Of a stretch of 64,000 nucleotides of DNA, positions 1-64,000 are shown piece after piece. The notes beneath the pieces are model-generated. The model ran no database searches. It was given only the letters and a program-made list of their open reading frames with translations, and was not told where the DNA came from. A program made the position numbers and the translations under genes. The DNA is from Allolobophora icterica. Its lineage: Eukaryota > Annelida > Clitellata > Crassiclitellata > Lumbricidae. Position 1 is the first letter of the stretch; the number at the start of each line of letters is the position of its first letter. Location: assembly GCA_963556255.1 (NCBI GenBank), contig OY744604.1:92847635-92911634 (forward strand). The letters run 5' to 3'.

Positions 1-690
1 GCGAGAGGATGGAGATGTGATTAGAGAAGGATAAATGTGGATCAAAGGTAACGACAAGATTGCGAACAGGTGAGTCGCAGGTGAAAGTGAGAGATGAAGA
101 GCTGGTGGGTAAGTTTATGGAAAGGTCGGGGATTTTCTTGATCTGATCTGGAAGGCCAAGGATAATAAATTCAGTTTTGGCAGGGTTGAGACAGAGGAGG
201 TTGGAGGACATCCATTTAGAGATTATGTTGACCACATCGAGTTGTTGAGCAATGGAGGTGGAGAAAGAGCTAGGGGAGAAGGAAATGAAGAGTTGGGTGT
301 CGTCTGCATACAGCTGGTGGTCAACAGAAGAGGATTTTATGAGATGGCTCAGGGGTGTAGTGTAGAGGATGAAGAGAAGTGGACCTAGGACGGAGCCTTG
401 AGGGACACCACAAGAGAGTGGAAGAGCTTGTGATGAGTGGCTGGAGGCTTTAACAGAGAAGGAGCGTGAAGACAAGTAAGACTGGAACCAAAGTAGAGCA
501 TTGCCAGAGACGCCAAACCAAGAGGACAGCCGTAGGAGAAGTAGTTCGTGATCTATGGTGTCAAAAGCGGCAGAGATGTCGAGGAGACAGAGACAGGAGA
601 CTTGTTGATAACTTACAGCAGAGACCACTTTATCATACAGAGAGACAAGAAGAGTTTCTGTGGAGTGGTGTTTAGTGGATGCAGATCTGA
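1..690 (-). mobile_element. L2/CR1-like LINE fragment, family 1 (minus strand, degenerate)
   Basis: Read on the minus strand this stretch encodes pieces of a non-LTR reverse transcriptase. One is a 'DISAAFDTIDHELL' block, RT motif A region, near 560-600. Others are a 'YADDTQLF' catalytic block near 300-320 and a 'SSNLLCLNPAKTEF' block near 165-210. Frames are interrupted by stops and indels, so it is a dead copy. The same protein family occurs in better condition on the plus strand at 35450-37015 and 46850-50080. The fragment runs off the window at base 1, and it abuts a different LINE family near 690. Confidence 0.7.
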
Positions 691-973
691 GGCTCCAATG
701 ACGAAGGCGACAGGGCCAAACCCTGACCCTTGGATGATACTTGCCTTGATGGTTGCGATGGAAGATAAATTCATGGCATATCGCGTCTGATGTGTGCGGT
801 CACGTAAAAACTCAATCATCCAGTTAAAGATCTGATCTGGTAAGTCCAGTTGGGAGAGTTTGTGCGCCAATGTGGAATGACGTAGGGAATCAAAAGCTTT
901 GGAAAAGTCTAGAGATATCAAGGTAACATAGCTGTTGGTAATTAATAGTTGAGAGACATTATGACGTATGGCT
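690..973 (-). mobile_element. Second LINE family, RT fragment (part a)
   Basis: Minus-strand translation gives an RT palm segment with 'ISLDFSKAFDSLRHS' and, further on, 'ASIIQGSGFGP'. These match the motif A and motif B regions of invertebrate non-LTR RTs, but the sequence is clearly different from family 1. The copy is interrupted at 974-2053 by an RT-bearing insertion and resumes at 2054. The hexamer ATGGCT is present on both sides of the insertion (968-973 and near 2051-2056). Joining across it restores a continuous RT reading frame. Confidence 0.65.
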
Positions 974-2059
974 ATTAGAGCGGCAGTAGTGGAGTCAAAA
1001 GCTTTTGACTCAATAGCTCATGAAACACTTTGGACAACAATGATCGAAATGGGGTTCCCAGGGCATATCATAAATTTGCTTACACAACTGTATAAGAAAC
1101 AAAAAGCAAGAGTCAAAGTGGCAGAAATGTTATCGAAAGAATTCAGAGTCAGACGGGGAGTGAGACAGGGTTGCGTCTTGTCCCCAAGTTTGTTCAACAT
1201 CTTGGCGGAAAGAGTGATGAGGGAAACTTTAGAGGGATTTCAGGGAGGAATACAGATAGGGGGGAGGCGGTTGACAAACTTACAGTACGCCGATGACATT
1301 GTATTACTGACAAACTCGGAGAGTGAATTACAGTTGCTGATAGAGAAACTAGACAGGACAGGAAAGAAATATGGTATGCAGATTAATATAGGAAAGACGA
1401 AAGTTATGACAACAACAGAAACCAAATGTACAATCAGGATTAATCAGGAGGAATTAGAACAGGTGGACAGATTTACGTATTTGGGTTCAACGATTGATGA
1501 AAACAGCGGTTGCGGTACAGAGATCAGAACACGTTTAGCAAGGGGTTATGCAGTAGCTACGGACCTCAAAAGGATATGGAGGAGTCATGATCTAACAAAT
1601 AAAACGAAGCTAAAGTTATGGAAGACACTGGTTTGGCCTGTGGCCATATATGGATGCGAGAGCTGGACATTGAGGAAGGAGGAAGCAAGAAGAATAGAGG
1701 CATTCGAGATGAAGTGTCTGAGATTGATTATGAATATATCTTGGACGGAAATGCGGTCAAATGAATGGGTATTGGAAGCAGCAGGAGTAGAGAGGAATTT
1801 ACTGAGGACGGTGAAGGAAAGAAAAATGATATATTTTGGACACGTCATGAGAAGAGAAGGAGCATGCATGGAGAAAGACATCATACAGGGCACACTGCCG
1901 GGAGCCCGGAAAAGAGGAAGACCGAGAACAAACTGGCTGGGCAACATAAAAGAATGGACGGGATTGGCAATGGGAGAATTATTAAGACTGACGGAGGACA
2001 GGAGGCGTTGGAGGAACATTGTGCATGATGCGGCCGAACCTCGAACCGAGGATGGCTGA
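968..2059 (+). CDS. 5'-truncated non-LTR retrotransposon reverse transcriptase
   Basis: A 363-aa open frame covers the RT palm and the C-terminal region of a non-LTR retrotransposon. The 'KAFDSIAHETLW' block (motif A) is near residue 12, 'GVRQGCVLSP' (motif B) near residue 66, and the catalytic 'YADDIVLL' near residue 108. A long thumb/C-terminal region contains 'FTYLGSTID', 'WPVAIYGCESWTL', 'YFGHVMRREG' and 'GRPRTNWLGNIKEW'. This C-terminal signature is typical of endonuclease-RT ORFs of RTE-like LINEs, although I cannot fix the clade. The endonuclease and the RT fingers are absent, so it is 5'-truncated. It inserted into a minus-strand LINE with an ATGGCT direct repeat on both sides, and the ORF stop lies within a few bases of the 3' junction. 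The first six bases of this ORF belong to the target, so the listed start is not a native start. The ORF is otherwise open, suggesting a fairly young insertion. Confidence 0.8.
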   Translation: MAIRAAVVESKAFDSIAHETLWTTMIEMGFPGHIINLLTQLYKKQKARVKVAEMLSKEFRVRRGVRQGCVLSPSLFNILAERVMRETLEGFQGGIQIGGRRLTNLQYADDIVLLTNSESELQLLIEKLDRTGKKYGMQINIGKTKVMTTTETKCTIRINQEELEQVDRFTYLGSTIDENSGCGTEIRTRLARGYAVATDLKRIWRSHDLTNKTKLKLWKTLVWPVAIYGCESWTLRKEEARRIEAFEMKCLRLIMNISWTEMRSNEWVLEAAGVERNLLRTVKERKMIYFGHVMRREGACMEKDIIQGTLPGARKRGRPRTNWLGNIKEWTGLAMGELLRLTEDRRRWRNIVHDAAEPRTEDG

Positions 2060-2225
2060 GAGCAGAGAGAGTGGAGTCAGTGGGCCGAAAAGCAAATTGA
2101 TCCGCAATTATATCGGGTATAGGAGGGCGACATAAGGAGGGATAAATGTAGCCTTGGACAATTTCTTTTTCTATGATCCTGGACAGTATGGAAACAATTG
2201 AGATTGGTCTAAATTCTGCGGCATA
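2054..2225 (-). mobile_element. Second LINE family, RT fragment (part b)
   Basis: Minus-strand translation gives 'FRPISIVSILSRIIEKE' and then 'ADQFAFRPTDST', the classic fingers/palm region preceding motif A of non-LTR RTs. It joins in frame to 'AIRHNVSQLLITNSYV' on the far side of the 974-2053 insertion, showing that this is the same LINE copy as 690-973. Confidence 0.65.
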
Positions 2226-2709
2226 GCAGTTTCAGGTCCACTCTCAGGTACGCACCTTCCTACCCGTGGTCCCACCATCGGTAATGTTATGTGCCAATCC
2301 TCCACCCCGGATTTTCATACGAGGTTCTACGTACACGACGGTCAGTGAACAGGGTGCAATCACAACTGCACCAATTAGTTGGTACTCGGCCCGACCCAAG
2401 GTCGTCTCAGCAATTCAGGGCTGTTGTCGGCACATTCCCCTCTATCCCAAACTGGAAGAGGTCGGGGGTGGGGGTAATGAAACCAATTCGACACCAAGAT
2501 GACTGACTATATCAGAGCGTCTAGTTATATTATGGCCTATTTCCGCCGTTTACCCGCGTAAAAATGAAATGTAGATATAAAATGCAACAATACATTCCCG
2601 ATATAATGTTAATTATTTTAACATGGAATTGTGTCTAGCATGAACGCCTGAAGGCTGTGAATAATTCTGTTAATTGCTGGTCCTTTTGTGAATTCAGTTG
2701 GTGTTTTTT
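2226..2709. other. Unannotated stretch
   Basis: No convincing coding, RNA or repeat signal was seen. Two overlapping plus-strand ORFs of 71 and 78 codons (2266-2506) lack recognisable motifs. The right half is AT-rich. Confidence 0.4.
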
Positions 2710-2791
2710 AAATTTAAGACTGCTGCCGCGGAACCCCTGGCCGACGCCCGTGGAACCCCTTGGTTCCGCGGAACCCCAGTTGAAAACCACT
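2710..2791. mobile_element. Right end of a hAT-like element
   Basis: The sequence ends in '...GTTGAAAACCACTG', whose reverse complement begins CAGTGGTTTTCAAC, a terminus of the type seen in many hAT/MITE elements. It contains short internal direct copies of 'CGCGGAACCCC' and 'GTGGAACCCC'. It interrupts LINE sequence that continues at 2792 ('HAFICSRIDYCN'). The left end was not found. Confidence 0.4.
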
Positions 2792-2895
2792 GGTCCACGC
2801 CTTCATCTGCTCTCGCATTGATTACTGTAACTCCCTATTTGTAGGCCTCCTCAAAGTCGGTCTCCTCTACAATCTGTTTTCAACGCAGCTGCCAA
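2792..2895 (+). mobile_element. L2-like LINE family 2, 3' fragment (part a)
   Basis: Plus-strand translation gives 'HAFICSRIDYCNSLF' and then 'LQSVFNAAA', the region just after the RT thumb in L2/CR1-like LINEs. It breaks off where the opposite-strand LINE segment 2896-3890 begins, and the same reading resumes at 3891. Confidence 0.6.
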
Positions 2896-3890
2896 CACAA
2901 AACGGAACTCAGGTGGTAGGCCGTTTCAGCAACGTGGTCCAGCGACGGAGAATGCCCGGTTCCCGAACACAACGTTCCGAGCAACGAACAGGTCACCTCG
3001 CACACCGAACCTCCCCTCAGACGAAGACCAGCAGCACCCGATGACGTCATTCTACAGAAGTCGGCGATGTAGTCAGGCGCCATGCCGTGGAACGCCTTGT
3101 TAACAATCAAGCAGAGCTTGAACTCCACGCGCTGGGGAACCGGAAGCCAGTGAAGCGTGTCACGCAGAAGGGGAGTCACGTGGTCGAACCGTCGCCGACC
3201 GCAGAGTAGCCTCGCCGCCGCGTTAAGGACCGACTGTAGTCCATCGAGGAGACACTTCAGTGCTCCCGCCAGAAGACTATTACAGCAGTCTATCCGAGAG
3301 AGCACGAAGCAGGCCACAGCAGTCCTTGCGGCCTCGAATGGAGGCGACTTGAGACAAGTCCCGATGAGGCGGAATTGACGGAAGCATCGGCCGACGGTCA
3401 TACCACGTGAGTCTTTATGGATAGGTCGGATTTCAATAAGACTCCCAGGACACGGACGGACACCACCGGCTCCAAAGAGGCGCCCGCGATGAGCAAAGGG
3501 GAGAGGTCGCACCGACGACGCGTAGTACAGCACAATAGCTCGGTCTTGGCAGGATTGAGACAGAGCCGGTTGGAAGCCATCCATGCGGCAAATCCTTCAA
3601 TAGCGAGCACCATGTGCACACGTGACCGGTCCACCGCCTACCCGCGGTCACTGATGTAGAGCTGGGAGTCGTCCGCATAAAAATGGGACGACACGCCCAG
3701 GTCAGCCGCCAGACTCTCGAGGTCGGCTGTATAGAGCAAGAACAGCAGGGGTCCGAGCACTGAATCCTGCGGCACCCCAAATGCAAGCGGGCGGGGGGAC
3801 GAGACGTCCCAGTTGAAGTGCACTGACTGCACTCTACCGCCCAGATAGGAGCGGAACCAGTCCAGTTCCACGGGCCCCACACCCCACATC
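2896..3890 (-). mobile_element. L2-like LINE RT segment in inverted orientation
   Basis: Minus-strand translation covers 'GVPQDSVLGPLLFLLYTADL' (motif B region), 'FYADDSQLYISD' (catalytic YADD), 'LDGLQSVLNAAARLLCGRRR' and 'LHWLPVPQRVEFKL'. Several frameshifts split it into overlapping ORFs (3433-3882, 3638-3889, 2880-3584). It is GC-rich compared with its surroundings. It lies between two plus-strand parts of another LINE, so it is a nested insertion or a 5'-inversion product. Confidence 0.7.
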
Positions 3891-4230
3891 TGGGACTTGC
3901 TCCTAAATACCTCTGTGGCTTGTTACGTCTTCCCGCCTCAGCTAGCTCCCTTCACCCTCTTCGTTCCTCTGATCGACTTGACTTGTTTGTTCCCCGAGTG
4001 AGAACGGCGTTGGCCCAGTCTCTTTCCTTTGTTAGTATAGGCCATTCACTGTGGAATCAGCTTCCTCCTTCGGCCCTGGATTCAGTACTATCTGTTGGAC
4101 CTGCCACAGCTTTACGTTGTCTTAAAACTTGCCTTTATTGCCGAGGACTTTCACACTGGGAGCGCCTCTGATTGGTGGGCACTGGGTACAGGCGCATTAT
4201 AAGTTTCGAAATACAATACAATACGATACT
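3891..4230 (+). mobile_element. L2-like LINE family 2, 3' end with conserved stem-loop and AATAC tail
   Basis: The 83-aa ORF 3920-4171 encodes the typical C-terminal end of L2-like LINE ORF2 ('SSDRLDLFVPRVRTAL', 'SIGHSLWNQLPPS', 'LKTCLYCRGLSHWE'). The 3' end carries GAGCGCCTCTGA followed by a complementary GGCGC block. It ends in an AATAC-repeat tail (4209-4225) of the kind generated by target-primed reverse transcription. Confidence 0.75.
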
Positions 4231-4330
4231 GCACCGCGCCCATTTGCGGTATGAGCTAAGACCAAGACCGCATGGTTCCTCCTCTTCGTGAAAGATGACC
4301 GTAATTTCATATCTCGAGTATTATTTTAAA

Positions 4331-4978
4331 GGTAAACGTACGCTTTAGCGTATTTAATTATTGGCAGGATTTCGAAAAAATGAATAGCGTAAATAATTAA
4401 TTCATCCACCTTCCAGCCTCTAGTTTAGTTTAATATTACACGTCTTAATCGTTCATCCATCCAGCTTCCAGTTTTAGCTCATTTTCATCGCATATCCAGC
4501 TTCTATTTCAAGTTTTAATATGATATGTTTTCATCGCTCATCCACGGCAATGATATCGGCGTTAAACGATATAGTTTCATCGCAATTCCAAAGTCTTCTA
4601 GTTTCCGTTTTATTATGTAATATTTTCATCATTTAGCCAGCTTCTAGTTTCAGTAATATTTTCATCAATCATCCAGCTGCTAGTTTGAGTTATATTTTCA
4701 TCAGTCATCACAATTGCTGATAACTATCCACTATAAGAGTGTAGATATAATTAACGCACCTAAGGTGGAGGATTACCTTCTTCGCACATCCAGATTCTCG
4801 TTTGATCTCCATTTTCATCGCTTAGCCAGCTTCCAGTTTGACTTATATTTTCATCGCTCATCCAGCTTCCAGTTTGATTTCTATTTTCATCGCTCATACA
4901 GCTTCCAATAATTAAATACGCTAAAGCGAACGTGGACATTTCGTCCAATAATTAAATACGCAAAAACGTACGTTTACC
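4331..4978. mobile_element. 648-bp MITE with internal minisatellite
   Basis: Terminal inverted repeats of 34 bp (4331-4364 and 4945-4978) start GGTAAACGTACG and differ at two positions. An exact 8-bp duplication ATTTTAAA flanks the element (4323-4330 and 4979-4986). The interior (about 4440-4900) is a degenerate minisatellite of 30-50-bp units built around TTTTCATCGCTCATCCAGC, and there is an extra partial TIR copy near 4908-4930. There is no coding capacity. GG...CC termini with an 8-bp target duplication would suit a Merlin-like non-autonomous element. The superfamily is inferred. Confidence 0.75.
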
Positions 4979-4986
4979 ATTTTAAA

Positions 4987-6130
4987 ACATGTACTGAATA
5001 ATGTCCCTATAATTCCTATTCTAGCGTTACCTCAAATTATAATAATTATATTGTCTACCGTCATAATTTCCTAACTACTTCTATACTTTTTTATGATAAT
5101 TAGTTCTACTCTTTTACAAGTTGCGATTTTGCCAACTTGCTTTTGAGAATAAAATAAATTGATTTATTGATTGATTGATCTTGAACTACATACAAGTAAG
5201 CTTCGTGCTAAACATTGTTGCTTTTTTGTTCGTTTTACGAAAATTTGCTAATATCCAACGTTTTTATTCTTTAGGAAAGTTTATAATACAATGGATGGCA
5301 TAAAGAAACTTAGTGGAATGAGTAGAGCTTTCAAAATTTTGTAGTTTTCATTACAAAGAACTTCTGAGCAATCTAAGTCAGTAGTTCCAGACAAACAAAC
5401 AAAGAAAACTTGTGAATTGCCAAGTAAAAAGTTAGCATCAAACGAAAAAGTGCGTCTTTGGCTTGAATTTGACAGCGTGGTTGAAAAATCTCATGTGCCA
5501 ATCGAAAATACTGAAGTGCATTCCAAACCATAGGCTATGTGTCGAGAGAAATCACTGAAGTCCAATCTAATCTTGATGTCGATGAATCTCACGTGTCGAG
5601 AGAACTCATTGAAGTCCAATCTAAACTTTATTCAAGCTTATTTCGTTTGGTGCTTTATTTCAGTTCATTGTTTCTGTATTAAATGTTTTTAAGCGAGAAC
5701 TCTGTTACTTTTATAATGTTTTTAAATGAATTTTTAAGTTTCTAAATTTTCTATTAAATTATTCAAATAAATCAATGCAATTTTACACAAATCATTGTTT
5801 TTATTTACTATCTGAAATATTTTTGTCATTTAAAAGGTAATTTTTAATTGCAAATTTCAGCTGTTATAAGACTATCTCCAGATCAGAAGAAATTTTGAAA
5901 TATGCAAAGGTGCTATTGTCTGTCATATTCTGTTAATTTGGATATTTCAGTCGAGGCATCATAAAATTTGTAAATATTTTACAACATTCAAACTAGGAAA
6001 TAATTTATTATCCAAATGTCTATAAATGGCAATCACATAAAAGTTATTGGATTTATAGCATCTATCAAAAGTTTAGATTTGTTCTCCTGAAAAATCAAAA
6101 AAATTACGGTAGCACCTTTGCACTCTAAGC
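4987..6130. other. AT-rich stretch, possible degenerate ORF
   Basis: Mostly AT-rich, featureless sequence. Near 5291-5530 a plus-strand reading starting 'MDGIKKLSGMSRAF' is broken by one in-frame stop and continues with charged sequence ('KKTCELPSKKLASNEKV'). It may be the N-terminal remnant of a transposase. A repeated phrase 'GTCGAGAGAAMTCA(C/T)TGAAGTCCA' occurs at about 5538 and 5597. Confidence 0.3.
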
Positions 6131-6134
6131 ATAC

Positions 6135-6728
<594 letters not shown>

Positions 6729-6748
6729 CATATATATATATTATATAT

Positions 6749-6985
6749 GGTGGCTCAGTGGTAAGTTCGGTGCCTTGTGACCGGAGGGTTGCAGGTTCGA
6801 ATCCCACTCTAGCCGCTGCGTACGGACCTTGGACAAGTCCTTCACTCGCAATTGCTCGTGGCGCGCTTCGGCGTGAAAATTCCGGCACAGTATCAAATGC
6901 TGTAGTCGGGAGCGCCTCTGAGTAGTAGTTGACTCCCAGAGGCGCTATAGAAATATCCGGAATAAATAAATAAATATAAATAAAT
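6749..6985 (+). mobile_element. tRNA-derived SINE with LINE-like 3' tail
   Basis: An RNA polymerase III box A (TGGCTCAGTGGT, 6751-6762) and box B (GGTTCGAATCC, 6794-6804) are spaced as in a tRNA gene. A unique body follows, then a 3' module with GAGCGCCTCTGA and AGAGGCGC that can pair into a stem-loop, then 'TATAGAAATATCCGGA' and an AATAAATA tail. The 3' module matches the ends of the L2-like LINEs in this window, which implies mobilisation by their reverse transcriptase. It is not a functional tRNA gene: no acceptor or anticodon stem is recognisable. Confidence 0.8.
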
Positions 6986-7170
6986 ATATATGTATATATA
7001 TGTATGTATATATGTATTATATGTATATATATATATATATATATATTTATTATATATATGTGTGTGTATATATAATATATATATATTTATTATATATACG
7101 TGTATATATATAATATATATATGTATATATATGCTCCTTGCAGCACAGCTCTTCTTAATATATATATATA
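6986..7170. repeat. TA/TG-rich imperfect microsatellite
   Basis: Mixed TATATG and TATATT repeats, directly downstream of the SINE. A short copy of the LINE-tail phrase 'CTCCTTGCAGCACAGCTCTTC' sits within it (7133-7153). Confidence 0.8.
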
Positions 7171-7634
7171 TTAAATCCAATGCTTATGCTATAAAGATCT
7201 TACATAAAATAAGAGAAAATACAGAAACGTCATCTCCAAATTTATACTCGCATTTCCAATTCATGTAATACACATGTAGTTCCAAGCATGACAATGCATG
7301 ATACAGTAATTGTTAGTAAATAGTACCTGGGATGATGTAGTGTTTGTAACTTTTGTGTCGCAAATTTTTTCTGGAGGCCTATACTGCCTCTCATCACTTT
7401 AAATCGCTACACTGTTTGGCTTCTCTTTCATATAAATACGCCTTACTTTGATTATATCGGCTTGAACTTCCCGGACTATGACATGGCACCGGAACGGATA
7501 AGCCGGGTATGGCTATTGCGGACGTGATTTGATATTGCGCCGGTGAATAAGCTCGTCTGCCTGACATGGTTTTGTGTGGCGCAGAGAAATTTCTGGGATT
7601 TACATTTACACTTACATATCACCTTTGAACTAAC

Positions 7635-7800
7635 CTAACTCCGGATAGACATTGTAGTTGAGGTCGAATCCCGGAGCGTTGTTATAGCCATCGCTATGGA
7701 ACAACACAAGGACTTGAGTGCACCAGGAGAAGTCAACGGGAGCAGAAATGTGTGCACAAAACCTGACTTTGTAAGATGGGTTGTTGTCGAGGCAGCTGAA
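7635..7800 (-). CDS. CUB4 second-half exon
   Basis: A 166-bp exon with acceptor ...TTCTAG and donor GTTAGT. It encodes 'FSCLDNNPSYKVRFC' ... 'VLVLFHSDGYNNAPGFDLNY' ... 'VYPE', the second half of a CUB domain including the conserved F-x-S-D-x3-x-x-GF pattern and two cysteines. It enters in phase 0 and exits in phase 1. It is a paralogue of exon 38187-38352, and the intron just upstream (7801-8100) also resembles 38353-38760. Confidence 0.87.
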
Positions 7801-8285
7801 CTAGAATATTATTCAGGCAATCATTCGTTAATTAGTCCATATTTGTTCAACCCAAACAGCAAGTGACGAAAGAGCGTGTGACAGAATAGGATGTGGAAAA
7901 GGTATCAATTAAAAGAAAACATGAAATATCAACGCAAATATAAACAAAAATGTTTCAGATTTCAGTCCGATTTATTCAGTTGGAAACATCAAATAGAAAC
8001 ATTTTTCGGTTATTCTATCCACAAACACTAGTCAATAAGAAGTTTCATAAGCTGGGATTTTACTGTTCCTGCGTATTCGAATTTTCACTGTGTTATTGGA
8101 TCCAACGAAACATTATTTTTATCATTATCTTAATATCTCTGAATGAAGGCCATATTCAAATAGTCCCTACACAAAATTAACAAAACGCAATTCCTTGCAC
8201 GACAATTGGTCATCTGTAAATTGGCGAGGCACATGCCTCAGCAAGTTGACAATGAACACACGGAAATAATTATTTATATTATAAA
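7801..8285. other. Intron, similar to the 38353-38787 intron
   Basis: It shares phrases such as GAATATTA, AATCATTCG(T/A)TAATTAGT, TTTGTTCAACC, AACATTTTTCGGT and GGGATTTTACT with the CUB2 intron at 38353-38787, in the same order. This is residual intron homology from duplication of a two-CUB block. Confidence 0.6.
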
Positions 8286-8289
8286 TATG

Positions 8290-9225
8290 GGGCGAATGGC
8301 CATCGTTATGCAGATGATGCTCAGGCTTTTGTACATGGTCCGTCAACTGATCAACTCTCTCTTGTTTGCTCCATAGACCATCTTGTCTCTGACCTTCACT
8401 ACTGGATATCGACTAACCGCCTCTGCCTAAACACTGATAAGACTCAATTGAGCTGGTTTGGGACTAGACAACAGCTTGCTAAACTCAACTTTCCATTGCT
8501 GACTGAAAAATGTCCTGCTTACACCTACTCCCACCGTCCGCGACTTGGATGTCACACTTGACTCCTCTCTCACATTCACAGAGCATATTTCCAACATGAC
8601 TCGCTCTTGCTTCTTTCAACTGAGGCGTCTCAGGGCCATCAGACGCTCGGTCTCACCTTCTGTCTTTACCACCATAGTTCACGCATTTGTCTGCTCACGC
8701 TTGGACCACTGCAACTTGCTCCCCATGGGTCTTCCTAAGCAGCGTCTCTACCCCTTTCAATCTGTTTTAAATGCTTCTGCTAGGCTCATCGCTCGACTCC
8801 CCCACTTTGCCCATATCTCTACTTACATGATTGATGTCCTTCACTGGCTCCCTATTGCTGCGCGCATCCGAATCTCGGCAGCGTACTGCACCGAAATATC
8901 TCTCGAAATATCTGCGAAAGCCGCTATCTGAATCTTCTTCTCGCTCACTGCGCTCTGTAAATCGGCTTGACCTTTTTGTTCCCAGGGCTAAAACTGCCTT
9001 GGCCCAGCACCGGGCGTTTGCTGTAGTGGGTCCCACGATCTGGAATGACCTTCCTCTCTGGCAGTCTCTGCTCAGGGCCAAACTAATGACTGGCTTTTCC
9101 TCATCGGTCTCGCGTTCCCTAAAGGCATTTTTGTTTCTCCGGGGCTTCTGGGCTGAGAGCGTCTCTGAATAGTCATTCTGCGAGAGGCACTTTATAAATT
9201 TCTAGATACAATACAATACAATAAA
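8290..9225 (+). mobile_element. L2-like LINE family 3, 5'-truncated copy with AATAC tail
   Basis: Plus-strand fragments encode 'HRYADDAQAFVHGP' (catalytic YADD), 'CLNTDKTQLSWFGTRQQLAK', 'VTLDSSLTFTEHISNMTRSC' and the C-terminal 'LDLFVPRAKTALAQHRAF'. The 3' end has GAGCGTCTCTGA plus GAGAGGCAC, then AATACAATACAATA (9207-9221). A few frameshifts break the ORF. The copy lies in the CUB4 intron in antisense to the host gene and is very similar to the minus-strand copy at 41485-43065. Confidence 0.8.
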
Positions 9226-9347
9226 GAAGAAACAAATGTAATAAAAAAACTCAATTAAATGAAACGCAGCTATGCTTAGAGCGATAAATGGTCTTCTATA
9301 TAAGACGAAGAAAACTCTTCACCTAATCACGTGAAGCTATTACTTAC

Positions 9348-9538
9348 CTCGATCCAGTCACAGTAACAGCTGTTCTCATCACAAGTAGCAGTAGTGAAAT
9401 AATCAAATCTCAGTTTGAAGTGGCTTCGTTGTGGGGCCCAGATGATGTTACTACAGTTCAGGTAGGGGTCGTAGAGGGACCCATACCTCGGCGATGTCAC
9501 ATTTCCAACGGATCCGGTGTACACGGTGTTACCACAGC
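9348..9538 (-). CDS. CUB4 first-half exon
   Basis: A 191-bp exon with acceptor ...GCCATCAG and perfect donor GTAAGT. It encodes 'CGNTVYTGSVGNVTSPRYG', 'NCSNIIWAPQRSHFKLRF' and 'CYCDWIEV', the N-terminal half of a CUB domain with C-G start, TSP, the NCS-x-x-W core and the D-W-x-E-V end. It enters in phase 1 and exits in phase 0, compatible with exons 12131-12296 upstream and 7635-7800 downstream. It is a paralogue of exon 38788-38972. Confidence 0.9.
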
Positions 9539-10036
9539 CTGATGGCGTAAAAGAAGCATTTGCAGAAGTGATACACACCTACATATCTATGTATGCGTGT
9601 GTGTATGTATGCAAAATAATCACGAATGTACGCATGCATGTATGTATGTGTTTTAGTATTATGCATGTATTTACGTACCTACGAATGCAGGGGGAGCAAG
9701 GTGACGTTTTTGCACGGAATTTGCATTTCAGGGACATAGAACACGTCAAAACTTTAAAAATAAATAATGGTCAAGGACTTACCTAAATAATTAATTGCTT
9801 TTTCGCATTGAAAATCGTGTTGGGACTGTTGTACTAATCATAATAATCAGAAGCTTTTATTTTGGCAAAATATGCGCCAAGTCTAGGGGAAGCAAATGCT
9901 CCCTCTTGCCCCCCTGCGGACGTCCATGTAAGTATTTACCTTACGCAAGCATGTTCTTTGGAACATATGTACTTATGTAGGCTACATAAGTACATATATT
10001 AGAAGATATTATCAGTCCACCTTCTCCATTCCCGAC
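9539..10036. other. Intron sequence, nothing recognised
   Basis: Contains ATGTATG-type simple sequence (9585-9670) and otherwise no feature. Confidence 0.5.
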
Positions 10037-10044
10037 ATGCACTC

Positions 10045-11798
10045 CAGTGGCGTCATTAGGGTTGGTGTGACCCGGTGCGGTCAGTCACGGTGTCACCCCC
10101 ATGGACCTCCTCCTTTATTACCTTACCAGACCATACAGCATCCTTAGTAATTTTTTTACTAATGTTACTCGTAAATCATAAATCCTGTATATCACTGAAT
10201 GAAATGGTAATATTAGTGACATAAACAACTAGCAGAATTAAAATTACAAATGCATATTTTAATTTTTTATTTTAATTACTACCATCAGATCAGCAGTTAC
10301 ATCAATAAAAATCAAATTATTAATTAATGTTTGAACTATGGAGTGTAATGAAGGTGCATGCAGCTTTTACAGGCCTCGTCTCTTATTTAGTTTCCCAGAT
10401 CTGTGTGTCCGTCGTACGATAAACCCTGTGGAATGTATGGAATATCACTGGTGCTGGCTAAGGCCTGCATCGGGCGAAGCCGATGAGAGGCCGATCGCAG
10501 ACCTCCCTACTGGTGCTACCTACGGCCTGCATCGGGCACACGGGTGCTGTTAACCATGCCTGACAGGCCGTTCGCAGACCTCCCTACTGATGCTGCCTAC
10601 TGATGCTCCCTACTGACGCTGCACCCGGGCGCTGCTAACCATGCCTTAAAGGCTGAATTATAAAAGCGAGTATAGTCGCAAGGACAAACCTTCGACCACG
10701 TGGGACTTTTTTACTGAACCCGTATTTTCACACGGCCAGCTTTATGTTGCAATGTCGCGTTCACGAAACGGAGACAACATCAAAGTACTCATCAAGAAAA
10801 CCGACCGTCAACATCATTTGGTAAATGATGTTCGGTCTTCACTAGCAATGTCATTTATAATCAAGCATTCCAATAAACAAATTTCTGTTTCCTCCTATCA
10901 ATCCATTCTTTTTATTTTTCAACCCGTCATATCACGGGCAAATACTCTAGCTATAAAATAATGTTAAAAGAATACCAATTTTATATAATGAGGAAAAATA
11001 ATTGGAAATTTGGCTGATTATTTCTTAAAACATTGTAATATAGTAATAATATCAATTAAAATGAGGCTAGCAATTAAAAATATAAATTTATGGAAATATA
11101 CTCATGAATGAAATAATAAAAAAACACAGGAGCAAATACGCAAGCATTTCATAGTGAACATTTCGCCTAAATCAGAACTTTCCTTTCTTGGCTTTCAAAG
11201 CTGCGAACTTGTCACTCACTTCATCGAAATCAATGCCTCTCACCAACTCACTTTCAATTGATAACTTTTATACTTTTCTCCTTCTTCTCCTTTAATTAAT
11301 AACCTAGGCCTACTTCATTATCAGAAACATTATTGGTATAGGTTTTAAAATACTAATTAGTAATTACCATAACATTGCAGCTAAAATACCAGAAAATTGG
11401 ACGAGATCAACGATTAGAAAACACCACACGAAAACGATGAAAAAACAGCTCATGCTTGTAGCACGTGCTGACGAAAGTTATGAAACAACGTGGCTTGAAG
11501 CGTTTTGTAATTGGGTAATAATGACGGCACTGACCAGAGCGCATTAGAAGGTTCAAAAAGGTAAATTAACGTAGAGTTTCAGCTGTACGTAAATCGAAAC
11601 TGGTACAGTAGGCCTACATGCAAGCTGGGCTTACGAAAATTTGTTGGTTGTTATCTGTTATTGTTAGTTTTAAAATAATAAATTTAATTTCTGCTGAAAC
11701 TCTGTGAATTTTTTTTCTAGACAGTCATTTTGGTGTCGCCTCTCTGAGGGTGTCACCCGGTGCGGCCCGCACCCCCGCACCCCCTAGTGACGCTACTG
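10045..11798. mobile_element. Non-autonomous hAT-like transposon, 1.75 kb
   Basis: The left terminus CAGTGGCGTCATTAGGG and right terminus CCCTAGTGACGCTACTG are inverted repeats. Both flanks carry the exact 8-bp duplication ATGCACTC (10037-10044 and 11799-11806). Subterminal sequence 'GACCCGGTGCGG' and 'CACCCGGTGCGG' recurs at both ends. The interior has short internal duplications around 10461-10640 ('CCTGCATCGGGC', 'CGCAGACCTCCCTACT') but no transposase ORF. CAGTGGCGT termini with an 8-bp duplication are characteristic of hAT. The perfect duplication suggests relatively recent insertion into the CUB gene intron. Confidence 0.85.
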
Positions 11799-11904
11799 AT
11801 GCACTCACCAGCAGCCGGTCGCTTAGTCGTAAAACTTTAAAAACTTTACTCATTGTCGGATGGGGAGAGCACTCCAAGATCGCTTCTGTGCATGTCAACA
11901 TAAC

Positions 11905-11990
11905 TTCATAAACATCAGAGGTTTTCAAACTTTTTGGACCAGCGACCCCTTATTTTGTTAGCTCGCGGACCCACGTATTAAGTTACATTT
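11905..11990. mobile_element. hAT-like terminal fragment
   Basis: The sequence starting CAGAGGTTTTCAAACTTTTT and followed by GGACCAGCGACCCCTT is a classic hAT/Charlie-type terminal motif. No matching second end was found before exon 12131-12296, so this is a solo or truncated end. Confidence 0.4.
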
Positions 11991-12130
11991 ATCACTTAAA
12001 TTTTAATCAAAATAGGCTAAGAGGCAGACTATTTCCGCAATACAAGCTTGCTTATGACGCTGAGGACAATAATATTATAAGCTTAATATAAAAAGCAACG
12101 CTGAATAATTACTATTAGTAATTTATTCAC

Positions 12131-12296
12131 CTCCGTCACTGACGTAGTAATCGATGCTGAATCCAGGGTAGACCGTGTCGGCGTCTGTGTTGAAGAAGAG
12201 ACTTGCCTGACTGCACCATGGAATCGAAAGAGGTTGTGGTAACGTATGTCCTGAGTACTGCCTTTCAGAAAAGCTCGAGTTGGTAGGGCAACTGAT
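12131..12296 (-). CDS. CUB3 second-half exon
   Basis: A 166-bp exon with acceptor ...TTCCACAG and donor GTGAAT. It encodes 'ISCPTNSSFSERQYSGH', 'PLSIPWCSQASLFFNTD' and 'GFSIDYYVSDGG', the second half of a CUB domain. It enters in phase 0 and exits in phase 1. Its first-half partner is exon 34760-34929, 22.5 kb away across the Polinton. It is a paralogue of 53456-53621. Confidence 0.87.
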
Positions 12297-12890
12297 CTGT
12301 GGAATTAGGTATAATAAAAAATATTTTTATTTATTTAGTTTCACTTTTTGATTTGAGCAAACTACTTCTTTTCGATTACAGACAAATATGGGAAGTTTTA
12401 GAAAATCATTAAGCAGTGAACATATCTCGAACCAGTTGAGCCATTTTATTACATCACTCTAAAGTGCGTGCAAAGCAATACAAAAGTATTAAGAAGAATA
12501 ATATTTAAAAATTAAATTGCTTTAAAAGGGAATCCTAATTCAAATGGGCTTTATTCAGAAAGATTAACATAGTTAGTCACCAGGTAGACAAGATGGGCGC
12601 TAAAGGATTTATGCCATTTCAGAACCATTTCTGTATGCCATTTCTATATTTTTTACTTTTATTAAGTTAATTTACTTGCTCTCCTTCTGGAAGGTTTCTT
12701 TCTTCTCGATGTTCACCACAACGGAACCTCAAGTCGCTACGTAGCTGGTGGAGGCTTTATTCTACAAGTCCTCGCTAGACACGGTCCATCCTCTGGGAGA
12801 ATGGTTGTGCATGTCCTCGTGTAAAATTAGCTGGAACGACTTGGAAGATCGTCATCATTCAAAAACTGCTGCCAACATCTAGCTCCCTAC
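12297..12890. other. Intron, partly similar to the intron after 53622
   Basis: The first about 240 bp share phrases with 53622-53815 ('TATTTAGTTTCA', 'GTGCAAAGCA', 'TTAAGAA/ACTAAGAA' and following). This supports common descent of the two introns. No gene was seen. Confidence 0.45.
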
Positions 12891-14154
12891 TCTCCCAGTC
12901 CGCGAATTATGATATTGACTATTTATACCGAAACTGTTGAAAGACTTCTGCTCTGCGGCGATCTTAACTGCGCTGGATCTTATGGCCATATCAACGACTT
13001 TCCAGCCGATATCTTTTCCACTTATGGCCTTCACCAGTTTGTCGATGTACGAACTTGAGTGGACAGCCGTGATAACCTTGATGTTGCTGACGATAGGACC
13101 ACTATCTACGTGTGAGATCACAAGCGTTTGCTGTGTAAAAACCTACTCCTATAACCAGCCTGCGATGCACGTATAACGTAGCGTTAAAGCTGTAAACTCC
13201 GTCCAGTTCAATCAGTTGCTTATCAATTCCGATCTGTTTACTGAAGCTGCAAAAACTGTGGACGATTTTGCCGAAAATCTCAAGAACACTGCGTCACTCA
13301 AACTGGATAAAGCCGCCCTGCTTCACATCTGTCATCGGCGACCTTCTAAGCCGGTCTCGTCTAAGGCAAGAGAACGTCGTTGTCTAGAGCGTAGATGAAA
13401 AAGCTCAGGCCTTAAAGAGGTTAAAACAGCGTTTTCGTCAACAAAACCGCCCTGTAAATAAACTCATAAACGATCCTAGGAGCTCTTTCTACTGCGGCCA
13501 ACTTGAACGTACTCAAAATTCTCGGGACCGATTGCGCATCTCCCAGTGGTTTCTGCAACCAAAAGATGCTATAACCTGCAACGCTTAAAACGAGAGAACA
13601 AGAAACTATGTTCCGACTTCGTCTCATTTTTCACAAACAAAATTTTGTCAAACTGAAATGTAAAATTTGTAATTGTACTGCCAATCTGAGATGGAGCTAC
13701 CTACTGCTTGACTTCGACTTCTCTTAATGACATACCTTTTCAAACATACTTTCAAATCTTCTCTCTTCTTGACCATTTTATTATCCCTAATTCATCCCAC
13801 AGATTAGTAAATTCAGTATGCATCACTTACTGGTTCTTGTTCTGGTATTTTTCTACAACCTTGTTATTCATTTGGTCATTTTCTTTTTCCCGTGGCTGTT
13901 TTCCATCATGTTTCAAATATGCCTCAGTCATACCTTTACTTTATAAACCAGATCTGGACATTAACATCCTGTGAAATTTAATACCTATATCCAACCTCAG
14001 TAAATTTCAAATATTTTTTAACGTCTCATACTTACAACGAACAAGAAACACATTAATTCGTCCTTTAATTTCAGTTCTAACCGTTCATTTTACCGCTTAA
14101 ACTATTCCACTGTAACTGCTCGCGCGTTTACGTCCACTTTTAAAATGGATAAGG

Positions 14155-14230
14155 GTGTGTAATGTAATGTAGTGTAATATAAACATTTGTAAAGCGCTCC
14201 TTGCAGCACAGCTCTTCAGAAGCGCTTTCA
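14155..14230 (-). mobile_element. LINE/SINE 3'-tail fragment
   Basis: On the minus strand this reads AAAGCGCTTCTGAAGAG, then AAGGAGCGCTTTACAAAT and a TTACA-type repeat tail. It is the same stem-loop plus tail arrangement as the other LINE ends in the window, without coding sequence. Confidence 0.55.
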
Positions 14231-14397
14231 GCCGGATAGTAGTATACCTTTACCCTAGTCCTCAAACTTTAGCTTTCGACACTAGACCACCAACTGCTAC
14301 TTTCTAGACTTAGTCAAAGCATCGGTGTCTCTGGAACTGCCCTAAACGTGTTAGCTTCTAACAATTGCAATCGCTTTCAGCAAGTGGCATTAGTATT

Positions 14398-14933
14398 ATT
14401 ATTATTATTTATTATTACAGAAGTCTTATATAGCGCCCCTTCAAGGTAATCTACTCAGGAGCGCTCCCAGTCCAACCCCGGTCAAACAAGACAGTTTTAA
14501 GGCAAGAGTGGAACAGAGAAGAGCAATTTATCGGGGTCAGGCGCAGCTCTACTGGGAGCCCATTCCAGGTCGCTGGGCCGGAGACAGAGAAGGCACGGTG
14601 CTGCCGGATAGCAGTCCGTGCGCGGGGGACAAGGAGCTCAGCCTGCGCTGCGGAGCGAAGTGAACCACGACGCTGGACAGCCACAGTGGAGCAGCAAAGT
14701 TCCCGGAGATAAGGGGGAGCCAAGCCCTCAAGGCACCGCCGAACTAAAGCTGAGACCCGATAAGCAATGCGCTGCGGGTAGGGGAGCCAGTGGAGCACCT
14801 CCCGCATATACTCAGAGACCCGGCCAAATTTAGGGATGCCACCCACCAGCCGGGCAGCCGTGCGTAGGACCCGATTGAGGCACTTCAATCGGCAGGTTGG
14901 GAGTCCTGATCCTTCTGTCTGCACTGTTGGTCA
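14398..14933 (-). mobile_element. L2-like LINE 3' end (157-aa ORF remnant)
   Basis: The minus-strand ORF 14451-14924 encodes the C-terminal part of L2/CR1-like ORF2: 'VLRTAARLVGGIPKFGRVSE', 'VLHWLPYPQRIAYRVSALV', 'LLVPRARTAIRQHRAFSVSG' and 'ATWNGLPVELRL'. The 3' end has GAGCGCTCCTGAG, GGGGCGCTATATAAG and an AATAATAAT tail (14398-14417). It is 5'-truncated and GC-rich, and it is inserted in the plus-strand LINE, whose RT reading resumes at 14935. Confidence 0.75.
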
Positions 14934-15600
14934 CAAGGATCTCTTCTTGGCCCACTATTAGATAAAATATTCACTTCACCAATCAGTCGCATAGCCAATC
15001 ACTTCGAAGTCCAGTTACAGTAGTATTCCGATGATACCCAGATTTAAATTTATCTGTCACCTACGCAGCAGTCCGGAAAAAGTGAAACTCGTAGAGTGCC
15101 TCTCTACAGTGCCGTCATCTTTCTACCTCAACGGTTTCGCCATAGACCCAGATAAATCTGTGGCTATTATGTTTGGCTCATGCCAACGACTGTTCTTTAT
15201 TACTTCTCACTCCAGCGTTGATCTTGCTAGCACTCCTGTTCCGCTATCAAAACCTGACAAACACTTGGACAGTTATCTTACATTTCGGCCCCACACACGA
15301 AAATCTTAGCAAATCTTCTATCATATGAAGGCAATACCTCAAATAAGGTTTGCTCGTGTCAAAGACATGTCATATATATATTATATCCTGCTATCTTGTC
15401 TGCTTGCCTCAATTATGCCAACTGTGTGTTTGCAGATATCTCAAATATTGAAGTCATCAGGTTCCAATGCATCCATAATACTATCGCAGAGCTGGTTATG
15501 ATGATTGTTGTTGATGATGCATGGCAGTGTATTGGTCTGTTAGCATTCAGTAAGCTGAGAGGCAGACTGGGCCTAGCACTGATAAGCTTTGCTCAGATGA

Positions 15601-16206
15601 AATAAAAATAGCTTAGATGGTCAGTTGGTCTGGCACACAGACCAACTGTGTGCCAGAGCAATAGATAGAGTGATACTTATATTTGGCGAGACGAGAAAGG
15701 GAAGTTATATTTAGCATCTTGTGGTCAGAGCCTGGGTAGGCTCATCGCCAGCCGTAAAAGGGGAGAACACGAGGAAGTGTGTAGTGGAGTTACTCTCATA
15801 GGCCGACGACGGTGGAGGTAGATGAAAAGAGAGGAAGGGATTTGGCTAGACCGACTCAGAGAGGAGGATATAAGGATTCAGCTGAGGCGAGTGAGGTCGT
15901 CGGTTGCTGGAGCTGAAGATGATCGGACGTAGAAGAACGGAGCAGACGTTGGGCAAGATGGAGAGACGTAGCAGTCAGGTCATGGGTTAGACACTGGGAA
16001 CAGACAGACTGACATCTACGAAAGAAGCTAAGTAGATTAATAATATAATTATAATTATTACATTTACTGTCATTGTTATTATTATTTGCATGATTATTGT
16101 TCTTGTAATGGGTAACGCGAGTTGAGCTCTTGTCGTTTATAATAAATAATATATTGTGGAAAAGAGAATTGTATGTAGCTAGGTTCCCCAAAGACATAGA
16201 ATACTC
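15601..16206. other. Intron sequence left of the Polinton
   Basis: No gene recognised. The minus-strand ORF at 15856-16197 is Asn-rich from an ATT-rich run and has no motif. A pair of overlapping perfect hairpins lies at 15625-15657. Confidence 0.4.
15625..15657. repeat. Overlapping alternative hairpins
   Basis: TTGGTCTG/CAGACCAA (15625-15632 and 15638-15645, 5-base loop) overlaps TCTGGCACACAG/CTGTGTGCCAGA (15629-15640 and 15646-15657, 5-base loop). Only one of the two can form at a time. Confidence 0.8.
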
Positions 16207-16213
16207 TCACTAA
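16207..16213. repeat. Target-site duplication TCACTAA, left copy
   Basis: It is identical to 33981-33987 and immediately flanks the inverted repeats that begin GTAGATGTCC. Polintons usually make 6-bp duplications. Here the direct repeat is 7 bp (8 if the preceding C is counted), because terminal bases of the element coincide with target bases, so the exact cut cannot be fixed. Confidence 0.9.
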
Positions 16214-16546
16214 GTAGATGTCCATTACGGGCTTTGGCGCAGCACCTCACTATTCTATCAAATTTGCCAGGGGATGGTCGCCACCCCCACAATTTTTTGT
16301 CCCCACCACTCCATTATCTCACCGAATTAAGAGGATGTCGGTCTATACCACCTAGGTCTCCAGAGAGTCCCTAGATCCCACGGGCCTTGATAGCGGGTCG
16401 ATTTTTTTGGTGTACGAATTATGCCACCAAAAACCTGCAAGCCAAAGCCAAAAAATAAGGATCGTGGATTGCCTTAACACACCGAAATGTAAAGTCCCGT
16501 TTGCTGCCGGCCGAGACCCTCCCACGAGGCCGGCCCAAACCATTGG
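16214..16546 (+). repeat. Polinton left terminal inverted repeat
   Basis: 333 bp, matching the reverse complement of 33648-33980 with two substitutions and no indel as read by eye. The substitutions are GCTGCC versus GCTGAC near 16507 and GCCGGCCC versus GCCGCCCC near 16532. The outer end is GTAGATGTCC, or AGTAGATG if the shared A is included, compatible with the AG...CT convention of Polintons. Small ORFs inside the TIRs on both sides are mirror artefacts. Confidence 0.95.
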
Positions 16547-16640
16547 AGTGTGCCAGTAAAAATTATAGCCCACTAATCGTACGGCGGTGGTGCGCTAGGA
16601 ATAACGGACTCACTACTCCAACCACCAAGGATGAAAACTT

Positions 16641-17246
16641 TTATGTTGAGGTTCGCGGGCAAGACCCGGCGCTGGTTAGTTTCTTGATTAGTTCTGCCAC
16701 CATCTGGTCTTTGCTTTGACTCGGCAACTCTTTTTTTCCATTCTTGCTTTGTATATCACGTTTCATCGTTCTATATTTCTCCTCCTCTCCTAGAATAAGC
16801 TTGTATTCTTCATCGCTAATAGCTGTGTCTTCCAAAGCCCGAGAAATATGGTCATGAACTGTGTTTAGCTTACTTTCCGCCAAAATACAAATTTCGTCGT
16901 GTTTTGAAGCTTTAGCAACGAAACTTCTACTTACAACATTTCCAATAATATCCAGAAAACTCGTCGCTATGGCCAAACTCTCCAGAACAATACCAGGAAT
17001 AAAACCAATACCAGTGGCTAACATAGCTGCCCCACCCACCCCAGTTCCAAGACTAACTATAGCAAGGCCGGCCGAGGCCCCATTAGCCACATCTACAACC
17101 CTCTTATACTTTTTGCACAGTTGTCCCCGACTTATCGCCTCAGACCTCAGGAATGCTTCTATTTCACCGATCTTCTGCAAGCGAAATGTTTGCGACGTCG
17201 TGTCTGACGAAATTGTTGACTCCATCAGCGGTGGGTACAAAGACAT
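16641..17246 (-). CDS. Polinton conserved membrane protein, 201 aa
   Basis: The last gene of the minus-strand structural block, ending 95 bp inside the left TIR. A soluble N-terminus ends in 'LCKKYKRVV'. It is followed by a strongly hydrophobic Gly/Ala-rich segment (about residues 57-105: 'GTGVGGAAMLATGIGFIPGI' and 'LESLAIATSFLDIIGNVV') long enough for two membrane passes. The C-terminal half is charged and helical, with 'KHDEICILAESKLNTV' and 'ISDEEYKLILGE'. From memory, proteins of this layout recur in Polintons of aquatic invertebrates, but their function is unknown to me. A membrane-active or virion-associated role is inference. The start is preceded by CTATAAAAAAGT. Confidence 0.85.
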   Translation of the reverse strand: MSLYPPLMESTISSDTTSQTFRLQKIGEIEAFLRSEAISRGQLCKKYKRVVDVANGASAGLAIVSLGTGVGGAAMLATGIGFIPGIVLESLAIATSFLDIIGNVVSRSFVAKASKHDEICILAESKLNTVHDHISRALEDTAISDEEYKLILGEEEKYRTMKRDIQSKNGKKELPSQSKDQMVAELIKKLTSAGSCPRTST

Positions 17247-17252
17247 ACTTTT

Positions 17253-17798
17253 TTATAGTTGCTCTATCAGTAACGTTACGTTTAACTCAATAGTTGAAGT
17301 ACTTAAAACGCCTCTCTTTTTTCCTTCAATTCGAAAACTCGTTTGTCCTGGAATGAATATTGCCCTAGATGCATCAAATTGTCCACTTTGAATGTCAACT
17401 GTACGATCGATGCTACCCGCGGCTGTAATAATGCGAACTGACGCATCACCGGTACTAACACCAAACATTGTAAGCTTCCAGAACCCGCCCTCTAACGAAA
17501 CCCCCTGATTGGTGGTTTGCAAAGTTATACACGGAAAACGCGCAGCGGTCAATGGAAGAGTTTGCCACGCAGTCGTGGTTACCGTTCCGGCCGCCGTATA
17601 GATATCGCGGTTGTGGTAATCGTCAGACACGAAGTCGATGTGCTGTTGAGGCACCGCGGTCAATAGCTCTGCGGTGGGCTTCGGGACGTCGTACCCCCAG
17701 TGGCCCACATCACCTAGACTGTCTATGCTGTATTTGCACATGTCTATTTCTCCGTGTTGACGGAGATACCCCCGAATCTTGTAGTGCGCGTCAGTCAT
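17253..17798 (-). CDS. Polinton protein of unknown function, 181 aa (possible fiber partner)
   Basis: It sits 6 bp after the fiber stop codon and 6 bp before the next start, so it belongs to the same cluster. It has no signal peptide or transmembrane segment. The N-terminal part is polar ('YKIRGYLRQHGEIDMCKYS'). The C-terminal part alternates Thr/Ile/Val with glycine turns ('AGTVTTTAWQTLPL', 'FWKLTMFGVSTGDASVRI', 'STIELNVTLL'), which looks like a beta-sandwich. Position and composition suggest a virion surface or fiber-associated protein. This is inference only. CAGTAGTATAGAAAAAT precedes the ATG. Confidence 0.8.
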   Translation of the reverse strand: MTDAHYKIRGYLRQHGEIDMCKYSIDSLGDVGHWGYDVPKPTAELLTAVPQQHIDFVSDDYHNRDIYTAAGTVTTTAWQTLPLTAARFPCITLQTTNQGVSLEGGFWKLTMFGVSTGDASVRIITAAGSIDRTVDIQSGQFDASRAIFIPGQTSFRIEGKKRGVLSTSTIELNVTLLIEQL

Positions 17799-17804
17799 AT
17801 TTTT

Positions 17805-19976
17805 CTATACTACTGACTGTCCCTCGTGTTTAAAATATGTATAGATCTGGAAGTGGGTTATTCCAAAAGTAGGTTGTGGTGGGCTGGTGGCCAAGACCAT
17901 CAGCCTGAATTTTTTGTATAAACTCTGAGTTGTGAAGGTGAACTCTTGCGCAGAATTAGTCAAAGTGACATTGGAGGTGATGAGCGCATCAAAACTATTT
18001 TCATCATCGGGCGGAGTCCCATAAATCCTCCAGGACGTGACACGCGGAGCAGTAGAACTAATTCCCCCAGTCAGACTAACCTTCCATACTCGCACAGCCG
18101 TCGGGCATTCAATCTGTAACCAAGTCCCACTAACCTGAGCACCAATATCGGCTCTCGATCTGGACGCCGTCTTCCACTCACCCCTCACACCCGAGTTGAA
18201 TGCCATATGAGGCGGGTTAGTGGGTAAAGATTCGTTGGCTGAGGCAATAAAACCCGTTTCGGAAACGTTTCTGGATAGGGGCGGAATGTGGCCGCTGTAG
18301 TTGAGAATCTTGAGGCCCGCCGCGTATCGCCTTTCATTAGCTATCTCACTGTCCACATACCGCTTGTTAGTCAGGTACCATGGCCCCGAGGGCGGCGTAT
18401 AATTATTCGTAGTGGCGTTGGTGATCAGCTGCGTCACTTGTTTCAAACTCGCGGCGTCACTATCAGATCCTGGAATTTCTGTTGGGAGCCCAGTCACTCT
18501 TTTACCACCCATAGCCAGATCACCGGTCATGGTACTGCCGGATTTTAGCACGCAGGCGTTCCTAACGATAATATCTTGCTCGTTGGCATATCTCTTAGCG
18601 GCGTCAGCTTTCTGGTCCGCATAGAGTCTAACGGAAGCTCCAATTTCAGCGTTTTTCACGTCAACGTATCGTTTATTTGTCACATGCAACGGTTCTGTTG
18701 GTACTCTATCACTCTTTGTCATGTTGTCGGCGATCAGCTTCGATACTTGTGCCATACTCGTCGCGTCGCTTTCGGACGTTGCTGCGCCCGTAGGGAGCCC
18801 AGTAACTCTTTTACCGCCCATGGTTAAATCACCAGTCATTGCATCACCAGCTTTAAGCACGCACGCGCTCCTAACGATAACATCTTGCTCGTTGGCGTGC
18901 GTCTTAGCAGCTTCAGCTTTCTGGTCCGCATAGAGTCTAACTGAAGCTCCAATCTCAGCGTTTTTCGCGTCCACATACCGTTTGTTAGTCAAGTACTTTG
19001 GTCCAGCCGGCGCCGTATCATTATTCTTAGTGGCGTTGCTGATCAGCTGCGTCACCTGTTTCAAACTCGCGGCGTCGCTATCGGATCCTGGAATTTCTGT
19101 TGGGAGCCCAGTCACTCTTTTGCCACCCATGGTCAAATCACCAGTCATAGAATCGCCGCTTTTGAGCACATGCTCGCCTCTTACGATAGCATGCTTCTCG
19201 TCCACATATCTTCTAGCGGTGGTGACCTTCTCATCCACGTACTGTCTGTAAGAAGCGTCGCGGGAATCTACATACCGCTTATTCACCACATGCAACGACT
19301 CCGTGGGTACTCTATCGAGTTTTACTAGAGCGCCAGCGACCGCTGTTGACACTTGTTTCCAACTCGCTGCGTCGCTATCGGATCCTGAAATTTCTGTTGG
19401 GAGCCCAGTAACTCGGTGGCCACCCATAACTAAACTTCCAGTCATTACACCGCCGGATTTGAGCACGCACGCATTCCTGACGATAACATCTTGCTCGTTA
19501 ACATAACTTTTAACAATAAGGTCCTTATCATCTGCATACCGCCTAACGGAATCTCTCAGCCCCGCATTCTTCTCGTCCGTGTACTGCCTGGCATCGATAA
19601 GCTTTTGGTCTGCATGATTTTCGGCTGCGGTCGCCTTCTGGTCCGCGTATCTTACCACTTGTGCCCAGCTCGCTGCGTCGCTTTCAGACGCTTCTGCGTC
19701 TGTGGGCAGCCCAGTAACTTTGTGGCCACCCATTTTTAGAACACCAGACATCGTTCCACCGGTGATTTGTAAGTTGTCCTGATCTATGATGTCTGCATAA
19801 GCCTTTGTCGCGGCGTCTGTTTCCATCGTGGGCGTTCCCACGTTTGTCAGTCGAAAACCTCCAGCCGACAGAATTCCCATCATGGTATCACCAGCCTTGT
19901 GGACGAGCCCAGCGGCGCTTATCTGCCCCCCTCCCACCCCACCTCCACCGTCTCTTCCAAATTTGTCAACCGGCAT
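17805..19976 (-). CDS. Fiber-like protein with phage-type repeats, 723 aa
   Basis: A short Gly-rich head ('FGRDGGGGVGGGQIS') is followed by six repeats of the form G-x-x-M-T-G-x-L-x-M-G-G-x-x-V-T-G-L-P-T. They lie between about residues 30 and 520 and are each followed by 'SDSDAAS(W/L)KQV'-type sequence. Spacers are rich in 'YVD', 'YADQKA' and 'NEQDVIVR' heptad-like stretches suited to trimeric coiled coil. Such repeats are characteristic of bacteriophage tail fibers. The last about 160 residues form a different domain ('TWLQIECPTAVRVWKVSLTG', 'TSWRIYGTPPDDENSF', 'YKKFRLMVLA') resembling F5/8-type galactose-binding folds, so it probably binds a receptor or glycan. The inferred role is the attachment spike at the capsid vertex. 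The repeats are also strongly repetitive at DNA level. TATATAAAAA lies directly before the ATG. Confidence 0.88.
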   Translation of the reverse strand: MPVDKFGRDGGGGVGGGQISAAGLVHKAGDTMMGILSAGGFRLTNVGTPTMETDAATKAYADIIDQDNLQITGGTMSGVLKMGGHKVTGLPTDAEASESDAASWAQVVRYADQKATAAENHADQKLIDARQYTDEKNAGLRDSVRRYADDKDLIVKSYVNEQDVIVRNACVLKSGGVMTGSLVMGGHRVTGLPTEISGSDSDAASWKQVSTAVAGALVKLDRVPTESLHVVNKRYVDSRDASYRQYVDEKVTTARRYVDEKHAIVRGEHVLKSGDSMTGDLTMGGKRVTGLPTEIPGSDSDAASLKQVTQLISNATKNNDTAPAGPKYLTNKRYVDAKNAEIGASVRLYADQKAEAAKTHANEQDVIVRSACVLKAGDAMTGDLTMGGKRVTGLPTGAATSESDATSMAQVSKLIADNMTKSDRVPTEPLHVTNKRYVDVKNAEIGASVRLYADQKADAAKRYANEQDIIVRNACVLKSGSTMTGDLAMGGKRVTGLPTEIPGSDSDAASLKQVTQLITNATTNNYTPPSGPWYLTNKRYVDSEIANERRYAAGLKILNYSGHIPPLSRNVSETGFIASANESLPTNPPHMAFNSGVRGEWKTASRSRADIGAQVSGTWLQIECPTAVRVWKVSLTGGISSTAPRVTSWRIYGTPPDDENSFDALITSNVTLTNSAQEFTFTTQSLYKKFRLMVLATSPPQPTFGITHFQIYTYFKHEGQSVV

Positions 19977-20004
19977 TTTTTATATACAAAAAGGTGACGG
20001 AAGT

Positions 20005-20427
20005 CTAACATAGGTCAAGCACGATGTCTTCAAAATTCTTTCCGGCAGCGAGCTCTCTTAGCACGGTCAGGCAGAGATGGCCACATACCACATCATCGGG
20101 CCCCTGTAGCTGGAACGTTTGAGTTCTTATAGGATTTTTTAAATATCTAGAAATTTCGAGAGGCGGATCCAGCCCATAACTGTCAAAATAGACGGCTTTT
20201 GGTCCATCTATCCAATAGGCGACCCAGTGAGTACCATCACCAGAACCGGAATCTAAATTAACAACTCCACACTCCTTCTCACGAGCCACGGCGGGCAGAC
20301 CATCTCGCATGAAAACACCGCGGAAATGCGGCAGCGCCCTGGCAACTTTCTCTATATCGAAGTTGCTAAGAGGTTTTAGTTTTTTTGTCCGATGTAGAGA
20401 CCGGATCCTTTGCACATTGGACAACAA
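20005..20427 (-). CDS. Adenain-like cysteine protease (Polinton maturation protease), 140 aa
   Basis: A small ULP1/adenain-type protease. The N-terminal block 'LSNFDIEKVARALPHFRGVF' is a family hallmark. Catalytic candidates are His67 in 'GTHWVAYW', Asp82 in 'YFDSYG', oxyanion Gln108 in 'FQLQGPD' and nucleophile Cys115 in 'VVCGHLC'. In adenoviruses and Polintons this enzyme cleaves virion precursor proteins during maturation. Likely substrates here are the pVI-like and pX-like proteins. The start overlaps the 3' end of the upstream pX-like gene by 52 bp in another frame. The next Met (residue 40) would delete the conserved N-terminal block, so the early start is kept. All catalytic residues are present, so it is probably active. 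Confidence 0.93.
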   Translation of the reverse strand: MLSNVQRIRSLHRTKKLKPLSNFDIEKVARALPHFRGVFMRDGLPAVAREKECGVVNLDSGSGDGTHWVAYWIDGPKAVYFDSYGLDPPLEISRYLKNPIRTQTFQLQGPDDVVCGHLCLTVLRELAAGKNFEDIVLDLC

Positions 20428-20948
20428 CCACCACGAGTCTCACGCCCGAGATATAAACCAGTCCCGCGGACCTGGGCCTCGAGTTCGCGATTGTGACGCG
20501 CGGCCTCTGCTAAAGCCGCGTCGTCGATCCGTTTTTTCTCGGCTTGGGCCGCATCGCTGGCCTGTTTCTTGCGCAGAGCCTCTGCATCGCTGGCCTGTTT
20601 GCTCTGCACAGCCTTTACTACCCCAGCGGTCCCACCAGCCACGGCACCCGCCGCGGATAACCCACCAAAAAGCAGCGGGAGGAGAGCCAGTAGTGGAAGA
20701 AATCCGCCCGATTTTGTCATCTTTTTCAGTTGCGTTTTGGTGAATCTCAGCTCCATGCCAACGCCTTCCGAAATCTTCTTCACGATTCGGGCGGCTTGAA
20801 CTTTCGTAAGCGCGAGCTTATCGTCTCCACGAAGCTGGCCATGAGCGAGTCGGATCGTGGCACCAGTGCCGGCGCGCGCAGCTCTAGCTAATGTTTGCTT
20901 TTGCCCTTCGGTCAGTGAAAGGCCGAACGCAACGTATTCAGTTTTCAT
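20376..20948 (-). CDS. pX/pVI-like hydrophobic minor virion protein, 190 aa
   Basis: The N-terminal about 70 residues are soluble ('LTEGQKQTLARAARAGTGAT'). A basic motif 'LRFTKTQLKKMTKSGG' leads into a hydrophobic stretch 'FLPLLALLPLLFGGLSAAGA' (about residues 83-110). A long charged helix follows, with a duplicated 'KQASDA' element. The C-terminus has two G-x-G-L-Y-[LI]-G motifs ('GTGLYLG', 'GSGLYIG') separated by a Cys pair (CCPMC). The architecture resembles small adenovirus core/membrane-lytic proteins and recurs in Polintons. The precise function is unproven. Its end overlaps the protease gene. A role in membrane disruption or genome condensation, with processing by the neighbouring protease, is inference. 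Confidence 0.85.
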   Translation of the reverse strand: MKTEYVAFGLSLTEGQKQTLARAARAGTGATIRLAHGQLRGDDKLALTKVQAARIVKKISEGVGMELRFTKTQLKKMTKSGGFLPLLALLPLLFGGLSAAGAVAGGTAGVVKAVQSKQASDAEALRKKQASDAAQAEKKRIDDAALAEAARHNRELEAQVRGTGLYLGRETRGGCCPMCKGSGLYIGQKN

Positions 20949-21005
20949 TTTTGGAAAAAATATATCTAAAAGAGGGCCTTGTATCTAAATGTGAAAAACC
21001 GATTT

Positions 21006-22301
21006 CTAGTAGACGACGTTGAATTTGCTGCCATCCGATTCAAAATTCAGGAGTCGGTCGCTGATCAGGACGGCATATGCTGTCGTATTATTTGGTACCC
21101 CTTCGTTAAAGTCCACCTTGATTTGTATGTCCTGTACAGAGGTTTTAAGTCGTTCAGATTGCCGCCGCACGTCCAGAACGAAGATCGGAAACAAATCTAC
21201 AAATTCGATTGGTGTCGGTTGGCATGACGATTCACGCGCGTCTATGCCGCAATATTCTTCCTTGAAGTCACGTAGGGCCTTGTAAGCGCGAGAGGTTGTC
21301 CTCTTGGTGAAGTCGAGATTCATGTCAACAACCGGGTAGCGATCGCTGTTGAGCATAGCGAAAATGTTGCGAACCTGCACATGGTCAAACAGTGCCGGAT
21401 TCTGGCCTTGATGTGCATTCTTTCCAGTTTGAAAAGCAACAAGAATCCAGCGTGGCTTTTCCGTGCCCGACTTAACACTCAAACGCCAGGAAAAAGTCGT
21501 CGCTCGTGGCACCGCAATGTTGTCGCATTGCATGGCGCGGAATGCTACAGGTACCTTAACCTTGGCTTCAATCTGCTTCATAAGCATGCTTTTATACTCC
21601 AGAGCGGGTATTATATGCGGCATGAACCAGGAGAGTTTAGTCAGCGCGATCTGGCCATTGGCCGCTGCGGCTTCCTTGAAGATCGCGTCTGCGTCCCCCT
21701 GCCGGCTCAGCAGTAAGGAGTGTTTAATCCCGTATACGACTTTGTGGTAATCATCGCAAAAGCCGAATAGATGTCTTAAGGGAACGATGAATGAAAACGT
21801 TCCAATAGGGACGGGTTTTCCAATGATCATCAGTCGACGGGCCTCGAAGCCGATATTCGCAGCCGCCGCCGCCGCGGTCGTGTCCTTCTGCCAACACATG
21901 TTTAAACCTTCGCCTTTGGAAAAATCATCGCCGTATACCAGCATGCCTTTCATCGTCGTGGCTTGCCCAGGTGACATGACATTCTCTATCTCGGTATTGT
22001 TAGCCAGGTATCGAATTTGAGAAAACATGTACGGGATAGCATTGTTGATGAATGACACCAACGAGTCTGCGATGTAACCCGCGCCAGTTGATGTAATCCT
22101 GCCCTCCACAAGAAGGTAACTCTTGGAAGGTTGCGTGAAAATGTCTTGATTCTGGATGTCTATCTGTATGGCCTGGCCGTTGTTAATAGCCGCAGGGTTT
22201 TGTGACTCATACTCGCGATATTCAAACGATTCGATGCTATTATCATCGGGCACCGCCGAAGCGATGTCCAACATTTCACTCGGCACGTCAAATGCCGCCA
22301 T
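21006..22301 (-). CDS. Major capsid protein, double jelly-roll, 431 aa
   Basis: Family-typical features include an acidic N-terminus with 'SIESFEYREYESQNPAAI', 'SYLLVEGRI' and 'FINNAIPYMFSQIRYLANN' in the first jelly roll. 'GTFSFIVPLRHLFGFCDDY' follows, and the C-terminal 'FVDLFPIFVLDVRRQSERLK' is diagnostic of Polinton MCPs. MCPs of this lineage form pseudo-hexameric trimers that tile an icosahedral capsid. The length fits intact relatives, and no stop or frameshift is seen. It lies between the pVI-like and pX-like genes. GCTATAATA precedes the ATG. Confidence 0.94.
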   Translation of the reverse strand: MAAFDVPSEMLDIASAVPDDNSIESFEYREYESQNPAAINNGQAIQIDIQNQDIFTQPSKSYLLVEGRITSTGAGYIADSLVSFINNAIPYMFSQIRYLANNTEIENVMSPGQATTMKGMLVYGDDFSKGEGLNMCWQKDTTAAAAAANIGFEARRLMIIGKPVPIGTFSFIVPLRHLFGFCDDYHKVVYGIKHSLLLSRQGDADAIFKEAAAANGQIALTKLSWFMPHIIPALEYKSMLMKQIEAKVKVPVAFRAMQCDNIAVPRATTFSWRLSVKSGTEKPRWILVAFQTGKNAHQGQNPALFDHVQVRNIFAMLNSDRYPVVDMNLDFTKRTTSRAYKALRDFKEEYCGIDARESSCQPTPIEFVDLFPIFVLDVRRQSERLKTSVQDIQIKVDFNEGVPNNTTAYAVLISDRLLNFESDGSKFNVVY

Positions 22302-22416
22302 TATTATAGCTAAAAAAGTTCAAGCTTCAATTATTAATCATGTTACAAATTAATTTCATATGTGGTGGGTTAAACATTTTTTAAATTGCGTTTTGTGAAT
22401 TAGTCGGAATTTTCTT

Positions 22417-22875
22417 TCATTTTGCAAGAAACAGACCCCTACCACAACGACTCGGCTTTATAGTTTTGAAACCGGATCCAGCAATGCGGCTGTTTATGTC
22501 GGCCATTGTCGGAACAACGGGTGGCGGACTCACAGCCAGCTGTTTTAAGTATTCAATGCTCTTGTCGCTGAGCGCCTTCTCCAAAGGTGCGGGAACAACA
22601 GGCGCGGCAGATGAATTTTCATTTCGTAAATGAGCTTCATTTACGGCCGCAGCGCGTCTCGCTTTCACGGCATCAACAATTTGCCTGACGGCAGATGCTG
22701 TTGTGGCGCCGGCTTTCGCGACATTACCAACCGCCTTGGCAACGTTTGTGATTGTGCCTCTATTCGCCGAAATGAAGGAGCCTGCACGGCCAAGGAAACC
22801 CGCGATTTTGGGTATCCAGTCGAAAAGTCCGCCACCCACGACACGACGCCGCTTTTTAATTCCAAGAACAAACAT
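22417..22875 (-). CDS. Adenovirus pVI-like minor capsid protein, about 152 aa
   Basis: Basic 'KKRRRVVGGG' is followed at once by an amphipathic/hydrophobic segment 'LFDWIPKIAGFLGRAGSFIS'. A long Ala-rich helix comes next ('TNVAKAVGNVAKAGATTASA'), then a Pro-rich linker and the terminal 'SRCGRGLFLAK'. VVGG-G fits the adenain-type consensus hydrophobic-x-G-G with cleavage after GG, which would free the amphipathic helix. pVI-like proteins lyse the endosomal membrane and link hexons to the core. The Met at 22875 is preferred. An alternative Met at 22905 adds ten residues and overlaps the penton gene by 8 bp. The tail motif G-x-G-L-F-L echoes that of the pX-like protein. Confidence 0.85.
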   Translation of the reverse strand: MFVLGIKKRRRVVGGGLFDWIPKIAGFLGRAGSFISANRGTITNVAKAVGNVAKAGATTASAVRQIVDAVKARRAAAVNEAHLRNENSSAAPVVPAPLEKALSDKSIEYLKQLAVSPPPVVPTMADINSRIAGSGFKTIKPSRCGRGLFLAK

Positions 22876-22897
22876 GAGAATATTTAAGTGTGAACAT

Positions 22898-23689
22898 TTA
22901 CGCACTGCGGATGTGAAACCTTATAGTTACTGTCTCACCGCGGAGGTTTAATTGTTCACCATTCTGGTCGGTCAGCCACACACGAATGCCCTGTACGTTA
23001 CCAGCCAGTGCAACTGGTAGGTACACCAGATTTTTCGGAGACTCGATTACCTTGTAGCCGGGCGACACATCCGGGAAAAAACTATAGATTACTGGCAGCT
23101 GGCTACCATTTCGATACGATCCAGAGATAATGTCACAATTTACCAGGATTGTGTCCACGCGGAGAATATCGACTGGATTTTCTCCCTCTTTATAACCACT
23201 ACCAAGCCTCTGAGGGTTAAAACCGAGCATTTGCCTGATGGTAGATTGAGCCATATTTACCTTATATAGGGCATTCGTAATTTTTATGAAGGCGCGTAGG
23301 GTAGATGCGTTAGCTCCTATGGTAATAGGAGAATTAAAGCCGAGTGGTGCCACACCCGTCGGAGAATTTTGCTTTTCTAACTGCCTACCGATTTCATCAT
23401 TAATCTGTGCGATCTCGTAGCTTCCGTCGGGCAAAATGATCGTCTTCCACGTCACACCATTGTCGGTGCTGTAGACGAACTTGTTATTTGTACTATCGAT
23501 GTTGGGAATCGAATTATAAGTTTCAAGATTGACCAAAGCAAGCTCAAAGCGTCTTTTTGGATCCAGGTACAGCGGTGGTGAGAAAGCCGTGGTCCACCCT
23601 GTAGTATCTGAGGAAACAACTATACTAAAATTTTCCTTAGGCTGTAAAAGTTCTCTAATTTCTTCGAGCAGTTTCTCCGAGCGTTCCAT
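22898..23689 (-). CDS. Minor capsid (penton-like, single jelly-roll) protein, 263 aa
   Basis: Diagnostic blocks of Polinton penton proteins are present: 'FELALVNLETYNSIPNI', 'VTWKTIILPDGSYEIAQIND', 'QMLGFNPQ', 'DIISGSYRNGSQLPVIYSFF', 'NLVYLPVALAGNVQGIRVWL', and the terminal 'TDQNGEQLNLRGETVTI'. The length is normal and the frame is open. Pentameric single jelly-roll proteins occupy the capsid vertices and would anchor the fiber encoded downstream. The 10-bp gap to the upstream gene shows tight packing. Confidence 0.92.
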   Translation of the reverse strand: MERSEKLLEEIRELLQPKENFSIVVSSDTTGWTTAFSPPLYLDPKRRFELALVNLETYNSIPNIDSTNNKFVYSTDNGVTWKTIILPDGSYEIAQINDEIGRQLEKQNSPTGVAPLGFNSPITIGANASTLRAFIKITNALYKVNMAQSTIRQMLGFNPQRLGSGYKEGENPVDILRVDTILVNCDIISGSYRNGSQLPVIYSFFPDVSPGYKVIESPKNLVYLPVALAGNVQGIRVWLTDQNGEQLNLRGETVTIRFHIRSA

Positions 23690-23699
23690 CTTGTGTGCT

Positions 23700-24812
23700 T
23701 TATTTTATGAGCATGTTTCTATTCAATTCGAGTGCCAGCTCTTTGGAGATCGCACCGGAACGCAGTAACTCATCAAGAATGGCGGAGATTTCGTTGCCGA
23801 GACCTGTGTTTCCCGCGGCCCTAGAGGCCACCAAAAGCTGCAACCTCTCTACCAGGGCGTTTGGATCGTTGTAAAATTGCACCGCGCCGCCTCGAATCAG
23901 CTGGAACTTTTTACTTTTCCGGCCATGAATAGGCAGACCAGACATCTGAACGAGCTTTTTGAAAGTTTCAATTGCCTGAGGCGAATATTGCTTAGTCTTA
24001 ACGAAGCGTTTCGTTAACAGGCTGAACAATGACTCATCGGCAGGAGCTTCGAGCACCAGGTTCCCACCTTTAAACACTCTTAGTCTACCAGCAGACAGCG
24101 CGACGGGGTCGACGGAGAGCTCACCCAAGGCGCTACCTTGTAATTTAAGAGGAACGGCTGGGACACTGAAACCCTTTCCCTTTTTGATGAGGCTGTGGCC
24201 CGCTAGCAGTGTATGGATTCGCTTTTTATATTCCCTTAGGGCTTCAATATCTGCAGTCACCTCATCTACCTTTTCTTCGTCTTTTTCCTTTTTAGCATTC
24301 TTTTTCTCTTTGCCCAGGGTGTGGCGATTATAGTGATTTACCTCACCGATTATCTTTTCAGCACCTGCAATGTCGGCTAGATCGAGCTCGCTCGGAGGTT
24401 TGAAACCGTGTCGTGTGATTGCCGCGACGTTGAGATATTTGTTTGGATCTACTAACAATGCGTGGGGGATTCGGGATGTTGGAAGCGCTGGAAGGGCTGG
24501 AGCAGCCGTTGGAGCTGCTGTTCCTGCGGTTTCACCGAACAAAGCTGCTATCGGGTTAAAATTAGCAGACTCTGAAATCTGCGCCGGCAAATCCTGTAAA
24601 GCGCTGGTAACTTTATGCAGCTCCTTAGACGTAGCCACCTGGGATTCAGCCGTGGCTGTGGCTATTGGTTTGAAAAGCTTTGCCGCATCGTACTGAAGGT
24701 TGGCTTCACCGAGCTTCTCATCCACGAAACGTTGTCTCAATCGATTTCTCCGAGCTAAATAATCCTGAGTTAACGCGTCTCGCTCCTGTTTAGACGAAAC
24801 TTTTGTCCACAT
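23700..24812 (-). CDS. Polinton conserved protein of unknown function, 370 aa
   Basis: The N-terminal 75 residues are helical and charged ('ARRNRLRQRFVDEKLGEANL'). An Ala/Pro-rich linker (about 85-115) follows, then 'PHALLVDPNKYLNVAAITR' and a Lys/Glu-rich coil (about 165-185). The conserved C-terminal half contains 'ALGELSVDPVALSAGRLRVF', 'SLFSLLTKRFVKTKQYSPQ' and 'VQFYNDPNALVERLQLL'. Proteins with this C-terminal half recur next to penton and ATPase genes in invertebrate Polintons. I recognise the family pattern but know no function. A capsid assembly or minor virion role is inferred from its place in the structural cluster. Confidence 0.85.
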   Translation of the reverse strand: MWTKVSSKQERDALTQDYLARRNRLRQRFVDEKLGEANLQYDAAKLFKPIATATAESQVATSKELHKVTSALQDLPAQISESANFNPIAALFGETAGTAAPTAAPALPALPTSRIPHALLVDPNKYLNVAAITRHGFKPPSELDLADIAGAEKIIGEVNHYNRHTLGKEKKNAKKEKDEEKVDEVTADIEALREYKKRIHTLLAGHSLIKKGKGFSVPAVPLKLQGSALGELSVDPVALSAGRLRVFKGGNLVLEAPADESLFSLLTKRFVKTKQYSPQAIETFKKLVQMSGLPIHGRKSKKFQLIRGGAVQFYNDPNALVERLQLLVASRAAGNTGLGNEISAILDELLRSGAISKELALELNRNMLIK

Positions 24813-24903
24813 CGTGGTTGTATGTCGACTATATCTTGACGGTAACGATTACCTTTGTCCACATCGCGTTGTATGTCGGCTATATGTTGTCTATATCATG
24901 TCT

Positions 24904-25590
24904 TTAAATACTTGCCTTGGGCTTATAGAAGCGATCGAACCCGCAACGATATTTTCCGTCGTACACTTTGGACGTCAAATCTATGACTGCGAATCCATAT
25001 GGCTGAGCAGCACACTCGCTGAAGAACGTACGGAACTCATCGAAAGACATGTCGCCGCCCACGAACGTATCGTGAATGGCTCGCAAATTTTTACTGTCTT
25101 GGTTGAAGAGGACGATAAGATTAGCATTGTCACGGATCGCTTGCTTCGGAATTCGAAAATAATTCTGCGTTAAGTAGAAGCAGTCCGCGCCACCGTGTCG
25201 ACCCATAGTGAAATACCTTTCGATGGGCGACTGTTTTTCAAGCATGACGTCATCGAACACTAGAAGGCTTCTGGCATTCTTATTTAATGATTCAACTGGA
25301 ACTATTTCATCTGAGCAAGAGTGAAAGGAAGCCACTTCCTTCCCGGCAACTTTTTCCAACTCTGTAACCCAGTCCCGAAGAAACTGATATTTTTCCTGTC
25401 CCAGAGACTTTGAGTAGAGGTATAGCCGATCAAAACGCAGGTACCCCTTCTTCAACAGAAGGTTAAGCAGTAGGTTTGTTTTCCCACATCCGCTAGGCCC
25501 ACAGATTATGCACCGTATGCTGGATGGTAACAGCCAATGGTGGTGTTTTTTTCCATCGTCGGCTTCGAGATCGAAATTTGTTATTTCCAT
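24904..25590 (-). CDS. Genome-packaging ATPase (A32/FtsK-HerA-like), 228 aa
   Basis: The Walker A motif GPSGCGKT is at residues 31-38 and Walker B 'LLVFDDV' at about 109-115. A sensor-like 'YLTQNYF' lies at about 139-145. 'FEHF'-type arginine-finger regions are not obvious. The enzyme powers translocation of genomic DNA into the capsid. The open frame extends upstream to 25737, but that part overlaps the divergent zinc-ribbon/PLA2 gene. The family starts with 'MEITNFDLE', so the Met at 25590 is chosen, giving the usual length. The divergent neighbour starts only 20-40 bp away, implying a shared bidirectional promoter. Confidence 0.92.
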   Translation of the reverse strand: MEITNFDLEADDGKKHHHWLLPSSIRCIICGPSGCGKTNLLLNLLLKKGYLRFDRLYLYSKSLGQEKYQFLRDWVTELEKVAGKEVASFHSCSDEIVPVESLNKNARSLLVFDDVMLEKQSPIERYFTMGRHGGADCFYLTQNYFRIPKQAIRDNANLIVLFNQDSKNLRAIHDTFVGGDMSFDEFRTFFSECAAQPYGFAVIDLTSKVYDGKYRCGFDRFYKPKASI

Positions 25591-25628
25591 ATAGAGACAA
25601 CGAGTTATGATTGTATTCAACGAAAACA

Positions 25629-26189
25629 ATGTATTGCCTACGATGTAAGAAACATACTGAGACTTCAAATGAAACAATTGTCGAGTTACGAAACGGTCGG
25701 CCAGCCAAGAAGGGAACGTGTGCCGTCTGCGGTGCAAAGAAGAGCCAAATTTTGCCTTCTAAAGTGCGAAAGACTGGAGGCTCGCTACTGAATAGCGCTC
25801 TTAATGTTCTGCCTCTGCCAGAAATGCATATGAGCCTTCCATCCGGTATGTCTTCGGAAGATAATCCGGGAGGTTCTTTTCAGAATACAGGAAAGTACTC
25901 CTACTGTGGACCATTCACAAAACTCGATAAACGGCTGTCACAGCGATATCACGGTGTTAATCAGCTCGACCGTGCGTGCCTCCACCACGATGTAGCTTAC
26001 GCAGTTCATAAAGATACCCCGGGGCGTAATCACGCAGATGACATCCTCGCCGCAGCCGCGTCGAAGATCGCACTCACCGATGAAACTCCGGATTATGAGA
26101 AGAAAGATGCCCGGCTCGTATCGGCCATTATGACAGCGAAGTCGAGGCTGGGGATGGGTGTCAGAACGAGCCAGCGAAAACGCAAATGA
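25629..26189 (+). CDS. Zinc-ribbon plus phospholipase A2-like protein, 186 aa
   Basis: The N-terminus 'MYCLRCKKHTET' with 'KKGTCAVCGAKKSQ' is a CxxC...CxxC zinc ribbon of the DUF5679 type. The C-terminal half has a calcium-loop-like 'YCGPFTKLDKRL' (about residues 88-99) and the catalytic pair in 'LDRACLHHDVAYAVH' (His-Asp, about 117-121). It closes with basic 'RTSQRKRK'. This matches the parvovirus VP1u-like PLA2 fold reported in Polintons/adintoviruses, where it would breach endosomal membranes on entry. The Met at 25629 is chosen because the ribbon starts there. 25611 adds six residues. The stop overlaps an upstream ATG of the integrase frame (ATGA). Confidence 0.88.
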   Translation: MYCLRCKKHTETSNETIVELRNGRPAKKGTCAVCGAKKSQILPSKVRKTGGSLLNSALNVLPLPEMHMSLPSGMSSEDNPGGSFQNTGKYSYCGPFTKLDKRLSQRYHGVNQLDRACLHHDVAYAVHKDTPGRNHADDILAAAASKIALTDETPDYEKKDARLVSAIMTAKSRLGMGVRTSQRKRK

Positions 26190-26239
26190 AAATCATTTGT
26201 GTATGTGTTTACCTGTTTGTAATATATAGTTTTACTGAA

Positions 26240-27253
26240 ATGTCTAAGCACCTTTCAGCCGTCTATTACAGCCCTAAAGGTTACTGGCGAGGCAAGGCTG
26301 CGGTGAAGAAACTAGCCTCAGCCGCCAAAGTTTCCGAGGCGGAGGCACGTGATTGGTTGAAGAAACAAGCGGTGTGGCAGATTTATTTACCCGTTCCACG
26401 CCGCATACCGCGTCCAAAGTTCGAGGAAAATCGCCCAAACGCCGTACACCAAGCCGATCTCTTGTTTTTACCTCACGATAAAGTAGGTCGAAAGACTTAT
26501 AAATACGCTCTCACTGTTGTTGATGTTGCTTCACGATACAAAGAAGCTGAACCGTTGATCAACAAAAGTGCGACCGAAGTCGCCGCCGCTTTAAGCCGGA
26601 TCTATAAGAGGGGCCCATTAACTTGGCCTCGACTCTTTCAGGTCGATCCTGGACGCGAATTTATGGGTGATTTTACACCGTTGCTGGCGAAGCACGACGT
26701 TCTTGTAAGACGCGGACAGGCCGGAAATCATCGCCAACAGGGCATCGTTGAACGCTTTAACCGTACTCTAGCTGAGCGACTCTTCGGTGCTCAATACGCT
26801 CAGGAATTGCTCCTGGATGCAAGGGGGTCATCAGAACGGTCAGTGGAATGGGTTCGACGATTGCCCGAAGTTGTAGCTACACTAAACGATGAGCCGACGC
26901 GCTTGCTCGACATGAAGCCGGTTGAAGCGATGAAAGCTGCTAAAGTGACACAGAAGCCCTCTCATTCACAAATGAAAACTCGTTTGTGGGGAATGGATGA
27001 GCCTATTCTCGGACACGACGTTCTCGTCCGCTATTTGTACGCTCCCGGCGAGCTCGAAGGTGGAAGCAAACGTGCCACCGATCCTAACTGGTCGCTCACC
27101 ATCCACGCTATTTTGGATGTTGTTCGGCAGGCTGGTAAACCGGCTTTATACCATCTAGTTGATGGGCCTGGCCGCGGGTTTGTACGTGAGGAGCTGCTTC
27201 TGGTGCCTATGGGCACTGAGCTACCCCCCGATAGAATACTCAACCGTCGTTGA
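26240..27253 (+). CDS. Polinton integrase (retroviral-type rve), 337 aa
   Basis: An N-terminal helical region begins 'MSKHLSAVYYSPKGYWRG', then a DDE core. The acidic residues are Asp73 in 'HQADLLFL', Asp136 in 'QVDPGREF' and Glu171 in 'GIVERFN' (34 residues between the last two). The C-terminal part ends with an SH3/chromo-like segment ('LYHLVDGPGRGFVREELLLV'). The enzyme inserts the linear element DNA, giving the short target duplication and TIR-bounded structure seen here. The frame is open to 26186, but the Met at 26240 gives the family-typical start. The 3' end overlaps the convergent polymerase gene by 14 bp. All catalytic residues are intact. Confidence 0.93.
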   Translation: MSKHLSAVYYSPKGYWRGKAAVKKLASAAKVSEAEARDWLKKQAVWQIYLPVPRRIPRPKFEENRPNAVHQADLLFLPHDKVGRKTYKYALTVVDVASRYKEAEPLINKSATEVAAALSRIYKRGPLTWPRLFQVDPGREFMGDFTPLLAKHDVLVRRGQAGNHRQQGIVERFNRTLAERLFGAQYAQELLLDARGSSERSVEWVRRLPEVVATLNDEPTRLLDMKPVEAMKAAKVTQKPSHSQMKTRLWGMDEPILGHDVLVRYLYAPGELEGGSKRATDPNWSLTIHAILDVVRQAGKPALYHLVDGPGRGFVREELLLVPMGTELPPDRILNRR

Positions 27254-30200
27254 TTTTGTAGTGCCCATATGCCAGCGTTGTTATCCCGTCCGGAGATATC
27301 CACTTTTTTGTGTCTAATGGAGAGAGGCTGATCTTATTCTGCTCGTACACTCCGATCTGGTGGTCGTGGCTTCTAATCACGACTTGTGTGTGCCGCATCT
27401 CTTCTCGTTCGAACAGGCACTCCTTGTATAGCTCGTGGTGCAGATCCTTCTTCACAACTGCTCTCTGAACGCCTTTTGCTTTCCTGATTTCTGAACCACC
27501 CGATTTTAAGATCGAGTACATCTTCGGGCGCAGTCCCACGAATTGGGCTATGGCAACTCCGTTACATTCATCTTTGAACTTTCCCACGACTTTCTTGTTC
27601 TCGACGTCGTAATAGGGGCTGTCTCTTGGAAACTCTGAGAGGTCGTATAGGTATTTTTTATTCCACATATCGGCATAGGCGTTCGGAGTTTCCACCTGAA
27701 ATAACAGGCTGTCAGTGTCTGTATATAGCAACTGGGCTTTTTCTCCGTACTCGTTTTTCACATCGTTGTACCAGAAGTCGTACATCAGATGCTTGCTGAG
27801 GTCGAGGACAGCCTGGCCGACATATACAGGTCTGTTTAACTTGAGCTTGCTCTTCAAACTGTGAATCGCGGCGAGTTGGTCGTTGAAGATTTTGTGTGAT
27901 ATGTAGGCCGGGTCGGCAATTAGTTTACGAAGCTTGTCAACTTTTGAGGTCGGTACCAGGTTAACTCTGATTCTTTTTCTAAGATTTTCCATGGTCTTTC
28001 CAAAGACCGCATTATTAGCCAGTTTGAAGAAATCCTTCTCAAACTCCGACGTTGCCTTCGCTCTCAATTTCGTATTCATCTCGATGTATGGAGCCATCCA
28101 CGCCTCCTGCCTGAATTTAATGGCACGATGGATCTTAGAAACTCGTAGGCCCAACGAGTGATATAGTTTGAGATTTCTATAATGGACCACATACCGCTCC
28201 TTAGGTCGTAGGCTTGGTACTAACTTCACATGCTTTGTGAACTTGCCTCCCAACTCGTTCATGAGCACATTCTGATAGTCACTCAACCACTCCTCTTGGA
28301 CTGTCAGGGTCTCCGGTGCTAAGGGATAGTCGCTATGTGATTCGTGGAGGTGCTCCGGGTACCCGAGATCGACTTCAAGTAGGAAGCCTTCAGGCGCGTC
28401 ATCTGGAGTTTCCAACACTTCGTCGAGAGTAGGACTTTCCCAGCTAAATCCTCCAACTGGTAGTGACTGTTGCATCGCCCAGCCGTAAAGATTATTCGCG
28501 TCGAGGTACATGATCCAGTTGTCTGGCTTCGTGGTATCGTAGTCGGGGCATTGCGGGTTGTTGGCTTTTGCGAAGCGCTTAGATACCATCGAGATTCCAC
28601 CTCGGAGACCTTTCTCTACGAACAAATGCATATCTATATCGGTTAAAAGTTCGAGCTCGATCTTCGTCTTTTTCAACAATGCGTCCCAGGCCATTCCTGG
28701 CAGGCTGAAGTAATTTGCTGGATCCAGACTGTAGTGCTTCATCGATGTGTCTCTGAAGGTCTCGAATACATCGGCTAGTAGAAGTACATCCGTGCGGAGA
28801 TACAGGTCGTGATAGTCGCCCAGAGTTTTACAGTCGAATTCGTTCCATACTCGTTGGGCGTGTTCATAATCCGCATCAGAGATGTTCTCTCGGGACAGCC
28901 TGCTGTAGAACGCTTCTTTGGGTGGAAGTCGGTCTTCTTCGAAGCGGTGGTAATCGTCAATGTGCTCGTAACAATATACGCCCTTTCGCCTCAAAAGATC
29001 TAGTTTTGTCCTATCATTGTGAACGAAACTTTCCTTTATATATGCTGCTGTAACTTTCAAATCCTCTAACGACAGATTTCCTGATAACTTATCCAACGAG
29101 CTGTTTAGAAACTGGAGACTATCGATGAACTGCAGTTGTCCTATGTTGAATGTCATGTATTTCTCCATATTGTTTGGGATGCAGTTAATATCAGTTTCCT
29201 CATCCTGTGCGGCCTCACAGCTGCCTATCGCTTGCATTATGAGGTGGCTGTCGTAACCTCGTAGATTGTGGAAGACCACTGGTACCTTGCACTTATCTGG
29301 ATATATTCGAAGCTTGAGGTTGCAGGCGTTATGAGCAGCACCTCGGTACTTACCAGTAATGTGACAGTGGTCGCGAACTCTATCCTCTTCGAGCGCTTCT
29401 CCGCAGATGTGACATTCGGCAGCCTCGCAGAAGGATTGGCGATCGGCCGCTGACATAATCATTTTAGCTGGGGTGGCCAGCCTTTGTTTGATAGAGGCCA
29501 GCTCGCCTTGTAGTCGTTCCAGGAACTCTGGCACGGCGTTCTCTCCCCGGTATAGAACCGGCTTCTTCGTGCGGCCGTCGCATCGAACCACTATGTAGCA
29601 GAAGCTGCATGGTTTCTGCTCAGCTATCTGTCTGGTGTTGCTCTCGCTGGGATTCATGGCTGCACCTTCAATTGGTACGTTTAGAGCCTCGAAGTCTGCG
29701 TAAACGATATACGGGGCTCGCATCTGTTTGTGATGGTTCTGGAATTTGAGGATATTTTCATCGTCTTTTGGCATCTCAATCCGCTGAGGCTTCTTACTAA
29801 TACCCTGGCAATCTTTGATATGAGCATCCAGCAAGTCTTGTCTACAGAATATGTGTAGGCAGCGACGGCATGGGTGTTTCTTGCTTTTGTCTTTGCTATT
29901 TTGATTAAGAATTCGGCCAAGGTCTTTAATCCAGACGTAGTGGTAATTCTCGCCACTGACTAACAGTAGAAGATCGATATTATAGTCTCTATTGGTCTGC
30001 TTTGAGACATAAATTGGATACAAAGCTTTATCCCACCCGAAGACTGAGACGCTTATATTAGGGTTCTGACGTTCGAACTTACCGATATCTGTGACCTTCA
30101 CTGGAAATTCTATACCATCGAAGTTTAGCTCGAGGAGGTGGCCCCGATACTTAGTTGGGCGTTGAGGGTCCTTTTCTACTGGATACATTGCGCTTAGTAT

Positions 30201-30980
30201 GGCCCACTCGAAGCATCGGTTATCTTTATTCTTTACATTAATAACCGTACGAGGGGGTATATACTTTGGTGTGGGAAAGTAGCTCTTACCTCGGAAAGGC
30301 TTATATCTTGCAAGACTGAGGTCTAGCGCCACGACCCGTCTCACCCTCCACCCCGATCCCTCATTGGTATACTCCTCGAGGAGTTTTAGTACTTCGGCCT
30401 TGGCCTTCCGAACAGTCCCTTGGATTTTACCCGCATTGGTAATTGGTTCTGCTTTGCTTCGAAAGTAGGCCGTGTTGGTAATAGTACCCGGGGTCGCGTT
30501 TCCATCGTACAACATGTCGACGGTCGGTGCCAACTTTTCCAACTCAACTGTCAACACTTGAGAGTATTTCAGACCGTCTTGTTTCAACAGCTCTTCGTTG
30601 AGTTGCGACTCAATGTTGTGCTCCATTGCACTCAAGAAAGCCAACGCATCTCTTTCCAGCCTGTGGTTAAGAGGTACTTCTGCACGGAAGTCTCTAAGAT
30701 GCTGATTGGCGAGCTCTTTGTGTACTAGAAAGGGTGGTGGTCCATCTCTATCCTTCTTAATTAGGAGTGGGTCAAATTCTGCTAGAAGGGCCTTGCGTTT
30801 GGCCCCTCTATGCTTACGCACTGGAGGAATTGGCCTTGGAAGCAGTGGCTGTAGTAAGCGCCTTTTGACTGCATGTGGTATGGGTTCGTCCAAAATATTT
30901 TGTAGAACAGCCCGAAGAGCTGGGGGACCAGTAAACTCACTCAGCAATTGTTCAATTTTTTCATTCGTAGACAATGCCAT
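27240..30980 (-). CDS. polB: Family B DNA polymerase (protein-primed type) with embedded HNH region, 1246 aa
   Basis: A replicative polymerase of the Polinton type. A poorly conserved N-terminal region includes 'RCFEWAILSAMYPV' near residue 257. A Cys/His finger 'CRRCLHIFCRQDLLDAH' lies near 372-388. The exonuclease motifs are 'YADFEA' (about 428), 'HNLRGYDSHL' (about 572) and 'RTDVLLLADVFE' (about 735). The polymerase motifs are A 'DANNLYG' (about 828), B 'LANNAVFGKTMEN' (about 990) and C 'YTDTDS' (about 1088). Between ExoI and ExoII sits 'CHICGEALEEDRVRDHCH' with 'AHNACNL', an endonuclease VII/HNH-like zinc site. The frame is completely open. An AT-rich TATAAAATAA lies 11-20 bp before the start. 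It is convergent with the integrase, overlapping by 14 bp. Confidence 0.95.
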   Translation of the reverse strand: MALSTNEKIEQLLSEFTGPPALRAVLQNILDEPIPHAVKRRLLQPLLPRPIPPVRKHRGAKRKALLAEFDPLLIKKDRDGPPPFLVHKELANQHLRDFRAEVPLNHRLERDALAFLSAMEHNIESQLNEELLKQDGLKYSQVLTVELEKLAPTVDMLYDGNATPGTITNTAYFRSKAEPITNAGKIQGTVRKAKAEVLKLLEEYTNEGSGWRVRRVVALDLSLARYKPFRGKSYFPTPKYIPPRTVINVKNKDNRCFEWAILSAMYPVEKDPQRPTKYRGHLLELNFDGIEFPVKVTDIGKFERQNPNISVSVFGWDKALYPIYVSKQTNRDYNIDLLLLVSGENYHYVWIKDLGRILNQNSKDKSKKHPCRRCLHIFCRQDLLDAHIKDCQGISKKPQRIEMPKDDENILKFQNHHKQMRAPYIVYADFEALNVPIEGAAMNPSESNTRQIAEQKPCSFCYIVVRCDGRTKKPVLYRGENAVPEFLERLQGELASIKQRLATPAKMIMSAADRQSFCEAAECHICGEALEEDRVRDHCHITGKYRGAAHNACNLKLRIYPDKCKVPVVFHNLRGYDSHLIMQAIGSCEAAQDEETDINCIPNNMEKYMTFNIGQLQFIDSLQFLNSSLDKLSGNLSLEDLKVTAAYIKESFVHNDRTKLDLLRRKGVYCYEHIDDYHRFEEDRLPPKEAFYSRLSRENISDADYEHAQRVWNEFDCKTLGDYHDLYLRTDVLLLADVFETFRDTSMKHYSLDPANYFSLPGMAWDALLKKTKIELELLTDIDMHLFVEKGLRGGISMVSKRFAKANNPQCPDYDTTKPDNWIMYLDANNLYGWAMQQSLPVGGFSWESPTLDEVLETPDDAPEGFLLEVDLGYPEHLHESHSDYPLAPETLTVQEEWLSDYQNVLMNELGGKFTKHVKLVPSLRPKERYVVHYRNLKLYHSLGLRVSKIHRAIKFRQEAWMAPYIEMNTKLRAKATSEFEKDFFKLANNAVFGKTMENLRKRIRVNLVPTSKVDKLRKLIADPAYISHKIFNDQLAAIHSLKSKLKLNRPVYVGQAVLDLSKHLMYDFWYNDVKNEYGEKAQLLYTDTDSLLFQVETPNAYADMWNKKYLYDLSEFPRDSPYYDVENKKVVGKFKDECNGVAIAQFVGLRPKMYSILKSGGSEIRKAKGVQRAVVKKDLHHELYKECLFEREEMRHTQVVIRSHDHQIGVYEQNKISLSPLDTKKWISPDGITTLAYGHYKINDG

Positions 30981-31020
30981 AGTTATAAATTATTTTATAC
31001 TACTGTGGCAAACTTTTCTC

Positions 31021-31175
31021 TAATACAATAATTATATCATTTGTTCAAAATGAAATTTTGTTTACTGATATTCGATTGACGCTTGCTCATCTGTATTACC
31101 TCAATACAATAACTATATCATTTGTTCAAATGATAATTTTTTTATTCTACTGATATATTTGATAGTCGCTTCCAT
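31021..31175. repeat. Approximately 70-bp duplication upstream of the polymerase gene
   Basis: 'AATACAATAATTATATCATT' (from 31023) and 'AATACAATAACTATATCATT' (from 31104) begin two similar blocks. Each continues with TTGTTCAAA...TTTACTGATAT/TCTACTGATAT and ends in a GCTT phrase. The second block includes the 3' end of the zinc-finger ORF at 31142. Confidence 0.8.
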
Positions 31176-31417
31176 TCTTTATTAAATTCGCGGACTAACC
31201 CGCCTCGTCGAGCTCTGAAATATTTAGCGAAATAACCACATTTCATACACTCACCCACGTGTGTTTTTATGCCCCTTCCACATTTGGCACATGGTTTTGT
31301 CCCACAACCGTTTCGCAGTCGTGCCAAATGTTTGAAACAGTACTCCCCAATGCACCTGCGACAGCAGAGGGATGTTTTACCTATACCGAGCCAAATGCAA
31401 AAGTTTTGTCCCAACAT
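31142..31417 (-). CDS. Small zinc-finger protein, 91 aa
   Basis: A compact Cys-rich protein with 'CCRRCIGEYCFKHLARL', 'CGTKPCAKCGRGIKTHVGEC' and 'CMKCGYFAKYF', at least three CxxC-type pairs. The tail is basic ('RARRGGLVREFNKEWKR'). It is the rightmost gene of the Polinton and lies upstream of the polymerase on the same strand, so it could be an early DNA- or RNA-binding regulator. That is inference, and I do not recognise the family. The 3' end lies in a duplicated block shared with the polymerase leader. Confidence 0.7.
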   Translation of the reverse strand: MLGQNFCIWLGIGKTSLCCRRCIGEYCFKHLARLRNGCGTKPCAKCGRGIKTHVGECMKCGYFAKYFRARRGGLVREFNKEWKRLSNISVE

Positions 31418-33647
31418 TATGTTTTATGTATACCACAACCTATTCATTTATTTAAATTGAAAAAATTCTGAACCATCCACGCCATATTCTTGCATATACA
31501 ATACTGTGTCCACACCTCAGACATAAGGCTGTTGGATATTTAAAAGTACTAACCAAAAAAGCACACTCGATACTAGGCAATCGTCACTGAAAGTTTAACA
31601 TTTTCCCTCTGGCTAATAAAAAAATTTCACACAACGCCAATTTGCGTTTTCTACACTTTATCGGGCAAAATAATGCTTTTAACCTGATGAATATTTGACC
31701 AATGTTTTTCTTAAAAATCTTACTGAACCTAATGCGATTTATTTTAAACCATATTTTTTAGCAAACGGCACCTTATACAGTAAGATTCGTTTGAAATTGT
31801 TCACGTCGCAAATCTAACCGCTGTGTGGTATCCTAAACTTAACATATATACTCTGCTTGTTTACAAGACAGATGTCGGATATAAAACATAGCGCTGTAGG
31901 CTTCATAATATTCTTCTATCAAATGTATTATAATTTTACGATCGGTTGTGCCTAATTAATTGCCTACATCCCAACACATGTCCACGGGTATTATTAAAAA
32001 CTAGTTTTTAAAAACAGTCTTATCCCGAGAGACTGCGCTTTCGATATACCTATTCTTAGACATGCTGGGTTTTTCGCCTATTAATAGGTGTCTTCCTTCG
32101 CATGTGTTGTCCGTCTATTTGTGTGTATGTCAATCTGCGTGTGTCTGTGCGTTTAGGTTCAACGCTTAAGTGCAAAAATAAGAGTTTACGTTGTCCTAAA
32201 ACTGGCGCTGAACAATCGGAATTATTTCCGAAACGCTATGAAAAGCGAATTCTCTAAGTCCGCAAACGCTATGAAAAGCGTTTCAGAATTCTCTAAGTCC
32301 GCACACAGTAGTGACTTTGGGTGAAAAATTTACATGGCGCAGATTTATGTTTTCTGGACGTTTTGAGCCGAAATAATCATTTTGGCCCAATGAAGTTTTG
32401 GTGAAATTTTTCTTGGGTGTTTGTCAATTTTTGGGGTGATTGGGGTGAAAAATTTTACACGTCGCAAATTTGCGTTTTCTACACGTTTTGAGCCAAAATA
32501 ATCATTTTGACCTGATGAAATTTTGACATAATTTTGGGGGGTTTTTTGACTTAGTGATTGGGGTGGAAAAATTTACACGTCGCAAATTTGCGTTTTCTAC
32601 ACGTTTTGGGTTGAAATAATCATTTTGACCTGATGAATTTTTTGAAAATTTTTTCAGAATATTATCTAAATTATGTCTAACTTACCAAAGAACTCATCTT
32701 TTTCACCCACACACAACACCCCGCATTCAACTCAATGCCAGCCAGCTGGTTTGTACAGACTAGGCTTCTATTCAATGGCTGCCAGACGCGGCCCATCGTA
32801 GCCTCTCGCGTTCTATTCTTAGATGGCTGCCGTTTATTCATTATTCATTTCAGCCTCGTTTGTACGTCTCCATATGTCTGTTATATTCGTGTTTGCAAGT
32901 CTATTCCTATGTCTTTCCGTATGCGTACGCGGTTGTCTGCTTGTATGTGTAATCATATGTGCTTGTGTATGCCTACACGGTTACGTGTTTGTATCTGTGT
33001 GTGCAGCACGCAGAAATTTACTCAGCTCTCAGGTCTAGCGTCTTGTTTCAAGGACGTTTACTGGTCTAACTAGGTCATCCTGGCTGGATTTGTATGCGTA
33101 CGCATTACTCTGTTCGTGTTGCTGTTCCTATGGGTATGAGTTTGCCTGTGCCTATGCTTGTACGTATGTCTGCGCGACTGCGTTATTGTGTGTTAAAGAG
33201 GCGACCCCATGACCTGATGTTATTATAAAGGGCTAAGTAAAATTCCATGCGCGCTGGCTTGCAGTTTCGTTTTCGTGGTGAAGTATCTCATATTAATTAA
33301 AGCGCTTGGATGCCTATTGGCGTATTGAGTAAGATTACGGTTTTGTTGTTAAGTCTACTAAGTAACGAATATAAGCTTTCAAAGCATAACACAGTTATAT
33401 CACAGATATTTGGTTATATGGTGCAGGTGAAATTGTTTTAGTTCACAGGCCACAATGGCAATCGACATCTAAATTTACACACCGCGCAATGAATCCTGGT
33501 AAAAGTGGGCGCGTTTTCTCTGTAACAACGGGTTTTGTAGAATATAGTATATTCTGTAAACAGAAGAGTTTCGCGATATTTTATTTTAGTTGACTTGAAA
33601 GCAGCTCAGCTGGCGTCTTTGAAAACGTAATATTTTACTATTAGACC
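31418..33647. promoter_or_regulatory. Non-coding right arm of the Polinton
   Basis: About 2.2 kb without a credible gene, in an element otherwise packed to within a few bases between genes. It contains the tandem repeats at 32321-32660, a diverged copy at 31615-31700 and a short duplication of AACGCTATGAAAAGCG at about 32234 and 32267. The low-complexity ORFs at 32735-33073 have no motif. A replication or transcription control role is inference. Confidence 0.5.
32321..32660. repeat. Approximately 120-bp tandem repeat, three copies
   Basis: Copies start at 32321, 32445 and 32563. Each opens with GTGAAAAATTTACA or a close variant. It continues with CGTCGCAAATTTGCG (less conserved in the first copy), TTTTCT(A/G)(C/G)ACGTTTTG and AAATAATCATTTTG. 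A fourth, diverged copy with 'CCAATTTGCGTTTTCTACAC' lies at about 31615-31700. Confidence 0.88.
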
Positions 33648-33980
33648 CCAATGGTTTGGGGCGGCCTCGTGGGAGGGTCTCGGCCGTCAGCAAACGGGAC
33701 TTTACATTTCGGTGTGTTAAGGCAATCCACGATCCTTATTTTTTGGCTTTGGCTTGCAGGTTTTTGGTGGCATAATTCGTACACCAAAAAAATCGACCCG
33801 CTATCAAGGCCCGTGGGATCTAGGGACTCTCTGGAGACCTAGGTGGTATAGACCGACATCCTCTTAATTCGGTGAGATAATGGAGTGGTGGGGACAAAAA
33901 ATTGTGGGGGTGGCGACCATCCCCTGGCAAATTTGATAGAATAGTGAGGTGCTGCGCCAAAGCCCGTAATGGACATCTAC
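33648..33980 (-). repeat. Polinton right terminal inverted repeat
   Basis: Inverted copy of 16214-16546 with two differences. The outer end is GGACATCTAC followed by the TCACTAA duplication. Confidence 0.95.
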
Positions 33981-33987
33981 TCACTAA
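33981..33987. repeat. Target-site duplication TCACTAA, right copy
   Basis: Identical to 16207-16213 and immediately outside the right TIR. Confidence 0.9.
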
Positions 33988-34059
33988 CTAATTACTAAAT
34001 CTACTAATTCTAGCTTAGTCATAATAGGCCTACCATGGCTCGCGTGGTATTGCGTACAT

Positions 34060-34450
34060 TTTCTCGTTCAAACTTATTATCTATCCTCAATCAGTTGCAT
34101 AATTGGCTTCCTGCTGAATTCAGATTGAGATTTAAACCGGCGTGTCTGACCTATAAATTATAAAACTCTTAAAACGAACATTTCTATCGACGTTCAGCCA
34201 CTACAATATTCATACATCCAGCCACAAACCCTCTACGATTTTTGGACTTGGATCTCTTGGTTGAGCTTCGATGTAACACTGTCATGTGCTCTAATGCATT
34301 CCTTGTTGCTGCACCAATGAATAAAACGACTACTCATGTTTCTCTGATGACTGAACTCTGTTTTTCTTTCTTTAAGAAACTCCTCAAAGCTCACTGTTTC
34401 TCATTGGCTTTCATGTATCTGAATATCCAACCGCTGTTTACCTGGTGACT
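34060..34450 (+). mobile_element. L2-like LINE ORF2 C-terminal remnant
   Basis: Plus-strand readings 'LHNWLPAEFRLRFKPACLTY' (about 34095-34155) and 'KKLLKAHCFSLAF' (about 34377-34413) match the post-RT region and extreme C-terminus of L2-like LINE proteins. Stops and frameshifts are present, and there is no 3' tail structure like that of the other LINEs. Confidence 0.55.
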
Positions 34451-34759
34451 GACTGACCGCGCCTCAGATTCACACTTTGTGTGACCATGCGTGAGTTAAA
34501 CATTTGTGTATTAATAACAATTATAATAAACAATATTACTCCGCTCAAGGCAAATTCCAATCCAAAGGAGCAATTGGCCGAAGGAACAATCTAGGTTATT
34601 AAATAAAAGTTACTGTTAAAGCTGTTAAATAATGCATGATATTGATATCCAGCAATTCAAATATGAAATTTGCAAATAAGAAACGCTTGAGAAAGTAATT
34701 TGAGATAAAATTAAGATATAATCGAACTCTAAGAAAGCATAAATGTTACTAAGACATAC

Positions 34760-34929
34760 TGTGATGTAATCCTTGTCGTCTTGCATATAAAAATGTTCGA
34801 AGATCATCGCGATAGAACTTCCTGTTGAGGCGTAAATGTAATATTGACACTTCAGAGAATTGTAGTAGTTGCCTGGATAATTCGGAGAAGTGATGGTCCC
34901 AGATGGTCCGCAATAGAACTCATCACAGC
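34760..34929 (-). CDS. CUB3 first-half exon
   Basis: A 170-bp exon with acceptor ...CTTGTACAG and donor GTATGT. It encodes 'CDEFYCGPSGTITSPNYPGN', 'CQYYIYASTGSSIAMIFEHF' and 'DKDYIT', a typical CUB start with TSPNYP and a conserved Cys. It enters in phase 1 and exits in phase 0. The next exon (12131-12296) is reached only by splicing across the Polinton-bearing intron. It is a paralogue of 54694-54872. Confidence 0.9.
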
Positions 34930-35445
34930 CTGTACAAGTAATGAAATTCCTCAGTTATAAGTGTTTCGTGTTTGGCCTAATCTCTACAATTTCTTTATTG
35001 AAATTTATTTATTAGGCTATCCAGAGTCTGTGATACTATGGTCTCTTGAGTTAGACAATGTACCCTTTCTCGACTAGAGGAATTAAAAGATCGTGAGTCT
35101 CGCTAAGGCCTACTATTCATGTAGCACGTTGAAGTGTCATGAACAGCTGCATTAGCTGCTTTTGTAACAGCTTTCTTGAGGTCTTTCCCTGACTAAAAGA
35201 ATGTCACTGAACTGAGCTGTTACTAAATGACTTTATTTTGTAAACTCTAATTCTAACTGATATATTCTGTAACTATGTTTGTATTACGAGAAGTAATAAA
35301 TGTTTAGTTATGGTTATGGTTATGAGTTGCGTAATAAAGTTTCATTAAAATTAAGCAACAGAAAACGTAAGAAGACTTTCAAGAAGTCATAAAAAATCTA
35401 TTTTACTAGCTACAGCCAAGGGTAATGCTAGTACAGAGAGAAATA
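34930..35445. other. Intron sequence, nothing recognised
   Basis: AT-rich. The minus-strand ORF at 35387-35587 mostly overlaps LINE antisense. Confidence 0.5.
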
Positions 35446-35449
35446 AGCC

Positions 35450-37015
35450 TAGGCCTATATCATTCATCTCTAAGCTAACTGAACGTATAGTCCTATCTCG
35501 AATCAATGAGTACCAGACTTCCAACTCACTTCTCAACCCACACCAGTCCGGTTTTACCAAGCGCCACTCTACTGAAACCCTACTCACTTCCCTCTATAAT
35601 AAACTCGTTTCCGCCATCTCTCATCAACAGGTCTCCTGTCTCTGCCTTCTTCATATTTCTGCAGCCTTTGATACCATTGACCACAACATCTTATTCCAAA
35701 GACTGTCAACCTGGTTCGGTTTAACTGACACTGCTCTCCTCTGGATTGAGTCATACCTCTCTTTCCGCTCGTTCTCTGTAAAAACGGAAACATCATTCCA
35801 ATCATGCCCTCTCACCTGTGGTGTTCCACAAGGTTCTGTTCTTGGGCCCCTTCTGTTCATCCTCTACACTACTCCTCTCAGCTCACTCATTAAGCATCCT
35901 CAGCTGACCTACACCTTTATGCTGATGACACACAGCTAGTCATCTCTTTCTCTCCAAACAGCTTCCCCCACTCCATAGATCATCTTCTCCATGTAGTTAC
36001 CAAAATTTCTTCCTAGATGTCATACATTCTCTTGTGTTTAAACCCACCTAAAACGGAATTAATTCTCATAGGCCTGCGCGATCAACTCAAGAAAATCCCA
36101 GATCCATCCATTACCCTCAACCTCGATTTCTACCTCCTCCAGCACAATAACTGCAAACTCTCCTGTCCGCAACTTATGCGCAATTTTTGACCAGCACCTC
36201 AGCTTCTCCGACCGTATCACCCATTTCTCCCGCTCTTGCTTCATGCACATCCGTGACCTTCGCAGAATTCGCCCAATGATAGACTGCAGAACTGCATCCA
36301 CAATAGCTACTTCTATAGTCGACGCAAACTTAGATTACTGCAATGCACTCTTCTTAAACATCGACATCACCCAAATAAACGCCTTCAAGCCATTCAAAAT
36401 GCACTTGCCCGTGCTGTGACTAAAACCCCTTAGCTCCACCACATCACCCCTGGCCTCAAATCTCTCCACTGGCTTAAAATACCCGAACGAATAAAATATA
36501 AAGTCATATCACTCACCTACAATAGACTCCAATCTTCCCAGCCCTCCTATCTCCGACAGCTGTTCACGGTCCAACCACTCCGCTCAACCCGCTCCTCATC
36601 ACTAAAATTTGCGAATCGCCCCATAGCCATAGCTGTCCCACCCCTCTGGAACAAACTCGACCAGTACTGCGAGAAATTTCAGATCCATCCTACGAACTCA
36701 CCAAAACCTCACCACTTGCTATATCTCCACAGGTCTTTCACTCAAAACTGAAAACACTGCTTTTTCACAAATCCTATCAAGATTCCTCCTCCTCTGTCTA
36801 CCTCCCTCGCCGTCTAAACCCTAAACACCACCCACCTTAGCCGTCTTACTGTCTTCCTGACTAACTCCTTTGGATCTTGACCTGGAACCGATTCGACCCC
36901 CTCCGCCTATCGATTTTGATTTGTCTAATCGCCTGGAATAAGCTGGTTCCCGCGACTTCGCTTTTTTGGGCGCTGTAGAAATCCGGAGATTACGATTACG
37001 ATATTACTATTACTG
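35450..37015 (+). mobile_element. LINE family 1, 5'-truncated copy with ATTACG tail
   Basis: Plus-strand RT remnants include 'SGFTKRHSTETLLTSLYNKL', 'AFDTIDHNILFQRLSTW', 'LTCGVPQGSVLGPLLFIL' and a frameshifted 'YADDTQL'. The thumb/C-terminal blocks are 'RDLRRIRPMI' and 'LKIPERIKYKVISLTYN'. The 3' end reads GGCGCTGTAGAAATCCGGAG followed by ATTACGATTACGAT. Several stops make it inactive. Part of the same 3' tail (ATTACG repeats) recurs alone at 39577-39606. Confidence 0.75.
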
Positions 37016-37076
37016 AGATCATACTGCAATTTTTGTCACAGAAAGGTACATTTCAATATACATATCACTTAATCAC

Positions 37077-37142
37077 CAGGTTCAAGGGTCGAAACTGGTG
37101 AAGTCTGAGTGGTCTGCGTTGTACCAGCCACTCCCGTAGTCT
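37077..37142 (-). CDS. Thr-rich linker exon between CUB2 and CUB3
   Basis: A 66-bp symmetric phase 1-1 exon with acceptor ...TACTTTCAG and donor GTGATT. Together with the split codon it encodes 'ETTGVAGTTQTTQTSPVSTL'-type sequence, a Thr/Ser-rich, probably O-glycosylated spacer. Being symmetric, it can be skipped or included without a frameshift. Confidence 0.75.
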
Positions 37143-37369
37143 CTGAAAGTACAGTACTTCATTTTTAAAAATTAGCCACTTTTCAATCGTATACTGCAAA
37201 TTCCGCAGCATTATTGTAAATGATTACCTAGATTTAACTATGTATAAAAATATAATTGTGATGACAAAGAATCAGACTAATGAAACAAGTGTTGCAATTT
37301 TGGGCTTGGTATGAGGTCTACACTAGTACAAATTTGGCGCAGAATATTTGTGAAGTTATTGTTAACGAT

Positions 37370-37495
37370 AATGACGACGAAGACGACGGTAGTGATGATG
37401 GTGATGCTGACGTCGATGATGGTGATGGTGATCTGGTGCAGATGATGTTGAAGATGATGATGATTATGATGATGATGATGATGAATATCTCAATG
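37370..37495. repeat. Imperfect GAT/GAC trinucleotide repeat
   Basis: GATGATG-type trinucleotides with interruptions. The Asp/Met-rich ORF over it is an artefact. Confidence 0.85.
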
Positions 37496-37599
37496 TGTTC
37501 ATAGCAACATTCGTACTCAGGAAATCTGTGCGTCGGTTTTTTTATAGTCTCGGAAAGTTTTTTTTTTACAGAATATATATAAAATGGCTTCAAATAGCT

Positions 37600-38186
37600 A
37601 TCTTATATCACTAACTAGAACCTGAGCTAGTTTTTAAATTGACTCGCCATCTAGCGAACTTCCAATATTTACTACTTACTATATATATTTTTTCATCCTC
37701 TATATTATTCGAGATTATACTCTCTTTTTACGTTGTGAACTAGAATCTGCTAAGCCTTTTATTCTGATGTGTCATCTGTCGACCATTGAGTATTTAGTAA
37801 ATTTATTGTATATTTTTCCATCATTTACACGGATTGAATATAGCCTATGTTCGCTAACATTCACTTCGATATTTATTATAATAACCATTATTGAACCTGC
37901 AATATTTATTAACTTACTGTATTCAATATTTATTCACCTACCGCAGGCCTATATATTACCATCTTTTACATGGATTGAGGTTATGCTCCCTCTACGTTGT
38001 ATTACTCGCCCAGGCGTTTATTATAGTTAACATTTGTTATAAGAAATCAGTGTAGTAAGACATCCTTTCCTACTTCTTAAGTTCTGGGCATATTCCAAAG
38101 TGTGACCATGCTACATAAATTTGCACTGTTCGACCTATCTGTCGCGTAAATTTGCTTTACTTAAATCATATCATTTAAGTACTAAC
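37600..38186. other. Intron sequence, nothing recognised
   Basis: AT-rich with partial internal similarity between about 37795-37850 and 37925-37985 ('CC(A/T)(T/C)C(A/T)TTTACA', 'TGGATTGA'), which is probably a short old duplication. Confidence 0.45.
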
Positions 38187-38352
38187 CAGTCTCCGGATAG
38201 ACACTGTATTCGAGGTTGAATCCCAGAAAATTGTTAGAGCCATCGCAGTGAAACCAAACAAGGACTTGACTGCACTGGTAGAAGTCAACGGGGTAGCGAG
38301 TGGTTCCGCAAAATCTGTGTTTGTTAGAGGGGTTGTTATCGAGGCAGCTGAC
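38187..38352 (-). CDS. CUB2 second-half exon
   Basis: A 166-bp exon with acceptor ...TATTCTAG and donor GTTAGT. It encodes 'VSCLDNNPSNKHRFCG', 'CSQVLVWFHCDGSNNFLGFN' and 'LEYSVYPE'. It enters in phase 0 and exits in phase 1. It is a paralogue of 7635-7800. The plus-strand ORF at 38248-38442 is a shadow of this exon. Confidence 0.87.
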
Positions 38353-38787
38353 CTAGAATATTACAAAGGGAATCATTCGATAATTAGTTCGGTTTTGTTC
38401 AACCTAATAAAATATTTGGTGGCGCGACTAAAGAGCAAATGATAAAAGAGAATGTGACAGAACACCGGGTGACAAAGGATAGCAGAAGGCTGAAGATCGT
38501 GTGGCATAAATCATGTTTCACTAAATAGTACCAGGACAACAGAGCATGTGCAACAACGGTCATGAAATATTAACCAAGAAAAAACTAACATAAAATATCT
38601 AAAACCAAAGCAAACATAAAAAGTCTCTGAATTTAATCATATTTATTCAGCAGTAGTAATTTACTAGTAAACATTAAACAGAAACGTTTTTCGGTAAATC
38701 TGTTCATAGAGAGTAATCAGTAACAGGTTTCACAAACTGAGATTTTACTCTTTTTCTGTTTTTCCACATTTCAGTGCTATACATTAC

Positions 38788-38972
38788 CTCAACCCAGTCT
38801 CGAGGACACGGTGAACAGTCCTGTAATTCGAAGAACAGAAAATTGAGATGGAAGTGGCTTCGTTGTGGAGCCCAGATGATGTTACTACAGTTGTGGTAGT
38901 AGCTGTAGTTACTCGGATAATTCGGAGATGTCACATTTCCAACGGATCCAGTGTACACGGTGTAACCACAAT
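38788..38972 (-). CDS. CUB2 first-half exon
   Basis: A 185-bp exon with acceptor ...CCTGGTCAG and donor GTAATG. It encodes 'CGYTVYTGSVGNVTSPNYPS', 'NCSNIIWAPQRSHFHLNF' and 'CPRDWVEV', a canonical CUB N-terminal half. It enters in phase 1 (split codon completed by the G ending exon 53456-53621) and exits in phase 0. Confidence 0.9.
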
Positions 38973-39179
38973 CTGACCAGGCAAAAGGAACATTTTTAGA
39001 TTTTATACGCACTCACATGTGGATGTATGCATGAACATAGTGTCAATTTTTTCACATTCTAGTTTCTCACTTCCTCAAAGTCTTCCTTTTGGTATGTAAG
39101 CTTAGATTATATTTTAGAAATTTTATTCAGACAGACTTAATTTTACAAGTAGCTCATTCATTAGTAATTTATGATAGAT

Positions 39180-39570
39180 TATTACATTATTTTTGCGGCG
39201 AAATCGGCCTTCATTGCGGTGCCTTTGTCCAGCTTGAACAGAAGCTCAAGAAAACTCTATTGAACTTGGCTTGCAGACACCACTTCATGGAATTAGTCGT
39301 AGCCAAAATGTTCGACACACTGCTGGGACCCTCCTATTATGCCAAGTATTTAAGAGATTCAGAGATTTAATGGAGCGCAATTGAAGCAAACCGTTATGAG
39401 AATGGTGTAAAGGTGACAGCAACTGCACTGGCTTTGGATCCGGTGAAAAATTAGTATATCGAAGCAGTAGATCGAGTTCATCCGTCATGGCGCAAGGATT
39501 TTCAGCCAAGAGACGACTACTGTGAACTCCACCTGGCACTAATATGTGAATCCATGTCTCTGGAGTCTAC
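39180..39570 (+). pseudogene. Transposase-like fragment related to 63055-63693
   Basis: Plus-strand reading 'LEQKLKKTLLNLACRHHFME' and 'VVAKMFDTLLGPS' parallels 'LETELGKYLLNLTCRHHVSE' in the ORF at 63055-63693. It is a short decayed fragment of the same family with a stop after 'DSEI'. Confidence 0.55.
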
Positions 39571-39576
39571 ATGAGC

Positions 39577-39606
39577 TAGATTACGATTGCGATTACGATT
39601 ACGACT
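39577..39606. repeat. LINE-type ATTACG tail remnant
   Basis: ATTACGATTGCGATTACGATTACGA resembles the 3' tail of the LINE ending at 37015, without adjoining coding sequence. Confidence 0.5.
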
Positions 39607-39609
39607 ATA

Positions 39610-41086
39610 TGGATGGCAAAGCTAATATACAGTTTAAAACTCTTCTCATTTCACACTCAATTCCACCTCAGCACACGTGAGCTGTCAACTGTCTAACAGT
39701 TCACTAATAATTATATGTGTTCTCAAGTTGAACATAAAGTGTTGGTACACAATTGCACGTGTCACATCTGCTCTTCGCAGCGATTTTAATCTTGTGCGTG
39801 AGTTTGATGTACAGTATACAAAGAAACAAACACAGCTGTTGCCGACGCAGAAATCAAATCCTTGTGTGGTCATTTGTGGTATCTAAGTGCATTGTACTGG
39901 ACATGACACTTTGGCCAACGATGGAGCTATGTGACCTTGTCACAACATACACTTACTCGGCAGTTTTTTCGGCAACTGGAATATCACAGGATTTCCTGGC
40001 TCTTCACCCTAGCAGTTGACAGAACAATCCTGAGTATGTTAGTGCTCAAAAACGACTGGAGAGTCTGAAGGTAGTCAGTGATGCTGCGGAGCGGGGTATC
40101 GCTTCAGCCCTCTGGCTACCAAGGGGGTGGTTACCACACCCCTACGTTTTTCTGCATAAAATATTTTTGGCACATGGAATATAATTTTGACATGTTAGGT
40201 AGCTGTAGGGGGTCCATTTGCACACATTTTTAGGTAAAAATCGTTATGGTGTCCCACGCCATAAAAGTTATACTCGAAATAGCCTAGGTACCAGAGGGTG
40301 GTGGTATCCATCCCCTAAGTTTATTGACTATAGCGTATTCATTACTCTATCTGGAAGAGAAACAACTATGCCATTCTGTAGAGGGAATATAGAGCTATAT
40401 TTGCTTGCTTAGTTATTTGTCTTTTGAAAACCAGAATTGGTCATAATAAATAATAATACGCTTTCTTAGTGTCAAAATCGCTGATTCAACATCACAACGT
40501 AAACCGATATGGTTGGGTATGGGGAAGGGCTATAAACAGTCGACGCACAATGCTACCAAAGTAAAGCAGTGCTGTGAGGTGTTCAAGAAGCCGGTTTGCA
40601 GGAAGCAATCGCACAAAACAATGGAAGTAACTTGCAAAAAACTGCAAGGACCATTGATGTATTTGACTGCCGGGAACAATAACATAATTTTTTGTTTCAT
40701 GTTGATATAGCTGCATGCCTTTAGATTTTTGCCTGCAACTAAAAAAGACTTTGGAATATTTTGCATTGTTGAAAAATAAGCCTCATTACATTAAAAATAT
40801 TCTTGGATACATAGTTCATTTTCAAAACCCACATCTTTCATGTTTTTTTCCAAAAAGTACAAGTTGTGCGGGATAATATATAATATCGTTAAATGGACCG
40901 GTGCCTTTGTTCAAAATTATATTATTTCGAGATGCACTTATATATTTTACAGCTAAATAAACCTTTCTTGTCAGAAATGAATGCTGAATCAAACGATGTA
41001 TTCCATGATATGATATTTGAAACCAAATACGAAATTGGGGGTAACCTTGGTAGCCGATGTCGCAAAAAAAACCTGGTAGCTTGAGG
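39610..41086. other. Intron sequence, nothing recognised
   Basis: About 1.5 kb with only short ORFs on both strands (60-90 codons) and no motifs. At 40108-40160 and 40285-40320 a phrase of the form 'CCA(A/G)(G/A)GGGTGGT' followed by CACCCCTA or CATCCCCTAA recurs. Confidence 0.45.
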
Positions 41087-41094
41087 GTTAATTC

Positions 41095-43471
41095 CATAGT
41101 TGTTAAAAACGATAGAAACTAAATAAAAAACGGGAGAACGTCGTTTTTTTCACACAAAAAATAAAAAACGGGAAAAAATCGGAAAAAAGAAAAGAGAAGA
41201 TAAAATTTGACTTTCTCACATCTTGTAGGCCCTACTGCAATTTAAAATTAAAAACCTTGTTTACAGAATTTAATCAGCAAATAACACAACTTTATTTGTA
41301 AACACTAAGTAACATCAATCTACAACAATTATTTTAGGCCCCTATTTCTTATAAGTTTGGTCAAATAAGAAATTGAGAAATTAAAATATTGAAATCTTTC
41401 CAAATTTAAATAATATTGTAAACATTAGTCCACTTAAGTCCATGCTGATTAAACTAACACAATTATAAACTAAACTTTGGAGGTATAGACTATATTGTAT
41501 TGTATCTAGAAATTTATAAAGCGCCTCTCGCAGAATAACTATTCAGACGCTCTCAGACCAGAAGTCCCGGGGAACAGAAATGCCTTTAGGGAACGCGAGA
41601 TCGATGAGGAAAAGCCAGTCATTAGTCTGGCCATGAGCACAGGAAGAAGGTCATTCCAGATCGTGGGACCCACTACAGCAAACGCCCGATGCTGGGCCAA
41701 GGCACTTTTTGCCCTGGGAACAAAACAGCAAGCCGATTTACAAAGCGCAATGAGCGAGAAGAAGATTCAGATAGCGGTTTTCGCAGATAGTTCCAGAGAT
41801 ATTTCGGGGCAGTAGGCTGCTGAGATTTAAACACAAGGAAAAGGATCTTATATCGGATGCGCGCAGCAATAGGGAGCCAGTGAAGGACATCAAGCATGTA
41901 AGTAGAGATATGGGCAAACCGAGGGGTCGAGCGATGAGCCTAGTGAAGCATTTAGAACAGATTGAAGGGGGAACGACGCTGCTTGGGGAGACCCATGAGG
42001 AGCGAGTTTCAGTAGTCCAAACGTGAGCAGACAAATGCGTGAACTATGGTGGTAAAGACAGAAGGTGAGACCGAGCGTCTGATGGCCCTGAGACGCCTCA
42101 GTTGAAAGAAGCAAGAGCGAGTCATGTTGGAGATATGCTCTTTGAATGTGAGAGAGGAGTCAAGTGTGACACCCAAGTCGCGGACGGTGGAAGAGTAGGT
42201 GTAAGCAGGAAATTTCTCAGTCAGCAATGGAAAGTTGAGTTTAGCAAGCTGCTGTCTAGTCCCAAACCAGATTAACTGAGTCTTAGCAGTGTTTAGGCAG
42301 AGACGGGTAGTTGACATCCAGTAGTGAAGGTCAGAAACAAGATGGTCAATGGAGCAAACAAGGGAGAGTTGGCCAGTTGACGGACCATGTACAAAAGCCT
42401 GAGCATCATCTACATAAAGATGGCCATTTCCCCATGTTTAGTAAATAGAGACGAGATATCAGCAGTGAAGAGGATGTATAGGATGGGACCGACCACCGAG
42501 CCCTGGGGAAAACCAAATTCTACCTCTGTCCACTGAGTCCTGGTTTGACCGAGGACAACCAACTGTGAGCGGTCAGAGAGGTAGGATTTAAACCAAAGAA
42601 GAGGAATACCAGAGAGACCATAGGATAGTTCCAGTCGCTGAAGCAGGATCTCATGATCAACTATGTCAAACGCAGATGAGACATCAAAAAGCGCCAGTAG
42701 AGAGAGATAGCTTTATAAATATCAGACAGTAGGGATATGAAGCAGTTTCTGTGGAATGGTGACCCCTGAAGCCAGATTGGGCAGCTGGCAGAAGCCCAGC
42801 TTGCTCAAAGTAAGGGCGTAGCTGAAGTGAAACTAGTCTTTCAAGGGTCTTTGAGAGGAAAGAAAGATGGAAAATGGGCCGGTAATTTTGACAGGCATTT
42901 TGGTCAAGGTTTTGCTTTTTCAAGGTTGGGAAAACAATGGCTCGTTTTTGGGAAGCAGGTAGATAACCCTCAGAAAGCGACCTGTTAAATATGTAAACTA
43001 GATATGGAGCTAAATCGTCTAATACGTTCATAAAAATAAATGGGAGGTATAGTGTAAACTTTCTCACAGTAAATGCATTTCAATTTAGCCAATGCCGAGT
43101 TTTTGTCTTTCTCGTTTATCAAAGTAACGTGAATCCATTTCGCACCCTTTTCTTTTGGCATTTTAGATAACTTAGAAATAACTTTATAAAATTTTATTTC
43201 TTGTACTGTGCTATTTCATAAAGTATTTATTTCTCAAATGATGACGTAAATAGTGAGGTAAATTAGCTGAATCCTTGAAAGTACGGAGACAACGTAAGGG
43301 ACATCAGACAAGAAATTAACAGAAACTGAAAAACATTAGCAGACAGTAAATAAATAAATAAATAAATTTACATAAAAAAACGAAAAAAACGATAAGAAAA
43401 TTAAAAATCGAAAACAACTACGTTTTTTGGAGGAAAAAATAAAAAACGAAAAAAAGATTTCAACATCTATG
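41095..43471. mobile_element. hAT-like element interrupted by a LINE
   Basis: Termini CATAGTTGTTAAAA (left) and TTTCAACATCTATG (right) are imperfect inverted repeats. Exact 8-bp copies of GTTAATTC flank them (41087-41094 and 43472-43479). Both subterminal regions are A/T-rich with repeated AAAAAACG/CGTTTTTT motifs. The middle (41485-43065) is occupied by a LINE copy. There is no transposase ORF. The 8-bp duplication points to hAT. Confidence 0.65.
41485..43065 (-). mobile_element. L2-like LINE family 3, 5'-truncated minus-strand copy
   Basis: The 3' end is at the low coordinate: the TATTGTATTGTAT tail (41494-41506), then the stem-loop sequence. Reading on the minus strand from the 5' side: 'YLVYIFNRSLSEGYLPASQK' with 'QNYRPI' (RT fingers, ORF 42684-43067), then the YADD region, then 'RLCLNTAKTQLIWFGTRQQL' and 'VRDLGVTLDSSLTFKEHISN' (ORF 42009-42317). 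The C-terminal part is in 41673-42114. Several frameshifts are present. It is very similar to the plus copy at 8290-9225. Confidence 0.8.
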
Positions 43472-43479
43472 GTTAATTC

Positions 43480-44370
43480 AGTAATTGAATGGTGTCCTCA
43501 CTAACCAGGAAGAAAACAGTCAGTTTATGTTAAAAGTTATTGTGAGGTACTGCAAGACATTTCAGTAATGCTATGTTCATGGTTAATTTAACAATTAGGG
43601 CCTACTAACACTCTCCAAAGTTTTCATAGCAATGTATGCTACTCATTGATATTGCATGGAAATCTATTATTGCCCAAGGCTAAAAACTGTAACCAAGTTG
43701 AGCTACCAGTAAATATTAATTGGTTGATACCAAAAATTGTGTCCAAAGGAACAAATGTAGGGGGTGAGACATTGCAAAATGCATACATTGGCACCATAAT
43801 ATGCACATAGTCACAGACGGCCTCCTCGTCGCATTATGCGCTTCGGCACATATTTTCTTCCTGGTAGGCGTGTGACGCTATCACGTGTGGTGGACAGCTT
43901 TGGCCTGAGTTCCGCATAGGTATAAATAAGGTAACAATGCGTAGTAACGTCAGACTGGACTTAGATTGGTTGTGTGTTTGGTCCCAGCCTTGCTGAAATG
44001 TTATTTTGAGTCTCCTATTATGGATGCAGGGGCGTAACTTTGGTCTAAAAAGTGGGTGTACCAATTTCTTACCTACACGAAGCAAGGCGGAAACTGCGAT
44101 CTCTGGGAAGGCACAATAATAAAATATTGACTGGATTGTTAAAATAGTGGAGTGTACGGTGGTGGATACGGGTATCCCTCGTATCCCCCACAAATTACGC
44201 CTATGTATGGATGACACTTGTATTCGTTGTTTACCCAGGCGTTATAAGTCTTTTTAAGACTTGTTGGTTTTGTTGCTCTGCGCCACATGACGGTTATACC
44301 TTGCTGGTGTCATTATTCTACGCTGATTGACTGTTGAACGTGGTTTCTTCTCTTAAATGCATTTTCGCAC
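43480..44370. other. Unannotated intron stretch
   Basis: The minus ORF at 43834-44217 (127 codons) has no recognisable motif. No repeat structure was seen. Confidence 0.4.
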
Positions 44371-46320
44371 CTAAATAGTTTTAATAAATAGTGTTTTACA
44401 TTAAACTGGGCCTCTTGGAGGTCTCACCTTAGACTAACATACCACATAAATTATAGTAGCCCTTACCAGGTAAAATTTTCACTAAATTGTGAAATTTCTA
44501 CGTAGATTTTGAGACCTTATTTTGCGTGGGTCAGCTTCGTTTCAAACTGCGTACGTTGTTTGAGGCGCATGTGGCACTTAAAATGACGTCGCCCGTTGCA
44601 GCCAAGGCTCTAGAGTTGGATGACAGTTCCGAAATGTCGGCCGAAGAGCTTAGGCAATAGTTGAATAGTTTAAGCCATGAGACTAAGTCCTTGTTTCCTA
44701 GAATAGTTGCGGCAGAGTGGCGCTTAAAATCGAAGGCTCAAAAGAAGCCGAGGACAGCATGCAAAAGAAAGAGGCGGAAATAATGTACAAGAAAGAGGAC
44801 ACGGAATTTGAGTTCGATCAACTAAAAATAGCAGTTCAGGCAAAAGCGAGAAAATTAGAGGCAGAAGAGAGAAAATTAACAGCTCAGGAAGTGTAGAGTT
44901 AGAAGCAAAATAGAGAAAGTTAGAGTAAATTAGAAACAGAATAGATAAAGCTGAGATTAGAGCCGAAAAAAGAATGCGCACGGAGAACGGGATGCTGGAG
45001 GAACGCGGGCTTCAAGCGGAAATGGAAGAAAAACATCGCCATCATGAAGTAGGGCAAAAGTAGGCCGGTACACGAGTCTGTTCGGTCTGTTCGTTGCAGT
45101 CTTGTTAGTAAGGCGTTAACATAAAATGGCATATAACATAACATGACAAGGGTTTTATATGGTGCATGACTCCTATCGACTTGAGTCTGTCATGCAATTC
45201 GTTCCGAAATTCAAGTCAACCGACGTTGAGCATTATCTCATGTCGTTTGAGAAAGCCACTGCCCTGCAGAAATTTCTTATGGATTACTGGACCTCCAGTC
45301 TGCACCCACATTTATAAGGGCGGGCGAACAACTTTTTTCAGAGTTAAAAATACAGGAATGTGCAGATTATGATACACTAAAGCAGGCTCTGCTCAGGGCT
45401 TAGTAACGTGTGCCAGAATTTTATAGAAAATAGAAAAGGTTTCGAGCGATGGCTAAAGATGAGTTGGAAACATATTCAAGTTTCACGTTTCGCTTGAAGC
45501 TGCTTCTTCAACGTTGGCCTGAGGGTGAGAAGGCATTGACAGATATTAAAAGGTCGATGGAAGTGTTCAAGTTCGAACAATTTGTGAGCTGCTTGCCTGC
45601 CGACATACATAATTGTATAGTAGACAAGAAGCCCCAAACTTGATGTTCACAGCCAAATTGGCGATTAATTTGGGGAGCCACGTGTGGAGGAGGCAAATCT
45701 GACAAAAACATGAAGGTTTTAGCTGGGATCGAAATGTGCAAGAAAATGTATGTTCAGTTTCCAGAAATTTTCCTGTGAGCGTAGCCGTAACAATGCTCAG
45801 TCATTTGGGAAGATAGTTTTACAAAAGCATGAAGGTTTTAGCTGGGATCGAAATGTGCAGGAAAATGTATGTTCAGTTTCCAGAAATTTTCCTGTGAGCG
45901 TATCCGTAACAATGGTCGGTCATTTGGGAAGACAGTTTTACTGTTCCTACTGTGGAGAACATGGAAATTGCAAATCACGCTGTTTTAAGTTAAACCATAA
46001 AAATGACCAGAGCTACGGGGAAAATTGTCGCATCGCTCAGAAGCTTGTGCGGTTACTTCACAAGTTATACGGTACTGGAACGGCTGTAAAAGCTTATTGT
46101 ACACGCCCACCGATTGACATGCGATCTATGCCTTTCTGTTTTAATGTGTTTTTGTTTACTGAAAATGGTGTTCGGCTTTCAATCGTGTCCGACTCGTATT
46201 CTTGCTTGATTCTGTTCGTTGCAGTCTTGTTAGTAAGGCGTTTACATAAAATGGCATAACATAACATGACAAGGGTTTTAAATGGCACAGAAGAACCACT
46301 GCAAATTAACCTCAAACCCT
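44370..46320 (+). mobile_element. Degenerate retroelement with gag remnants
   Basis: Near 44584 a frame begins 'MTSPVAAKALELDDSSEMSA'. At 45449-45643 'FEQFVSCLPADIHNCIVDKK' matches the C-terminal part of retroelement Gag capsid-like domains. At about 45945-45985 'CSYCGEHGNCKSRC' resembles a zinc knuckle without the usual His spacing. Multiple stops occur and no pol was seen. A 129-bp direct duplication (45711-45968) and a 75-bp direct repeat at about 45088 and 46205 lie within. Sequence 'CCTCTTGGAGGT' followed by 'AACATACCAC' near 44410-44445 recurs at about 51077-51107 and may be LTR-derived. Confidence 0.5.
45711..45968. repeat. 129-bp tandem duplication
   Basis: TGAAGGTTTTAGCTGGGATC starts both copies (45711 and 45840). 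The copies differ at only a few sites, for example GTGCAAG versus GTGCAGG and GCGTAGCC versus GCGTATCC. Confidence 0.9.
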
Positions 46321-46849
46321 TAATAGTGCAAATCTCATGAATTCTTCTTAAAAGCCTGTGATAGTGTCCACTGAGACAGTACTATTATCCAAACCAGTTC
46401 ACAAGTCTACAACTCTTGCACTGAAGAATTTCTACGTAATGTTCCTTTCGGCTTCTTAAATAATTCATACCTGTGTCACTGAGTTACCTGTGTTACTTTG
46501 TTTGGTGCTAATTCAAAGAACCTCTACGACTGTAGTGCTTCCTTTTCAGTGATAAAAACTAATAAGCTTCGGTTCATTTCATTCATCTAGATCTCTGAAA
46601 AAGAAATTTCTACTCTATTCCCTAAATATTCGGTCATTTCTCAACCCCAAAAACTCAATTGCCTTAAATGGTGTTGTCACCTGCTTTCGACCACCCGATC
46701 ACATTGCCCTGCAAAAAACCTGGATGTCCATTTCGTCTTCTCACCCTCATCTCTCTGATTGCACTCCTCGTGGCTGCACCCTGCTAAGCTTCTCTCACAT
46801 AATCTTATCCTAAAAATCTGCTAAAATCTCTGGTGGTGGCACTGCTTTC

Positions 46850-49800
46850 TTGGTCCGTGAACCGGCTGTTATCCTAAATTCCTGTCGCCATACCTTCCGC
46901 TCTTTTGAATGTTCCTCCACAACTCTTCGACTTTCTTCCGACCTGCTCACAGTTTTCAATATCTACCGCCCTCCCACCTCGTCTGCCTACTCCTCCAAAC
47001 CTTCTATCTTCCTTGATGAATTTGGCCCCCTGCTCTCTCTCCCTGCCACTACTCCTGACGAGTTCTTACTAACCGGCGACTTCAACATTCATGTAGACAA
47101 TCCCTCTGACCCTCTTGCATCAGAATTTCTTAACCCCCTGTCCTCAGTCAATATCACCCAACATGTTCACTTCCCGACCCATGTCAAGAATCACACCCTT
47201 ATACGTCTCATCACCTCTCCTGCTTCCCTCTTATCTCCCAAGCTATCACATTCTGTTCTCAACAGTACTGATCATTATCTTATCATAGCTGACTTTGAAA
47301 TCAACCCTTTTCCTCTGCCTCCTCCTTCAACTCATTCTTACGGTCTCACCGGGTCCATTGACCGTCAGGCCTTCATCCAAAATATTCTCGACTCACAACT
47401 GGTTCTCAACCCTCCCTCTTGCCTTGATGACCTCCTTTCTTGTTACAATTCCACACTCTCCAACCTCCTTGACATTCATGCGCCACTCATCATCAAACTC
47501 AGTTTACACGCCACCAACCCTTGGTTTACTTCCTACATGCTTCTTTAAGTTCTCTGCCCTTCGGCAGGTTTCCACTTCCAATAACGCCATTCCTCTCTTC
47601 GCTATGCCATTGTCTTCAGTCCGCTGTATACTTTGGTCATCATCCATCCCAGCATCATCTGTCGCGGTCTTCCTCTCCTTCTCCTTCCCTCCAATCTCCC
47701 CTCTATGATTTCTCTCAAGAGGGAATCTCCCCTTTTTAATATGTGTCCAATCCAGTTCCTACCTCCAAGCCTTTAAAAATTTCTGTAGGAGCCTTGAGCA
47801 CATCTACCAGCGCACTTTCGACCCCTAGGCTAGAGCAAAAACCCTCAATACCCTGAAATCAGCCACAAACAATACCACAAACTCATTGCTGCTGCCAAAA
47901 AGAAATACTATTCCTCACTTATCCATTCTTACGCCTCCAACCCAAGACATCTCTGGAAAGCTGTCAACACTCTCCTTCATCGCAAATCTCCCTCCGCAAT
48001 GCCTAGCTCCCTACCTTCCACCTCTATTGCTGTTCATTTTTCTCTGACAAAATCTCATCCATTCGCTTCACAAGGCAATCTCTTCTAGACATACACTCCC
48101 CAGTACATCCTCCAGCACTGTTTTACCTCCTTCTCTCAACCCTACTCCACCTACCTCTCAGTCATCGCTCCCAATTCTCTCTCCTGCCTCCGAAGCAGAA
48201 GTGGCACTCCTTCTAAACTCTCTTCCTGACAAGCAATGTGAACTTGATCCTATCCCCACCTCTCTTCTAAAACACTGTGCCTCTGTCCTGGTTCCTGTAA
48301 TCACCAAAATTATCAATCTCTCACTCTCTACCGGCAATTTTCCAACGGCCTTTAAGCATTCTATTGTCACTCCCCTTCTCAAAAAGCAAACCTTTACAAG
48401 GAAAACCTATCTAACTACCGCTCTACCTCCAGTCTTTCCTTTCTATCTAAATTAACAGAACGAATTGCTCGGCTAAATGACTACCTCTCTTCGAATTCAC
48501 TTCTCAACCCCAACCAATCCGGCTTCACTAAACACCATTCCACAGAAACTTTACTTGCCTCTCTCTCTACAATAAATTGGTCTCTGCCGTCAGCCATCAA
48601 CAATTCTCCTGCCTCTGCTTCTAAACATCTCCGCCGCATTTGATATAATTGATCACAGCCTCCTTCTTCAACGACTATCTTTTTGGTTTGGCGTCTCTGA
48701 TACTGCTCTACTCTGGTTCCAGTCCTAATTGTCTTCCCGATCCTTCTCTGTTAAAGCCTCCAGCCACTGCTCACAACCCCTCCTTCTTGCCTGTGGTGTC
48801 CCTCAATGCTCCGTCCTGGGTCAACTACTTTTTATCCTTTATTCCACACCTTTAAGCCATCTCATAAAATCCTCCACTGTCGACCACCATCTCTATGCAG
48901 ATGACACCCAACTCTTCACATCCTTTTCCCCAGGCTATTTTTCCACCGCCATCACACAACTACTCACCGTGGTTAACCTTATTTCACAGTGGATGTCATC
49001 CAATCTCCTCTGCCTTAACCCTTCCAAAACTGAATTCACCATCCTAGCCCTTCCTGATTAAATCAAGAAAATCCCTGATCCTTCCATAAACCTTTCAATA
49101 ACTCATCGTCTCTCACCTTCACCTTTGATTCCTCTGTCCGCAATCTTGGTGTTACTTTTGATCCACACCTCTCCTTCTCTAACCACATCTCCAACCTCTC
49201 GCGCTCCTACTTCATGCACATTCGTGACCTCCGACGCATACGGCCCATTTTGTTTGTGCTGTCAGCTCTCGGAGCTCTAGCGATCGTCATGACACACAGT
49301 CTCCATTGCTTTTGAGTCGCGCTCCGGCATCTGCGACTATCGGCTTTGGTTAGGTGTGTCTCATGACGATTTTCTTGGCATGTTAACAGGGGTGGTTTGC
49401 CATTGCCTTCCTCTGGTTTTGCCTGCCGTGCCCGTTCATTCCCTTCCTTTGGAAGGGTACTAACAGTCCGCACCGCGTGAAGGTGGGCACGGAGGACTTT
49501 GGTTCACCAGCCCAGGTCGGATCCGAGTCTACGCTCATGAGAGACATCGGTCAGGTCGCCTCCCTGCTTTACCCTGTAACAGAGTGACTGGTGAACCTAT
49601 GCGGACCATGCTCGACCTTAAAACTGCCCCCACCATTACTACCTCCATTGTTCATTCAAAGCTTAATTACTGCAAATCTCTTTTCCTCAACCTAGAATCC
49701 ACTCAAATCAAGCTTCTACAGCTCATCCAAAGCTCACTAGCCAGAGCTGTAACTTGAACGCTCAAACATCATCATATCACTCCCATCCTCAAATCTTAAA

Positions 49801-50080
49801 AGGCTAAAAATCCCAGAGCGAATCCACTTCAAAGTCCTATCACTAACCTACAACTCCCTACAATATTCCCAGTCCAAGTACCTTCGTGATCTCTTTACCA
49901 TTCAGACAACCCGCTCCACCCGATCATCGTCCCATCTCAGTCTTTCTCGAACCCTAGTCACTACTCACCTCAAGTTCTCCAACCGAGCCATATCCTACAC
50001 AGCACCACGCCTCTGGAATGATCTCCCCTGAACTGCGCATTTTCTCAGTGCCTCCGTTATCATTGCAACCCGTCCTTCAT
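46850..50080 (+). mobile_element. LINE family 1 with endonuclease and RT, near full-length but broken
   Basis: The ORF 46850-47548 (232 aa) is the C-terminal half of an AP-type endonuclease: 'LTVFNIYRPP', 'FLLTGDFNIHVDNPSDPLAS', 'HVHFPTHVKNHTLI' and 'STDHYLI'. RT follows in several frames: 'LDPIPTSLLKHCASVLVPVI' (48240-48300), 'CGVPQCSVLGQLLFILY' and 'YADDTQLFTSF' (48794-48925). The C-terminal blocks are at 49620-50040. A 350-bp non-autonomous insertion sits at about 49253-49607. The copy is much more complete than the other family members but has many frameshifts. It is antisense to the CUB gene and lies in the intron between CUB1 and CUB2. Confidence 0.8.
49253..49607. mobile_element. Approximately 350-bp non-autonomous insertion inside the LINE
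   Basis: It interrupts the RT reading between 'RDLRRIRP' and 'LDLKTAPTITT'. A diverged direct repeat, CATACGGCCCAT versus TATGCGGACCAT, borders it (49241-49252 and 49596-49607). It contains GGTGGTTTGCCATTGCCTTC and has no ORF. The class is unknown and SINE-like is possible. Confidence 0.5.
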
Positions 50081-50159
50081 CCTCCTCCTGATGTTCCTCT
50101 ATCTAACACTTACATGTAACCTAAGCAAACGTGTCTTTGAAAATGCTGAAATTGATTTC

Positions 50160-50405
50160 GTGAGGCATCACTATCTTTAGCTTATGGGGTCTACCTGTCG
50201 TTGGCTGAGGTCTTTCCATCTTTAGCTTAAGGGTCTTCCTGTTCTTGGCTGGGGTCTGCCTATCTTTAGCTTTCGGGCCTACCTGCCTTGGTTGGGGTCT
50301 GCCCATCTTTAGCTTAGGGTCTACCTGTCCTTCGTTTGAGTACGCCCATCTTTAGCTTAGTGGTCTACATGTGCTTGGTTGGGGTCTGCTTATCTTTAGC
50401 TTAAA
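50160..50405. repeat. Approximately 45-50-bp minisatellite
   Basis: About six degenerate units around TATCTTTAGCTTA and TTGG(T/C)TGGGGTCTGCC. The minus-strand ORF 'GRPQPRQVGPKAKDRQTPAK' is a by-product. Confidence 0.85.
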
Positions 50406-52030
50406 TTTTTATCGAATGATGTAAAGTTTATTTGATCGATGTAACAAAATGACCTTGACTATGACCTTTCAAGGTGAAGATGACCTCGAATGGCGAAAAC
50501 AACATCAGAAATGAATTATACGTACCGAAATCAGTAACATTAGACTATTACACATGCATATACTCTAAAAAAACAATAAGGTGAATTTTCTATATGGTCG
50601 ATGTCGGCCATATTGACGTCATTCATGGCAACGTGGCCGACAGCCACTTTAGTGATTTTTCATGTCTATGGACCCAGTGACTAAATGGTCCACATGCCAA
50701 GTATAGGATTACAGTGTAAATTAGATTTGTTGGTATTTCTTACGAAACAGATAATCCGCCATTTTTGAAATTAATTTTGGGGTGTCTGATTTTGTCGGAT
50801 TTTGGATACTGAGCAGGAAACCGTTTAAAAAGCTTATGAAGCAATTTTTGCTTAGGTCTAACTGCAGATTATTGGTATTATTATTGGTATTTCTTATGAA
50901 ACAGCCAATGCGACATTTTTGATTTAATTTTTGGGTGTTTCCGTGGTCCAATTTTGTCGGATTATGGACAAGTTATTCAGCAATGGATCCTGAGCAGGAA
51001 ACCTTTTTAAAAGATTCTAAAGCAATTTTGTCGAGGTTGAAGGGACATTTGAGCTAGATTACCTGGACTAGGACCTCTTGGAGGTTTTCCTTAGAGTAAC
51101 ATACCACTGTATTATGTATGCATGCACGTGCGACGATTTTGCAACGCATGTATTTATGTGACTTTGTACTCATATATGCGTATATATGTGTATATACATT
51201 GTGGGTGTAAATAAAGCTACCCTTACAACTGTGATTTATATAACTATGAAATATTCACAAAAGCAGGTTTTGAATTGTCTGGGGGCTGGAAGGGTTGAAC
51301 CCCAACACATTTTAAAACCCTCCAGTTAGTTCCCAAAGTGGGGTTAAGTCAAGAGTTTTCCAATAAGTATTCTTCTTGTTCGACCTTTTTGACACAGCTA
51401 ATGATCGACTACACGCACATCCACAACCAATGCATTGTAGCCCGTTTAGCTATGTAAGAAATTCTTGTCAGCCTGTCAGGACATCGGCGGTGTAAGAATT
51501 TTTCAAGCCCTTCCTTTTAAATTTGACAATTCAGAACCTGCATAAATGTAAGGAAATTCAAATGGATTTTACTCTTGGATTCAGAAGTTAACTTATTTTT
51601 TAAATCTTGGAGTCTCCTTCTAAATCATTTGTAACAAAGAACTCGGTCCTGAAACAGCCGAACCGCTGACGAAAACCTGATTTCATCTCTCCTGCACTTT
51701 GGCCTTCAAACGATTCAAATCTAAATTCTCTGGATTATAAAATCTGGGAATAAGGGAAAAAGGCTATATAACAGAAACATGAAATGTAGATGCGTTATGA
51801 CGGAGGGTGGATGAATTAGATGAATGCTTAATCAAGTGACGTTGTAATGAGTCAGCGGCGATCGCGCCATGCTACCTGCGTCGATACCGAAAAATGACAT
51901 TTTCGAACACAAATAATAGCCTTATGCGTCAAACAAAATAGCCAATTGGTTGTTCTCCAAATTTGAATAATGATTTGTTACTTATTTTGAAGATAAGTTT
52001 TATAAATAATCACTATTATCATCTTTTTAT
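50406..52030. other. Unannotated stretch with a two-copy repeat
   Basis: Two diverged copies of an about 160-bp unit lie at about 50730-50870 and 50882-51040, each containing TTGGTATTTCTTA(C/T)GAAACAG, ATTTTGTCGGATT and TGAGCAGGAAACC. Otherwise there is no gene or recognised repeat. Confidence 0.5.
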
Positions 52031-52039
52031 ATAATTGTA

Positions 52040-52590
<551 letters not shown>

Positions 52591-52852
52591 ATAATTGGTC
52601 CACCTTGTCTGTTCAAGACAGGTTTCACGAGCAGCTGGTCCCTTGATTGCTGAACCTCACAGTCATTATTGGTTGACTCCACTCCAAGAGTCTCGATGTT
52701 TTCCGTCTAGGCTCGCTTCCATACATGCCTACATCGACACCTGTAGCTCCGGAAGTTTTTAAGCCTCTAATCTTATCTAATCCTCTTTATCCACCAAACT
52801 ATATTCCTGTTGACACTTTTCTTTATGAGTCTAATTCCATAAGACTGCTCTA

Positions 52853-53330
52853 TAAATTGTATTGTTTCATTGTGTTTAAAAATTTCTAAAGCGCCTCTCT
52901 AGTACATCCTGATTAGAGGCGCTCCAAGTGCGAGAAGCCCCGAGAGCGATTGCCATGGGAATATCGTGGACAGGCGATTGGAGTCACAGAGGTAGGTGGG
53001 GGCTTGACCTAAGAGTGTTCTATAATTTTGAAATGAATGGAAGCAGACTAGCCAGTTAAGTTGCTAAATCATGTAAGTCGAGATGTGGTAGAAACGAGGA
53101 AGTGGGGCAGTCGAACGAGCAGCTTCATTAAGCACCAATTGAAGTGGAGCGAGGCGGAGTTTCGGAAGGCCATCAAAAAGGCAATTTCAGTAGTCAATAC
53201 GCGAGGAAGTGAAAGCGTGAACAACGGTAGAGAACACTGGAGCGGAGACCGAGCGTCTGATAGCTCGGAGCCGCCTCAGATGATAATAGCAAGACCTGGA
53301 CAGATTGGAGAAATAGAATGATCTCAGACA
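52853..53330 (-). mobile_element. L2-like LINE 3' fragment
   Basis: The minus-strand piece 'CYYHLRRLRAIRRSVSAPVF' is followed by 'VVHAFTSSRIDY', as in family 3. The 3' end carries GAGCGCCTCTAATC, GAGAGGCGCTTTAGAAA and an ACAATACAAT tail (52853-52875). Internal frames are broken. Confidence 0.7.
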
Positions 53331-53455
53331 AAACAACAAGCCATAACATGAATTGCTAGAACAGAAATGACACAAAACTTTGTGTCATTTATTTTAAAAT
53401 GAGGAAAATTAAATAGTAGAGAACTGCATTTTTAATTATTTGTAATTTTATTTAC

Positions 53456-53621
53456 CTCCTTCACTGACATAGTAATCAATGCTGAATCCAGAGAAGACTG
53501 TACTAGAGTCTGTGTAGAATTCTAGACGTCCCATACTACACCATGGAATTGACAAAGGTAGAGGCAACGTATGTCCTGAGTACCGCTGTTCAGGAAAGCT
53601 CGAATTGGTAAAGCAATAGAT
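53456..53621 (-). CDS. CUB1 second-half exon
   Basis: A 166-bp exon with acceptor ...TTGCGCAACAG and donor GTAAAT. It encodes 'IYCFTNSSFPEQRYSGH', 'LPLSIPWCSMGRLEFYTD' and 'GFSIDYYVSEG'. It enters in phase 0 and exits in phase 1. It is a paralogue of 12131-12296, including 'YSGHTLP' and 'IPWCS'. It lies next to its first-half exon, across 1.1 kb of TAA-rich intron. Confidence 0.87.
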
Positions 53622-53854
53622 CTGTTGCGCAAGTTGAAAATTTTTATCTATTTAGTTTCATTTGTTGATTAAAAGATATCAATTCCTTTAAAATTGCAAT
53701 TTAACCATTGTTATTGCATTAGCTTAACTGAGTGCAAAGCAGCATAAAACTACTAAGAATAACATCAATAAAAAATATTGCCTTCAGAGCAAATTCTAAC
53801 CCGAACATGCTATTGGCAGGAAGAACTACCTAGACCAAGTGAAGGTTGTGGTTT

Positions 53855-53858
<4 letters not shown>

Positions 53859-53931
<73 letters not shown>
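53859..53931. repeat. (TAA)n microsatellite
   Basis: About 24 ATA/TAA units in the CUB1 intron. Confidence 0.95.
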
Positions 53932-53933
<2 letters not shown>

Positions 53934-54194
53934 TATATAGTACATTATACTTGTAAATCCATCCGCTTATTCAATACTTATTTAATATTTTAGGTGTTTA
54001 ATTTCTGATGCAGGCTAGCCTACATATGCAGAGGCACTGGCGGCGATCTTTTTTGACAGGTGGGAGGACACTTTTGAACTGATCTGGTCAAAAAATAGTT
54101 TTAAAAAGTCAACGCCATTGCTTTTAGAGGCACATTCACACCACACCCCGGAGACGAGAACGGCGTGCTCCAAGCTTAAAAATAAAAAAATAAA

Positions 54195-54210
54195 AAATAA
54201 TAATAATAAT

Positions 54211-54299
<89 letters not shown>

Positions 54300-54312
54300 T
54301 AATAATAATAAT
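54195..54312. repeat. (AAT)n microsatellite
   Basis: About 118 bp of AAT units with one or two AAC/ATT interruptions. It gives the poly-Asn ORF at 54118-54333, which is not a gene. Confidence 0.95.
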
Positions 54313-54693
54313 GTGATCAGTGCCGTAAGCTAGCTTTGAGGCATCATGAATAGGCTATGTAGTGTTAGCGACTTCATTTTCTTAGCCTGGGCGTGTGATG
54401 GCGGGTAGCCAGTCTTTGCCCTCTTGCGACCGACAGTTTGTGGTCAGTGTACTCGTTACAGATGAGTAGGCTAAGGACGCAGGTTGAACACAAATCTCCA
54501 ACCAAATTTCTGCCCTGGTTGGGATTAAAACCCCGACTTCTTGCCTGACAGTTTTGCGCGCTAAGCATTACATTATCGTACACATAATAAATTATATTGG
54601 TGACCAACAATTCAAATTGTTGAATAATTGTAAATGAAGCAACGCTTCCAAAAAGCTAGAAAAAAAGATTAAGTTCAAGAAAAAGTTACTAAC

Positions 54694-54872
54694 CAAGAGA
54701 TAATCTTGGTTTTCTTCTACGTGGAAATCTTCGAAGATAAACGCGATAGAACTTCCCGTTCTGGCGTGAATGATGTAGTTACAGGTAAAACTATTGTCGT
54801 AGTCTCCGGGATAGTTCGGAGACGTGATGAATCCAGACTGTTCGTAAAGGCTCTCGTACTCATTTTGGCAGA
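54694..54872 (-). CDS. CUB1 first-half exon
   Basis: A 179-bp exon with acceptor ...CCTGTGCAG and donor GTTAGT. It encodes 'CQNEYESLYEQSGFITSPNY', 'CNYIIHARTGSSIAFIFEDF' and 'ENQDYLL'. It enters in phase 1 and exits in phase 0 into exon 53456-53621. It is the most 5' exon found. The plus-strand ORF at 54706-54945 is its shadow. Confidence 0.88.
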
Positions 54873-55437
54873 CTGCACAGGTGGTAAATTCCTCAGTTTT
54901 AGGCGTTTGAGGTATGACTTACTGTCTAATTTTCATTTCTTTTAGCTCCTCCACTGTACATTCCCGTTCCTAGTGATACGCTGCACACACAACCATCAAT
55001 TTGGGGCCCACAAAATCCCAATAATTACATCACACACCGCATAAATTAAGTGCAAAGTGGCAATCCTTAAATGGGTTTATATTATTGTGACACAAGTTTT
55101 GGTTCTGTGATGCCAACGCAGATGAAAACATTATTACTTTTAAAATAACACGTTGATGAGACATACCTTAAGCCAGCCCCGCATTAGGGAAGGGTTAAGG
55201 GTTAGCAAGCTAGGCGACTGCAAAGAGAATCATGGATAGGCTACTGGAAATCTTACGCTATGGGGATGAGAGCTACAGCATATGTAATTTTTTTTAAAAA
55301 GATAAATGTTATTTGTTAATCATAAGTAGAAGAAAGTACTGATGTGACACGTTTAATATATCATCCTAGAAGACTGGGTAGAAATTCGCCGGACACATAG
55401 ATAAGAGAAAAGGCCACTATTAATTAAAATAGATGTG

Positions 55438-55478
<41 letters not shown>

Positions 55479-55600
55479 AAAAGTAAATTAGCTAAAACCC
55501 GTTTGAAGCCGTTAGTTTAAAAGAGCAGTTATTTAAGGTACATTTACATTTACGTTGAATTTAGTTTGAATCGAAGCTTCTTTGGAATGCTGCCATATGT
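54873..55600. other. Upstream intron or 5' region, nothing recognised
   Basis: No further CUB exon was identified. A TA run lies at 55441-55476. Confidence 0.45.
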
Positions 55601-55605
55601 CATGA

Positions 55606-55630
55606 ATATTTGTCAGTGGCAATCGACCAT
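55606..55630 (+). repeat. Palindrome arm, left (pre-insertion hairpin)
   Basis: A 25-bp perfect inverted copy of 62179-62203 (core GTCAGTGGCAATCGACC). TA repeats and then the LTR element lie between the arms. Confidence 0.9.
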
Positions 55631-55649
55631 ATATATATATATATATATA

Positions 55650-56081
55650 TGTCGTGGTCTACGCGGGTGCATGCATCAAGGGAAGAAAACCGACGTGTCA
55701 ACAAGCTTGTTTACAACGCACGGAAATTTCTGCAGCAAGCTGTCAACATTAATTCGGTGCATGCAACAAGGATATACGTGTTCAGTAGGACTTTCCAGGG
55801 AAAAGTACAGTGACGTCACAGAACGTTCTGGAATCCCGGAGAACTCTATATAAGATAGACCTGCTGTACATTAAGGGCCTTTTGACGAAGATTTGTAAAC
55901 GTTGAAACATTGATCGTATAACGTTCAATCGAGACCAGCCAACCTGTGTGCTGTCTACGATTGTGATATTTGATAGACGAGTTGACTTACTTTACACTTA
56001 ATCGACTTTATTTTTAATTAAAGATCTTTTAATAGTTCCTTCGTTGGTTCGTCGTTGCGATCGAAGGAGTCGACCGCGACA
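55650..56081 (+). repeat. 5' LTR, 432 bp
   Basis: It begins TGTCGTGG and ends GACCGCGACA (TG...CA). It is the same length as the 3' LTR at 61705-62136. By eye I see one difference (GAAGGAGTC here, GAAAGAGTC there). The flanking bases ATATA on both sides (55645-55649 and 62137-62141) fit a 5-bp target duplication, although both lie in TA repeats. It contains promoter elements at 55811-55853. Confidence 0.95.
55811..55853 (+). promoter_or_regulatory. LTR promoter: CRE-like site, heat-shock-element units, TATA box
   Basis: TGACGTCA (55811-55818) is a perfect CRE/ATF palindrome. GAACGTTCTGGAA (55821-55833) contains three alternating GAA/TTC units at exact 5-bp steps, the HSF-binding consensus, and a fourth in-phase GAA lies at 55841. 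TATATAA (55847-55853) follows. Function is inferred from consensus. The same sites are present in the 3' LTR from 61866. Confidence 0.65.
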
Positions 56082-56604
56082 TTATTGGTGTCAGAAGTGG
56101 GATCATCGGTGTTGGATCCGGTGAAGAAGACGCGAGCCGACGGAGGAAGGAGTCAACCCGGAGGATCAAGAGACGGTCTGTTCCAGACAGCGAGCGGATC
56201 GAGACGCCTTTCTACCGTGGGAGACGGGTGAATCGGCATACGACAGTCGGACGGACGAAGTGCGTCGTTCGGCTGAGACAGCAGAAGACAGCAGTCAACA
56301 TACGGGTAAGATCCTAGGTGTTGTCGTGGCTGAGAAGGAGAAAAGAGAGTGGAGTTGCAGCCGAGTGGGAGGCAGCCATTATTTCTCTTTCAATATCTGC
56401 TGATTATTTCTTTGAAATTTGATCCATTGTTGTGATCGAGGCCAGACTTGCGTGAGCTTGTATAGTTTTTGCGTACTTGGCGAGTGTACTTCTTTGGATA
56501 CTGCATAGTTGCACTTTGGGTTGTGGAATTTTCCTTTTGTGTGGCGGGTTTGCCGCGTGGTGTCTGTTTTTTTTTTGATTGTTGTTGACTGACTGTTTGT
56601 AAAA
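56082..56604 (+). other. Retrotransposon 5' leader
   Basis: Untranslated sequence between LTR and gag containing the PBS. Purine-rich up to about 56360. The short minus ORFs here lack motifs. Confidence 0.7.
56084..56101 (+). promoter_or_regulatory. Primer-binding site candidate
   Basis: TGGTGTCAGAAGTGGGAT begins four bases after the LTR end. It starts with TGG, complementary to a tRNA 3' CCA, and is a common Ty3/gypsy PBS type. The tRNA is probably a leucine tRNA, though that identity was not verified. Confidence 0.75.
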
Positions 56605-59600
56605 ATGGAAGCGTTGACAACAGAGATGCAAGCGAATATTCGCAAAATGTCGTCTGAGCGCCTTAGGGTGTATCTTATGAAGGCAGGAAGGGACGAAGAT
56701 GATGTTATGTCATGGGATCGAAATCAATTAATGGAAGAATGGGCCATGGAGATTGGAAAAGAGGAAGAGGAATTTAAGGGTAGTCCAATATCTCCAACAG
56801 GAGTGGATTACGAGCTGCAGAAGCGCCGTCTGGAGTTCGAAATCCGTAAATATGAAGAACAAAGGGAGGAACGGAAGGAGAAGGAAGAAAGAGAAAGGGA
56901 GAAGGAAGAAAGAGAAAGGGAGGAACGGAAGGAGAAGGAAGAAAGAGAAAGGGAGGAACGGAAGGAGAAGGAAGAAAGAGAAAGGGAGGAACGGAAGGAG
57001 AAGGAAGAAAGGGAGGAAAAGAGGAGAGAGGAAGAAAAGAAAGAACAAAGGGAGAAGGAAGAAAGAGAAAGGGAGGAACGGAAGGAGAAGGAAGAAAGGG
57101 AGGAAAAGAGGAGAGAGGAAGAAAAGAAGGAACGGAAAGAGAAAGAAGAAAGAGAAAAGAAGGAACGGAAAGAGAAAGAAGAAAGGGAGAGGAAGGAAAA
57201 GCAGGAAGAACGAAATGTTAGAGATTCTTTAGCAAGTCGTACTAAGCGTTATAGTGATGCCCTCAAGAATATTCTTTGGAAATTTCCTTCCGACCCTATA
57301 GAAATTCCAGGTTTCTTTGATCACTTGGATGGTTTGTTTAATGTGTATGAGGTGGATGAAGATGTTAGAGCAAAATTATTGCTAGCCATTTTAAGTGAAA
57401 GAGCTAAGGCATTAACCATGCGCCTTACTGAGGCACAGCTCCATGACTACAAATTCCTGAAGGAGTTTTTGCTAAGGGAGTTTAAGATAAGCCCTTCAAA
57501 TCTTAGAGCCCGATTTTGGTCGTTGCACAAAGCATCGGACGAATCATTTACGATCTATTCATCCAAATTGCGTGTGGCTCTTATGTATTATTTGAAAAGT
57601 AGAAAGATAACTGATGAGTTTGATAAACTTGTAAGTTTATTGGTTGCGGATCGGCTTAAGGAGTCCTTGTCGAAGGCTTGTTTAGATTATATCTTGGCCC
57701 AAGAAAAAGAGGAGTGGTTGAGCTGTGAAGACATAGCTAATGCGGCTGACATTTATGTAGCGTCGCATGATGGTGGGAATGACTTAGTATGCCGTAGTCA
57801 TCCGACACCGAAGTATAACAATTGGACGAAAGGTCAACCACATGTTCAAGTCAATAACCAGACAGCTCAACCCAAGTCTCCCAAACCGGAAATAAGGGGT
57901 GAAGCCAAGATAGGTGCGAGGGTGTCTCAGGAGGAGGCCAAGGTAAAGGGTCTCTGTTTCCTATGTCATCAGAAGGGTCATATGGCAAGGGAGTGCCAGA
58001 CCAAACCAAGTTCTAAAAAGGTGAGTACTTGTATATCTGGGAACCCAACTGAAGAAGTGACCGACTTATTTGTTGAGAAGGTCAACGTGTTGCATGAGAT
58101 ACCTGTACAGGTAAAGCAAGGGAATTTATTGGATAATTCTAAACCAATAGGGTTGGAAACTGCTGTAAGGGTATACGAGAATAGTATTGATGGATTACAC
58201 GAGAGGTCGTATATCAATGTACAGATTGAAGATCTCCCTTCTCAGCCAGCATTATCTGATTCAGGAGCAGAAATTTGTTGTATTGATAAGAAATTAATTG
58301 AGTCACTAAACTTACCCGTGATTAAACGGATTAATATAATTGGTTTTCAGGGAGAAGGATGTAAGGCAGATGTAGTATACCTACAAATGAAATTAGCTAA
58401 TTCAATGGAAGGAACGACAAACATTGCGCCATCTTTGTGCGTCATGTTCGCTGCAGTCCCTGAACTAAATGAACGGGTTATTTTGACACCCCATGTTGTG
58501 GACCTATTAAGGGATAGTTCGCAATATGTAGTGATGGTAGCTGGCGTAGATCGATGTGTACAAATAAATAAAGGGGCAGAAGAAGATAACTTAGAAGTTA
58601 ATATCGAGAAAAGTAACAGCAACGAATCCTTGCCGTCAGAAATGAATGAATATTCTCAGGAGCAACTAGTTGATGATTCAGATAATTTTCTTGATGTTGA
58701 GTCAACAGAGTTCAAGTCTGATGAGGGAGTAGCGAATAATGAAACTTTATTGCGTGAGCAACAGAATTGTCACAATCTTATATCTTGCTGGCAACAAGCG
58801 AGACAGAATAAAAATAATTTCTTTATAGATAATAACCTCCTGTACCACAAAGGGGAAATTATGGGACATAAGGTTAATCAATTATGTTTACCGGAAGATA
58901 GAATCGAGGTTGTCTTGCGAGTAGCACACGATGCCCCATGTGCTGGGCACATGGCTTTTAAGGCAACGAGAGCCAGGATCAAATTAAACTTTTGGTTTCC
59001 AAGAATGGACGAGAGGATTCGCGAATATTGTGCGTCTTGTCAAATTTGTCAACTAAGAACTCCAGTTAAAGTGGCAGATCGAGTCCCGATCACTCCTATT
59101 CCGAGGGCGGATGAACTCTGTTTTAACCATCTAAATATGGATTGTATTGGCCCTATGGTAGTGACTGGAGAATCCAACAAATCGAAACCCCAGTACAATT
59201 ATGCTTTGGTTCTGGTGGACAAATTTTCTCGTTGTCCGATGGCGTATCCTCTTAGATCGCTGAATGCAAAGGGAGTTTGTGAAGCTCTGTTGCAAGTTTT
59301 TACAACTTTTTCTATTCCAAGGATCATCAGTTCTGATTGTGGTACCAACTTTACCAGTCGTTTGACGAAAGAATTCTTGCGGCGAATGGGTTGTAGTCCC
59401 AGATTTAATACCCCTGGACATCCTGAGGCAGCTGGATTGGTTGAAAGATGCAACCAAAGCTTGAAAACCATGATCTTTAAGCTTGCTCAATCTGATCCTC
59501 GTGGATGGCACCAATTGTTACCGTTTGTTCTGTGGAGCCTTAGAGAAAAACCTTCAGGCACGACTCATATTTCGCCATTCACTATGGTTTATGGAACTCT

Positions 59601-61509
59601 TCCTCGGGGTCCACTTAGTGTGTTGAAGGAATCGTGGGCTGGCGAACGAAAAGTACCTCTTAACTTAGGTAAATCACCCGAAGAGTATCTCCAATCACTG
59701 AAGGAAAACCTCGAATTCGCGAAAGTTTATGCAGATTACTATAGTGATATAGAAACAAAGCGGTATGCAGATTATTATAACTTGCGTAGTACTGACAGAA
59801 AATACGAAGTTGGAGATAAAGTAGCAGTATTAGCACCAGATTTTGGTAGTTCTAAATTTTATAGTCGATGGCAAGGACCTGCTACCGTAGTCAAGGTTAA
59901 ATCCCCATATTCTTATATAGTAGAAATAGAGGGAAAACAAAGACATTTACACGCAAATAAGATCAAGCGATACCATGAACGACTCGAACAAGCGATGATC
60001 AATAGCTGTTCAGTAATTGTTGATCAAGATGAAGAATTTGGTATAGTAGAGGTTGTAGATCAGGAAGAACGTGAACAAATAAGCCCGAGTAAGCGAATTG
60101 ATCCTCTGATTATAGCGCATCTTTCGCAAGAGGAACAGAAGCAACTTTTTGAAGTTTTGGATCGGCACACGGCAGTATTTGTGGATAAACCTGGGTATTG
60201 TCCAGTATTAGAACATGAAATTAAGATAACTCATGATTTCACTCCTAAGCGTTTAAGGGCATATAAAGTACCTGAGCTACTTAAACCTGAAGTACAACGC
60301 CAGATAGAAGAAATGTTGGCATTAGACATCATTCGACCATCGAAAAGTGAAATGGCCAGTCCGGTAGTTTGCGTTTTAAAGGGACCCAAAGGTCAAAATG
60401 GCGTTCGATTGGCAATTGATTATCGCCATGTTAACAAATATTCTCTAGGTGATTGTTACCCGACCCCAGACATTGCTGACGTCTTACAAAAGGTGGGACG
60501 GGCAAAGTTTATTAGTGTTTTCGACGCGAAATCGGGGTATTGGCAAATTCCAGTTCGGAAAGAACATCGATGGCTTACGGCATTCGTATGTGATGCAGGA
60601 CTTTTTGAGTTCACAAGGATGCCGTTTGGACTCAAGTCCGCTAGCAATACCTTTATTCGTGCTATGACCCAAGTTTTACATCCAGTGCGAAGTTTTACCG
60701 AACCATTCGTCGATGATATGGCAGTGGTTTCAATGAATTGGAATGACCATTTAGAACATCTAGAGAAATTCTTGCAAACTATTGAGGAAGCAGGACTCAC
60801 TTTGAATTTAAGAAAATGTAATTTTGCACAAAACAAAATAAAGTTTGTTGGCCATATAGTAGGGTCAGGTTGTATTGAACCTGATCCAGGTAAGATCGCT
60901 ACGATCAATGATATCCATCCTCCAACAACAAAGAAAGAAGTTAGAAAGGTTATGGGTTTTTTCAGTTACTTTCGAAGTTTTATACCTGCTTTAGCTGAAA
61001 AAGCACGGATAATAACTGATTTGACACGAGATAACATACCTACGAAGGTGCCTTGGGAGCAAAAGCATCAAGAAGCACTAGATAAGTTAAAGGATGATCT
61101 CAGTAAAGCTACACAGTTGCATACCATTGATTTCACTAAGGAATTTGGTTTAAGTGTTGACGCAAGTGCCACCGCGGTCGGGTGTTGCTTGTTTCAGTGG
61201 ACTGAAGAAGGTCAAGAAAAACCAATTGCTTTTGCTAGCCTTAAACTTACAGATACACAGATGCATTGGTCTACAATTGAGAGAGAGGCTTTCGCAGTAA
61301 TTTGGGCACTTAAACGATTCAAGTCATGGATATTCTTATCAAAGATAATCATTTATTCAGATCATAATCCTTTGTCTTATCTCACAGATGCAAGCCCTAA
61401 GAGTGCGAAACTGACTCGTTGGGCGTTAGCATTGCAAGAGTTTAACGTGGACTTTCGATATCGTCCTGGACGTCAGAACACGGTGGCTGATTTCCTCTCT
61501 CGGTTGTGA
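56605..61509 (+). CDS. Gag-Pol polyprotein of the Gmr1-like element, 1634 aa, order Gag-PR-INT-RT-RNaseH
   Basis: The start AAAATGG has a good context. An N-terminal Gag region leads into a highly charged Glu/Lys/Arg repeat coil (about residues 86-205). The Gag capsid-like domain (about 255-390) and a CCHC knuckle 'CFLCHQKGHMAREC' (about 451-464) follow. The aspartic protease has 'SDSGAEI' (about 552). Integrase comes next, with an HHCC zinc domain (about 773-815), DDE residues in 'NMDCIGP' (about 846), 'SSDCGTNF' (about 911) and 'GLVERCN' (about 947), and a GPY/F module 'WQGPATVVKVKSPYSYIV' (about 1091). Only then comes RT, with 'RLAIDYRHVN' (about 1269) and the catalytic 'FVDDMAV' (about 1370). 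RNase H has 'LSVDASATAVG' (about 1517), and the ORF ends 'VADFLSRL'. There is no frameshift between Gag and Pol, so all products would come from one polyprotein. All catalytic motifs are intact. Confidence 0.95.
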   Translation: MEALTTEMQANIRKMSSERLRVYLMKAGRDEDDVMSWDRNQLMEEWAMEIGKEEEEFKGSPISPTGVDYELQKRRLEFEIRKYEEQREERKEKEEREREKEEREREERKEKEEREREERKEKEEREREERKEKEEREEKRREEEKKEQREKEEREREERKEKEEREEKRREEEKKERKEKEEREKKERKEKEERERKEKQEERNVRDSLASRTKRYSDALKNILWKFPSDPIEIPGFFDHLDGLFNVYEVDEDVRAKLLLAILSERAKALTMRLTEAQLHDYKFLKEFLLREFKISPSNLRARFWSLHKASDESFTIYSSKLRVALMYYLKSRKITDEFDKLVSLLVADRLKESLSKACLDYILAQEKEEWLSCEDIANAADIYVASHDGGNDLVCRSHPTPKYNNWTKGQPHVQVNNQTAQPKSPKPEIRGEAKIGARVSQEEAKVKGLCFLCHQKGHMARECQTKPSSKKVSTCISGNPTEEVTDLFVEKVNVLHEIPVQVKQGNLLDNSKPIGLETAVRVYENSIDGLHERSYINVQIEDLPSQPALSDSGAEICCIDKKLIESLNLPVIKRINIIGFQGEGCKADVVYLQMKLANSMEGTTNIAPSLCVMFAAVPELNERVILTPHVVDLLRDSSQYVVMVAGVDRCVQINKGAEEDNLEVNIEKSNSNESLPSEMNEYSQEQLVDDSDNFLDVESTEFKSDEGVANNETLLREQQNCHNLISCWQQARQNKNNFFIDNNLLYHKGEIMGHKVNQLCLPEDRIEVVLRVAHDAPCAGHMAFKATRARIKLNFWFPRMDERIREYCASCQICQLRTPVKVADRVPITPIPRADELCFNHLNMDCIGPMVVTGESNKSKPQYNYALVLVDKFSRCPMAYPLRSLNAKGVCEALLQVFTTFSIPRIISSDCGTNFTSRLTKEFLRRMGCSPRFNTPGHPEAAGLVERCNQSLKTMIFKLAQSDPRGWHQLLPFVLWSLREKPSGTTHISPFTMVYGTLPRGPLSVLKESWAGERKVPLNLGKSPEEYLQSLKENLEFAKVYADYYSDIETKRYADYYNLRSTDRKYEVGDKVAVLAPDFGSSKFYSRWQGPATVVKVKSPYSYIVEIEGKQRHLHANKIKRYHERLEQAMINSCSVIVDQDEEFGIVEVVDQEEREQISPSKRIDPLIIAHLSQEEQKQLFEVLDRHTAVFVDKPGYCPVLEHEIKITHDFTPKRLRAYKVPELLKPEVQRQIEEMLALDIIRPSKSEMASPVVCVLKGPKGQNGVRLAIDYRHVNKYSLGDCYPTPDIADVLQKVGRAKFISVFDAKSGYWQIPVRKEHRWLTAFVCDAGLFEFTRMPFGLKSASNTFIRAMTQVLHPVRSFTEPFVDDMAVVSMNWNDHLEHLEKFLQTIEEAGLTLNLRKCNFAQNKIKFVGHIVGSGCIEPDPGKIATINDIHPPTTKKEVRKVMGFFSYFRSFIPALAEKARIITDLTRDNIPTKVPWEQKHQEALDKLKDDLSKATQLHTIDFTKEFGLSVDASATAVGCCLFQWTEEGQEKPIAFASLKLTDTQMHWSTIEREAFAVIWALKRFKSWIFLSKIIIYSDHNPLSYLTDASPKSAKLTRWALALQEFNVDFRYRPGRQNTVADFLSRL
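56868..57215 (+). repeat. Coding minisatellite of GAAGGAAGAAAGAG-type units in gag
   Basis: Purine-only coding repeats (units such as GGAACGGAAGGAGAAGGAAG, 42-48 bp) encode E-R-K-E-K-E-E-R-E blocks. Copies are close to identical, so the length is likely variable between element copies. Confidence 0.85.
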
Positions 61510-61690
61510 CTCGGATGGTGAAGGGGGGAAATGGCCCGACACACAGGGATCAAGCCCGCAAATTGTATAGATAAATTGACTAACTGATGTGTTTTGTCTT
61601 GTTTGTATATGCTGTGTCGAGATGGAGTCTGGAGGCCCGGCTTGATCGTGATGACCCGTTCGGGATGGTGCTGAAGACGTGTCATCATCT

Positions 61691-61704
61691 GAGGGCGGAG
61701 GGAA
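61691..61704 (+). promoter_or_regulatory. Polypurine tract
   Basis: GAGGGCGGAGGGAA, purine apart from one C, immediately precedes the 3' LTR TG. It is the expected plus-strand primer site. Confidence 0.8.
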
Positions 61705-62133
61705 TGTCGTGGTCTACGCGGGTGCATGCATCAAGGGAAGAAAACCGACGTGTCAACAAGCTTGTTTACAACGCACGGAAATTTCTGCAGCAAGCTGTCA
61801 ACATTAATTCGGTGCATGCAACAAGGATATACGTGTTCAGTAGGACTTTCCAGGGAAAAGTACAGTGACGTCACAGAACGTTCTGGAATCCCGGAGAACT
61901 CTATATAAGATAGACCTGCTGTACATTAAGGGCCTTTTGACGAAGATTTGTAAACGTTGAAACATTGATCGTATAACGTTCAATCGAGACCAGCCAACCT
62001 GTGTGCTGTCTACGATTGTGATATTTGATAGACGAGTTGACTTACTTTACACTTAATCGACTTTATTTTTAATTAAAGATCTTTTAATAGTTCCTTCGTT
62101 GGTTCGTCGTTGCGATCGAAAGAGTCGACCGCG

Positions 62134-62136
<3 letters not shown>
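61705..62136 (+). repeat. 3' LTR, 432 bp
   Basis: Identical to 55650-56081 except for one A/G difference near the 3' end. It carries the same CRE, HSE and TATA elements. Confidence 0.95.
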
Positions 62137-62182
<46 letters not shown>

Positions 62183-62199
62183 TCGATTGCCACTGACAA

Positions 62200-62237
<38 letters not shown>

Positions 62238-62240
62238 GTG

Positions 62241-62285
<45 letters not shown>
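62137..62285. repeat. TA-rich repeats around the right palindrome arm
   Basis: TA runs at 62137-62178 and TATATG-type repeats at 62204-62285. The 25-bp right palindrome arm lies at 62179-62203. Confidence 0.9.
62179..62203 (-). repeat. Palindrome arm, right
   Basis: Perfect inverted copy of 55606-55630. Before the LTR insertion the two arms would have been separated by only about 55-60 bp of TA repeat. Confidence 0.9.
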
Positions 62286-62288
<3 letters not shown>

Positions 62289-62479
62289 GGTGTTTTTATG
62301 ATGCACATGATTTTTTTAACTCAAAGATCTTTTAACGGCCAGTTCGAATTATCATGCCAATTAGCGTATAAACGCCATATCCGAAATTATATCGCGATAG
62401 CTGAACATTTAGGACTGGCGCAAGGCGATCGAAATTAGGAACCCGGTGACCTGTCTCGGTTTGGCCAAAATTTTAGACG

Positions 62480-62749
62480 TTACGATGTCTGTTCTTCGTG
62501 TTTTCGATCTTTAACATAATTATAGTAATTAATAAGCTATTGTGGTTTTCTAGAGGAGACACCTGGTGCTACATCAATAGCATGGTATTTAACGCGAGTG
62601 GCTGTCTCCCTTGGTTACGATGTCTGTTCTTCGTGTTTTCGATCTTTAACATAATTATAGTAATTAATAAGCTATTGTGGTTTTCTAGAGGAGACACCTG
62701 GTGCTACATCAATAGCATGGTATTTAACGCGAGTGGCTGTCTCCCTTGG
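62480..62749. repeat. 135-bp perfect tandem duplication
   Basis: Two identical copies (62480-62614 and 62615-62749) begin TTACGATGTCTGTTCTTCG. The ORF at 62498-62752 across them is a repeated 45-codon reading without a motif. Confidence 0.93.
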
Positions 62750-62867
62750 TAAGAGTATGTATTTGATCCCCGAATGAGTTTGTGCCAATCAGATAATGTC
62801 GTGGTTTCCGATCGGAGCAATCTTACTACAACAATAATTCCCTCGCCCATGACAATATCGTGCAAGC

Positions 62868-63890
62868 ATGGCGGTAGCGACGGAGGTTTCTCTGTTGGCA
62901 ACATCATCTGAGGAAGAGGCGTCATCAAATAGCTCAGAAAGAGAACTAGAACCTTCAACGTCAGCTGGACCACCAAAGCGGCAAAAGGGAACAATCTCTG
63001 TAGTTACCCGTGATGTTGCAGCAGCTCTAGATCGTACCAAAACCAGCAGCAGGAATGCCTCACATTTTCTCTGCTCTCGCTGCATCCAATCTATATGCAG
63101 CACCAGCTGGTGAGCTGATCTTCAGTCCTTCTGCTATCCATCGAGCAAGGAAGGATAACCGTGCAGCCCTAGCAGCTGAGATTCGTGAATCTTTCGATCC
63201 GAAGGTTCCCCTTACTATCCACTGGGACGGCAAGATCATGCCAGATTTTACAGAAACTGGACGAGTGTGTGTTGATCGTCTTCCAATAATGGTATCTGGT
63301 AAGGATGTGACCAAACTATTGGCCATCCCCAAACTCCAATCCGGGACTGCTGCCTTCATGGCAGATGCGTGTTTGGCCGAGATCAGAAGTTGGGGATTGG
63401 AAGACAGAATCGTGGCCATGCGTTTCGACACCACGGCGAGTAACACGGGTTGCAAGGGCGGCGTATGCATCAAGCTGGAAACGGAATTAGGAAAATACCT
63501 CTTGAACCTTACCTGTCGACATCATGTTTCTGAAATTGTTCTGGAAAAGGTATTTTCACTGCATGATTCTGTAAGGTCTCCAAAATTGGAACTCTTCAGT
63601 CATTTCCGTGACTTCTGGCCGCAAATCGATCAGACCAAGTATCGCACAGCAATAGAGGATAAAGACGCAGCACAAAGAGTCAAAGAAATTTGAGAGAATG
63701 TCATCACCTTCGCACTGCAGCAACTGAATGCTGAATACCACAGAGACGGCTACGAAGAGCTACTAGAACTAACAGTCATTTTCCTAGGAGGAATTCCACC
63801 GAAAGGAATAAAGTTCAGGTACCCAGGGGCATTTCACCGCGCGCGTTGGATGGCACGTGCGGTTTGTGCAATTAAGATGTGGCTTTTCAG
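62868..63890 (+). pseudogene. Transposase-like gene, frameshifted, with premature stop
   Basis: The first frame (62868 to about 63050) reads 'MAVATEVSLLATSSEEEASS' and then 'VVTRDVAAALDRTKTSSRNA'. It then shifts into the frame of 63055-63693, with 'AIHRARKDNRAALAAEI', 'LTIHWDGKIMPDFT', 'DRLPIMVSGKDVTKLLAIPK', 'RFDTTASNTGCKGGVCI' and 'LLNLTCRHHVSEIVLEKVF'. After an in-frame TGA at 63691-63693 the same frame continues with 'ELTVIFLGGIPPKGI' and 'GAFHRARWMARAVCAIKMW' to about 63890. Proteins of this type recur across invertebrate genomes and look transposon-derived. The superfamily is uncertain to me. The right end may lie beyond the window. Confidence 0.65.
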
Positions 63891-64000
63891 ATAGCAGTTT
63901 CCCATTCAACAACACCAGAGGGCATCTCGACAATCTTACTCTCAAAAGATGTGGAATCATCTACTTCGAGTTTCACTTTTTGTGACCATGCACAACCTAC
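63891..64000. other. Window end, nothing recognised
   Basis: Continuation of the pseudogene region without a clear reading frame. Confidence 0.4.

What the first reader, a model, noticed from the sequence alone, without database searches (positions are those of the whole stretch)
16214..33980. Apparently intact Polinton/adintovirus-like element with complete virion and replication gene set
All expected hallmark genes (PolB, integrase, packaging ATPase, protease, MCP, penton) and accessory virion genes (PLA2, pVI-like, pX-like, fiber) are open with catalytic residues present. The 333-bp TIRs differ at only two positions and an exact direct repeat flanks the element. It is a good candidate for a recently active integrating virus.
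Basis: partly seen in the sequence, partly recalled or inferred. Interest (0 to 1): 0.88.

Follow-up and report, generated by a model that had tools for sequence, protein, structure and literature searches.

The report
Swarming Polinton virus with frameshifted protease
A complete-looking virus-like DNA element sits in this animal genome; hundreds of close relatives sit elsewhere in the same genome, they swap parts freely, and they seem to make their protein-cutting enzyme by a programmed slip of the ribosome.

Summary
The element is real: 16213-33981 (17,769 bp), TIRs with 2 differences in 333 bp, 5-bp target duplication CACTA, open PolB, integrase, ATPase, DJR capsid, PLA2, pX, pVI-like and fibre genes. 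(1) The assembly holds 826 matches to its pX/protease junction and 35 facing pairs of this exact TIR tip. Of the genes scored, 97 of 97 MCPs and 35 of 37 PolBs are full length without stops; both lists favour close matches. (2) Of 21 copies compared, 14 with readable ends carry seven TIR types; neighbouring genes have nearly uncorrelated histories; pN/pS is 0.12-0.26 in five genes but 0.75 in the fibre head. (3) The adenain-like protease has no start codon: it lies in the -1 frame behind a slippery A_AAA_AAC touching the pX stop; relatives share the signature, so a gag-pro-like frameshift is likely. (4) Target duplications are 5 bp in 14 of 14 readable copies, not the 6 bp reported for vertebrate Mavericks. 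Best reading: a Polinton-class, adintovirus-like integrating virus, recently amplified as a recombining population. Virions, transcription and frameshifting are inferred, not shown.

The parts
16208..16212 (.). 5-bp target-site duplication CACTA, left
16213..16561 (+). left terminal inverted repeat (tip AGTAG; 349-bp arm, first 333 bp differ at 2 positions from the right arm)
16641..17246 (-). 201-aa protein with a hydrophobic glycine-rich stretch, no Pfam match passing the cut-off; open in 21 of 21 copies, pN/pS 0.12
17253..17798 (-). 181-aa protein, no Pfam match; found by its start in 20 of 21 copies, pN/pS 0.26; in L041 only a 146-aa frame from a later Met
17805..19976 (-). fibre, 723 aa, shaft of 4-5 repeats of about 103 aa
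17889..18239 (-). fibre head: sub-threshold F5/8 type C (discoidin) match; hypervariable between copies, pN/pS 0.75
20005..20379 (-). adenain-like cysteine protease in the -1 frame behind pX (from the first codon after the slip to its stop); no in-frame ATG before the conserved N-terminus
20379..20385 (-). slippery heptamer A_AAA_AAC in the pX frame, directly before the pX stop TAA (20376-20378)
20376..20948 (-). pX-like core protein, 190 aa
21006..22301 (-). major capsid protein, double jelly-roll
   Evidence: (E 9.2e-55)
22417..22905 (-). pVI-like protein (by position and look; no Pfam match)
22898..23689 (-). penton candidate (sub-threshold DUF5901 only)
23700..24812 (-). 370-aa protein of unknown function
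24904..25737 (-). A32-like packaging ATPase (first ATG at 25590)
   Evidence: (E 3.2e-8)
25611..26189 (+). DUF5679 zinc ribbon plus phospholipase A2 domain
26186..27253 (+). rve integrase
   Evidence: (E 2.3e-10)
27240..30980 (-). family B DNA polymerase, 1246 aa, with vOTU-like Cys/His motifs seen by eye and a sub-threshold endonuclease-VII match
31142..31417 (-). 91-aa zinc-ribbon-like protein, 21 of 21 copies open, pN/pS 0.24
32309..32647 (.). 118-bp tandem repeats in the right, ORF-poor arm
33633..33981 (-). right terminal inverted repeat
33982..33986 (.). 5-bp target-site duplication CACTA, right
49366..49613 (.). host repeat that is the uninterrupted form of the site into which another copy (C14) inserted; CCTTC (49406-49410) is single here and doubled there

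Best explanation
A provirus of a Polinton-class, adintovirus-like virus. Linear DNA with TIRs is copied by the protein-primed polymerase and joined to the host genome by the rve integrase with a 5-bp stagger. Virion proteins (double jelly-roll capsid, pX, pVI-like, penton candidate, fibre) would be packaged by the A32-like ATPase. The maturation protease is made only as a pX-protease fusion, when ribosomes slip -1 at A_AAA_AAC before the pX stop; this couples protease dose to core protein and carries it into the particle, as gag-pro does in retroviruses. The fibre's variable head binds the receptor. Hundreds of related copies arose from a population whose genomes recombine during replication and then insert. 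Shown: anatomy, copy number, duplications, mosaics, selection on the genes. Inferred: virions, frameshifting, entry, current activity.
For: Pfam hits above cut-off for DJR MCP, rve, PolB, PLA2, A32 ATPase. Protease: 50-sequence profile matches adenain in PDB at 2.7e-6 and ASFV S273R at 7e-6; model pLDDT 92; best PDB fold adenovirus protease E 4.7e-7; best BFVD fold adenain of Terrapene box turtle adintovirus E 9.2e-10; H55, D70, Q96 and C103 invariant in 50 sequences. Frameshift: 21 of 21 copies lack an ATG in the protease frame before the conserved N-terminus; 15 of 21 have a stop ten codons before the slip; that N-terminus has pN 0.022 against pS 0.214; 98 of the 100 listed of 704 genome places whose flanks match exactly keep all seven A; 20 of 120 listed pX relatives end exactly in Lys-Asn and 16 of 120 listed protease relatives show KK-x before the core. 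Copies: 826 junction places with up to 3 mismatches, control 0; 35 facing TIR pairs, 28 at 17.0-18.8 kb; MCP 97 of 97 and PolB 35 of 37 scored without stops. 5-bp duplication in 14 of 14 readable copies. pN/pS in 20-21 copies: 201-aa 0.12, protease 0.14, pX 0.23, zinc ribbon 0.24, 181-aa 0.26; fibre head 0.75. Mosaics: r from -0.07 to 0.24 between five loci, map.
Against: No reads, transcripts or particles could be examined. MCP and PolB lists hold the best 97 of 1,982 and 37 of 2,856 candidates, so the intact fraction is unknown; 2 of 37 PolBs carry a stop. The 20 other copies compared were the top of the MCP list, so the MCP figure (124 synonymous, 0 nonsynonymous differences, 5 copies) is biased by the choice. 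The RNA behind the slippery site folds no better than shuffles (z -0.58, -1.21, -0.84). Most Lys codons in pX are invariant anyway (11 of 12), so invariance of the heptamer in 21 copies alone is weak. 28 of 120 listed protease relatives have a possible start near the conserved N-terminus without KK, 13 start at the core Met. No chromodomain match. Discoidin head is sub-threshold and not found in PDB by sequence. Two IMG/VR scans gave no confirmed relative.
Confidence: 0.78

Rival explanations
1. A self-copying Polinton transposon that spreads inside the germ line; capsid genes kept for intracellular use or by recent birth, no infection between cells.
For: All copies seen are chromosomal in one assembly; no particle evidence was available; IMG/VR scans found no relative.
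Against: Virion-type genes stay open at pS 0.15-0.34 with pN/pS 0.12-0.26, and the fibre head alone diversifies (pN/pS 0.75), as expected of a receptor-binding protein. MCP relatives at 79-81% identity occur in JGI metagenome contigs, though these may be host DNA.
Confidence: 0.15
2. Mosaics come from host gene conversion between resident copies, not from recombination of co-replicating genomes.
For: Hundreds of similar copies in one genome are good partners for conversion; identical head DNA in copies with different TIRs.
Against: Copies stay open and under selection and have separate 5-bp duplications; one TIR pair holds two inverted PolB copies, a form known (recalled) from linear protein-primed replication.
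Confidence: 0.25
3. The protease is translated without a -1 slip: non-AUG or internal start, polymerase slippage on the seven A, or splicing.
For: The run of seven A could also make polymerases stutter; relatives with an apparent start exist (28 of 120); no strong RNA structure.
Against: A start at the core Met would drop a conserved, selected N-terminus; the CTG of PLSN is present in only some copies, CTT in others; relatives end pX exactly at Lys-Asn.
Confidence: 0.2
4. Assembly artefact or contamination by a co-sequenced virus.
For: None seen beyond the lack of reads.
Against: 97 MCP places lie on 15 contigs, flanks differ and show duplications, and a paralogous empty site exists.
Confidence: 0.02

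Closest known systems
Adintoviruses (Starrett 2021, paper not held; definition from passages of PMC11071296)
   Same: PolB with OTU-like motifs, DJR hexon, rve integrase, adenain whose closest BFVD fold is the box turtle adintovirus adenain, pX, pVI-like, PLA2.
   Different: No chromodomain match in the integrase; protease behind a pX frameshift (that paper's passages mention possible Hexon-Adenain and Penton frameshifts, not pX).
Vertebrate Mavericks (passages of PMC8097293)
   Same: Gene set, size 12.7-24.6 kb, TIRs, purifying selection.
   Different: 5-bp not 6-bp duplications; far more copies than the maximum of 38 intact per vertebrate genome in that paper, though full intactness was not tested here for every gene; AGTAG tips with seven TIR types.
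Polintons with vUlp1 and vOTU-PolB (passages of PMC11071308)
   Same: Adenain/Ulp1 protease, protein-primed polymerase type, integrase, ATPase, MCP.
   Different: Protease has no start of its own.
Retroviral gag-pro (recalled)
   Same: Protease reached by -1 slip at A_AAA_AAC near the end of a core protein gene.
   Different: DNA virus, unrelated protease and core protein; frameshift unproven.

Membership tests
Polinton/Maverick class | family B polymerase of the viral/organellar type | tested here: met
   PF03175 E 1.3e-21
Polinton/Maverick class | rve integrase | tested here: met
   PF00665 E 2.3e-10
Polinton/Maverick class | Ulp1/adenain protease | tested here: met
   profile, model and folds
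Polinton/Maverick class | packaging ATPase and double jelly-roll MCP | tested here: met
Polinton/Maverick class | minor capsid (penton) | tested here: inconclusive
   only sub-threshold DUF5901; no fold made
Polinton/Maverick class | terminal inverted repeats | tested here: met
Vertebrate-type Maverick | 6-bp target duplication | tested here: not met
   5 bp in 14 of 14 readable copies
Adintovirus | PolB with N-terminal OTU-like domain | tested here: inconclusive
   Cys and His motifs seen by eye against the description in PMC11071308; no model or alignment made
Adintovirus | hexon recognisable by reciprocal BLASTp with reference adintoviruses | not tested
   828 MCP relatives found, none with a named adintovirus
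Adintovirus | C-terminal chromodomain in the integrase | tested here: inconclusive
   no Pfam match at E<=1; PDB matches reach only residues 106-216; sequence search may miss it
Any of these as a virus | particles | not testable with these tools
   no reads or samples

The most novel reading that the evidence does not exclude
A living, freely recombining integrating DNA virus of an animal: hundreds of chromosomal copies are recent landings of a circulating population whose terminal repeats, core genes and receptor heads are exchanged like gene-pool alleles, whose fibre head is driven to diversify, and whose maturation protease is dosed by a retrovirus-like frameshift that arose independently in a DNA virus lineage.
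Probability: 0.4. Interest if true: 0.92.

Novelty: new variant of a known kind. Interest (0 to 1): 0.78.

Why it matters
Whether Polintons and Mavericks still make particles is an open question (PMC8097293 says their particles had not been observed). A host genome with hundreds of related, largely open and recombining copies makes that directly testable. A gag-pro-like frameshift on the adenain gene would be a shared solution to protease dosing in DNA and RNA viruses. The variable fibre head offers a natural record of receptor or immune pressure.

Tried and rejected
Rejected: that the element lacks a protease (first impression; overturned). Rejected: 6- or 7-bp duplication. Superseded: a capture-recapture guess of about 320 full-size copies from overlap of the MCP and TIR lists, too low against the direct count of 826 junction places; the two lists are not independent random samples and the junction count includes places whose wholeness was not tested. 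Led nowhere: IMG/VR scans, phage records, PDB by sequence for MCP and fibre head, RNA fold behind the slip. Not done: penton and integrase models; naming the host; age in years (no calibrated rate).
Full report
What is there. The window lies in a 1.118-Gb eukaryote assembly of 328 contigs, C3:92847635-92911634. The element spans 16213-33981. Its arms are 349 bp, 98% alike, with 2 differences in the first 333 bp. Coding: 201 aa, 181 aa, fibre, protease, pX, MCP, pVI-like, penton candidate, 370 aa and ATPase on the minus strand; PLA2 and integrase on the plus strand; PolB and a 91-aa zinc-ribbon gene on the minus strand. MCP, integrase, PolB, PLA2 and ATPase pass Pfam cut-offs; pX, penton and the fibre head do not.

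Copies. A search with MCP scored 97 of 1,982 candidate places; all 97 are 99-100% identical, full length and without stops. PolB: 37 of 2,856 scored, 37 full length at 96-100%, 35 without stops. These are best-match lists and cannot give the intact fraction. Counts free of that bias: the 43-bp tip has 74 exact matches, 0 control, forming 35 facing pairs (11.6-22.4 kb, median 17,867; 28 at 17.0-18.8 kb) and 4 single tips; 10 of the 35 pairs hold one of the 97 MCPs, 15 hold a scored PolB, 16 hold neither. The pX/protease junction with up to 3 mismatches has 826 places, 0 control. Together 139 separate loci were seen in the first three lists.

Insertion. Of 21 copies (window plus the 20 best other MCP copies), 14 had both ends readable. 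A script found an exact 5-bp duplication in 12 of 13 anchored copies; the thirteenth (L038) had too short a flank in the script and reads AGAGT, and a fourteenth (L025) reads GATCA, both by eye. Seven copies gave no readable pair. All 14 tips begin AGTAG but fall into seven TIR types. One copy on C14 sits in a host repeat whose uninterrupted form lies at 49366-49613 of the window, with CCTTC once instead of twice.

Population structure. In 20-21 copies pS is 0.15-0.27 for pX, protease, 181-aa, 201-aa and fibre and 0.34 for the zinc-ribbon gene; pN/pS is 0.12-0.26 outside the fibre. The genes looked at stayed open in the 20 other copies, except that one (L041) has only a shortened 181-aa frame. 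Copies ageing silently in a chromosome would show ratios near 1; these sequences diverged while functioning. Distances between copies at pX, protease, fibre N-terminus, fibre head and 201-aa gene hardly correlate (r -0.07 to 0.24), and a 240-bp map shows identical stretches beside 50-70% ones. The fibre shaft has pN/pS 0.14-0.26, its head 0.75, with pairwise identity down to 0.27-0.47 in windows of the head. F5/8 type C was seen, always sub-threshold, in 4 of 8 fibres tested.

Protease and frameshift. The protease frame lies at 20005-20439, minus, overlapping the end of pX. pX ends CAA AAA AAC TAA; a -1 slip at A_AAA_AAC continues as KK-LKPLSNFDIE. In 21 of 21 copies there is no ATG in that frame before the conserved N-terminus, in 15 of 21 the frame is closed ten codons upstream, and the stretch before the first Met is under selection (pN 0.022, pS 0.214). 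The junction CAAAAAAACTAAAACC is identical in 21 of 21, but Lys codons in pX seldom vary, so this alone is weak. Genome-wide, of 704 places with exact flanks and the heptamer left free, 100 are listed and 98 keep seven A. Among relatives, 20 of 120 listed pX proteins (153 found) end exactly in Lys-Asn, all within the closest 46, and 5 more end one residue later; 16 of 120 listed protease relatives (137 found) read KK-x just before the core; 28 have a possible start there instead and 13 start at the core Met. One relative (P0184) runs from pX into PLSNFDII in frame. So the frameshift looks like a trait of part of the lineage. No notable RNA structure was found behind the slip. The protein is adenain-like by profile, model and fold.

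What is known. From passages read: PMC11071296 defines adintoviruses and mentions possible Penton and Hexon-Adenain frameshifts; PMC11071308 describes vOTU in Polinton PolB and vUlp1 as a Polinton protease; PMC8097293 gives 134 intact vertebrate Mavericks, at most 38 per genome, 6-bp duplications and strong purifying selection. Searches for Polinton with ribosomal frameshift and adenain with frameshift listed 2 and 5 papers; the passages opened in PMC11071296 and PMC12567637 show no pX-adenain frameshift; the other listed papers were not opened.

Verdict. A Polinton-class, adintovirus-like provirus in a large, recombining, recently inserted population. Adintovirus membership in the strict sense stays open (chromodomain and OTU inconclusive, hexon reciprocity not tested). 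The frameshifted protease, the 5-bp stagger and the swarm structure are the new points.

Noticed in passing
56605-61509, plus: Open 1634-aa LTR-retroelement polyprotein with integrase before reverse transcriptase (Gmr1/GIN-like order, name recalled).
   Followed up: no
G000 C11:20812793-20831213: A TIR-bounded 18.4-kb copy holds two full PolB genes in opposite orientation, as if two right arms had been joined.
   Followed up: partly
G000, TIR pairs of 11.6-13.3 kb (4 of 35): Short elements with exact tips, perhaps internally deleted copies.
   Followed up: no
968-2059, plus: LINE-like reverse transcriptase ORF, 363 aa.
   Followed up: no
32309-32647: 118-bp repeats in the right arm; related repeats in other copies at about 73-83% identity.
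   Followed up: partly
20376-20948, minus: pX length varies 161-191 aa between copies, in all 21 with the junction frame kept.
   Followed up: partly
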